DNA of 40,105 bases from NCBI GenBank assembly GCA_017474515.1, contig JAFVHN010000047.1:1-40105 (forward strand), in the 5' to 3' direction. The DNA comes from Prevotella sp. GTDB lineage: Bacteria > Bacteroidota > Bacteroidia > Bacteroidales > Bacteroidaceae. Positions within the stretch are counted from its first letter, which is position 1. Each line of letters starts with the position of its first letter. Made by a program: the position numbers and the translations under genes. The notes beneath the pieces were generated by a model, which was not told where the DNA came from, did not search any database, and worked only from the letters and a program-made list of their open reading frames with translations. Of this stretch, positions 1 to 40,105 are shown one piece after another.

Positions 1-294
1 CCCTAACGATCGTCGCCACGGTGGGCCGTTACCCCGCCGTCCAGCTAATCGTACGCATCCCCATCCGCGGGCGGAACCTTTCGTGCGGCTCAGATGCCCT
101 CTCCGCACAACATCCGGTATTAATCCGACTTTCGCCGGGCTATCCCGGACCCGCGGGCAGGTTGGATACGCGTTACGCACCCGTGCGCCGGTCGCCACCA
201 GGGATGGCAAGCCATCCCAGTGCTGCCCCTCGACTTGCATGTGTTAAGCCTGTAGCTAGCGTTCATCCTGAGCCAGGATCAAACTCTACATTGT
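1..294 (-). rRNA. rrs: 16S ribosomal RNA, 5' portion, cut by the window edge
   Basis: The reverse complement of about 268-287 reads AGAGTTTGATCCTGGCTCAG, the universal sequence near the 5' end of bacterial 16S rRNA. Aligning this with E. coli position 8 puts the mature 5' end near 294. The remaining sequence down to position 1 continues as 16S, including a GGCGGGGTAACGGCCCACC block typical of Bacteroidota. Only about the first 294 nt are in the window; the rest of the rRNA operon lies to the left. Translated reading frames across this stretch are not genes. The exact mature end is inferred from alignment by eye. Confidence 0.97.
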
Positions 295-577
295 ATAATC
301 TCTTCTATTTCGCGGCCTCGTCCAACTCACCCTCCCGGAAAAACGGAACGGGAGGAGGGAGGCCACAGTTGTCTTAAAGAATGTGCGCACCCCGAAACCT
401 TGATACAAAAGCAAAAAGGGCGGGGCAAATAAATAATTGACGGTTCATATCTTCTACCCTGACCAACAACACAAAGGTTGCGGCCATAGCTTCTCGTACT
501 ACCTTTTCTCTCCATGTAAGCCTCTCAAAGATCTCTCTTCTTCGCTGACACGCCGCAAACCGGCGCGAAAGCGGATG
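295..577 (-). other. rRNA operon leader (no gene seen)
   Basis: This is the stretch between the predicted rRNA promoter (578-608) and the 16S 5' end. It should be transcribed as the precursor leader. It contains one clear inverted repeat, CTCCCG...CGGGAG at about 331-353, close to the 16S end, which could belong to the processing stem or an antitermination leader. Small reading frames here show no codon pattern or recognisable protein and are not called. Confidence 0.6.
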
Positions 578-608
578 CAAAGGTACGACAAATTTCCGGA
601 ACACCAAA
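578..608 (-). promoter_or_regulatory. Promoter of the rRNA operon (Bacteroidota type)
   Basis: On the minus strand there is a TTTG box (605-608) followed, after exactly 19 bp, by TACCTTTG (578-585). This matches the Bacteroidota primary sigma consensus TTTG-N19-TAnnTTTG. It points toward the 16S gene and predicts a leader of roughly 275 nt. No other gene start lies downstream before 16S. Confidence 0.75.
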
Positions 609-810
609 AAATTTCAGGGAAAAATTCATCAAAAATGCGAAATTTTCCGTTTTCATGACAAAGGTCAAGACAAAAAAGAGCCAGACACCTTATTATATAT
701 ACGCGGGCGCACATGTGAAAGGCAACGAAGTCACTACATCGGGAACGGGAACGATTGCGACGCCACCGCAACAAAAAGGACAAAAACAAGGGAAAACTGG
801 GGAAAAGATA

Positions 811-842
811 AAAGAGAAGGCGCTTCACAAAAAGGAAACGCC
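811..842 (-). terminator. Likely terminator of lutABC
   Basis: On the minus strand GGCGTTTC (835-842) pairs with GAAGCGCC (819-826), including one G-T pair, around an 8-nt loop, and is followed by TTCTCTTT. It lies about 50 bp after the lutC stop and before the rRNA promoter, where it would insulate the rRNA operon. From here to the promoter (609-810) I see no gene. Confidence 0.6.
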
Positions 843-890
843 CTCCCCTACTCTTCCGTCTGTGAAAAATACGGAGTGATGGCAGATGCG

Positions 891-1475
891 TCAAGGCATC
901 AGAATGACCGTTGCACTCCTTGCAGCCTGCGCCCCCATGACAAGCACCTGCGCGATGTCGGCCGTCTTGGAAGGCCCGCTGATAAAGGTTCCGTAACCAT
1001 AGTCATTGAAGCAGATGCGTTTGTAAGCCTCGTGCATATTATGCACTATTTCCGACTTTTTCAGCAATATGACGAGGTTCTCAGAAATGAAGCAAACGGC
1101 CTTTTCCTCCATAGCCTGCGGAATCCATACGCACGCGTTTTCAGCCACTCCGAACACGCCTTTCACAACTCCCACGTCGGTCCCGTTGAGTGCCTGGGGC
1201 GAGCCGATAGTGTCGGGATTTCGTGTCGCAATGGTTATTTCTGGAAGGTTGCTTGCAATTTCCTTTGCCTCGGGATAGAGTTCCTTTATCAAGTCATTGA
1301 CATCGGTTCCAGGTTCCAGTTCCACCACTTTTCCACCCACATTCTGAGTCATGGAAATGAACTGCACGAGTGGGTCGGGGTATTTTATGGCCTTGATGTC
1401 GGTGAGGTCGGGCATGTCAAACTTTTCGCGTACATTCTTTCTGTACTTGCCCAATATATCTTCTTTTGTGCTCAT
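891..1475 (-). CDS. lutC: LutC-like lactate utilization protein (LUD domain)
   Basis: A LUD-domain protein of about 194 residues, the third gene of a lutABC set. In Bacillus, LutABC oxidises L-lactate to pyruvate through an iron-sulfur complex; LutC is the small subunit without clusters. The C-terminal motif SGPSKTADIAQVLVMGAQAA matches the family's G-P-S-x-T-A-D-I signature. The ending ATVILMP replaces the more usual HVILL-type ending but still fits the fold. I start at the ATG at 1475 (MSTKED); a longer frame beginning at 1490 adds five unlikely residues. It follows lutB by 57 bp on the same strand. The context (lutA, lutB upstream) makes the assignment firm; the true substrate in this organism is inferred. 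Confidence 0.85.
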   Translation of the reverse strand: MSTKEDILGKYRKNVREKFDMPDLTDIKAIKYPDPLVQFISMTQNVGGKVVELEPGTDVNDLIKELYPEAKEIASNLPEITIATRNPDTIGSPQALNGTDVGVVKGVFGVAENACVWIPQAMEEKAVCFISENLVILLKKSEIVHNMHEAYKRICFNDYGYGTFISGPSKTADIAQVLVMGAQAARSATVILMP

Positions 1476-1532
1476 AACTAATGTTTTCAAAGAAATGGTT
1501 AAATCCTTACTTTGCTAAGTTCAGAGAGAGAA

Positions 1533-2903
1533 TTATTTTACTTTTCCCTTTCTCCAGAGTTCCTGGAATGAGTCGGATGGGAATTTCATCATCTTATGTC
1601 CGTCGGCCCAGGGGTTGAGCCCGCAATTCATCAATGCCGATGGCACCCAGTTGGCGAGCGGTGCAAACTTCATGGCGGTGTTATAGATTCCGCTACTTCC
1701 GAAGAGCACCTTCATGCCCTTGCACATCAACTTTTTCTGCTGGTTGGCCGTTCCGAAGTCGTCGAGTTGCTGGCGCCATTGATAGACCTGGTCGCCGAGG
1801 TTGATTTTCACGGGACAAACGGACTGACAGCTGAGGCAGAGCGTACATGCCGACACATTTCCCGAGTGTTTCTCCTTGTTTCGCAACATGCCGAGGTTGA
1901 TGCCGATGGGTCCCGGGATGAAGTAGCTGTAGCTGTATCCTCCCGAGCGCCTGTAAACGGGGCAGGTGTTCATGCATGAACCGCACCTGATGCACTTGAG
2001 CACCTCCCAGTGCTCTGGGTTGGCCACCCATTCGCTCCTTCCGTTGTCCACGAGCACAATGTGCATTTGCTTGGCCGTTGGCCTGGCTTTCCTGAAGTGC
2101 GAGGTATAGGTTGTGGTGGGCTGTCCTGTTCCAGCCCGGCAAAGCATTCTCTGGAAGACGGCCAGGCAGTCGTAGTTGGGAATCACCTTTTCCAGTCCGA
2201 TGGCGGCGATGTGGAGCTTGGGGCACGACGTTGACATGTCGGCATTTCCCTCATTGGTGCAAACCACGATGTCGCCGGTTTCAGCTATTCCGAAGTTGGC
2301 GCCGGTCATGCCGGCATCGGCCGTAAGAAATTCATTGCGCAGGCTGAGCCTTGCCATGTAGGTCAGGTAGGTGGGGTCGTGGTTTCCCGGCTCCGTGCCG
2401 AGCTTCTCCTCAAAGAGTTCGCCCACGTCATCGTGGTTGAGGTGAATGGCTGGCATGACGATGTGGCTTGGTGCCTGCCCTTTCAGCTGGATGATGCGCT
2501 CTCCGAGGTCGGTTTCCACCACCTCGATGCCTTTCGCCTGCAGATAGGGGTTCATTTCACATTCCTCGGTGAGCATCGACTTCGACTTTACGATTTTCTT
2601 CACGTCGTTGTCTTTCAATATGCCATATACGATTTCGTTGAACTCGGCGGCATCCTTTGCCCAGTGCACGATGCATCCGTTTTTCTCGGCATTCGTGGCA
2701 AACTTGTCGAGATATTCGTCGAGGTGGGTGATGGTATGGCGTTTTATGGCGCTGGCTTTTTCCCTGAGCTGCTCCCACTCCTCCAGGCCATAGGCCATTT
2801 TGTCGCGCTTGGAGCGTACCGACCAGAAAGTGGCATCGTGCCACTCGGCATATTTGGCGTTTTTCAGGAACTCTTTTGCTGCGTTGCTATGTGCTGTACT
2901 CAT
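1533..2903 (-). CDS. lutB: LutB, iron-sulfur lactate utilization protein
   Basis: A 456-residue protein with an N-terminal LUD domain (roughly residues 70-290) and a C-terminal ferredoxin-like part with two cysteine clusters. These are CIRCGSCMNTCPVYRR (about residue 305) and CTLCLSCQSVCPV (about residue 352), both typical [4Fe-4S] ligands (CxxCxxCxxxCP). It is expected to pass electrons from lactate oxidation within the LutABC complex at the cytoplasmic side of the membrane. Its length matches the family (about 460-475). It sits between lutA (72 bp upstream) and lutC, all on the minus strand, so the three are probably one transcript. No damage is seen. Confidence 0.92.
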   Translation of the reverse strand: MSTAHSNAAKEFLKNAKYAEWHDATFWSVRSKRDKMAYGLEEWEQLREKASAIKRHTITHLDEYLDKFATNAEKNGCIVHWAKDAAEFNEIVYGILKDNDVKKIVKSKSMLTEECEMNPYLQAKGIEVVETDLGERIIQLKGQAPSHIVMPAIHLNHDDVGELFEEKLGTEPGNHDPTYLTYMARLSLRNEFLTADAGMTGANFGIAETGDIVVCTNEGNADMSTSCPKLHIAAIGLEKVIPNYDCLAVFQRMLCRAGTGQPTTTYTSHFRKARPTAKQMHIVLVDNGRSEWVANPEHWEVLKCIRCGSCMNTCPVYRRSGGYSYSYFIPGPIGINLGMLRNKEKHSGNVSACTLCLSCQSVCPVKINLGDQVYQWRQQLDDFGTANQQKKLMCKGMKVLFGSSGIYNTAMKFAPLANWVPSALMNCGLNPWADGHKMMKFPSDSFQELWRKGKVK

Positions 2904-2975
2904 ATTGCTTAAACATTGAAAATGAAAATGTTGGAAAAAAATTGAAAAGGCCGGCCCTTTTCAGGCCGCCGTCAA

Positions 2976-3713
2976 TCAGATGCCTTCGGCAAGGATTTCT
3001 ACCACATGCTTGAACTTCATATTGACGCCCTGCTTTTCGGCGATGCCGGCCATGTGCATGAGGCACGAGCAGTCGGGCCCGGTGATATACTCCGCCCCGG
3101 TGTCGGTATGCCTTTTCAGCTTGTTCTTTCCCATCTGCTCGCTCACGGCGGTTTCCTCTACCGAGAACATTCCTCCGAAGCCGCAGCATTCGTCGGCCCT
3201 GTCGGGTTCCACCACCTCGATACCTTCTTTCATTTCAAGCAGTTCGCGGATTTTGTTGAATGGTTTCTCATGGAGTTCTGATGGGGTGCTGAGCCCGAGT
3301 TCGCGCACACCGTGGCACGAATTGTGAAGGCTCACCTTGTGAGGGAATTTTCCGGGCAGCTGCTTCACCTTGAGCACATCGTGGAGAAATTCCACCACGT
3401 CCATGGCTTTTTCCGCCGTTTCGCATTTTGTCTTTCCTTTCAGCAGTCGGGGATAGTTCACACGGATGAACGCCGTGCAGCTCACGCTCGGTGCCACCAC
3501 ATAGTCGTACTTTTTGAATTTGTCCTCGAATTTCTCAGCCAGGGGCACGGCCATTTTTTCAAATCCGGCATTACCCATAGGCTGTCCACAACACGTCTGA
3601 TTGAGCGGGTATTCCACATCGACACCCAGGCTCTTCAGCAACTTGTATGTTGCCACGCCGACCTGCGGGTACACGGCGTCAACATAACAGGGAATAAAAA
3701 GACCTATTTTCAT
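2976..3713 (-). CDS. lutA: LutA, cysteine-rich (CCG) lactate utilization protein
   Basis: A 245-residue protein with two CCG (cysteine-rich) modules. The first has Cys9 in FIPCY and the pair in NQTCCGQPMGNAGF; the second has SLHNSCHGVRELG and DECCGFGGMFSVEE. This motif set binds a heterodisulfide-reductase-like iron-sulfur cluster and is shared by LutA/YkgE and GlpC-type oxidoreductases. Together with lutB and lutC it should oxidise L-lactate. It is the first gene of the minus-strand operon, with a good promoter 50-85 bp upstream. Length agrees with LutA (about 240). An alternative name is YkgE; the function is the same. Confidence 0.92.
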   Translation of the reverse strand: MKIGLFIPCYVDAVYPQVGVATYKLLKSLGVDVEYPLNQTCCGQPMGNAGFEKMAVPLAEKFEDKFKKYDYVVAPSVSCTAFIRVNYPRLLKGKTKCETAEKAMDVVEFLHDVLKVKQLPGKFPHKVSLHNSCHGVRELGLSTPSELHEKPFNKIRELLEMKEGIEVVEPDRADECCGFGGMFSVEETAVSEQMGKNKLKRHTDTGAEYITGPDCSCLMHMAGIAEKQGVNMKFKHVVEILAEGI

Positions 3714-3766
3714 GTGTTATTATATAAGGATTGTTTAATAGATTTCAGCGATTGAGATAATCTTTG

Positions 3767-3797
3767 CAAATATACGAAAAAAAAGTAAATATACAAG
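3767..3797 (-). promoter_or_regulatory. Promoter of lutABC
   Basis: The minus strand reads CTTG (3794-3797), 19 bp, then TATATTTG (3767-3774), which fits TTTG-N19-TAnnTTTG with one mismatch in the -33 box. It lies about 54 bp upstream of the lutA start. Confidence 0.6.
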
Positions 3798-3957
3798 TAA
3801 AATGCGGAAAAGTTTTTTATTTACGGGCATTTTTCCCGTTTTTCCGCCATTTTGCTCCCCCTGGGCAACCAAAGATGACGGGAAAAGCGTTTTTTTTGAC
3901 CGTTGAAAGACCCAAAGAATGTGCCCGAAACAGCGGATAGCAGAGGGGATAAAAATT

Positions 3958-4163
3958 TTGAAAAATCTTGACAAAATCCGGTCGTTTGGGGATATTTTTA
4001 TAAAGTATTGAAAATCAACAACTTGAAAAACCGTCGGAGTTTGACCGCAAATTGAGGGGAGAGATTTGCCAATTCTCTCCCCTCAATTTGCCAAATTTCT
4101 CCTTGAGATTTGCGGTCAAACATTGGTCAGGGCATAAAATTTTATGAATTATTTTGACAAACA
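3958..4163 (+). repeat. Dispersed 205-bp palindromic element, copy 1
   Basis: First of five copies of an intergenic element with a fixed plan. Left terminal repeat TTGAAAAATCTTGACAAAAT (3958-3977). Small palindrome TTGAAAATCAA, then 20 bp, then the 83-bp core (4039-4121) starting GTTTGACCGCAAAT and ending with its reverse complement. Then a 22-bp gap and the right terminal repeat (4144-4163, ATGAATTATTTTGACAAACA, the most diverged end). This copy has one extra base in its left half (206 bp). Its loop holds two 22-bp direct repeats with TTTGCCAA. It lies between the divergent lutA and cotH and ends 26 bp before the cotH -7 box. Function unknown. Confidence 0.9.
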
Positions 4164-4189
4164 TTTCCATTCGTTCGGAACAAAAAGCG

Positions 4190-4197
4190 TAACTTTG
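4190..4197 (+). promoter_or_regulatory. Putative -7 box of cotH
   Basis: TAACTTTG matches TAnnTTTG and lies 25 bp before the ATG at 4223. No good TTTG -33 box at 19 bp is present; TTTC (4164-4167) is 22 bp upstream. The right end of repeat copy 1 sits immediately before it. Confidence 0.5.
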
Positions 4198-4222
4198 CAG
4201 CACTGAATTGACAATTGTGAAA

Positions 4223-6700
4223 ATGAGTAATATTCGTCCCTTAAAATTCCTCTTCCCGACAATGAGTATGAAGAGCACCCTGCTGGTTGCGAGCCTTGCC
4301 TTTTTTTGTGCAAAACAAGCCCGCGGTCAGCTGATTATCAACGAGTTGATGCAGTCTAACGTGGATTGCATCATGGATGACCTGAACGAATTTCCCGACT
4401 CGTGGGTGGAGCTTTATAACGCCGGCGATGCCTCGGTCAATCTCAACCAGTACAGCATTGCCGTGGAAAACGCGGCCTCGAAAGCGTGGAAACTGCCGTC
4501 GAGGACCATTTCGCCGGGGCAATTCGTAGTGGTGTATTGCGATAAGGAGGCGAAGGACCTGCACACGGACTTTAAGCTGGAGTCGGGCAAAGGGGGCAGC
4601 ATTTTCCTGTTTCGCGACGGCACCGTGGCCGACTATCTGGAAAACATGGCCAAACAGCCGGCGCCCAACATAGCCTACGGGCGGCAGACCGACGGCTCCA
4701 CAACGTGGGGCTATCAGCAAACGCCCACGCCGGGAACTCAGAATTGCGGCGAAATATGCCAGCGCGTTTTGGGCGACCCCGTGTTCAGCGAGACGGGGAA
4801 GGTCATTTCCGACAACCGGGTCTTCGACCTCTCGCTCCTGTTGCCCGAGGACGCACCCGAAGGAGCCGAGATACGGGTGACCATGAACGGAAGCGAGCCT
4901 ACGGAGAGCAGCCTGAAATACCTGGCTCCGCTTAGAATCAACAGCTCGCGAATCGTGAAGGCCAAGATATTTTGCAAAGGGTGGCTCTCGCCGCCGGCCG
5001 TCACGCAGTCGTACATTTATTTCCCGCGTGAACTTACGTTGCCCGTCATCTCGATTGCCATTGACAACCGCTACCTGAACGACTCGAAAATCGGCATCTA
5101 CGTGGAGGGAAACTACGAGAATGGAAAGAAAAACTACCAGTTCAACTGGCGCCGGCCCATGAACTTTGAGTATTTTGAAACGGCCGAAACGAGCAGCATC
5201 CTCAACCAGCTTTGCGAAACGCGCGTTCAGGGAGGGGCGTCGAGGGATGCCAAACTGAAATCCCTCATCGTCTATGCAAACAAACGGTTTGGCAAGAAGC
5301 GGCTGAAATATGAGTTCTTCCCCGACCAGCGGCCAGGCCAGGACAACTTCAAGTCGCTGTTGCTGAGAAATGCCGGCAACGACTTCGATTACCTTTACAT
5401 GCGCGATGCCGTCATACAGCGCACCATGTCCAGCCATACCGACCTGGACTGGCAGGCGTGGCGGCCCGCCATCGTGTTCATCAACGGCACCTACAAGGGC
5501 ATTCTCAACATCAGGGAACGGAGCACCGCCGACAACATCTTCACCAACTACGACGAACTGGAAGACATCGACATGATAGAAAACTGGTGGGAAGTGAAAG
5601 AAGGCGACAACGTGAATTTCAAGCAGTTCCAGGATTTCTATGCCGAACACGGGCACACGCTCGCCGAATACAGCCAGTGGATGGACTGGGAGGAATACAT
5701 CAACCTGATGGTGATGAACCTTTACTACAACAACCAGGATTTCCCCGGCAACAACATTGTGATGTGGCGGCCCCGCAGTGCCGGCGGTCGGTGGCGTTTC
5801 GTGGCCAAGGACACCGACTTCGGACTGGGGCTTTACGGCTCGCCCGCCAACTACAAGACCATCGACTGGCTCTACAATCCCGACTACGATAGCGGCCGCA
5901 ACTGGGCCAACCACTGGGAGCACACGCGCCTTTTCCGCCGGATGATGGAGGACGGCGACTTCGCACGCGAGTTCATAGACCGCGCGGCCATATACATGGG
6001 CGACTTTATGAACGAAAGGGGCACAAGGGCCGTCTGGGACCCCATGTACGAGATGATCAGGGAGGAGTATCCCTTCCACCGCGAACTTATCAACAAATGG
6101 TGGCCCAACTACAACGAAGAACTGAACAGCGCCAGGAACTGGCTATCGCAACGAACAGATTATTTCTACAAACAACTGGCCGACTATTATCATCTGGGAA
6201 CACCTTCACGGCTGATTATCAACATGCCCGAACAAAACTCCGATGTCTTTTTCAACGGCGTGAAACTGAGCACCGGGCACTTCGACGGGAAGTTCTTCAG
6301 CCAGCGCAACGTCACCCTGACTTGTACGCCGAAAGAAGGTTATGAGACCACTGGATGGCGCGTAACATTGGTGGGCAACAATGGCGTGGTTACAAATCAG
6401 GAAATCAGCGGCGCGGTCTATTCCTTTACCATGCCCCAATGCAACAACTACGTCGTCGTACCGATTATCGGCGAGACCGACGGCATCAGGCAAAACACCG
6501 TGCCGTCGTGGAGATGGCACCGCGAGGGAGAAAGGCTTGTGGTGGAAAATGTCGGCAAGGGCGTGCTTCTAGTACTCTATGACCTGCGCGGCGTGGAACT
6601 GTTCAGGACGAGGGCCGACGGCGAAACCGTGCAAATGCCCATGAAGGGGCATGGCGTATATTTGCTGAAAGTGGGCGACAAAACGGTCAAAGTGCAGTAA
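4223..6700 (+). CDS. Secreted CotH family protein with lamin-tail domain and possible type IX tail
   Basis: About 825 residues. A signal peptide (hydrophobic LLVASLAFFCA, cleavage near ARG-Q) is followed by a lamin-tail domain (about 36-165, starting QLIINELMQSN). Then comes a CotH domain (about 255-600, with LPVISIAIDN, VQGGASRDAKLKS, LLLRNAGNDFDY, YKGILNIRER). CotH proteins are related to protein kinases; in Bacillus CotH phosphorylates a spore coat protein, but the role of secreted Bacteroidota versions is not known to me. The last about 65 residues (VLYDLRGVELFR...GVYLLKVGDKTVKV) resemble a type IX secretion sorting domain, so export to the surface is likely. Start chosen at ATG 4223; ATG 4262 or 4268 would also leave a good signal peptide. 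It is a single-gene unit, convergent with rho. Confidence 0.88.
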   Translation: MSNIRPLKFLFPTMSMKSTLLVASLAFFCAKQARGQLIINELMQSNVDCIMDDLNEFPDSWVELYNAGDASVNLNQYSIAVENAASKAWKLPSRTISPGQFVVVYCDKEAKDLHTDFKLESGKGGSIFLFRDGTVADYLENMAKQPAPNIAYGRQTDGSTTWGYQQTPTPGTQNCGEICQRVLGDPVFSETGKVISDNRVFDLSLLLPEDAPEGAEIRVTMNGSEPTESSLKYLAPLRINSSRIVKAKIFCKGWLSPPAVTQSYIYFPRELTLPVISIAIDNRYLNDSKIGIYVEGNYENGKKNYQFNWRRPMNFEYFETAETSSILNQLCETRVQGGASRDAKLKSLIVYANKRFGKKRLKYEFFPDQRPGQDNFKSLLLRNAGNDFDYLYMRDAVIQRTMSSHTDLDWQAWRPAIVFINGTYKGILNIRERSTADNIFTNYDELEDIDMIENWWEVKEGDNVNFKQFQDFYAEHGHTLAEYSQWMDWEEYINLMVMNLYYNNQDFPGNNIVMWRPRSAGGRWRFVAKDTDFGLGLYGSPANYKTIDWLYNPDYDSGRNWANHWEHTRLFRRMMEDGDFAREFIDRAAIYMGDFMNERGTRAVWDPMYEMIREEYPFHRELINKWWPNYNEELNSARNWLSQRTDYFYKQLADYYHLGTPSRLIINMPEQNSDVFFNGVKLSTGHFDGKFFSQRNVTLTCTPKEGYETTGWRVTLVGNNGVVTNQEISGAVYSFTMPQCNNYVVVPIIGETDGIRQNTVPSWRWHREGERLVVENVGKGVLLVLYDLRGVELFRTRADGETVQMPMKGHGVYLLKVGDKTVKVQ

Positions 6701-6710
6701 ACCATACGAC

Positions 6711-6766
6711 AAGACGAAGGATGGCTGCCTCGCGGAACAATTCCGGCGGCAGCCATCCTTCGTCTT
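6711..6766. terminator. Bidirectional terminator between cotH and rho
   Basis: A perfect 19-bp stem, AAGACGAAGGATGGCTGCC (6711-6729) with its reverse complement (6748-6766), encloses an 18-nt loop that can itself pair (GGAA/TTCC). It begins 10 bp after the cotH stop and ends 20 bp before the rho stop. A short T-run follows on the plus strand (CTTTTAG). Its place between convergent genes suits termination in both directions. Confidence 0.85.
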
Positions 6767-6785
6767 TTAGTATGGAGAAAAAGTA

Positions 6786-8741
6786 TCAGGAGTTCATTGC
6801 AAGAAGGAACTCCTCGTTGTTGCGTGTACGCTCCATGGAGGCATGGATGGTGTTCATGGCCTCGATGGGGTTCATGTCGGCAATGAATTTTCTCAGAATC
6901 CACATGCGGTCGAGCGTGGTCTTGTCTTGCAACAGATCGTCGCGGCGTGTGCTCGATGCCACCAGGTTGACGGCAGGGAAGATGCGCTTGTTGCTCAGAG
7001 AGCGGTCGAGTTGCAATTCCATGTTTCCCGTTCCCTTGAATTCCTCGAAGATGACCTCGTCCATTTTGGAGCCGGTGTCGATAAGCGCCGTAGCGATGAT
7101 GGTGAGCGAACCGCCATCCTCAATGTTTCGTGCTGCACCGAAGAAGCGCTTGGGCTTCTGAAGAGCATTGGCGTCAACACCGCCGGTGAGCACCTTTCCG
7201 CTGGCCGGGGCCACGGTGTTGTAGGCACGTGCCAGGCGCGTGATGCTGTCGAGGAAAATAACGACGTCGTGACCACATTCCACCAATCGCTTGGCCTTTT
7301 CGAGCACAATGCCGGCAATCTTTACATGGCGCTCTGCCGGTTCGTCGAATGTTGAGGCAATGACTTCCGCGTTCACGGTGCGGGCCATGTCGGTGACTTC
7401 CTCGGGACGTTCGTCAATAAGCAGCATCATCAAGTAAGCCTCGGGATGGTTGGCGGCAATGGCATTGGCAACGTCCTTCATGAGAATGGTCTTACCCGTC
7501 TTGGGCTGGGCAACGATGAGTGCGCGCTGGCCTTTTCCGATAGGAGCGAAAAGGTCCACGATTCTTGTAGAAAGGTTGGTGGTGGAAGCGTCGCCGCAAA
7601 GCATGTATTTCTCATCGGGGAAAAGCGGCGTGAGGTGTTCAAAGGGCACGCGGTCGCGAATTTCCGACGGGTCGCGCCCGTTGATTTTCTCCACACTTGT
7701 CAACGGGAAATACTTCTCGCCGTCGTGTGGCGGCCTGACATGGCAAAGCACCACGTCGCCCGTCTTGAGACCGTATTTCTTAATTTGTTGAACGGAGATA
7801 TAAACATCGTCGGGACTGGAAAGATAGTTATAGTCGCTGGACCGCAGGAAACCATAACCGTCGGGCATCACTTCAAGCACGCCGTTGGCCGTTATGATGT
7901 CGTTGAAGTCGAATTTCTCAACAACAGGGGCCGGCGTTTGTGGAATGAACACAGGCTGCGGCTGCTCTATGGGCGTGGTGGGATTGTCGAACATGTCGTA
8001 GTTGGGCAAAACGGACTGGTCCTCAATGGGAAGGTCATACATCACGATGAAGTCGGTGCCGTCGGCCGGATCGTCTTCCCAAACGCCCACATGGTCGGCG
8101 CCATCATCCTGAATATTGTCTTCCCTGACATTGTGGGCCTGCACTTTTGCCTGCAACTGCGCAATCAGATCGGCAGCTTCCGGAGTATCGTCGTTGCTTC
8201 CTCTTGCACCCCACTCTGCCTCGGGCACAAATTCCGTCATACCTTCTTCCGTTGCCACGGGATCGGGTTCCTCAACCGGTGCAGCCACTTCTTCAGCAGG
8301 GACTTTCTCTTCGGCAGCGCCATTCTCCTTGGCACGCTTTTCCTCCTCTGCGGCGGCGATGGCTGCCAGTTCTGCTTTCGACTTCCTGCCCCTTTTCTTT
8401 GGAGCAGGAGCAGGAACCTCCTCAACGGGAGCGGGCTCCGGCTCTGGAATTTCCTTAAACAAAGGAGCGGGTTCTGCCGTGGGCTTGTTCTTCTTCAGGT
8501 CGAAGTTTTCACCGTCTTTTCCGCTTACGGAATACACGCGGTCGGTATCTTTCTTCACGATTCTTGTGCGCTTACGCTTGGCGGGTTGTACGTTTTGGCT
8601 GCCCGACAAGGCCTGCTGGTCAAGAATCTGATATACTATGGTCTCGATGTCGGCTTTGGGGTCGATGGTTACGTTCAATTCCTTGGCAATATCTTCCAAC
8701 TGGGAGATATTCATTGCAATTAAATCTTCTTTAATATACAT
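6786..8741 (-). CDS. rho: Transcription termination factor Rho with long disordered insert
   Basis: A 651-residue Rho, against 419 in E. coli. A short N-terminal helical domain ([15 protein letters not shown]) is followed by about 220 residues rich in Glu, Pro, Ala and Lys (roughly 50-275) that look disordered. The RNA-binding cold-shock-like domain comes next (from about 283; [15 protein letters not shown]). The ATPase domain has the P-loop QPKTGKT (about 411-417) and the ring motifs [15 protein letters not shown] and [16 protein letters not shown]. Rho is a hexameric RNA helicase that ends transcription. The N-terminal insert is typical of Bacteroidota; for Bacteroides thetaiotaomicron Rho it has been linked to condensate formation. 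Start taken at 8741; ATG 8714 (MNISQLED) is a good alternative. It is a monocistron with a leader of roughly 120 nt. Confidence 0.97.
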
Positions 8742-8868
8742 AAACTGTTAACAGGGATAAATCCTTTGAAAAATTGATGTTGAGATGAAAATGTTTCGCG
8801 GATGGAAACGGGGATTGAAAAAAAGCGTGGACTATATGAAAATACCACCACTGCTGCTTTTTCGGGTG

Positions 8869-8899
8869 CAAAGGTACAAATAAACGGGTTAACCGCAAA
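8869..8899 (-). promoter_or_regulatory. Promoter of rho
   Basis: The minus strand carries TTTG (8896-8899), exactly 19 bp, then TACCTTTG (8869-8876), a full match to the Bacteroidota consensus. It predicts a leader of roughly 120 nt before rho, long enough for autoregulation by Rho-dependent attenuation; that last point is inference. Confidence 0.75.
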
Positions 8900-8997
8900 G
8901 GAAAAAACGATTTTTTTACCTCGTTGCGTTTATTTTTTGATTTTAGAAAAGACGAATAAAGGCACGAAAAGGGGCAAAGCAACGCGGAAAGGCTTTT

Positions 8998-9657
8998 TCA
9001 CCCTTCGCTTTTCTCTTTTCCCTTGAGTCCTCCGTTCTCCTTCATCAGCCGGTCGAGCACCTCCAGCCCCTTGGCCGTGCATAGCCCCCGCAACTGCACA
9101 TGAATATAGTTTTCAAAAATCTCGCTCAGGGGATATATCTCGTACATCTTTTTCTCCATCACATAGTTCGTGACGGCATCGCTCATTTGTGCTATCAGCT
9201 CATAGTTGACGCCTTTCCTGAAATAGCCGTGCTCCACGCCCTTCAGGAAAAAATCTATCGATTGCCGCCGCCCTTCCTCAAAACGATCTTGAAGATATGC
9301 CTTCACCCGTACATATTTCACCAATTCGCTGAAGAACAAAGGGTTTACATGGCTCACCTCGTTGAGTTTCAACCTTAGTGCCAGCACCACAATCTCTATT
9401 TCGTTGCGCCCCTGGGCGGCATAAGTCATCAGCTCGCGCTGGTTGCGCTCATTGTCGCGCACAAGGCCTTCGAATAACAATTGCTCCTTGTTGGCATAAA
9501 GCTCATAAAGGGTACGCTTGGAGATAGACAACGACTGGGCAAGGTCGTCCATCTTCACGTTTTTCAAACCATGGGCCTTGAACATCGACATGGCCTTGTC
9601 GAGAATGAGTTGCTGAAGTTGTTGTTTATACTCTGTGGGGGTGTTTTCTTTAATCAT
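8998..9657 (-). CDS. TetR/AcrR family transcriptional regulator
   Basis: A 219-residue regulator. The N-terminal helix-turn-helix (about residues 12-58) contains ILDKAMSMFKAHGLKNVKMD and LAQSLSISKRTLYELYANKE, the typical TetR layout; the rest is a helical ligand/dimer domain with no recognisable motif. I start at the ATG at 9657 (MIKENT). An upstream ATG at 9687 would lie before the -7 box at 9675-9682 and so could not be on that transcript. It is divergent from maeB across 231 bp, which makes maeB a candidate target, but no operator palindrome stands out. The ligand is unknown. Confidence 0.9.
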   Translation of the reverse strand: MIKENTPTEYKQQLQQLILDKAMSMFKAHGLKNVKMDDLAQSLSISKRTLYELYANKEQLLFEGLVRDNERNQRELMTYAAQGRNEIEIVVLALRLKLNEVSHVNPLFFSELVKYVRVKAYLQDRFEEGRRQSIDFFLKGVEHGYFRKGVNYELIAQMSDAVTNYVMEKKMYEIYPLSEIFENYIHVQLRGLCTAKGLEVLDRLMKENGGLKGKEKSEG

Positions 9658-9674
9658 CACTTTGGAATTTCGTG

Positions 9675-9682
9675 CAAATATA
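9675..9682 (-). promoter_or_regulatory. Putative -7 box of the TetR gene
   Basis: On the minus strand the sequence is TATATTTG, a TAnnTTTG match 17 bp upstream of the chosen start. No clean -33 box is seen at 19 bp. It implies a short 5' leader of about 10-12 nt. Confidence 0.5.
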
Positions 9683-9831
9683 CACATATTTCACAAATAA
9701 TTATACAACACGGCCCGGATTTTGATTTTTTTTAAGGGAAAAGGAGCAAGCAGAAAATGAAAACTTGAAATCTTTTCCACCATTTCAGCGTTAATCTTCC
9801 AAAAAAAGCACGCCGTTTGAAATGAAAGTCG

Positions 9832-9839
9832 TACCTTTG
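9832..9839 (+). promoter_or_regulatory. Putative -7 box of maeB
   Basis: TACCTTTG lies 49 bp before the maeB ATG and is followed by GCAG, as in other starts of this window (cotH, menI). A TTTG upstream (9816-9819) is only 12 bp away, too close for the usual -33 box. Confidence 0.5.
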
Positions 9840-9888
9840 CAGACGTTTGTAAAAAGATTGTAAGTATAACACACATAACACACGCATC

Positions 9889-12186
<2,298 letters not shown>

Positions 12187-12224
12187 GCCGAATCTTTCCA
12201 CCCCCGAGGGACTTCAACAGAACG

Positions 12225-12270
12225 ACATGCCGGAGCAGGAAAACACACCCCTGTTTCGGCATGTTTTTTA
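12225..12270 (+). terminator. Terminator of maeB
   Basis: The stem ACATGCCG (12225-12232) with CGGCATGT (12257-12264) is extended inside by CAGG/CCTG and followed by a run of six T. It starts 38 bp after the maeB stop and ends just before repeat copy 2. Confidence 0.85.
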
Positions 12271-12275
12271 CATCC

Positions 12276-12480
12276 ATTTTGTCAAGATTTTTCATCATTT
12301 TTCAGACCTCCTCAATAGTTTGACCGCAAATTTCGGGGAGAAATCTTGAAGATTGAGAGGAGAAATCTTGAAGATCTCTCCCCGAAATTTGCGGTCAAAC
12401 TCCGACCAATTTTCAAATGACTGAAAATCAGGAAGTTATAAAATGGTCAAAATTTAGGAAATTTTGTCAAGATTTTTTAC
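12276..12480 (-). repeat. Dispersed 205-bp palindromic element, copy 2 (inverted)
   Basis: Same element as copy 1 but on the minus strand. Read on the minus strand: left terminal repeat GTAAAAAATCTTGACAAAAT (12461-12480), small palindrome CTGATTTTCAG (12421-12431) in which both outer bases have changed together, 20 bp, 83-bp core (12318-12400), 22 bp, right terminal repeat ATGAAAAATCTTGACAAAAT (12276-12295). The core loop has two 22-bp repeats starting at ATCTTCAAGATTTCTCC. It lies between the convergent maeB and trmN6, directly after the maeB terminator. Confidence 0.92.
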
Positions 12481-12553
12481 CGTTTTTCATACCCGTTTTT
12501 GCATCTAAAACATGGCATGGAAAGCGATGGTTTTTCCACACAAAAACACCCCG

Positions 12554-13267
12554 TCATTCATCCCTGTTCCGACAGGTGAAGGCGGCAAGCAACTGGCGGT
12601 GACGGTCGTCGCCGATGGTGAGCTCTTCAACCTCGAACGACGGTTCAGGTTGCCAAGAAAACTCAAGGAGGCAACGCGACGGAGGCTTGTGGGAGGCGGT
12701 CTTCACCCGACATTCACGAGTGAGGAAAAGCCCGGCCATCACGGCTTCCGTATGGATTTCACCGGCAGATCGCGACGGGATGACCAGCGAAAAACGGCCC
12801 TGCGGATGAAGTAGGCGGGCCACGCTAACAAACAGTTCGCCAAACGGCAACGACGTATCGTGGCGGGCCAGACTTCGGCGGTCGTCGGGACTTTTGAGCG
12901 ATTGGCTGAAAAACGGAGGGTTGCAGACAATGGCGTCGAACAACGGCCCGCCATCGCCAACAATCGTTTCCGCAAATTGTTGTACGGAAGATTCCACCAC
13001 GTTGATACGCTGGGCGAAAGGCGACGCGGCTATATTTTCACGGGCCTGCAGGCAGGCTTCATGGTCGATGTCGATGGCCGTGGCCTGGCATAGCGGAAAA
13101 CGTTGCGCAATCATCAACGCAATAAGCCCGGTGCCGCACCCCACGTCAAGCACGCGCCCTCCGCCATTGGCCCACGCGCCAAGCAGGGTGCCGTCGGTGC
13201 CCACCTTCATGGCGCACCGCTCCTGCCGCACCACAAATCGGCTGAACTGATAGTAATTATTCGACAT
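12554..13267 (-). CDS. trmN6: tRNA1(Val) adenine-37 N6-methyltransferase
   Basis: A 237-residue SAM-dependent methyltransferase (YfiC/TrmN6 family) that methylates N6 of A37 in tRNA-Val. Visible motifs are the SAM-binding loop VLDVGCGTGLIALMIAQR (about residues 39-56), the acidic end of strand 2 (AIDIDHEA) and the catalytic NPPF (about residue 117, IVCNPPFFSQS). The start MSNNYYQFSRFVV agrees with family N-termini (FxFKQFxVxQ...CAMKVGTDG). A -7 box lies only 8 bp before the ATG, so the mRNA may be nearly leaderless. It is convergent with maeB and monocistronic. Other N6-methyltransferases share the NPPF motif, but length and N-terminus favour TrmN6. Confidence 0.92.
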   Translation of the reverse strand: MSNNYYQFSRFVVRQERCAMKVGTDGTLLGAWANGGGRVLDVGCGTGLIALMIAQRFPLCQATAIDIDHEACLQARENIAASPFAQRINVVESSVQQFAETIVGDGGPLFDAIVCNPPFFSQSLKSPDDRRSLARHDTSLPFGELFVSVARLLHPQGRFSLVIPSRSAGEIHTEAVMAGLFLTRECRVKTASHKPPSRCLLEFSWQPEPSFEVEELTIGDDRHRQLLAAFTCRNRDE

Positions 13268-13275
13268 GTCGGGTG

Positions 13276-13283
13276 CAAAGGTA
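13276..13283 (-). promoter_or_regulatory. Putative -7 box of trmN6
   Basis: The minus strand has TACCTTTG ending 8 bp before the start codon. Initiation 4-7 nt downstream would leave a leader of only a few nucleotides. No TTTG box lies at 19 bp. Confidence 0.5.
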
Positions 13284-13406
13284 ATACAAAAAACGGAAAA
13301 AGGAAAAACAAGGAAAGGCTAATGTGCCAAAACGGCATATTTAAAGAAATAGTAGTACTTTTGCAAAAAAGTCAGTCATAGTGAACGTTTTTAGCTAAAC
13401 TATTCT

Positions 13407-13414
13407 TATCTTTG
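13407..13414 (+). promoter_or_regulatory. Putative promoter for the broken lipoprotein gene
   Basis: TATCTTTG matches TAnnTTTG and is preceded by a T-rich block (GTTTTTAG, 13387-13394). It would give a leader of about 140 nt. A second match, TACTTTTG, lies at 13356-13363. The rest of 13284-13559 holds no gene I can support. Confidence 0.4.
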
Positions 13415-13559
13415 TACCGTGGTGGAAAGACCGCCGCAGATATCACATAGGAAGTGTTTAGTTTTTTCCAAACTGGAGAATCCCGACAACTCATTTGAAA
13501 ATGGAGTCTGGGCATACAGATAGTATAAAAACAGAGTGTTTAACTATAAAAAAATGATT

Positions 13560-14026
13560 ATGAACAAATTTATGAATGTTTTGCCACTGTTGGCAATGAC
13601 AATGTTTATGAGCATTGTTGGCTCATGTGATAATAGTGGGAAGGCTCAGACGGCAAGTATGACCGTTACCGATTCTTTTGCGGCAGTGGATAAACAAACC
13701 TCTTCGGATCCTTTCGCTGGCAAAACTTATGAGGGTACTGGCAATGGTGGAGGACTTTACACGGAAATGTCGATATCCTTCTTGGGTAACAACAAATGTA
13801 GGGGAACTTCTGACTGGTATCAGGCTTATTCCGAGAAGAAGACGATAAACGGAACCTATAAGGCTAAAGGAATAAACTAATCGCCACTTTTATGGTTGAT
13901 GACGTTGAGGTCAAGTTGGAATTCGATGTGTCGGAAAATGGGCGCATTTTGTCTTTTGACCACTCTGACCCAGAAATGGGAGGCACTATGGGAATAGATA
14001 TCATGTCATTGAAGCTTCAACGCTGA
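13560..14026 (+). pseudogene. Small lipoprotein gene, broken by a frameshift
   Basis: The reading frame from ATG 13560 encodes a lipoprotein signal peptide (MNKFMNVLPLLAMTMF, lipobox IVGSC) and a short domain (FAGKTYEGTGNGGGLYTEMS) but stops at 13878-13880. The frame one base back continues without a stop from 13877 to the TGA at 14024-14026 with protein-like content (ATFMVDDVEVKLEFDV and SENGRILSFDHSDPEMGG). Gain of one base near 13877 would join both into about 155 residues. No slippery heptamer is visible at the junction, so loss of one base or an assembly error is likelier than programmed frameshifting. The gene is more A+T-rich than its neighbours. The family is not recognised. A GTG at 13536 and an ATG at 13554 are alternative starts. 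Confidence 0.7.
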
Positions 14027-14138
14027 GGCGGAAAATGACAAGCGAAGTCTATAGAGTCCTTTAATTAAGACACATTCGTAATAAAAAAATGTAAAAATCC
14101 CATTCGCGTTTTTATAGTCCATTTCTTTTTATACGCTG

Positions 14139-14268
14139 TCTCGGAAGAAAAAAGAACGGGCTTCTTTTTGTTCTGCGCTCGATTTTCGTATTTTTGGATA
14201 AAATACTCTATCTCGGCATAAAAAAAGAACGAGGTTCTTTTTGTTCTGCGCTCGATTTTCGTATTTTT
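14139..14268 (+). repeat. Two tandem copies of a 57-bp hairpin repeat
   Basis: 14139-14195 and 14211-14268 are near-identical and spaced 72 bp apart. Each starts TCTCGG, has an A-rich/T-rich hairpin and ends TTCTGCGCTCGATTTTCG plus TATTTTT. The hairpins are AAAAAGAA-CGGGC-TTCTTTTT (14149-14169) and AAAAAGAAC-GAG-GTTCTTTTT (14222-14242). Their A and T tracts could let them act as weak terminators between the lipoprotein gene and lon. A run of CACTTTT repeats (14268-14293) follows. Confidence 0.8.
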
Positions 14269-14303
14269 CACTTTTCACTTTTCACTTTTCACTGTTTTAT
14301 GTG

Positions 14304-14311
14304 TACCTTTG
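14304..14311 (+). promoter_or_regulatory. Putative -7 box of the lon operon
   Basis: TACCTTTG lies 54 bp before the lon ATG. The -33 position has only a T-rich CACTTTTCAC context, not a clean TTTG. Confidence 0.5.
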
Positions 14312-14365
14312 CACCCCATAATATAGAGAATGTATAGAATAAGGTGAAAGATTGAAACAAGAAAC

Positions 14366-16822
14366 ATGAGCAAAGATCATAATACAAGTGCTTTTTCGAT
14401 GATAGCCGACTACGAGGGCGACATCCGCAACCTTTTTGAAACGGGTGTGGACGGCGATTTGCCCATTCTGGCAACACGCAACCTGGTGATGTTTCCCGGG
14501 GTGGTGTCGCCCATCATGATTGGCAGGCCGATGAGCCTGAAACTCATTGACATGATACGCAAGTCGCCCAACATCATGTTTGCCATCTTCTGCCAGAAAG
14601 ACCCGTCGGTGGAGTCTCCCGGCATGGACGACCTCTTTGAATACGGCGTCTTTGCCAAGGCGGTGAGGATTCTTGAACTTCCCCACGATGCCGGCTTGTC
14701 GGTCATCGTGCAGGGCTTCGGGCGGTGTAAGCTGAAGGGACTCACCAAAAAGCCGTCGCTGCTGATGGGTGAAGTGGAAAAATGCCCCGAGGAATTTCCC
14801 GAGGACGACGCCGTGTTCAACGCCGCCGTGGAGGACGTGAAAATCGTGGTCAAGCAGTTCATCAAACATAGCGACGACCTGCCCGACGAGGCCACCTTCG
14901 CCATCGACAACATCCATAACAACATCATCCTGCTTAACTTCACCTGTTCGAGCATGCCCCTCAGTATCAAGGAGAAAATAGGGCTGCTCGCCGAAACAAA
15001 CATTAAGGACAGGACGCTCTCGCTACTCAAAATCCTGCACCGCGAAGTGCAGTTGCTTGAGTTGAAGGAGAACATCAGGTCGAAAACGCGCGAAGACCTG
15101 GACGAACAGCAGAGAGAATATTTCCTTCAACAGCAGATAAGGAACATCAAGGAGGAACTGGGCAACGGCGACGGCTCGCCCGAACGGAAAGAGCTGCTGG
15201 AGAAGGCCAAGGACAAGATGTGGTCCGACGAAATCAGGGACACCTTCTACAAGGAGTTGGACAAACTGGAAATGCTCAACCCGCAGGGTCCCGAATATAG
15301 CGTTCAGATGAACTACCTGCAGGTGATGGTGGAACTGCCTTGGGGCAAGTTCACCTTCGACGACCTGGACCTGAAACGTGCGCAGAAGGTGCTCGACAAG
15401 GACCACTATGGCATGGAGAAAGTGAAAGAGCGCATATTGGAATACATGGCGGTGTTGTCGCTGCGGGGTGACCTTAAGTCGCCCATACTCTGCCTCTACG
15501 GCCCTCCGGGCGTGGGAAAAACGTCTTTGGGCAAGAGCATCGCCGAGGCCATGCACCGGAAATATGTGCGCATTTCACTGGGCGGCATGCACGACGAAAG
15601 CGAAATTCGCGGACACAGAAGGACCTACGTGGGCGCCATGCCCGGAAGAATCATCAAGGCCATCCAGAAAGCTGGCTCGTCGAACCCCGTTTTCATCCTT
15701 GACGAGATAGACAAGGTGACGCAAAACACCATCAACGGCGACCCCTCGTCGGCACTGCTCGAAGTGCTCGACCCGGAGCAGAACTTCGCATTCCACGACA
15801 ACTACCTTGACGTGGACTACGACCTGAGCAAAGTGCTCTTCATTGCCACCGCCAACGACCTTAACACCATTCCGAGGCCGCTGCTCGACAGGATGGAAGT
15901 CATTGAGGTGAGCGGCTATACCACCGAAGAGAAAATAGAGATTGCCAAACGCCACCTGCTGCCCAAGGAAAAGGAAAACACCGGACTGAAGGAAGAAAAG
16001 AAACTGACCTTCAACAAGGCCGCCATCGAAAGAGTGATTGAGCAATACACCCGCGAAAGCGGCGTAAGACAACTGGAAAAGCAGCTGAACAAGGCCCTGC
16101 GCAAGATGGCTTTTGCCAAGGCACGCGACGGAGAGCTGCCCTACCTGAAAATTACGCCCCAGGAGGTGAAAGACCTGCTGGGAAAGCCGCCTTTCTACAG
16201 AGACATCTATCAGGGCAACGAATATGCCGGCGTGGTGACAGGACTGGCATGGACCAGCGTGGGCGGAGAAATTCTCTTCATTGAAACAAGCCTGAGCAAG
16301 GGAAAGGGAGCAAAACTGACACTCACCGGCAACCTGGGCGACGTGATGAAGGAGAGTGCCGTGCTGGCCTTGGAATACATCAAGGCACATGCCACGACGC
16401 TCAACATCAACTACCGCATTTTCGACAATTACAACATCCACATCCACGTGCCAGAAGGGGCAACGCCCAAGGACGGACCGTCGGCGGGCATCACCATTGC
16501 CACGTCGGTGGCATCGGCACTCACCCAACGGAAAGTGAGGAAAAACACGGCCATGACCGGCGAAATAACGCTGAGGGGAAAGATATTGCCTGTGGGTGGC
16601 ATCAAGGAAAAAATACTGGCGGCAAAACGCGCCGGAATCACCGACATCGTGATGTGCGTAGACAACAAGAAGGACGTGGAGGAAATCAACGACAACTACC
16701 TCAAAGGCATCAACTTCCACTATGTGGAGAACGTTCAGGAGGTATGGGCGTTTGCCCTCACCGACGAACTGGCCGCCAATGCCATCAGCTTTGAGATAGA
16801 CGAAGAAGAGAAGAAGGCATGA
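14366..16822 (+). CDS. lon: ATP-dependent protease Lon
   Basis: An 818-residue Lon protease that unfolds and degrades damaged and regulatory proteins in the cytoplasm. The N-terminal substrate domain (about 30-230) begins with LPILATRNLVMFPGVVSPI. The AAA+ domain has Walker A GPPGVGKTS (about 378-386) and Walker B VFILDEIDK. The protease domain has the catalytic Ser706 in DGPSAG and Lys749 in GGIKEK, spaced 43 residues apart as in E. coli Lon (679 and 722). Full length, no damage. It is first of an operon: its stop overlaps the tgt start as ATGA. The start at 14366 follows from the conserved N-terminus. Confidence 0.98.
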   Translation: MSKDHNTSAFSMIADYEGDIRNLFETGVDGDLPILATRNLVMFPGVVSPIMIGRPMSLKLIDMIRKSPNIMFAIFCQKDPSVESPGMDDLFEYGVFAKAVRILELPHDAGLSVIVQGFGRCKLKGLTKKPSLLMGEVEKCPEEFPEDDAVFNAAVEDVKIVVKQFIKHSDDLPDEATFAIDNIHNNIILLNFTCSSMPLSIKEKIGLLAETNIKDRTLSLLKILHREVQLLELKENIRSKTREDLDEQQREYFLQQQIRNIKEELGNGDGSPERKELLEKAKDKMWSDEIRDTFYKELDKLEMLNPQGPEYSVQMNYLQVMVELPWGKFTFDDLDLKRAQKVLDKDHYGMEKVKERILEYMAVLSLRGDLKSPILCLYGPPGVGKTSLGKSIAEAMHRKYVRISLGGMHDESEIRGHRRTYVGAMPGRIIKAIQKAGSSNPVFILDEIDKVTQNTINGDPSSALLEVLDPEQNFAFHDNYLDVDYDLSKVLFIATANDLNTIPRPLLDRMEVIEVSGYTTEEKIEIAKRHLLPKEKENTGLKEEKKLTFNKAAIERVIEQYTRESGVRQLEKQLNKALRKMAFAKARDGELPYLKITPQEVKDLLGKPPFYRDIYQGNEYAGVVTGLAWTSVGGEILFIETSLSKGKGAKLTLTGNLGDVMKESAVLALEYIKAHATTLNINYRIFDNYNIHIHVPEGATPKDGPSAGITIATSVASALTQRKVRKNTAMTGEITLRGKILPVGGIKEKILAAKRAGITDIVMCVDNKKDVEEINDNYLKGINFHYVENVQEVWAFALTDELAANAISFEIDEEEKKA

Positions 16823-17946
16823 CATTTGAAATAGAACACACCGACAATGCCAGCGATGCCCGGGCCGGATGTATCACCACCGCGCACGGCAGCATCAAGA
16901 CGCCCATCTTCATGCCCGTGGGAACGGCAGGAAGCGTGAAAGGTGTACACTTCAGCGAACTCAGGGAGCAGGTGAAGGCACAGATCATACTGGGCAACAC
17001 CTATCACCTGTACCTAAGGCCCGGCCTGCAGATACTCAGGCAGGCGGGAGGGCTCCACAAGTTCAACACCTGGGACAAGCCCATACTGACCGACAGCGGA
17101 GGCTTTCAGGTGTTTTCGCTCACCGGCATCAGGAAGCTGAAAGAAGAAGGTTGCGAGTTCCGGTCGCACATCGACGGCTCTAAGCACATCTTCACCCCCG
17201 AGAACGTCATGGACACCGAGCGTATCATCGGCGCCGACATTATGATGGCCCTGGATGAATGCCCGCCGGGAGAAAGCGACTATGGCTATGCCAAGAAAAG
17301 CCTGGCACTGACAGAACGGTGGCTCGACAGGTGCCTGAAAAGATTCCAGGAAACGGAACCACTCTACGGCTATGAGCAGTCGCTCTTCCCCATCGTGCAG
17401 GGCTGCAAATACAAGGACCTCAGGACAGAGGCCGCAAAGTTCGTGGCCGACAAGGGCGCCGACGGCAACGCCATCGGAGGGCTGGCGGTGGGAGAACCCA
17501 CCGAGGTGATGTACGAGATGATTGAGGTGGTGAACGGCATATTGCCTAAGGACAAACCGCGATACCTCATGGGCGTGGGAACGCCGCAGAACATTCTGGA
17601 AGCCATTGAGCGCGGAGTGGACATGTTCGACTGCGTGATGCCCACAAGAAACGGGCGCAACGGCATGCTGTTCACCTATGAAGGCACCATCAACATGCGC
17701 AACAAGAAGTGGGAAAACGACTTCTCGCCCATCGACGAAGACGGATGCGACATCGACCGGCTGCACACGAAGGCTTACCTGCACCACCTGTTCAAGGCCC
17801 AGGAGCTATTGGCCCTGCAAATAGCAAGCATTCACAACCTGGCCTTCTATCTCAGGCTCGTGGGCGACGCGCGCGCACATATTATAAAAGGTGACTTTGT
17901 GGAATGGAAACGCAAGGTCATCGACAATCTCGGAAGAAGAAGATAA
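16819..17946 (+). CDS. tgt: tRNA-guanine transglycosylase lacking the usual zinc cysteines
   Basis: A 375-residue Tgt that exchanges guanine 34 of tRNAs (Asp, Asn, His, Tyr) for a queuosine precursor. The catalytic aspartates are in LTDSGGFQVFS (about residue 95) and VDMFDCVMPTRNGRNG (about residue 274), and the pocket motif GGLAVGEP is present. The zinc site of typical bacterial Tgt (CxCxxC then His) is mostly absent: the region reads IDEDGCDIDRLHTKAYLHHL, with a single Cys. From memory, other Bacteroidota Tgt proteins show the same loss, so it seems a lineage trait rather than damage. The start overlaps lon by four bases, and the next gene begins 2 bp after its stop. Confidence 0.95.
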   Translation: MTFEIEHTDNASDARAGCITTAHGSIKTPIFMPVGTAGSVKGVHFSELREQVKAQIILGNTYHLYLRPGLQILRQAGGLHKFNTWDKPILTDSGGFQVFSLTGIRKLKEEGCEFRSHIDGSKHIFTPENVMDTERIIGADIMMALDECPPGESDYGYAKKSLALTERWLDRCLKRFQETEPLYGYEQSLFPIVQGCKYKDLRTEAAKFVADKGADGNAIGGLAVGEPTEVMYEMIEVVNGILPKDKPRYLMGVGTPQNILEAIERGVDMFDCVMPTRNGRNGMLFTYEGTINMRNKKWENDFSPIDEDGCDIDRLHTKAYLHHLFKAQELLALQIASIHNLAFYLRLVGDARAHIIKGDFVEWKRKVIDNLGRRR

Positions 17947-17948
17947 CC

Positions 17949-19166
17949 ATGGACCGCAGGACAATCAGGAAATACCACAGGCCGTTGAAAATGGCCAGGG
18001 CGATGAAAGCCACCGGCAGCAGGATGAAAACCGCGGCCCAGCGGTTGTCATGGCTCAGGTATGTCAATCCGTTCCGCTACATCAAGAAGCTCGACTGGTA
18101 TATCATCCGGAAGTTCATTGGCACCTATTTCTTTGCCATTGCACTGATTATCAGCATTTCCATCGTTTTCGACGTGAACGAAAACTTGGCGAAGTTCGCG
18201 CAGTACCATGCTCCGCTGAAGGCCATCGTACTCGACTACTACGTCAACTTCGTCCCCTACTTCGCCAACCTCTTCTCTCCCCTCTTTGTCTTTATTGCCG
18301 TCATTTTCTTCACTTCAAGGCTGGCGGGCAATTCCGAAATCATTTCCATGCTTGCAGCCGGTGTCAGTTTTAAGCGCCTTATGCGGCCGTATATGATTTC
18401 GGCGGCACTCATCGCCTCGCTCTCTTTCTACCTCGGCTCATACATCATTCCAAAGGGCACCATCATCAGGCAGAACTTTGAAACGATGTATAAGAACAAG
18501 AAGAAAAACACGTCGGCCGAAAACGTGCAACTGCAAGTGGGAAAAGGCGTTATCGCCTACATACAGCACTACGACAACCTGTCGAAGCGGGGCTACGGCT
18601 TTTGCCTCTACCAGTTTGAGAACAAGAAACTGGTGAGCCACATGACCGCCAACGAGATACAATACGACACCATCAGCGACTCGAAATATCACTGGAAGGC
18701 GCAGCAGTGGCGCATCAGGGAAATGCGGGGCATGAGGGAAAAGATTACCAGCGGTGCCACCAAGGACACCGTCATCATGATGGAGCCCACCGACCTGGTG
18801 TTCTCAAAAGGCCAGCAGGAAACCTTCACCAGCCCGCAGCTGAAACAATACATCAGCAAGCAGATAGACCGCGGCTCGGGGAATGTGGTACAGTATGAGG
18901 TGGAATACCATAAACGCATCGCCTCCTCCTTCGCGTCGTTCATCTTGACAACCATCGGCGTCAGCCTTTCGTCAAGAAAAAGGAAAGGCGGAATGGGCCT
19001 CTACTTAGGCATTGGCCTGGCACTGAGTTTCACCTACATCATGTTGCAGACCGTCTCGGCCACCTTTGCCATCAAAGCCGATGCCCCGCCCATGCTGGCC
19101 GCATGGACGCCAAACATCATTTTCACCGTTATTGCATGGTTCTGCTACAGGCATGCACCAAACTAA
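17949..19166 (+). CDS. LptF/LptG family lipopolysaccharide export permease
   Basis: About 405 residues of the YjgP/YjgQ family, the inner-membrane part of the LptBFG ABC transporter that extracts lipopolysaccharide for transport to the outer membrane. The first membrane helix follows the family signature KKLDWYIIRKFIGTYFFAIA; two more helices lie in the N-terminal half (PYFANLFSPLFVFIAVIFF and MISAALIASLSFYLGSYII). A periplasmic domain sits in the middle, and three helices at the C-terminus (for example SFASFILTTIGVSLS). I start at ATG 17949, 2 bp after the tgt stop; a longer frame from 17904 would overlap tgt. About 45 basic residues precede the usual family start, so ATG choices further in are possible. 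F and G cannot be told apart here. Confidence 0.9.
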   Translation: MDRRTIRKYHRPLKMARAMKATGSRMKTAAQRLSWLRYVNPFRYIKKLDWYIIRKFIGTYFFAIALIISISIVFDVNENLAKFAQYHAPLKAIVLDYYVNFVPYFANLFSPLFVFIAVIFFTSRLAGNSEIISMLAAGVSFKRLMRPYMISAALIASLSFYLGSYIIPKGTIIRQNFETMYKNKKKNTSAENVQLQVGKGVIAYIQHYDNLSKRGYGFCLYQFENKKLVSHMTANEIQYDTISDSKYHWKAQQWRIREMRGMREKITSGATKDTVIMMEPTDLVFSKGQQETFTSPQLKQYISKQIDRGSGNVVQYEVEYHKRIASSFASFILTTIGVSLSSRKRKGGMGLYLGIGLALSFTYIMLQTVSATFAIKADAPPMLAAWTPNIIFTVIAWFCYRHAPN

Positions 19167-19186
19167 AAAAGTGAAAAGAAAAAAGG

Positions 19187-19290
19187 AAAGGCCCCCTCTT
19201 ATCCCCCCTTGGGGGGAGGAAAAAAGCCAACCCCGCCATAGGGGCCGGGGGTGGGCCTCTCATCATAAATTATAATTAGAACTCATAACT
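19187..19290 (+). repeat. GC-rich intergenic hairpin repeat, copy A
   Basis: Begins 21 bp after the lptF/G stop. It has AGGCCC (19189-19194) pairing with GGGCCT (19253-19258), an inner palindrome TCCCCCCTTGGGGGGA, and the block GGGGCCGGGGGTGGG followed by CCTCTC and an AT-rich tail (TCATAAATTATAATTAGAAC). A second copy in the same orientation follows the helicase gene. It may serve as a terminator. Confidence 0.85.
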
Positions 19291-19320
19291 AAAAGTACCT
19301 TTATCATTTAGCGAAGCGCA

Positions 19321-20592
19321 ATGGATTTTTACGATTTAGACCTTAACGACAACACCCTCGACGCGCTCGACGCGATGAACTTCACCACCTGCACGCCGGT
19401 TCAGGAGAAGTGCATCCCCGAAATACTCAACGGCCGCGACGTGCTCGGCGTGGCGCAGACAGGCACGGGAAAGACCGCCGCCTACCTGCTCCCCGTGCTC
19501 AGCATGCTCGACGACGGACAGTGCACATTCCCCGACGGCCGCACGGCGCTGTTCCCCCACGATGCCATCAACTGCGTCGTGATGAGCCCCACCCGCGAAC
19601 TGGCACAGCAGATAGACCAGGCCATGCAGGGCTTCGCCTACTACATGCCGGGCGTGAGCAGCATAGCCGTTTACGGCGGAAACGACGGCTCGCGCTACGA
19701 TCAGGAATACAAGGGACTGCAGCTCGGCGCCGACGTGGTGATAGCCACCCCCGGCCGTTTGAAAAGCCATATCAGCATGGGCAACGTGGACCTGGGGCGC
19801 ACCTCCTTCTTCATTCTCGACGAGGCAGACCGCATGCTCGACATGGGGTTCAGCGACGACATCCTGTCCATAGCACGCCTGCTGCCCCCAACCTGCCAGA
19901 CCATCATGTTTTCGGCCACCATGCCGGCAAAGATAGAACAGCTGGCCAAGACACTCCTCAAGGACCCCGCCATCGTGAAAATTGCCGTCAGCAAGCCCGT
20001 GGAAAAAATCCATCAGCAAGCCTATGTGTGCCACGAGACGCAAAAGACCAAAATCATACGCCACCTCTTCAAACTCGGCCAGTTGCGGCGCGTCATCATC
20101 TTCTCATGCAGCAAGCTCAAGGTGAAAGATATCACCCGCGAACTGCGGCAGATGAACATCAACGCCGACCAGATGCACTCCGACCTCTCGCAGCAGGAGC
20201 GCGACGACGTCATGTACCGCTTCAAGACAGGACAGGTGGATGTGCTCGTGGCCACCGACATCGTGGCACGCGGCATCGACATCGACGACATCGCCATCGT
20301 CATCAACTACGACGTGCCCCGCGACAGCGAAGACTACGTCCACCGCATAGGGCGCACTGCCAGGGCTGAGCGCGAGGGAAGGGCCATCACCCTCGTCAGG
20401 GGATGGGACATCACCTATTTCATGCAGATAGAAAACTTCCTCGGCTACACCGTGGAGAAAGTGCCACTGCCCAACGGTATGAACGGCCCCGAATACAAGG
20501 TCATGAACAAACGGGGCGGCCGCGCCGTCTTCCACAAACACGGGAAAAAAGACAACAAAAAGAGACAGGTGAAAAGGAAAAGTGAAAAATAA
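19321..20592 (+). CDS. DEAD-box ATP-dependent RNA helicase (RhlE/DeaD type)
   Basis: A 423-residue helicase with all motifs of the family: Q motif (FTTCTPVQEKCIPEIL), motif I AQTGTGKT, Ia PTRELAQQ, II DEAD (FILDEADRMLDMGF), III SATMP, V TDIVARGIDI and VI HRIGRTAR. It unwinds short RNA duplexes, with likely roles in ribosome assembly, RNA decay or cold adaptation. The C-terminus is a short Lys/Arg-rich tail (KKDNKKRQVKRKSEK), which fits RhlE-like proteins rather than those with an RRM-type domain. It is flanked on both sides by copies of the GC-rich repeat and probably forms its own unit. The exact subfamily is uncertain. Confidence 0.95.
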   Translation: MDFYDLDLNDNTLDALDAMNFTTCTPVQEKCIPEILNGRDVLGVAQTGTGKTAAYLLPVLSMLDDGQCTFPDGRTALFPHDAINCVVMSPTRELAQQIDQAMQGFAYYMPGVSSIAVYGGNDGSRYDQEYKGLQLGADVVIATPGRLKSHISMGNVDLGRTSFFILDEADRMLDMGFSDDILSIARLLPPTCQTIMFSATMPAKIEQLAKTLLKDPAIVKIAVSKPVEKIHQQAYVCHETQKTKIIRHLFKLGQLRRVIIFSCSKLKVKDITRELRQMNINADQMHSDLSQQERDDVMYRFKTGQVDVLVATDIVARGIDIDDIAIVINYDVPRDSEDYVHRIGRTARAEREGRAITLVRGWDITYFMQIENFLGYTVEKVPLPNGMNGPEYKVMNKRGGRAVFHKHGKKDNKKRQVKRKSEK

Positions 20593-20700
20593 AGCCCCCC
20601 TCTAATCCCCCCTTGGGGGGAAGATGTAGGCGGTTTTCTCTCCCCTCCTTACGGGAGGGGCCGGGGGTGGGGCCTCTCCTCATAATTCATAACTAAGAAT
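20593..20700 (+). repeat. GC-rich intergenic hairpin repeat, copy B
   Basis: Starts directly after the helicase stop. It shares with copy A the TCCCCCCTTGGGGGGA palindrome (20606-20621), the GGGGCCGGGGGTGGGG block and the AT-rich tail. It adds a second hairpin CCCCTCC-TTACG-GGAGGGG (20642-20660). The order and orientation of parts are the same as in copy A. Confidence 0.85.
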
Positions 20701-20756
20701 TCATATTTAAAAAACATTTAGCTCCTAAAAGTGAAAAGTTGAAAAAATTAAATACT

Positions 20757-21179
20757 ATGTCAACAAAAATAAGCATCTATCGGTTCCCGTCTATCGTTTA
20801 TTGTTTATTGTTTATTGTTTATTGTTTCCCCTTCGTCGCTTGTCATGAAAGCCTGGAAGACAGGGCAGAACGGACATGCAGGGAAGAAACCCACAGGAAC
20901 TGTCCTCAGCGCCTGGGCGGAGAAATGGTGATGGACAGCATCACCTTCGACCGCGCCACGCGCACCATCGTCCACCACGTCACCCTGAGCGGACACCTCG
21001 ACACCGTCACCACCGCCATGAAGACCTCCCTCGGCGCCAACATCCTCAAGGAGCTGCAGAACCAGACAGGCAATAAAATCTTCAAAGACGCCGCCATCAA
21101 CTTCCGATACACCTTCAACTCACAACGCAACGGCGACATCCTCTACGACTTCACATTCAAAAAAGAAGACTATTATTAA
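20757..21179 (+). CDS. Small predicted lipoprotein of unknown function
   Basis: About 140 residues. A hydrophobic stretch (IVYCLLFIVYCFPFVAC) ends in a plausible lipobox Cys, so the product is probably a lipoprotein of the envelope. The mature part contains two further Cys (RTCREETHRNC) and an alpha/beta-looking domain (MVMDSITFDRATRTIVHHVT, FKDAAINFRYTF, LYDFTFKKEDYY). I recall similar small lipoproteins in Prevotella and Bacteroides but no function. The hydrophobic stretch is encoded by four copies of a 7-bp repeat. I choose ATG 20757; a TTG at 20739 is an alternative. Confidence 0.75.
   Translation: MSTKISIYRFPSIVYCLLFIVYCFPFVACHESLEDRAERTCREETHRNCPQRLGGEMVMDSITFDRATRTIVHHVTLSGHLDTVTTAMKTSLGANILKELQNQTGNKIFKDAAINFRYTFNSQRNGDILYDFTFKKEDYY
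20796..20827 (+). repeat. 7-bp tandem repeat GTTTATT inside a signal peptide
   Basis: Four perfect copies of GTTTATT (20796-20823) plus a partial fifth (GTTT). They encode the core of the lipoprotein signal peptide. As 7 is not a multiple of 3, gain or loss of one copy would shift the reading frame. Confidence 0.95.
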
Positions 21180-21180
21180 G

Positions 21181-21304
21181 TGAAGAGTGAAAAGTGAAGA
21201 GTGAAGAATGCAGAAGGTATCGCGAGCGAATAGCGAGAACGAAGTGGCAATTTGCTGCCGCCATCGTTGTAGGTCTGGAAGGAAATTCTTCACTCTTCAC
21301 TTTT
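21181..21304. repeat. GTGAAGA-bordered intergenic repeat, copy A
   Basis: Tandem GTGAAGA units on the left and the reverse (TTCACTCTTCAC) on the right enclose a block with GAAGGTATCGCGAGCGA, AGCGAGAACGAAGTGGCAAT and TTGCTGCCGCCATCGTTGT. The same block recurs at 30649-30830. The segment fills the space between the small lipoprotein (+) and the DUF285 gene (-), which are convergent. Confidence 0.85.
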
Positions 21305-21305
21305 T

Positions 21306-24300
21306 TTATTTAACCACGACCTTTTTACCACCTTTGATGTAGAGCCCCTTCACTGCGGGCCGTCCGCTATGTTTGCGTCCATCCAAGGAGTACCACCCGT
21401 CATTGTCATTTGTAACTTCCAAATTCTCATTCACCCACGGAGCGTCGTCAATGCCCGTTGGAATGAGCGATTTGTCGGTGAAGTATCCCGGACGACTCGG
21501 GCCACCGTCGATGCGGGCGTAGAGCAAGCCGTCATGATTGTAGCTGTAGGTCGTGCCTTGCCCGCCTTTGAGCTTCGAGCAGTAACTGAACACGCCCGTA
21601 GAACCGCCGGTGCCCACACTCTTCGTGCTCCATCCTTCACCGGCATAGATGGTCCTCAGGTTTTTGCAGTCGGAGAACATATATGCGAAGCGGGTCACCT
21701 TGGAAGTGTTGAAATTCGTCAGGTCAAGCTTCTTCAAGTTGACGCAGCCAGAGAACATTCTTTCCATGTCTGTCACCTTGCTTGTGTTGAAATGGCTCAC
21801 GTCAAGGCTTTCCACGGAGAGGCCGTCGAACATCCATTTCATGTTAGTGACGTTGCCCGTGTCAAAGTTGCTCACGTCGAGACTTTTCAGGCTATGGCAA
21901 TTGTAAAACATATTGTCCATGCCCGTCACCAGACTCGTGTTGAAACCGCTCACGTCGAGCGACTCCAGCATCTTGCAGCCAGAGAACATATTCATCATTA
22001 TTGTCACCTTGCCCGTGTCGAAGTTGCTCACGTCGAGCGACACCAGCTTCTCGCAATACTCAAACATGTTGTTCATGTTCGTCACCTCACTCGTGTTAAG
22101 GAAACTCAAACCCTCGATGCTCTCAAGAAGCCTCATGCCGCTGAACCATGAATAGGTGGTAACGGGCCGCACAGTGGCAAACGAGCTGTCGAAGACCACC
22201 TTGGTGACATTGGCGCAGCTGTTGTTCCATTGGTCAGAGAGGCCAAACACCAGGACGTTCTCAGTCCCCTCCCAAACCGCTCTCTTGTCGTCGAACCAGA
22301 ACGTAAGGACGTTGTCCGCCATCACCACATAGGGCTCCCTGCCCTTGTTGGTGAGGTACCCCGGCTTGCTCGTTCCTTCATCGGCGCGGGCATAGGTCTT
22401 GTCGGTGTATGAGCTGTTGTAAGTGGTGCCCCTGCCGCCCTTCAGGTTCACGCAGTTGAGGAACATATTGGCAGACTTGGCCGAGGTCACGTTGCTCAAG
22501 TTCCAATTCTCGCCGCACCAGATGGTCACAAGATTGGAACAGCCGCGGAACATGTTGCCGGTGTTGGTCATGACGCCGGTGTCCCAGCTGCTCAGGTCAA
22601 GGCTATTCAGGCCCGAGCAGCCCTGGAACATGTTGTACACATTCGTCACCTTGCCCGTGTCCCAGCTGCTCACGTCAAGGCTGCCCAGTCTGCCGCAGCC
22701 GTAGAACATGTTGGCCATTGAAGTTACGTTCCGGGTGTTGAAACGAGTGGCGTCGAGGCTGCGCAGGTTGCAGCAGCCGGAGAACATGGCGGTCATGTTC
22801 GTCACGTTAATCGTATTCCACGAAGAGTCAATGGTAATGCTGACAAGCCCACTGCAACCATAGAACATATTGTTCATGTCTTGAACATTTCTGGTGGTGA
22901 AATCACTCAAGTCAAGACTGCTTAGGCCGCTGCAACCATAGAACATGCCGCTCATGTCCGTCACCTCGTCTGTTTCCAATGCACTCACGTCAAGGCTGCT
23001 CAGGCCGCCGCAACCATAAAACATGTTCTGCATGGATTGCACACGGTGGGTGTCGAAAAGGCCCAAGACGAGGCTGCCCAACCCGCTGCAATTATAGAAC
23101 ATCCAGGCCATCTTCGTTGTATGGAATGTATTGAAACTGCTTACGTCAAGGGCCGTCAGGCCCGAGCAGCCATGGAACATGCTGCCCATGTCCGTCACTT
23201 TATATGTGTTGAAACCGCTCACGTCGAGTTCGGTCAGCAGGCGGCAATCGGTAAACATGCTATTCATGTCAGTTACGTTCCCCGTGTCGAAACCGCTCAC
23301 GTCGAGTTCCGACAGCATGCCGCAACCATAGAACATGCTGTTCATGTTTGTCACCTCCGACGTGTTAAGATACTCTATGCCCACTATGGTGCTCAGGTAT
23401 GACGTATCTCCCAAGCCAGATGAAAACCATTTACAGGTGCTCTTGGGCCTTGCCGACAAAAACGACCGGTCGAAGACAACCCTGATGATGTCCGTGCGGT
23501 GGTCGGTGAACCAGCCAGGGGCTTCGTCGCCCGTGTTCAGCGTGTACTTCGTTCCCGCACGCGTGTCTTTGTTCCCATCGCGGTAAAAAGTAAGGACACC
23601 GTAATTATATCCGTTTACTTTGGTATAGACGGCGTATGTGGAAATGTTTAAGAATGTAAAATATCCGGGGCTGGAAGACCCGCCGTCAGGGCGGGCATAA
23701 GTCTGGTCAATGTTGTTCCTGTCGTATGTGGTGCCCATGCCTCCCACAAGTTTACGGCAATCCAGGAACATATGGTCTCCATTTAAAACACCGTCCGTAT
23801 TCCAGCCTTCTCCACAATAAATGGTTTCCAAAAAAAAGCATTGGGAAAACATTGTATACATGTTAGTCACTTTGTGAGTGTCCCAGGAGCTCAAGTCAAG
23901 AACTGTCAGATTACAGCAATACTCAAACATGCTGCCCATGAGCTCCACTTCGTGTGTGTCGAAGCCGCTGACATCAATTTCGTGAAGGGACCGGCAATTT
24001 TCGAACATGTACTGCATGTATTTCACCTTGGAAGTATTCAAATTGCTGATGCCTTCAATTGTTTTTAAATTAATCAACCGGCCAAACCAGTATGCGGTAC
24101 TTATAGGCCTCGCGTAAGAGAAGGAATCATCAAAAACGGCCTTGGTAATACTGGATTGATAACCAATCCATGCCGGATAATTAGTGAAGACAGTGGGCAA
24201 ATCATAAATCATTCCCGTTCCCAAGCGGGTTTCTCTCAGGTCATCGTAGTAGAATGTGAGGATGCCGTCTGTTTCATCTTCGGTAAACACGACGTAGGCT

Positions 24301-24371
24301 TCCCTTGCGGAAGCAGTGGCGGCGCACAGAAACAGCAGGGCCGCCATAAGGAGTAGTAATTTTGTCTTCAT
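21306..24371 (-). CDS. BspA-like surface protein with DUF285 repeats in three modules
   Basis: A 1021-residue secreted protein. Signal peptide MKTKLLLLMAALLFLCAATA (cleavage near ASA-R). The rest consists of 25-26-residue leucine-rich-like repeats of the DUF285 type, each with MFxxC and LxxLDVSxFDT. I count 23, in three modules of 4, 12 and 7 (about 24-243, 244-679, 680-970). Each module opens with an LTFYYDD-like stretch and a WF...LNTS motif, and closes with GGxGTTY...YAR.D.G...PGYFT. The C-terminus (GWYSLDGRK...GLYIKGGKKVVVK) resembles the short tail of many exported Prevotella proteins. BspA-family proteins can mediate adhesion; the target here is unknown. Internal similarity suggests growth by duplication. 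Confidence 0.9.
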   Translation of the reverse strand: MKTKLLLLMAALLFLCAATASAREAYVVFTEDETDGILTFYYDDLRETRLGTGMIYDLPTVFTNYPAWIGYQSSITKAVFDDSFSYARPISTAYWFGRLINLKTIEGISNLNTSKVKYMQYMFENCRSLHEIDVSGFDTHEVELMGSMFEYCCNLTVLDLSSWDTHKVTNMYTMFSQCFFLETIYCGEGWNTDGVLNGDHMFLDCRKLVGGMGTTYDRNNIDQTYARPDGGSSSPGYFTFLNISTYAVYTKVNGYNYGVLTFYRDGNKDTRAGTKYTLNTGDEAPGWFTDHRTDIIRVVFDRSFLSARPKSTCKWFSSGLGDTSYLSTIVGIEYLNTSEVTNMNSMFYGCGMLSELDVSGFDTGNVTDMNSMFTDCRLLTELDVSGFNTYKVTDMGSMFHGCSGLTALDVSSFNTFHTTKMAWMFYNCSGLGSLVLGLFDTHRVQSMQNMFYGCGGLSSLDVSALETDEVTDMSGMFYGCSGLSSLDLSDFTTRNVQDMNNMFYGCSGLVSITIDSSWNTINVTNMTAMFSGCCNLRSLDATRFNTRNVTSMANMFYGCGRLGSLDVSSWDTGKVTNVYNMFQGCSGLNSLDLSSWDTGVMTNTGNMFRGCSNLVTIWCGENWNLSNVTSAKSANMFLNCVNLKGGRGTTYNSSYTDKTYARADEGTSKPGYLTNKGREPYVVMADNVLTFWFDDKRAVWEGTENVLVFGLSDQWNNSCANVTKVVFDSSFATVRPVTTYSWFSGMRLLESIEGLSFLNTSEVTNMNNMFEYCEKLVSLDVSNFDTGKVTIMMNMFSGCKMLESLDVSGFNTSLVTGMDNMFYNCHSLKSLDVSNFDTGNVTNMKWMFDGLSVESLDVSHFNTSKVTDMERMFSGCVNLKKLDLTNFNTSKVTRFAYMFSDCKNLRTIYAGEGWSTKSVGTGGSTGVFSYCSKLKGGQGTTYSYNHDGLLYARIDGGPSRPGYFTDKSLIPTGIDDAPWVNENLEVTNDNDGWYSLDGRKHSGRPAVKGLYIKGGKKVVVK

Positions 24372-24420
24372 ATAGTTACAGTTTTAAGGGTTAATGACTT
24401 TGTGATAATGAAACTGTTGG

Positions 24421-24428
24421 CAAATATA
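24421..24428 (-). promoter_or_regulatory. Putative -7 box of the DUF285 gene
   Basis: The minus strand reads TATATTTG, 49 bp upstream of the start. No clear -33 box. From here to the repeat element at 24567 I see no gene. Confidence 0.45.
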
Positions 24429-24566
24429 CAAAATCTTTTTCAATTACGCATCAGTCATGTAAAGATTTTAAAAAAAAACTCTCCGACTTTGCTGGATTAA
24501 CAATTATCCCAAATTCAGTGGAACAGCAGAACCTTGAAAAACGGGTTTGTATATGGGTAAAAACAC

Positions 24567-24771
24567 ATGAAAAATCTTTACAAATTCACCTTTTCCGAGG
24601 CGCATTTGTAAGTCATTGACAATCAACACAATAAAAATAAAGGAAAGTTTGGCGGTAAATTGAGGGCCTTAAAGTGCCAATTCTCTCCCCGAAAAGTGCC
24701 AATTTGCCGCCCTCAATTTACCGCCAAACTATGTGATGAGCTGGAGAAGCGATGAAAAATCTTTACAATCC
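24567..24771 (+). repeat. Dispersed 205-bp palindromic element, copy 3 (variant)
   Basis: Same plan and spacing as the other copies but with a different sequence type. The terminal repeats are ATGAAAAATCTTTACAAATT and ATGAAAAATCTTTACAATCC, so TTGACA has become TTTACA at both ends. The core (24647-24729, 83 bp) has arms GTTTGGCGGTAAATTGAGGG and their perfect reverse complement. The small palindrome is TTGACAATCAA, again 20 bp before the core. The loop has two 22-bp repeats starting AAGTGCCAATT. It lies between the DUF285 gene and the ppiD terminator. Confidence 0.92.
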
Positions 24772-24788
24772 CCCTTAACTCCGCGGGC

Positions 24789-24824
24789 CAAAAAAAAGGG
24801 TGTGCGTTTGTATTGCGCACACCC
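24789..24824 (-). terminator. Terminator of ppiD
   Basis: Perfect 9-bp stem GGGTGTGCG (24798-24806) with CGCACACCC (24816-24824). Read on the minus strand it is followed by a run of eight T. It lies 28 bp after the ppiD stop. Confidence 0.9.
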
Positions 24825-24852
24825 AGTGTATAGGTTTGTTGTCTGTAAGGTC

Positions 24853-27003
24853 TTACATAAAGAGGTAGCGGTTGTCCTTGATTTCGGCGTTTAAAGAGAG
24901 CTCCTGCATGAAATTGTTGAGGCGCTGCTGCAGGCGCTGGCGTGCCTGTTTCTCGGTTTCTTTCTCGTCGAACTTTGCGCCTTCGCGCATTTTCTTCTCT
25001 TTCACGGTGAAGAGGAACACGCCGCCGTTGCCCTTTACGGGAGCCTTGCTGAACTGTCCGGCCTTGGTGCCTGCGATGGCGCCGCTCAGTGCGGGCTCGC
25101 TGCTGCCGGTGGCCTGCACGAAGACGGGTGCGGCAAAGGTAATCTGGCGCAGGGAGTCGGTGATCACGGCACCCTGCTGCTTGGCCTTCGACATGCTGTC
25201 AACGCCTTTTATCTTGGCAAGTATCTGCTCGGCTTTCTTGTCCTTGATGACCTCGTTTTTCACGTAGTTCTTCAGCTGCTCGTTCTGGAGGGTGGCGAAG
25301 CCTTTTTCGTTGATGTTGTCGCAGACCATGACAAAGAGGTGGTCGCTGTTGTCGCCGCACTCATAGAGCTGCGACACCTCGCCCTTCTTGCACTGGAAGA
25401 GCCAGCGCAGTGCCTCGCGGGTGCGGCTCACGCCTGCCACGTTGTGCTCGGTGGTGCGCACGCCGGGCTGTTCCTCCACCTTGTAGCCGTATTTCTCAGC
25501 GTTCTTCTGAAGGGCCTCGAGGTTGCGGTTTTCGCTTACGAACTGCGAGAATTTGTTATAGGCTGCGTTGTAGGTGTCCTTTGAGAAGTCGATGGGCTTC
25601 TTGATGACGGCAGCCGTATATTTTGTGGTGATGCCTTTCTTGCCGGTGACCTGCAGGATGAGCGTGGCGCCGGTGAGGTCGAGGCGCTTGAGGGCGTTCA
25701 CCTCGGCGGTGTTAAGGGTGATGAGGTAGTTGCGGGTGTCGGCGTCCATCGACGGTGCTTTCTGATACTGCTGGCTGGTGAGCCAGTTCTTCTCACCCGT
25801 CTGGCCGTATTTCTTGGCAATGGCCTCGAAGTCGGCGCCGCCCTGCAGGGCTGTGAAGATGCTGTCGGCGCGCTTGGCGGTCTCCTGGGCATCGGCGGCG
25901 GCCACGGTGATGGCGCGGAACTCGATGCTGTCGGGCAACTGCTGCTTGGCAATGAGCTTCATGACGTTGAGCGTGTTGTCGCGCTTGTTCTCAACAGGCT
26001 CGGAGGTGGCGCCCACGGCCATGGAGTCGAGCTTCAGGGCGATGTCGGAGGGGAAGGCGGAACGCGTCTGGGGAATGCCCAGCCAGGGCACTGTGGAGGC
26101 GCTCTTGCGGATGACCTCCTCGGGGTTCTCGGCCTCTGCGAGCTGTGCCTTCAGGTCTTTCACCTCTTTGTCGATGGCTGCGCGGTCGGCGTCGGAGGCT
26201 TCCACCTTCACGTCAACATATTTGATGTCGCGCGTTTCCTCCATCTGGCGGAAGCGGGGCTTCAGTTCGTTGTACTTGGCCTGCAGTTCGGCATCGGTCA
26301 CCTTCACGTCGTCGTCCTTGATGGCGGAATAGGGGAAGGAGGCGAGCTGTACCTCGCTTTCCTCGTTCTGTGCCTGGAAGAGGGCTTTTGCTGACACGGG
26401 GTTGGAGAGCATGCAGGAGGTGAGGAGTGCCTGGTACTTCTGGGCCAGAATCTGCTGGCGCAGGGTCTTCTCAATGAAGAGGGTGTAGTTGTACATGGGG
26501 CGGTACTGCTCGGCGGCCTGCGGGTTCTGCTTCACGGCTTTCTGATAGTCGTTTCTGAACTTGGTGAGCTGGTTGACGTCGAAGCGGCCGGTCTGCTGGT
26601 TGACGAAGGGCGTCTGCTGGAGCATGGGGTTGGTGCCCTGCACGAAGATGTCGTGCATTTCGTCGTCGGTGACGGTGATGCCCAGTTTCTTGGTCTCGGC
26701 CTCCATGATGGTGTTCTGCACCAGCTGGTTCCAGACCATGTCGCGCACCTGGCTCGACTCCTCGTCGGTGAGGTTTTCGCGTCCTTGAGTAATCTTGATG
26801 ACGTCGAGGTATTCATCGACGTTTTTCTGATACTCCTGATAATCGATTTTTTTACCTAACACTTCTCCGATTTGCTGGCGCGACTGATTCCTGATGGAAT
26901 CGCAACCGCGCACCAGTTCTTCGGCAATGAATGCAAAAAGGGCCAGGCCGATAACTCCTACGAGCACGGGGCCCCAGCTTCTGATTTTTCCAATTGCTGC
27001 CAT
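24853..27003 (-). CDS. ppiD: PpiD/SurA-like membrane-anchored peptidyl-prolyl isomerase
   Basis: A 716-residue periplasmic folding factor. One N-terminal membrane anchor (about 11-30, WGPVLVGVIGLALFAFIA) is followed by a SurA-N-like chaperone domain (about 35-170; GEVLGKKIDYQEYQKNVDEY). A long helical region comes next, then a parvulin-type rotamase-like segment (about 345-470; ALQGGADFEAIAKKYGQTGE). PpiD helps outer-membrane proteins fold after they leave the Sec translocon. Its neighbours upstream (CNNM protein, LptC, an outer-membrane protein) are also envelope genes. It has its own -7 box 100 bp upstream and a strong terminator. The rotamase part is weakly conserved, so catalytic activity is uncertain. 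Confidence 0.9.
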   Translation of the reverse strand: MAAIGKIRSWGPVLVGVIGLALFAFIAEELVRGCDSIRNQSRQQIGEVLGKKIDYQEYQKNVDEYLDVIKITQGRENLTDEESSQVRDMVWNQLVQNTIMEAETKKLGITVTDDEMHDIFVQGTNPMLQQTPFVNQQTGRFDVNQLTKFRNDYQKAVKQNPQAAEQYRPMYNYTLFIEKTLRQQILAQKYQALLTSCMLSNPVSAKALFQAQNEESEVQLASFPYSAIKDDDVKVTDAELQAKYNELKPRFRQMEETRDIKYVDVKVEASDADRAAIDKEVKDLKAQLAEAENPEEVIRKSASTVPWLGIPQTRSAFPSDIALKLDSMAVGATSEPVENKRDNTLNVMKLIAKQQLPDSIEFRAITVAAADAQETAKRADSIFTALQGGADFEAIAKKYGQTGEKNWLTSQQYQKAPSMDADTRNYLITLNTAEVNALKRLDLTGATLILQVTGKKGITTKYTAAVIKKPIDFSKDTYNAAYNKFSQFVSENRNLEALQKNAEKYGYKVEEQPGVRTTEHNVAGVSRTREALRWLFQCKKGEVSQLYECGDNSDHLFVMVCDNINEKGFATLQNEQLKNYVKNEVIKDKKAEQILAKIKGVDSMSKAKQQGAVITDSLRQITFAAPVFVQATGSSEPALSGAIAGTKAGQFSKAPVKGNGGVFLFTVKEKKMREGAKFDEKETEKQARQRLQQRLNNFMQELSLNAEIKDNRYLFM

Positions 27004-27104
27004 TTGTTTTTTTATTGTTTATTATGATGTTTTTTACTGCTTGCCGGTAGTGCCGAAAGAGCCTCCTGGAAGGCGCAAAACGGGCACATTCGCCTAAAAC
27101 GGCA

Positions 27105-27138
27105 CAAAATTACAAAAAAGCTGGTAAATAACGGCAAA
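27105..27138 (-). promoter_or_regulatory. Promoter of ppiD
   Basis: The minus strand has TTTG (27135-27138), 22 bp, then TAATTTTG (27105-27112). The spacing is slightly long, but both boxes match. Confidence 0.5.
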
Positions 27139-27153
27139 AAACTTGCAAAAAGT

Positions 27154-28449
27154 TTAATTTTGGGTCACTTTCAGCCTTACAAGCTCTATTTTTGTCATCG
27201 TATTCTTGATAATTCTGAACTCAAAGCGCCCGATGGTCACTGTTTCGTTGAGTTTCGGGAAACTCTGGTATTCGTGCAAGATGAGGCCGCCAAGGGTCAT
27301 GTATTCCTCGCTTTCGGGAAGGTCGAGGCCGAACATTTCGTTCACTTTGTCAATCTCGAGCCTTGCTGAGAGGATGAATTCGTTATCGCCGATTTTCTTT
27401 GCCGTATAGCTGGAGTTGTCGTGCTCGTCTTCTATCTCGCCGAAGATTTCTTCCACGATGTCTTCCAGCGAGACGATGCCGCTGGTGCCGCCAAACTCGT
27501 CGATGACCACTCCGAGCGATTTCTTCTGCTGCATGAAGATGCGCATGAGCTTCTTGGCGGTCATCGTTTCGGGAACAAACGGCATTTCGCGAATAAGGGC
27601 CTTCAGGCGGAACGGTTGGCGAGCCTCGCCTTCGAGCCTGAACATGTCGGAAGAATGGACATAGCCCACGATGTGGTCAATATCCTCGTGATAGACAATG
27701 ATTTTCGACTTTCCGTTTTCCACGAACGCCTCCATGAGGTCTTCCTTTCCGCAGGTGTCGGCAACGGCGCATATCTCGGTGCGCGGCACCATGCAATCCC
27801 TCACCTTGCGGTCGGCGAAGTCGAGCGCGTTCTGGAAAATCTTCACCTCTTCTTCTATCTCCTCATCGCTGGCGGCGTTGTCGATGCTCGACTGGACGAG
27901 GTAGTCGAGGTCAACCTTCGAGAACTCTTCGTCTTTTTCCTCTTTTGGCACCTTCACGCCCACAAGAAGCAGGAGGGCCCTCGACAAAAAGGTGCAAAAG
28001 CGCGAGATGGGCCACAAAAGTACATAAAGAAGAAATGCCGGGAAGGCAAAGATGATGAGCATGCGGTTGGGGTTGCTCTTGAAGAAAATTTTCGGAAGAA
28101 ATTCGCCGGTGAACAGGATGATGAGCGTTGACAGGATGGTATCGAGCGACACCTTCAACGCATCACTGTCGATGTTGCGGAAAATGGTGTTGTCAAAGAA
28201 GATGGCCACCAGAATGCCATAGACCACCAGCACAATGTTGTTGCCCACGAGCATGGTGCTCACAAAATTGTTGGGGTGGCGATAGAACACCTGGAGGGGG
28301 AAGCGTGCAATGCCCATTTTCTCTTTCTCCACCTCGGCCTGCATGCGGTTGCTCGACACGAAAGCAATCTCCATGCCCGAGAAGAAGGCAGAAAACAACA
28401 TGGTGGCCAGGATGCCTATGATGAGTTGTAAGTCTATTTCAGACGACAT
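27154..28449 (-). CDS. CNNM/CBS-domain membrane protein (HlyC/CorC family)
   Basis: A 431-residue protein. The N-terminal CNNM (DUF21) domain has several membrane helices (IIGILATMLFSAFFSGMEIA, MLVGNNIVLVVYGILVAIFF, LIILFTGEFLPKIFF). Two CBS domains follow (about 205-330; CMVPRTEICAVADTCGKEDL, KSLGVVIDEFGGTSGIVSLE) and a C-terminal CorC/HlyC domain. Such proteins are linked to Mg2+/Co2+ transport or efflux; the hemolysin name is historical. Related Bacteroidota proteins include GldE of gliding motility, but nothing else here points to gliding. It starts 15 bp after the lptC stop, so it is probably co-transcribed with lptC and the outer-membrane protein. Confidence 0.92.
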   Translation of the reverse strand: MSSEIDLQLIIGILATMLFSAFFSGMEIAFVSSNRMQAEVEKEKMGIARFPLQVFYRHPNNFVSTMLVGNNIVLVVYGILVAIFFDNTIFRNIDSDALKVSLDTILSTLIILFTGEFLPKIFFKSNPNRMLIIFAFPAFLLYVLLWPISRFCTFLSRALLLLVGVKVPKEEKDEEFSKVDLDYLVQSSIDNAASDEEIEEEVKIFQNALDFADRKVRDCMVPRTEICAVADTCGKEDLMEAFVENGKSKIIVYHEDIDHIVGYVHSSDMFRLEGEARQPFRLKALIREMPFVPETMTAKKLMRIFMQQKKSLGVVIDEFGGTSGIVSLEDIVEEIFGEIEDEHDNSSYTAKKIGDNEFILSARLEIDKVNEMFGLDLPESEEYMTLGGLILHEYQSFPKLNETVTIGRFEFRIIKNTMTKIELVRLKVTQN

Positions 28450-28464
28450 GTTTTGTTTATGAAA

Positions 28465-29124
28465 TCATTTTTTGTGATTGACAATCTGAGGCTGCTTGAA
28501 GTTGGGATGGCGTTTCGACTCCTTCAGGCTGTCGGGAGCACTGAGCAGGGTGTCGCCCTCGTTCTCTCCCATCCCGTCGGCTCCCTTCACGAAAGAGCCC
28601 TTGGAATTGCTCACGCGGTAGTGGGTCATGTGTTCATCGCTCAGGAAATAGGAGCCTTGCAACTCGCGCGTCGGGGTGACCACTCTCGAGAACTTATTGC
28701 TATAGAATTCCTGCCTGATTTGGTCCCAAAAGAGTTCTTCGCTCGAAAAGCGCAACCCGTCTTTCGTCCTCACTTTCACCCTTCCTCTGAGTTCCCACAA
28801 ACGCCTCTGGTCGAGGTAGTAAGCGGTGTCTGCCTGAATAAAAGCCTCAATATGGAAATTCTCGTCGAACTGCTCAAGAAAGAGGCCTTTCTCAAAAAGC
28901 CATTTGGTGGGATTTTTCACTTGGTTGACTTCCCATTTCTCTGTCACAATGCGATATTTGATAACCCCTGAATCGCTGATAAGCGTGTTCACTCCCCAAG
29001 TGGTCATCACCGAAGCCGAGTCCTCGGGATTGATGGCCGGTGCTATATGCTCTATGGCATCGTCGCAGCCGGTCAGCAGGACGTAGCCATACAAGAACAC
29101 AAGGAAGGGAAACAATTTCTTCAT
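28465..29124 (-). CDS. lptC: LptC-like lipopolysaccharide export lipoprotein
   Basis: About 219 residues. The N-terminus MKKLFPFLVFLYGYVLLTGC is a lipoprotein signal with lipobox LTGC. The mature part has the LptC pattern of repeated beta strands (DSGVIKYRIVTEKWEV, DTAYYLDQRRLWELRGRVKV, LFWDQIRQEFYSNKFSRVVT, LQGSYFLSDEHMTHYRV). LptC bridges the inner-membrane LptBFG transporter and LptA, and here would work with the LptF/G at 17949-19166. I start at ATG 29124; a GTG at 29148 would add eight residues before the signal peptide and is less likely. It begins 31 bp after the outer-membrane protein stop. Confidence 0.87.
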   Translation of the reverse strand: MKKLFPFLVFLYGYVLLTGCDDAIEHIAPAINPEDSASVMTTWGVNTLISDSGVIKYRIVTEKWEVNQVKNPTKWLFEKGLFLEQFDENFHIEAFIQADTAYYLDQRRLWELRGRVKVRTKDGLRFSSEELFWDQIRQEFYSNKFSRVVTPTRELQGSYFLSDEHMTHYRVSNSKGSFVKGADGMGENEGDTLLSAPDSLKESKRHPNFKQPQIVNHKK

Positions 29125-29155
29125 CTTGAACAAGGGGAAGCACAACACCAGGGCA

Positions 29156-30463
29156 CTACTCCACCTTCCACTTCATGAACCAGCGCTCGTTGAACGTAAT
29201 GCCCAAATTGATGCGGAAAGTGTTTTCGGCGAGCAGTCCGTTGCCCGACAGCCGCGACCATTGAGCGGAAAGATTAAGAATGCTGCGGTTGTTGTATGTG
29301 TTGACGATGGGGATGCCGAAGCCTGCGCTCACCGACATCTCCTTGGGTCCGTCGTTGCCGTTGATTTTGTAGTTTGTAGTGCCGTAGGACACGCCGGCAC
29401 GGTAACGCAGGCGGTTGAAGAAACCGCGCGTCATCTCGGCCTTGCAATACTCTCCGCCGAGCACTATCTTGTGGCGGTCGTTGAAATAGTCGCCGCTCAT
29501 TGCATACGACGGCGTGTTGCCGTTTACCTGATAGATGGGGAAACTGATCTTGCTCCACTGCTGCAAATGGTAGTCAACGCCCACCTTCAGCTGGTTGTTG
29601 TGGTTGAACATCAGTCCCGCCGACAGCATGTTGGGCAGTTCCAGCCCGTCTTTCACCTCGTAGCTGCTGGTGTTGGAAACACCGGTCTGCGTGTTATAGC
29701 TGGTGACACGGCACGAGGGGTCGCCACCGACATTGTGGCCGGGACTGAAAGTGGCACCCACCGTAAGGCTGTTCTTCTTGTCCAGCGGTACGGTGTATTG
29801 CACGCCCAGGTCTATCTTGTAATTGGTAAGGGTGGCATCGTAGGTTTTCGAGAGACTACTGATGGTTGCCTCGCTATAAACATTTGTGATGGAGCGCGTA
29901 AAACTGCCCCAGATATAGCTGGCGTTGACGCCCACCGAAAGGTTGCGCAAGGGTGACCATCCCACGCCCACGAAGGCCTGGTGCAGTCCGCCGGAGCCTG
30001 AATACGACTGTGTTGAGGCCACAGTGTTATCGCCGTTGACGGATGAGGTGGAAGAGAAGCTATAGCCCACATTCGAGAAGGGCAGCAGGCCGAAACTCAT
30101 GCCCAACCCGCGGGCCACGCGAAAACCGGCAATGGCATACTCAAAATCGGCATTCTTGGCATTTTTCTTCTTGCCGTTCTCACTGAAATTGGTCAGCTGT
30201 CCCGAAACGCCAACGTCGAAGATAAACGAAAGCGAGTCGATGGAGCTGTAAGAAGCAGGGTTGATGAAATTCACCTGGTTGTGCTCCTTATAGCCCACGC
30301 CCAGGCCGTTCATACCTCGGTTGCCGCCGCCCGTCTGGTCGGCAAGCACGCCAAAGCCATATTGTGAGTAAGGGGAATTAGTGCCGCTCTGGGCCGATGC
30401 AGCGAGCACGACAAAGGTCATTGCCAGCCCGCAGAATATCTTTCTCATATACTTTTTTCTCAT
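29156..30463 (-). CDS. Outer-membrane beta-barrel protein of unknown function
   Basis: 435 residues. A signal peptide (MRKIFCGLAMTFVVLAASAQ, from the second Met at 30448; the first is at 30463) is followed by a long series of alternating beta strands ending in an aromatic-rich C-terminus. The N-terminal motif SPYSQYGFGVLADQTGGGNR and NPASYSSIDSLSFIFDVGVS are typical of a Bacteroidota outer-membrane protein group, distantly FadL-like. I recall it being found next to lptC in this phylum, but I know of no proven role. The link with lptC, the CNNM protein and ppiD suggests a job in envelope assembly; this is inference. Confidence 0.82.
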   Translation of the reverse strand: MRKKYMRKIFCGLAMTFVVLAASAQSGTNSPYSQYGFGVLADQTGGGNRGMNGLGVGYKEHNQVNFINPASYSSIDSLSFIFDVGVSGQLTNFSENGKKKNAKNADFEYAIAGFRVARGLGMSFGLLPFSNVGYSFSSTSSVNGDNTVASTQSYSGSGGLHQAFVGVGWSPLRNLSVGVNASYIWGSFTRSITNVYSEATISSLSKTYDATLTNYKIDLGVQYTVPLDKKNSLTVGATFSPGHNVGGDPSCRVTSYNTQTGVSNTSSYEVKDGLELPNMLSAGLMFNHNNQLKVGVDYHLQQWSKISFPIYQVNGNTPSYAMSGDYFNDRHKIVLGGEYCKAEMTRGFFNRLRYRAGVSYGTTNYKINGNDGPKEMSVSAGFGIPIVNTYNNRSILNLSAQWSRLSGNGLLAENTFRINLGITFNERWFMKWKVE

Positions 30464-30539
30464 TGCAACCTTCTATTTCTCCGGCCTCGAAAACGGTGTT
30501 TTTTTAATGCTTCAGTGGGAGGCCGGACAAAAGTCGGTG

Positions 30540-30569
30540 CAAAATTATTGAAAAAAATCGATATACAAG
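30540..30569 (-). promoter_or_regulatory. Promoter of the outer-membrane protein-lptC group
   Basis: The minus strand reads CTTG (30566-30569), 18 bp, then TAATTTTG (30540-30547). Between it and the gene, CCGGCCTC (30481-30488) and GAGGCCGG (30519-30526) form an 8-bp inverted repeat in the predicted leader. Confidence 0.5.
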
Positions 30570-30648
30570 CAATGTGCGCCCGAAATATGCCACTTTATTT
30601 TACTATTTTAATAATAAATGTAGAATATTTGGGAAAAGCGCGAGATAA

Positions 30649-30830
30649 AAAGTGAAGAGTGAAGAGTGAAGAGTGAAGAATGCCGAAGGTATCGCGAGCG
30701 ATTAGCGAGAACGAAGTGGCAATTTGCTGCCGCCTTTTAAGTGAAGAGTGAAGAATTTGCTGCCGGACCCACAACGATGGCGGCAGCAAATTCTTCACTC
30801 TTCACTTTTCACTCTTCACTTATAAAAGCT
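30649..30830. repeat. GTGAAGA-bordered intergenic repeat, copy B, with a 27-bp hairpin
   Basis: Shares with 21181-21304 the GTGAAGA tandem border and the block from GAAGGTATCGCGAGCGA to TTGCTGCCGCC. It then contains a perfect inverted repeat: arms 30739-30765 and 30781-30807 (27 bp each, with AATTTGCTGCCG) around a 15-bp loop. The loop segment is the reverse complement of the corresponding segment in copy A. It lies just after the stop of the beta-barrel receptor gene (minus strand). Confidence 0.85.
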
Positions 30831-30839
30831 TCACTTAAT

Positions 30840-33830
30840 TTAGTTCATTCTCGGGGGCCGGCCGCCGCCGAAACCGCCGCCGAAGCCGCCGCCGCCGAAG
30901 CCGCCGGGCCTGCCGCCGCCAGGACGTCCGCCTCCGGGAGGCATTCCCGGGCCACCGAAGCCACGGCCCATCATGCCGCGCATCTGCTGGCGCGATGCCT
31001 TTGTGCCAAACATATTCATGCGGTAGATGACATGTAGCATGACGTAGCTGTTGATGCTATTGTATTCAACGTCGTTGCGCGACATGGCACTGATAGTGCG
31101 GCTATAGTTGCTTTGCTCGTGCAGGATGTCGTAGAACTGAAGGCTCACGGTGAGCGGTTTGCCGCGAAGGAAGCTTTGCGAAATCTGCGCGTTCCAGATA
31201 AGCTCGTTGGTGTTCATCGACTTGTCGCTGTAGCCTCTGCGGCTCTGGTTGTGCAGGTCGGTGGAAATGCTCGAGCCCCAGGGAGCAAAGATGTTGATGC
31301 TGCCGCCATAAGAGAACTGCCAGGTGTCGAGGTTGCTGCTGCTCTGAAGCATGTTGCGGGTGTGCATATAGTTGAACGAACCGTCGAGGGCAATCTCAAA
31401 CCAGTCTTTTCTGAAGCTGCCTTGCAAGCGTTCCATGATGCTTGTGGAGCGGGTCTTGTTCTTGCGCGATGCCTTCAGGCCGTAGTCGTAGAGGTAGCCC
31501 ACCATGTTATTGTAGTTGACCATGGTGAAGGTGTTCACGTTCCACACGCCAGCCGAGTCGATGGCGGTGTTGAACATCAGTCCCAGTCCGGCGTTCCAGT
31601 TGCCGTTGATGTTTTCGGGCCTTGTAATGGTTCCACCCGTCAGTTCGTTGTATCTCACCATGCTGGCAATGCTATTGCGTGTATTGCTATAATTGGCAAA
31701 GGTCATGATGCTGCGCTGATGGTCTATGAAATAGGTGTTGTAGTTCAGGCGCAGGTTGTTGCTGAACGAGGGTTTCAGTCCGGGGTTACCCTTCGTAATG
31801 CTCAGCGGATTGCTGTCGTCGGTGATGTCGAGCAGGTCGCTCATTTGCGGCTGAGACGTGGTGCCGCGGTAGTTGAGCCTCAGCTCGGTGACGTCGTTGG
31901 GCATGTAGCGCAGGTCGAGGGTCGGGGTGACGTTGAACACGTTGCGAACGGTGTCGGTGTGAAGACCCTGATAGTCCTGCACGAACTTCGATTTCTGCGG
32001 CTGGAACATCACGCCGGCGTTCAGGCGGTATTTGTCGCGAACCAGCAGGAAGCTGACGTTCATCTCGTGGATGTAGTTCTTATATTCTGAGAAGCGGCTG
32101 AGGTCTTTGTCCAGGAATTTGGTCCAGTTGCCGGGCACCACGGTCAGGTAGTCGTCCCATCCGCGGTAGTGCTGCCTGACGTCAGCGAAGATGTTGTTCG
32201 GGAAGTTCGAGAAGTCGAAGGTGTTGCGGTCGCTCTTGTTATAGCTATAGGTGAACTGGTAGCTGAACTGCAGGTAGGTCTTCGTCCACAGGGGTTCCGA
32301 ATAGGTGGTCTGAATGGCGTAGCGCCAGTTCTTGCTCGGAGTGAGGTTGTAGCGGTTGGTGTAGAAGGTAGAGTCGTTGCCGGCGGCATTCTTAATCTGG
32401 AACAGTATGGCCTCGCTGGTTGACAGGTTCTTACTTTCGGTGTCGCCATAGCTGAAGTCGCCGCGCAGGGTGATGTTGCGTCCTTTGTCGCTCAGGCGGC
32501 GGTTGAGTTGCAACATGGCCGAGTAGTTGTTGTTCTCAGAGTAGCTGATGCTGCCGTTTTGTTGCTGGTTCACCAGGATGCTGTCGCTGGCAAGCTGGGC
32601 CACGGGAATGTTCAGCGGGTCGGCGGTAACGAGATAGGGGTCGTCGTTGAATTTGCGCGAGAAACTGTTGTTGTTGCCATCGCTGGTGGTCATACGCCAT
32701 GTGGGACGGAAAGTAATGGTGGTCAGCGAGTCGGGAGTCCACTCAATGCGCATATTGCCGTTCCAGCTGTTGGAGCGCGAGAAGTTCTGGCTGATGCTGT
32801 TTGAGAACGAGGTGACGGGGCCGTTGAAGTCCTCGGTGGAGCTTCTCTGCCAGGTGTCGCCGTCGCTATGGTTCCACCTGATGGAGGCGTCCCATTTCAG
32901 TTTGGTATCTTCAAAGTTGAAGTTCAGGCCGCCCATCTTGTTGGCCGTCAGTCCACTGCGTCCGCCGAAGCGTCCACCGCCGCCACCGCCGGGAAATCCC
33001 ATATCGTTGGTGTTGTTGGCGTTCACCATTCCCACCAGTGTCCATTTCTTTCCGAATACGGCGCCCATGATTCTTTCGGCATAGCGGTGCTTGGTTCCCA
33101 CGCCGAGGTCCACGTTGGCAAAGGTTCCCCTGTTCATGCCGGGCTTGATGCCGAAGTCGAGCACCGTTTCCTCGTTGCCGTCGTCGATGCCGGTGATGCG
33201 GGTCAGGTCGCTCTGCTGGTCGTAGGCCTTGATGTTGTTGATGATGGAGGTAGGCAGGTTTTTCATGGCCGTCTTGGTGTCGCCGGTCATAAACTCCTTG
33301 CCGTCGAGCAGGATTTTCTTCACCTCCTTGCCGTTGATGGTGATTTTGCCGTCGTCGTCGATCTGTGCGCCCGGCAGCTTCTTCACCAGTTCCTCAACCA
33401 CCGAGCCCTCGGGGGTGCGGTAGGCGGCGGCGTTATAGATGAAGGTGTCTTTCTTCAAGGTCACCTTGGAGGCCTGGGCGGTCACCTGGGTGCCCTTCAG
33501 CATGATGGCATCGGCACCGATGACGAGGTTGCCGAGGGCAATGTCCTTGCCCCCGCTCACCGTAACGTCGCGGGTCAATGGGGTATAGCCCACACTGGTG
33601 AGCTTCACAATATACTTGCCGTCGGCCGGGGCGGTAAGGCGGAAAGCGCCGTTCTCGTCGCTCACGGCACCGGCAACAAACGTACTGTCGGTTTTTAGCA
33701 ACTGTACCGTCACCTGCATCACCGCATCCTTGGTGTCGCGGTCGGTCACAGTGCCCGTTATCCTTTTGTTTTGTGCAAAAGAGGTTGTTGAAATCAACAA
33801 CAAAAGAAATAATAGGTGTACTTTATTCAT
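30840..33830 (-). CDS. TonB-dependent-receptor-like outer-membrane beta-barrel protein with Gly-rich tail
   Basis: 996 residues. Signal peptide MNKVHLLFLLLLISTTSFAQ. A carboxypeptidase-regulatory-like beta domain (about 22-105; RITGTVTDRDTKDAVMQVTV) precedes a plug-like domain (about 115-230; VVEELVKKLPGAQIDDDGKI, NGKEVKKILLDGKEF). A large barrel with many paired aromatic strands follows. The C-terminal about 40 residues are almost only Gly, Pro, Arg and Phe (GGGRPGGFGGGGFGGGF). Proteins of this OMP_b-brl_3 type are common in Bacteroidota and are often not paired with SusD; no SusD gene is present here. The transported substrate is unknown. It is a monocistron on the minus strand. Confidence 0.9.
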   Translation of the reverse strand: MNKVHLLFLLLLISTTSFAQNKRITGTVTDRDTKDAVMQVTVQLLKTDSTFVAGAVSDENGAFRLTAPADGKYIVKLTSVGYTPLTRDVTVSGGKDIALGNLVIGADAIMLKGTQVTAQASKVTLKKDTFIYNAAAYRTPEGSVVEELVKKLPGAQIDDDGKITINGKEVKKILLDGKEFMTGDTKTAMKNLPTSIINNIKAYDQQSDLTRITGIDDGNEETVLDFGIKPGMNRGTFANVDLGVGTKHRYAERIMGAVFGKKWTLVGMVNANNTNDMGFPGGGGGGRFGGRSGLTANKMGGLNFNFEDTKLKWDASIRWNHSDGDTWQRSSTEDFNGPVTSFSNSISQNFSRSNSWNGNMRIEWTPDSLTTITFRPTWRMTTSDGNNNSFSRKFNDDPYLVTADPLNIPVAQLASDSILVNQQQNGSISYSENNNYSAMLQLNRRLSDKGRNITLRGDFSYGDTESKNLSTSEAILFQIKNAAGNDSTFYTNRYNLTPSKNWRYAIQTTYSEPLWTKTYLQFSYQFTYSYNKSDRNTFDFSNFPNNIFADVRQHYRGWDDYLTVVPGNWTKFLDKDLSRFSEYKNYIHEMNVSFLLVRDKYRLNAGVMFQPQKSKFVQDYQGLHTDTVRNVFNVTPTLDLRYMPNDVTELRLNYRGTTSQPQMSDLLDITDDSNPLSITKGNPGLKPSFSNNLRLNYNTYFIDHQRSIMTFANYSNTRNSIASMVRYNELTGGTITRPENINGNWNAGLGLMFNTAIDSAGVWNVNTFTMVNYNNMVGYLYDYGLKASRKNKTRSTSIMERLQGSFRKDWFEIALDGSFNYMHTRNMLQSSSNLDTWQFSYGGSINIFAPWGSSISTDLHNQSRRGYSDKSMNTNELIWNAQISQSFLRGKPLTVSLQFYDILHEQSNYSRTISAMSRNDVEYNSINSYVMLHVIYRMNMFGTKASRQQMRGMMGRGFGGPGMPPGGGRPGGGRPGGFGGGGFGGGFGGGRPPRMN

Positions 33831-34013
33831 AATACTTTATGTGTGATTGATTTTATATTCCTTTTGACGCGATGGTTTTTGTATGGTTTAAACAGGAATG
33901 AAAAAAAAGTGGCCACTTTTTCTTCGGAGAAATGAAGAAAAGAGGCTTGAAAATGCTCAAAAAAGCAACCCCTTTTTGAAAAAAAAATACGGATAAAGGG
34001 AGTGGTAAAAACG

Positions 34014-34218
34014 GTAAAAATATTTGACAAAATTTCCATTTTTGTGGCATTTTTGTAACACACTGATAATCAAGCAGTTTATAATCGGTCGGAGTTTGAC
34101 CGCAAATTTCGGGGAGAAATCTTCAAGATTTCCCCTCTCAATCTTCAAAATCTCTCCCCGAAATTTGCGGTCAAACTTTTTTCAAAGACACAAAAACCAT
34201 GAAAAATCTTGACAAAAT
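34014..34218 (+). repeat. Dispersed 205-bp palindromic element, copy 4
   Basis: The left terminal repeat is GTAAAAATATTTGACAAAAT (34014-34033) and the right one ATGAAAAATCTTGACAAAAT (34199-34218). The small palindrome is CTGATAATCAA, 20 bp before the core. The core (34094-34176, 83 bp) has perfect 24-bp arms (34094-34117 and 34153-34176) and two 22-bp loop repeats (34118-34139, 34140-34161) starting AATCTTCAA. It lies between the divergent beta-barrel receptor gene and the Crp-family gene. Confidence 0.93.
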
Positions 34219-34511
34219 TATTGTCAGAGTTCATTCAACAATTCCCCTTCGAAGGCATCCCAAGAACAAGCGCCTTTCCCTTTTAAACCTTTTTTATAAA
34301 AAAGTCCCCGTAACTAAAAAAAGAAAAACGCTCCTATCCTCCCCTACTCCTTTGACTAAAAAAATCATGGATACCAAAAGCTACCGCATAGAAAACAACA
34401 TCTCCTTAGATAAAAGAACAAGGGATTAAGAATTATTAACTGCACAGGAAGTCATAATTCGTTGAAAACCGCGTATATATAAATGAGAGCCGTTGACACA
34501 AAGCACTGCCC
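34219..34511 (+). other. Intergenic region before the Crp-family gene (no gene supported)
   Basis: About 290 bp, AT-rich, with a perfect short palindrome CTTTTTTATAAAAAAG. A 76-codon frame starts at the ATG of the repeat's right end (34199) and runs to 34429, but its Lys/Ser/Leu-rich content looks non-coding. No TAnnTTTG box is clear before the gene at 34512. Confidence 0.5.
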
Positions 34512-35090
34512 ATGGAGCATAAATTCAACTCACCCCCCACCACCCTGAACCTCACTTTGCTACGCGACTTCTGCCGTAGCAAGGGCGAGGCCGTCACCTA
34601 TCGCAGGGGCATGCAGATGGAGCGCGAGGGTGAACCGGCGCGATGGTTCGCCTTCGTGGAGAGCGGGTGCTTCAAATACACCACGCGCGGCATCAGCGAC
34701 GGACACAAACACACCACATGGTTTTCGTTCGAGGGTGAGTTTGTGTCCAACTATCCCCAATCCTTGTACGGCCAACCGGCACAAGTCACCATCGAGGCAA
34801 TGGTAAATAGCCGCGTGCGGAGGGTCAGCGGAGAGCAGCTCATGGAGTTGTTCTTCCAAAACATGGAAACGATGGAACTGCGCAGCCGCATCGGTGAGCA
34901 CCTGCTCAGGCAAATGAACGCCCGCTACCTGGATTTCCACCGTACCACCCCGCGCGAACGCTATGAGTTGTTGCTTAGCCGTTGTCCCGGCATCATGGAC
35001 TATTTGCCGCTCAGTGCCATTGCCTCTTTCCTCAACATCACGCCAAAAACCATTTCCATGATACGCCGGAAGGTGACTTTTGGGAAATAG
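34512..35090 (+). CDS. Crp/Fnr family transcriptional regulator
   Basis: 192 residues. The N-terminal two-thirds (about 10-125) form a cyclic-nucleotide-binding-like beta barrel (AVTYRRGMQMEREGEPARWF, FVESGCFKYTT, WFSFEGEFVSNYPQSLYGQP). The C-terminal helix-turn-helix (about 145-190) has PRERYELLLSRCPGIMDYLP and LSAIASFLNITPKTISMIRR. The classic phosphate-binding residues of E. coli CRP (RxS) are not evident, so it probably does not bind cAMP; such divergent members are frequent in Bacteroidota. No Cys cluster of the FNR type is present. It precedes the ECF sigma cassette by 306 bp, with a terminator between, so they are likely separate units. Confidence 0.88.
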   Translation: MEHKFNSPPTTLNLTLLRDFCRSKGEAVTYRRGMQMEREGEPARWFAFVESGCFKYTTRGISDGHKHTTWFSFEGEFVSNYPQSLYGQPAQVTIEAMVNSRVRRVSGEQLMELFFQNMETMELRSRIGEHLLRQMNARYLDFHRTTPRERYELLLSRCPGIMDYLPLSAIASFLNITPKTISMIRRKVTFGK

Positions 35091-35209
35091 GCTGGCAACG
35101 GCACCCCCACAACCCTTTACCTTGGTAAAGACTTTCGGCCGGGCGATGTTCTTTTCCGGTTTTACCTGCTGACGTTTCAACGGGTTTTCCTTACTTTTGT
35201 CCTCCGAAA

Positions 35210-35229
35210 GAGTCTTTTCGTAAAGACTC
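35210..35229. terminator. Hairpin downstream of the Crp-family gene
   Basis: GAGTCTTT (35210-35217) and AAAGACTC (35222-35229) pair perfectly around TCGT. No long T-run follows, so its role as a terminator is doubtful; the stronger hairpin comes 19 bp later. Confidence 0.4.
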
Positions 35230-35247
35230 CCTCGTTAGTTTTTATGC

Positions 35248-35283
35248 GGCAACATCCGTCGCGACGATGGATGTTGCCATTTT
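35248..35283 (+). terminator. Terminator after the Crp-family gene
   Basis: GGCAACATCC (35248-35257) pairs perfectly with GGATGTTGCC (35269-35278); the loop holds a GTCGCGAC palindrome; ATTTTA follows. Upstream TTTTTA on the other side would allow action in both directions. The rest of 35284-35396 holds GC-rich partial hairpins and a T8 run but no clear promoter box. Confidence 0.7.
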
Positions 35284-35396
35284 AAGAAAGCCCTGACACG
35301 GCGAACGACCCCACTTTGGGGAGGCGCCGGGGCGCACTGCTTTTTTTTCGTTAACAAAGCGACATATATTACCGAACCAATCGTATAACAAGTAGA

Positions 35397-35978
35397 GTGA
35401 GACCACAAACAAGCGAACTGACGGACAGGCAGATAGCCGAGGCCATCTGCCGTGGCCGACGAGAAGGAGAAGACGCAATGGTAGGCCGCTACGCCAGGCT
35501 GGTGTTCGCCATCATTGTCAGACTGGTGCCCAACGAGATGGATGCCCAGGAACTGACGCAGGACACCTTCCTGAGGGCGTTCCGACACATCGGAAGCTAC
35601 GATGCCGACAAAGCCTCGCTTTCCACGTGGCTCTGTAGAATTGCCTACCGACTGACGCTCGACTTCCTGAAACGCCGGCAACCGGTCGTCGTGTCGATGG
35701 AAGATAGCGAGGTGTGGCAGACGGACATCAGCAACGCCCTCTTGGAGGCCGGCTTGTCAACAGGTCGCGAAGAACGCATCAGGCAACTGGAAAAACTGAT
35801 GGACGAATTGCCGGCAGACGAGCGGATGCTGCTCAACCTCTACTATTTCGACAACTGCCCATTGGCTGAAATCGGATATATCATGGACGTCAATGCGGGC
35901 GCACTGGCCAACCGCCTGCATAGAATACGAAAGAAACTTTACCGAAAACTGATTGAAAATGAACGAAATGAATTATAA
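35397..35978 (+). CDS. ECF-type RNA polymerase sigma-70 factor
   Basis: 193 residues. Region 2 (about 28-95) includes YARLVFAIIVRLVPNEMDAQ, ELTQDTFLRAFRHIG and the -10-binding helix LSTWLCRIAYRLTLDFLKRR. Region 4 (about 132-185) includes LPADERMLLNLYYFDNCPLA, EIGYIMDVNAGALANRLHRI and a basic end. It is the size of an ECF factor and lacks regions 1 and 3. The start is the GTG at 35397; an internal ATG at 35479 would remove the first helix of region 2. It overlaps the next gene by 20 bases, so sigma and the predicted anti-sigma are translated together. No SusC/SusD pair follows, unlike many Bacteroidota ECF loci. Confidence 0.93.
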   Translation: MRPQTSELTDRQIAEAICRGRREGEDAMVGRYARLVFAIIVRLVPNEMDAQELTQDTFLRAFRHIGSYDADKASLSTWLCRIAYRLTLDFLKRRQPVVVSMEDSEVWQTDISNALLEAGLSTGREERIRQLEKLMDELPADERMLLNLYYFDNCPLAEIGYIMDVNAGALANRLHRIRKKLYRKLIENERNEL

Positions 35979-36837
35979 CGACAGCGACCTGCGCGAGGCG
36001 CTGCGGCGCAAAAATGCCACTACGCCCGCGCTTCCCGACGACTTCTTCAAAAGCCTAAGCCGGAAAGCGAGGATGCAACATGCCATGAGAAGAAAATGGA
36101 AATGGAGCGCGGTGGCGGCTTCTATAATAATAATAGGTGTAGGGGCCTACATGGTGTCCCTCAGCCGCCTTGACAACGGCCAACCGAAGGCACCTGTTGC
36201 GGAAATGCAGAGGAAGACGACTCCGCCCAGGCCGCTCACACAACCTGCTGAAATAGAGGAAAAAGCAGCAATCAAGAACAAAGTCGGAACAAGGGCAAGG
36301 AAGAAAAGGAGCCTGGCACCGCAACCCCCTGCCGCCACCGCTAAAAAGGAAAGTGCGGAGATAGTGGAAAACAAAAACCACCTGCACTTCGCCACCTATG
36401 AGCCGACAGCCGACAGCGCTTACCAGCCACCCAGCCGAATGGACAAATTCATCGCAAAAATGGCCGAATATAATAAGGTGGAAGCCATATCATTGGAATG
36501 TGGCACCGACGAGGAAAAGTTGCCGACGGTGGGAACGGCCTATGTGTTTCCCGACCAGCAGGAGCTCGACGTCTTCGGCAGACTGCTGCAAGCGGCATGC
36601 TGGTACGATAGCAATACGCCGGGATACCTGCTCAATTTCTCGCACCAGCAATTCTTCTTCTGCCTGAAAGATCCGCTTGAGAAAAAGCAGTATTTTTGGA
36701 TTGCCGAACGCATCAACGGCAACCGCATCCTGCTTTTCTGCACCCATTCAGCGATAGGAGCCGATAAATCTGCGGCTTGCTATCAGCAATATCGCGACAA
36801 ACTTACAAATACCGATGTTGACACCTTAAACAACTGA
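35959..36837 (+). CDS. Predicted membrane-anchored anti-sigma factor
   Basis: About 292 residues. The cytoplasmic N-terminus (about 1-47; DLREALRRKNATTPALPDDF) precedes one membrane helix (about 50-67, WSAVAASIIIIGVGAYMVSL). A Lys/Ala/Pro-rich linker follows, then an extracytoplasmic domain (from about 155; MDKFIAKMAEYNKVEAISLE, FGRLLQAACWYDSNTPGYLL, QYFWIAERINGNRILLFC). The layout and the 20-base overlap with an ECF sigma gene identify it as a likely anti-sigma factor; no zinc-binding ZAS motif (HxxxCxxC) is seen, and the C-terminal domain is not recognised. ATG 35968 is an alternative start. It is followed after 6 bp by a secreted protein gene. Confidence 0.75.
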   Translation: MNEMNYNDSDLREALRRKNATTPALPDDFFKSLSRKARMQHAMRRKWKWSAVAASIIIIGVGAYMVSLSRLDNGQPKAPVAEMQRKTTPPRPLTQPAEIEEKAAIKNKVGTRARKKRSLAPQPPAATAKKESAEIVENKNHLHFATYEPTADSAYQPPSRMDKFIAKMAEYNKVEAISLECGTDEEKLPTVGTAYVFPDQQELDVFGRLLQAACWYDSNTPGYLLNFSHQQFFFCLKDPLEKKQYFWIAERINGNRILLFCTHSAIGADKSAACYQQYRDKLTNTDVDTLNN

Positions 36838-36843
36838 AACACA

Positions 36844-37998
36844 ATGAAAAAAAGTATCTACGCCTTTCTATTTTTGTTTATGGGAGCGAACCTATGGGCT
36901 CAATCGAACAACGTAAAAGAACTGGTAGGCAGCGTGGGCGCAATCGTGCCGCGCCCCACCATAGAAACCAACAAAAAAACGAAACAAACGTCAGCAGTGT
37001 GGCACAGCACGAACAACGCCTGGATAAAAGACACCATCTGGGCACATAACGTCAACGTGGAAAAAGATTATGAGAAACTATTTCCAGAGATTGCCAACGT
37101 GCTGACCGACGAAACGCCCTATTTGCCCATGAGCTGGAGGCTCACCGAAGAAAGGGGCGAAACGGTCTTGCACTGCTACCTGCAAATGCCGGCCGACGTG
37201 GTGACAAACCTTTGGCTCGCATCAGAGGAAACATGTCTCGTAGATAGCGAAACGGGGGTGCAATACCGCATACGACGCACCGAGCCCGACACCTTCAGAA
37301 AGCATTTCGGAGTAAAAGGCAAGAAGGGCGACGTGCTCGACCTCAAGATTTTCTTCCCTCCCCTACTCGACTCAACCCGCGAAGTGACGGTCTTCGGCAT
37401 TCCCAACTGGCACTTGGTGGGAGACAAAATCAACGTCAGGGAAGTTCAGGCAAGCTGGCAATCACTTGACGACTACGACACCATTCCACGTTTCCACCAA
37501 CCGCGCTTGCTTAGGGAGCACCTCAGCGAAGACAAGCCCTACGACAAACAGAACTGGAACACATGGAAAGTGTTTACCGACGCACACCTTATCAAACCGC
37601 TAAAAGACGAGACGATGGCCCTGTGGCGAACGCCCGATGCCACCTACATCGCCGTGGCCTATGAACAAAACTGGACGCGCGAATACTTTGGTTTTGAACC
37701 CGGCGACATATTGCTCGACGAGAGCGGACACCAATACAAATTGCGCAAAGTGGAGGGCGTGCCCCTGGGAGAGCTGTTCTTCATGGAGGGAAATGCCGGC
37801 GACTACATCGCCTACATGATGGTGTTCGACCCTCTGCCACCCAACCTGAAAACCTTCACTTACATCACGCCCGAAGGTGAGCCCTTCAGTGCATGGGGCA
37901 CCAACTGGTCGGGGAAAGTGCTTCACAACCTCAATGTAGAGAAATTGAGAGCCAACCAGCGACTTTTCGACTATCATCCACGAATTGTCGTTGAATAG
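36844..37998 (+). CDS. Secreted protein of unknown function in the sigma cassette
   Basis: 384 residues with a clear signal peptide (MKKSIYAFLFLFMGANLWAQ) and no other membrane segment. The mature protein contains repeated beta-type stretches such as WHSTNNAWIKDTIWAHNVNV, YLPMSWRLTEERGETVLHCY, TVFGIPNWHLVGDKINVREV and GDILLDESGHQYKLRKVEGV. The last and an earlier VDSETGVQYRIRRTEPDTF look like two versions of the same unit, suggesting two related domains. I do not recognise the family. It is the third gene of the ECF cassette (6 bp after the anti-sigma gene) and could be the sensed or regulated envelope component. A strong terminator closes the cassette. Confidence 0.8.
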   Translation: MKKSIYAFLFLFMGANLWAQSNNVKELVGSVGAIVPRPTIETNKKTKQTSAVWHSTNNAWIKDTIWAHNVNVEKDYEKLFPEIANVLTDETPYLPMSWRLTEERGETVLHCYLQMPADVVTNLWLASEETCLVDSETGVQYRIRRTEPDTFRKHFGVKGKKGDVLDLKIFFPPLLDSTREVTVFGIPNWHLVGDKINVREVQASWQSLDDYDTIPRFHQPRLLREHLSEDKPYDKQNWNTWKVFTDAHLIKPLKDETMALWRTPDATYIAVAYEQNWTREYFGFEPGDILLDESGHQYKLRKVEGVPLGELFFMEGNAGDYIAYMMVFDPLPPNLKTFTYITPEGEPFSAWGTNWSGKVLHNLNVEKLRANQRLFDYHPRIVVE

Positions 37999-38043
37999 AG
38001 ATTTGCTTTAATTCATATTTTAACTATTCTATTCCCGGGACGG

Positions 38044-38078
38044 AGCATGGGGCGCAGCGATTGCGGTCCATGCTTTTT
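38044..38078 (+). terminator. Terminator of the ECF sigma cassette
   Basis: AGCATGG (38044-38050) pairs with CCATGCT (38068-38074), extended inside by CGCA/TGCG, and is followed by a T-run. It lies 46 bp after the stop of the secreted protein gene. Confidence 0.85.
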
Positions 38079-38154
38079 AACTGTGGAATTATCGTTATTC
38101 GCCCTTCACATAAAAATTTTCACTTTTCTCTTTTCCCTTTTCCTTATTTAGTCG

Positions 38155-38162
38155 TACCTTTG
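38155..38162 (+). promoter_or_regulatory. Putative -7 box of menI-menF
   Basis: TACCTTTG followed by GCAG, 24 bp before the menI ATG. The -33 position has TTTC at 19 bp (38132-38135), one base off TTTG. Confidence 0.6.
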
Positions 38163-38186
38163 CAGTGGATAAAATAATGAAAGACG

Positions 38187-38621
38187 ATGAATGTAGAAAG
38201 TATTAAAGAAATCATAGAGAGGCAACCCAACCTTTCCACGGCGTTGGGCATGGAGTTTATTTCAACCACCGAGGAAGACACCTGCAAGGCCATCATGCAG
38301 GTTGACGAGCGCAACCGCCAGCCCTTCGGATTCCTCAGCGGCGGCGCTTCGCTGGCCCTGGCGGAGAACCTGGCCGGCGTGGGGTCGTCGGCACTTTGTC
38401 CGGGAAAAATCTGCGTGGGCATCAGCGTAAGCGGCGAACATGTGAAGGCGGTGGCCGAAGGCGACACCGTGACCGCCACGGCCCACCTGGTGAGCCGCGG
38501 CAGGAAGCTCCACGTTTGGGATGTTCATATCAACGACTCGCTGGGTGACCTTATCTCAACCGTACACGTCACCAACTATATTATTTCACCGGAACACAAA
38601 GGAGAAGAAAACGAAGAATAA
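38187..38621 (+). CDS. menI: Hotdog-fold thioesterase, probably 1,4-dihydroxy-2-naphthoyl-CoA hydrolase
   Basis: 144 residues, the PaaI/MenI size. The hotdog helix motif FGFLSGGASLALAENLAGVG (about 47-66) carries Glu60 at the usual acidic catalytic position; where many members have HGG this one has SGG. Other conserved parts are CVGISVSGEHVKAVAEGDTV and the C-terminal strand LGDLISTVHVTNYII. Its stop overlaps the start of the isochorismate synthase gene (TAATG), so the pair is co-translated. That pairing points to menaquinone synthesis, where MenI releases CoA from the naphthoate intermediate. Specificity for this substrate is inferred from context; a general acyl-CoA thioesterase is the alternative. 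Confidence 0.82.
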   Translation: MNVESIKEIIERQPNLSTALGMEFISTTEEDTCKAIMQVDERNRQPFGFLSGGASLALAENLAGVGSSALCPGKICVGISVSGEHVKAVAEGDTVTATAHLVSRGRKLHVWDVHINDSLGDLISTVHVTNYIISPEHKGEENEE

Positions 38622-39805
38622 TGGGAGCATTTGCCATTTACCGACAGCCTTTTGCCACCGGCTGCACGCTGGTGGTGCAAAAAGACGGCGAGGTGGAAGT
38701 GTTGCACTCATTCGCCGAGCTCAACGGGCGCAGCGGATATGTGGTGGCGCCGTTTGCCATCTCGCGCGAAGACCCGCTTCTGCTCATCCGGCCCGACGAG
38801 GTTGTAAACATTCCCCTTGTTTCGATGGACAATGAAACAACGCAGCCGCTGAACGAGGAAAGGCTGGAGGAACTCTGCCCGGGGTTCAAGGAAACATTCG
38901 CCAGCTGCTCCGTTTCGGCCTCCGCCGTAAACCGCATGGGAGAAAGTCAGAAGAAAGAAAGGGAAACGATGCGGCTGCGCTATCACATCGACTTCAGCAG
39001 CTTTCATGCCCATCTGCAATCGGGTGAGTTCCAGAAGATTGTGCTTTCACGCTGTCTGCATGAGGAGATGCCGGCCGGCATCTCGCCCATCGGCCTTTTT
39101 CAGAAAGCCTGCGAGCACTATCCCCGCATGTTCGTGTCGCTCTTGAGCACACCCCAGTCGGGCACATGGCTCATGGCCACGCCGGAAATACTTTTGGAGG
39201 GATGCGGAGGGAAATGGCGCACCATCGCACTGGCCGGCACCATGGACATTCCCGAACAGCAGGAGAAACCCGACTGGAGCACCAAGAACATTCAGGAACA
39301 ACGGTTCGTGGCCACATACATCACCAAGTGTCTGGAGCAGTTCCTCATCGGCGAAGACGCCAACAACGCCTATGGCCACGACATCGAGGAAGACGGACCG
39401 TTCACCGTGCAGGCGGCCAATGTGCTCCACCTGCGCAGCGACTTTAATTTCACCCTGCCCGAAAACGCACACATAGGGAGCCTTTTGAGGCGGCTGCACC
39501 CCACCCCGGCCGTTTGCGGCCTTCCCAAGGAACAGACGTTCGACTTCATCCGCCGCAATGAGTCGGCCAAGCGCCACTACTACAGCGGCTTCTCGGGGCC
39601 GCTCGCCCTCGACGGCAACACCCACCTGTATGTGTCGCTGAGGTGCATGCTCATCAACCACGACGGCTGCCACCTCTATGCCGGCGGCGGATTGCTCCGC
39701 GACAGCGACGAGGAACAGGAATGGGAGGAAACGGAAGCAAAGATGGAGGCCATGAAGTGCCTGCTTCATGACGAAAAAGACATATCAGGCCCAAAAGGAA
39801 ATTAA
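38621..39805 (+). CDS. menF: Isochorismate synthase
   Basis: A 394-residue chorismate-utilising enzyme that turns chorismate into isochorismate, the entry step of menaquinone synthesis. The conserved C-terminal half (about 120-385) shows FQKIVLSRCLHEE, TWLMATPEILLEGCGGK, IALAGTMDIPEQ, LHPTPAVCGLPKEQTF, YYSGFSGPL and LYAGGGLLRDSDEEQEWEET. EntC-type enzymes (siderophore) have the same motifs; the linked menI and lack of siderophore genes favour MenF. The start ATG 38621 shares one base with the menI stop. menD, often next in Bacteroidota, is not directly downstream; the dispersed repeat comes instead. Confidence 0.92.
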   Translation: MGAFAIYRQPFATGCTLVVQKDGEVEVLHSFAELNGRSGYVVAPFAISREDPLLLIRPDEVVNIPLVSMDNETTQPLNEERLEELCPGFKETFASCSVSASAVNRMGESQKKERETMRLRYHIDFSSFHAHLQSGEFQKIVLSRCLHEEMPAGISPIGLFQKACEHYPRMFVSLLSTPQSGTWLMATPEILLEGCGGKWRTIALAGTMDIPEQQEKPDWSTKNIQEQRFVATYITKCLEQFLIGEDANNAYGHDIEEDGPFTVQAANVLHLRSDFNFTLPENAHIGSLLRRLHPTPAVCGLPKEQTFDFIRRNESAKRHYYSGFSGPLALDGNTHLYVSLRCMLINHDGCHLYAGGGLLRDSDEEQEWEETEAKMEAMKCLLHDEKDISGPKGN

Positions 39806-39886
39806 GCAATTTCTTTGGTGTCAGCCCATCCCCAAAACCAGTTTTAAATCTGCCCCGAAGATGGGTAATTCCATAGGTCAAAATTG

Positions 39887-40091
39887 GTAAAAATATTTGA
39901 CAAAATTCTTAAAATTCCGGCTATTTTATAACATATTGATAATCAATAGGTTTTAAAACGGCCGAAGTTTGACCGCAAATTTCGGGTCTCAAACTTCAAA
40001 ATCTCTTCCCTCAAACTGCCAAATCTCTCCCCGAAATTTGCGGTCAAACTTATTGAGGGAACTAAAAAACCATGAAAAATCTTGACAAAAA
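39887..40091 (+). repeat. Dispersed 205-bp palindromic element, copy 5
   Basis: The left terminal repeat is GTAAAAATATTTGACAAAAT (39887-39906), identical to copy 4, and the right one ATGAAAAATCTTGACAAAAA (40072-40091). The small palindrome is TTGATAATCAA, 20 bp before the core (39967-40049, 83 bp). The arms pair over 20 bp and then lose pairing, because the left arm reads CGGGTCTC where the right has CTCTCCCCG. The loop has the two 22-bp repeats. It lies 81 bp after menF. Nothing else is seen to the window end. Confidence 0.92.
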
Positions 40092-40105
40092 TGATTGCGC
40101 TTCGC

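What the first reader, a model, noticed from the sequence alone, without database searches (positions are those of the whole stretch)
3958..40091. Five copies of an unnamed 205-bp intergenic element with invariant internal spacing
Copies: 3958-4163, 12276-12480 (minus), 24567-24771, 34014-34218, 39887-40091. In each, the distance from TTGACAAAAT (or its variant) to the small YTGA-TCAR palindrome is 39 bp (40 in copy 1). From that 11-bp palindrome to the core it is 20 bp, the core is exactly 83 bp, and the core to the right terminal repeat is 22 bp. Outside the conserved boxes the sequence differs widely between copies, so the spacing is kept while sequence drifts. Terminal repeats are direct, not inverted, which excludes an ordinary transposon-type miniature element. 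Hairpin plus direct ends recalls non-autonomous elements moved by Y1 (IS200/IS605 or REP-type) transposases. A structured RNA or a protein-binding array is also possible. One copy per roughly 6-12 kb is very dense. I do not know this element under any name.
Basis: seen in the sequence. Interest (0 to 1): 0.88.

Follow-up and report, generated by a model that had tools for sequence, protein, structure and literature searches.

The report
Evenly spaced PINSR-like protein-binding DNA elements
The five look-alike stretches are real and belong to some 270 rigidly built, evenly spaced DNA elements in this Prevotella-type chromosome, most likely docking platforms for a DNA-folding protein of the HU family and not jumping genes; a counterpart called PINSR was described before without a function.

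Summary
All five copies are at the stated places with fixed spacing. They belong to a genome-wide family: 61 copies in 799 kb of this genome, about 268 in all by extrapolation. Each element is: end box, palindrome B, four 22-bp units, end box. Copies are old and individually constrained: free positions are random between copies, boxes are kept, and no pair among 54 exceeds 85% identity. They are more evenly spaced than chance: no gap under 3.7 kb among 52. Several other genomes of the genus carry arrays with the same 22-bp period but other unit sequences. Such arrays lie beside genes of the HU-HIG family (PF18291): 30 of 72 loci against 3 of 29 control loci, mostly upstream. The same plan recurs in a 188-bp repeat of two genomes, one of them apparently P. 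falsenii; I take it, by inference, for PINSR, a published repeat without known function. Best reading: a phased binding platform for HU-like nucleoid proteins. The link of this very family to one HU-HIG gene is clear only for part of its copies. The Y1-transposon reading is not supported. Binding is inferred.

The parts
3935..4163 (+). Copy 1, whole element with left extension
3956..3977 (+). Copy 1 left box TTTTGAAAAATCTTGACAAAAT
3997..4029 (+). Copy 1 palindrome B (33 bp, centre TGA-N3-TCA)
4038..4125 (+). Copy 1 four 22-bp units (units 2-4 of the ATTTGC type, related to array F3 upstream of an own HU-HIG gene)
4144..4163 (+). Copy 1 right box
12273..12495 (-). Copy 2, whole element; lies between convergent genes for malic enzyme and a methyltransferase
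12461..12482 (-). Copy 2 left box
12410..12442 (-). Copy 2 palindrome B
12314..12401 (-). Copy 2 four 22-bp units
12276..12295 (-). Copy 2 right box
24542..24771 (+). Copy 3, whole element, lowest-scoring of the five
24565..24586 (+). Copy 3 left box
24605..24637 (+). Copy 3 palindrome B
24646..24733 (+). Copy 3 four 22-bp units (also related to F3)
24752..24771 (+). Copy 3 right box
33995..34219 (+). Copy 4, whole element
34012..34033 (+). Copy 4 left box
34052..34084 (+). Copy 4 palindrome B
34093..34180 (+). Copy 4 four 22-bp units
34199..34218 (+). Copy 4 right box
39862..40092 (+). Copy 5, whole element, near the contig end
39885..39906 (+). Copy 5 left box
39925..39957 (+). Copy 5 palindrome B
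39966..40053 (+). Copy 5 four 22-bp units
40072..40091 (+). Copy 5 right box

Best explanation
Each copy is a fixed DNA platform for a nucleoprotein complex. Four short palindromic sites repeat every 22 bp (about two helical turns), so proteins bound there sit on one face of the helix. A 33-bp palindrome B, which looks like two inverted IHF-type sites (TCARNNNNTT; IHF consensus recalled), and two end boxes complete it. The likely binders of the 22-bp units are DNA-binding proteins of the HU-HIG (PF18291 / HU_rel) family; each has its own unit sequence, often an array by its own gene (autoregulation inferred) and dispersed arrays elsewhere. About 268 such platforms stand at rather even intervals along this chromosome, which suggests a role in nucleoid organisation, for example holding loops or supercoiling domains. 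Shown: anatomy, copy number, constraint, even spacing, 22-bp period in several genomes of the genus, HU-HIG linkage of such arrays. Inferred: binding, which protein binds this family, and the chromosome-organising role.
For: Rigid spacing in 54 of 54 copies, and 31 free positions at 29% pairwise identity (33% expected from composition) beside 86% at 140 kept positions. 61 copies in 799 kb, 59 covering 200 or more profile positions, two partial (model 45-233 and 27-202); nothing else above 9.0 bits away from them. 52 gaps: CV 0.53, minimum 3.7 kb; random intergenic placement gives CV 0.81 and 9.6 gaps under 3.5 kb (P 0.0002; 0 of 5000). In 200-kb samples period 22 stands out among 14-40 bp: G016 8 vs 0, G010 11 vs at most 1, G003 14 vs at most 2, G100 16 vs at most 1. 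HU-HIG loci: 30 of 72 have a 22-bp array within 700 bp, TrmN6 loci 3 of 29 (Fisher P 0.0016); 25 upstream, 5 downstream (P 0.0003); 18 of 25 for proteins of 190 aa or more. Dispersed arrays match an HU-HIG-adjacent array of the same genome in 15 of 44 cases, 4.4 expected under label permutation, 0 of 5000. Of 16 cross-genome HU-HIG pairs with at least 45% identity 7 share units (mean score 19.6, permuted 8.4, 0 of 5000). In G003 three loci are B + array + HU-HIG gene in the same layout. Window copies 1 and 3 align with the F3 array upstream of an own HU-HIG gene (0 of 500 shuffles each); 28 of 61 own copies do so at z >= 4 (40 shuffles each).
Against: No binding or expression data. No main-family copy was found within 1.5 kb of either own HU-HIG gene. 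The majority-type core does not match F3 (90 of 500 shuffles), and window copies 2, 4 and 5 only weakly or not (12, 55 and 7 of 500); array F5, which is not known to lie by an HU-HIG gene, matches copy 1 as well (0 of 500). In the own genome period 22 outside the known copies (10) is no more frequent than several other periods (14: 14, 16: 11, 18, 21 and 27: 10 each), and only 17 array calls at period 22 fall in the 61 copies. In G016 none of 8 dispersed arrays matches its HU-HIG-adjacent array; 14 of 44 dispersed arrays match some array of another genome at the same score, with many more arrays to compare. Four of the 15 same-genome matches rest on an F2 array that I recognised by eye beside own gene L319. 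Over all 371 cross-genome pairs protein identity and unit similarity do not correlate (rho 0.02), and sharing by the closest pairs may be common descent. 42 of 72 HU-HIG loci show no array; G061, rich in HU-HIG genes, has no excess of dispersed arrays. Loci of one genome are not independent.
Confidence: 0.5

Rival explanations
1. A non-autonomous mobile element (MITE or Y1/REP type) that spread long ago and is now fixed.
For: High copy number, dispersed, species-specific sequence; in G003 three near-identical loci of B + array + HU-HIG gene lie at different places; one near-identical pair of own copies at two contig ends; a truncated PINSR-like copy in G017.
Against: Direct, not inverted, end boxes; two partial copies among 61 and no adjacent ones; no pair above 85% among 54; free positions saturated while boxes are kept, so copies look individually selected; avoidance of short distances; no Y1 gene found in four genomes with arrays.
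Confidence: 0.17
2. A structured RNA or a transcription terminator/attenuator: hairpins B and C act in transcripts.
For: Core hairpin has changes on both sides in 17 of 39 pairs (0 of 500 shuffles); B pairs covary modestly.
Against: The element folds with similar energy on both strands; elements occur in divergent (20), tandem (32: 22 opposite, 10 same strand) and convergent (8) gaps; a 22-bp period is kept although units and their orientations change between genomes; no Rfam family.
Confidence: 0.1
3. A set of operator sites for ordinary transcription regulators, each HU-HIG or other factor controlling a large regulon.
For: Arrays lie upstream of HU-HIG genes (25 of 30); 52 elements lie in divergent or tandem gaps (107 such gaps of 230 bp or more), 8 in convergent ones (30 gaps).
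Against: Convergent gaps, where no promoter is expected, also carry whole elements, as copy 2; even spacing along the chromosome is not expected of a regulon.
Confidence: 0.15
4. A self-recognition mark, such as a DNA uptake or anti-foreign-DNA tag, with species dialects.
For: Hundreds of copies, species-specific units, even spread.
Against: Far longer and more elaborate than known uptake sequences (recalled); linkage of such arrays to HU-HIG genes points to a nucleoid protein; not tested here.
Confidence: 0.05

Closest known systems
[quoted passage not shown] 23:11, PMC4755523; outline with abstract, and sections 3.4 and 2.3 read)
   Same: Intergenic, 177 and 184 copies in two strains, no terminal inverted repeats, said not to be a MITE. 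The 188-bp repeat of G100 and G017 (G017 has the same HU-HIG array as P. falsenii, a PINSR-positive species) has the same plan: box, B-like palindrome, four 22-bp units, box. A profile of it, run over the own contigs, hits own elements in 15 of 19 places (E <= 5), though they are 1.7% of the bases.
   Different: No single match is significant (best E 0.027 of that profile in an own copy; own profile at G100 copies 0.25 or worse). About 195 instead of 179 bp between the corresponding letters of the two boxes. Other lineage. The sections read name no 22-bp units, HU proteins or even spacing. The printed PINSR consensus is in a figure that is not held, so the identity of the G100/G017 repeat with PINSR is inferred.
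HU-HIG / HU_rel proteins (Pfam PF18291, NCBIfam TIGR01201)
   Same: Candidate binders; arrays in the own genome and in relatives lie by their genes.
   Different: These are proteins; I found no paper in the library on arrays bound by them. The own two reach the PF18291 cut-off but not the TIGR01201 one.
BrickBuilt of Porphyromonas gingivalis (PMC4596501; outline, abstract and passages seen)
   Same: Intergenic, tandem short repeats between a leader and a tail.
   Different: 23-nt direct repeats, 1 to 22.8 units, terminal inverted repeats like those of IS5-family elements, 19 copies in one strain.
REP/BIME with RAYT (PMC2817692, abstract and outline seen)
   Same: Many intergenic palindromes, co-evolving with a cognate protein gene flanked by the same sequence.
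   Different: The cognate protein here would be an HU-like protein, not a Y1 transposase; rigid four-unit 22-bp phasing.

Membership tests
MITE | Terminal inverted repeats | tested here: not met
   End boxes are direct repeats
MITE | Young near-identical copies, truncated relics | tested here: not met
   Highest pairwise identity 84.5% among 54 copies; 2 partial of 61 copies, nothing else above 9.0 bits in 799 kb. One near-identical pair at two contig ends, C78 and C102, was not among the 54
MITE | Target site duplication / empty sites | tested here: inconclusive
   In a sample of 120 genus genomes the best identity at a neighbouring gene was 59% or less for whole-length matches (short fragments up to 70%), so no empty-site comparison
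Y1 (IS200/IS605, REP/RAYT) non-autonomous element | Cognate Y1 transposase present with matching flanks | tested here: not met
   Own genome one weak hit (35.5 bits), no element in its 4-kb stretch but another, GTAG-tagged palindrome; none in G003, G055, G074, G091
PINSR | Intergenic, more than 100 copies, no inverted ends | tested here: met
   'intergenic' rests on a crude gene caller
PINSR | Sequence match to the 188-bp repeat | tested here: inconclusive
   No single significant match (best E 0.027), yet 15 of 19 weak hits fall in own elements covering 1.7% of bases; published consensus not seen
PINSR | Box - B - four 22-bp units - box plan (not in the sections read; taken from G100/G017) | tested here: met
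HU-HIG target array | Units like those beside an HU-HIG gene of the same genome | tested here: inconclusive
   Copies 1 and 3 match F3 (0 of 500 shuffles), copies 2, 4, 5 at 12, 55 and 7 of 500; majority core 90 of 500; 28 of 61 copies at z >= 4
HU-HIG target array | Binding of the protein | not testable with these tools
   Needs experiment
Structured RNA family | Match to a described RNA family | tested here: not met
   Only 16S rRNA in the window
BrickBuilt | 23-nt repeats with leader, tail and inverted ends | tested here: not met
   22-bp units, direct ends

The most novel reading that the evidence does not exclude
Prevotella chromosomes are organised by a sequence-specific nucleoid code: HU-HIG proteins, each with a fast-changing specificity, assemble on phased four-site platforms set every 10 or so kilobases, and protein and platforms change sequence together between species. 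PINSR would be one dialect of it, the window element another.
Probability: 0.33. Interest if true: 0.9.

Novelty: new variant of a known kind. Interest (0 to 1): 0.73.

Why it matters
HU proteins are usually thought of as poorly specific DNA benders (recalled). Here a branch of that family is tied to phased arrays, and one class of such arrays stands in hundreds of evenly spaced copies whose sequence differs by species. It gives a testable function for PINSR, left unexplained in its description, and a possible plan for how these abundant gut and mouth bacteria fold their chromosomes. It also raises the question how hundreds of sites and one protein change specificity together.

Tried and rejected
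Plain DNA similarity finds the family in none of 39 relatives, and an exact 20-mer of the core in no named genome (that collection may leave out the own genome). The covariance model finds weak relatives in 7 of 59 other genomes, which led to the 22-bp period. RNAalifold of the whole element keeps only the core hairpin; the idea of three independent hairpins was dropped. B-arm covariation over 87 sequences counts palindromes on both strands, so its significance is too high; I rely, where it is modest. Orthologous-site comparison at the methyltransferase gene failed: none of 29 relatives' loci shows the malic-enzyme neighbour. A clear strand rule was not found: 22 opposite, 10 same in tandem gaps. 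Plain HU genes: the nearest family copy by C105 is about 2.4 kb away, none in the C49 stretch. Viral contigs, phages and plasmids were not searched. Literature: ten searches; PINSR surfaced only in the last.

Rows dropped: three HU-HIG loci (L279-L281) picked because B lay near, and the two own loci, are left out of the 72. In one search one of 13 hits was a run of N, so 12 of 30. In G100 two of 19 repeat peaks (64 and 55 bp long) were left out of the 26 copies, and two of those 26 (one misoriented, one truncated) out of the consensus. One of 12 period-22 calls in G017 is a CA repeat.

Full report
Observation. The five copies exist as described. Aligned, they share a left box (TTGACAAAAT with ATGAAAAATC or GGTAAAAATA before it), 43-44 bp to the centre of a palindrome B (TGA-N3-TCA with TTNNTAA / TTNNAAA arms), 8 bp to a core of four 22-bp units, and a right box close to ATGAAAAATCTTGACAAAAT. 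Left and right boxes are direct repeats 185-186 bp apart. The only Rfam match in the window is 16S rRNA at its edge.

Genome-wide. The window is the whole contig C78 of a 3.51-Mb, 118-contig genome, 88% complete. BLAST lists 40 copies with only 40 of 271 candidates scored; a covariance model built from 28 copies finds all 150 places that were scored at E <= 6.1e-18. In nine contigs taken whole (799,127 bases including the window) a profile finds 61 copies with 56.7 bits or more, 59 of them over 200 or more profile positions and two partial, and nothing else above 9.0 bits away from them. Extrapolated, about 268 copies.

Constraint. In 54 copies in register, the B-core distance never changes; the best pair is 84.5% identical; 140 kept positions have median pairwise identity 86%, 31 free positions 29%, about the level expected from composition (33%). 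Thus the copies are old at free positions and held at the boxes. That is the mark of sites under selection, not of a recently spread transposon. The core hairpin shows changes on both sides in 17 of 39 pairs, B less clearly.

Spacing and context. 52 neighbour distances have mean 12.9 kb, CV 0.53, minimum 3.7 kb. Random choice of intergenic gaps gives CV 0.81 and 9.6 distances below 3.5 kb (P for the CV 0.0002; none of 5000 runs lacked such short distances). Contexts: 20 divergent, 32 tandem, 8 convergent, 1 at a contig end. My gene caller is crude: 23 of 61 midpoints fall in an open frame of 70 aa or more, 21 of these of 151 aa or less, one of 252, one at the end of a frame of 1157 aa.

Across the genus. 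The model finds weak relatives in 7 of 59 other genomes. Of the nine alignments shown, those of G057, G010, G003, G006 and G055 keep B but have other, 22-bp repetitive cores by eye. A 16-base pattern for B is found in 26 of 100 genus genomes, the own among them with 166 strand hits; the reversed pattern gives none except in G077. In an order-wide sample of 198 genomes 24 have a hit, mostly one or two, and the reversed control rings in 6, so the signal there is weak. Around 40 B sites taken from G055, G016, G003, G063, G069, G074, G091 and G023 the best period is usually exactly 22, but not at every site, for instance not in the G063 stretches (part of the output was cut). In 200-kb samples 22-bp arrays number 8, 11, 14 and 1 in G016, G010, G003 and G061; other periods 14-40 give 0, at most 1, at most 2 and at most 4. 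Units are short palindromes plus a spacer, different by species and in G003 and G010 by family. In the own genome ten further arrays of at least five other families lie outside the known copies in 799 kb, but there period 22 is not in excess: periods 14, 16, 18, 21 and 27 give 10 to 14.

HU-HIG. A search for PF18291 in 16 genomes showed hits close to B sites in G003. In fetched loci, 22-bp arrays lie next to HU-HIG genes. Pooled without loci picked for B and without the own genome: 30 of 72 loci in 32 genomes have an array within 700 bp, any other period at most 9 of 72; 3 of 29 TrmN6 loci do (P 0.0016). 25 arrays are upstream, 5 downstream. Proteins of 190 aa or more, some with a C-terminal extension that reads as a winged helix (HTH_24 weakly in one, below its cut-off), have an array in 18 of 25 loci, shorter ones in 12 of 47. 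Of 16 cross-genome pairs with 45% protein identity or more, 7 share units, far above permutation; over all 371 pairs there is no correlation, and for the closest pairs common descent may suffice. Dispersed arrays match an HU-HIG-adjacent array of their own genome in 15 of 44 cases against 4.4 (0 of 5000): G003 6, own 5, G010 4, G016 0, G061 0; 14 of 44 match some array of another genome at that score. Both own HU-HIG genes have an array upstream: F2 at C10 (seen in the sequence printed), F3 at C25. F3 units align with the cores of window copies 1 and 3 (0 of 500 shuffles each) but only at 12, 55 and 7 of 500 with copies 2, 4 and 5; the majority core fails (90 of 500); 28 of 61 copies reach z >= 4. 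This partial kinship is the only link found between the window family itself and a given HU-HIG gene.

Prior art. PINSR is a 188-bp intergenic repeat of P. intermedia, 177 and 184 copies, also in P. nigrescens, P. falsenii and P. disiens, without inverted ends, of unknown function; about three quarters of its regions are shared by two strains (PMC4755523, section 3.4). In G100 (two large contigs) and G017 (whose HU-HIG locus shows the same array as Prevotella falsenii DSM 22864) I took 26 copies from 300 kb; 24 gave a consensus of 188 profile positions: end box, B-like palindrome, four 22-bp units, end box. The distance between fixed letters of the boxes is 179 in 17 of 18 copies where it could be measured and 180 in one; 6 were not measurable. 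24 gaps have a minimum of 3.35 kb (uniform placement P 0.0006; CV 0.62, P 0.014). I take this to be PINSR, by length, host and copy density; the printed consensus could not be seen. Its profile has no significant single match in the own contigs (best E 0.027), but 15 of its 19 weak hits fall in own elements, which make up 1.7% of the bases. The window family is thus best seen as a far-diverged counterpart of PINSR.

Mechanism. A 22-bp period in DNA, independent of unit sequence, with HU-HIG genes beside such arrays, is best read as cooperative binding of HU-like proteins on one face of the helix. B resembles two inverted IHF sites (consensus WATCAANNNNTTR, recalled), which fits the same protein superfamily. 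Even spacing points to a role in folding the chromosome. None of this is shown biochemically.

Novelty. A repeat of the same plan has been described, so this is a variant of a known kind. I found no paper in the library on the 22-bp plan, the even spacing or the HU-HIG link (searches; one open library only, and of PINSR's paper only the parts named above were read).

Noticed in passing
window 1-294, minus strand: 5' end of a 16S rRNA gene at the contig edge.
   Followed up: no
window 39887-40105 and L024 1-219 (C102 start): Two contig ends carry nearly identical copies of the element with the same first bases of right flank; an assembly break or a recent duplication.
   Followed up: no
own contigs C84:116012, C53:17467, C104:65181, C59:30127 (F2); C94:91343, C25:85994 (F3); C94:55187, C94:101660 (F4); C53:44824 (F5); C104:73434 (F6): Five further families of 22-bp arrays, mostly without a B-like palindrome nearby, several with 91-98% repeat identity.
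   Followed up: partly
own genome, e.g. C94 near 91.2 kb, C59 near 30 kb: A separate palindromic repeat CCGACGC...GCGTCGG, 37 matches in 799 kb, often with GTTACT before it.
   Followed up: no
L353 (C24:21500-25500): A Y1 transposase-like gene followed by GTAGGGACATAC...GTATGTCC palindromes; a likely REP/RAYT pair of its own.
   Followed up: partly
L004, L015, L017, L020, L022, L030: A short sequence like GCGCTTCGCTAAATGA stands just outside the right box of several copies.
   Followed up: no
L094, L096, L103, L160: Palindrome B without an evident 22-bp array upstream of what looks like one orthologous small secreted protein gene in G047, G060, G089 and G063.
   Followed up: no
L279, L280, L281: Three near-identical units of B + 22-bp array + HU-HIG gene at different places of G003, as if the set had been duplicated.
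   Followed up: partly
L148, L149, L150: In G016 two or three elements share long similar flanks beyond the array; L149 and L150 lie 11 kb apart.
   Followed up: no
L075 (G012): A weak model match whose core carries GACCGCAAAT and its inverse, the same half-site as the own core, in another genome of the genus.
   Followed up: no
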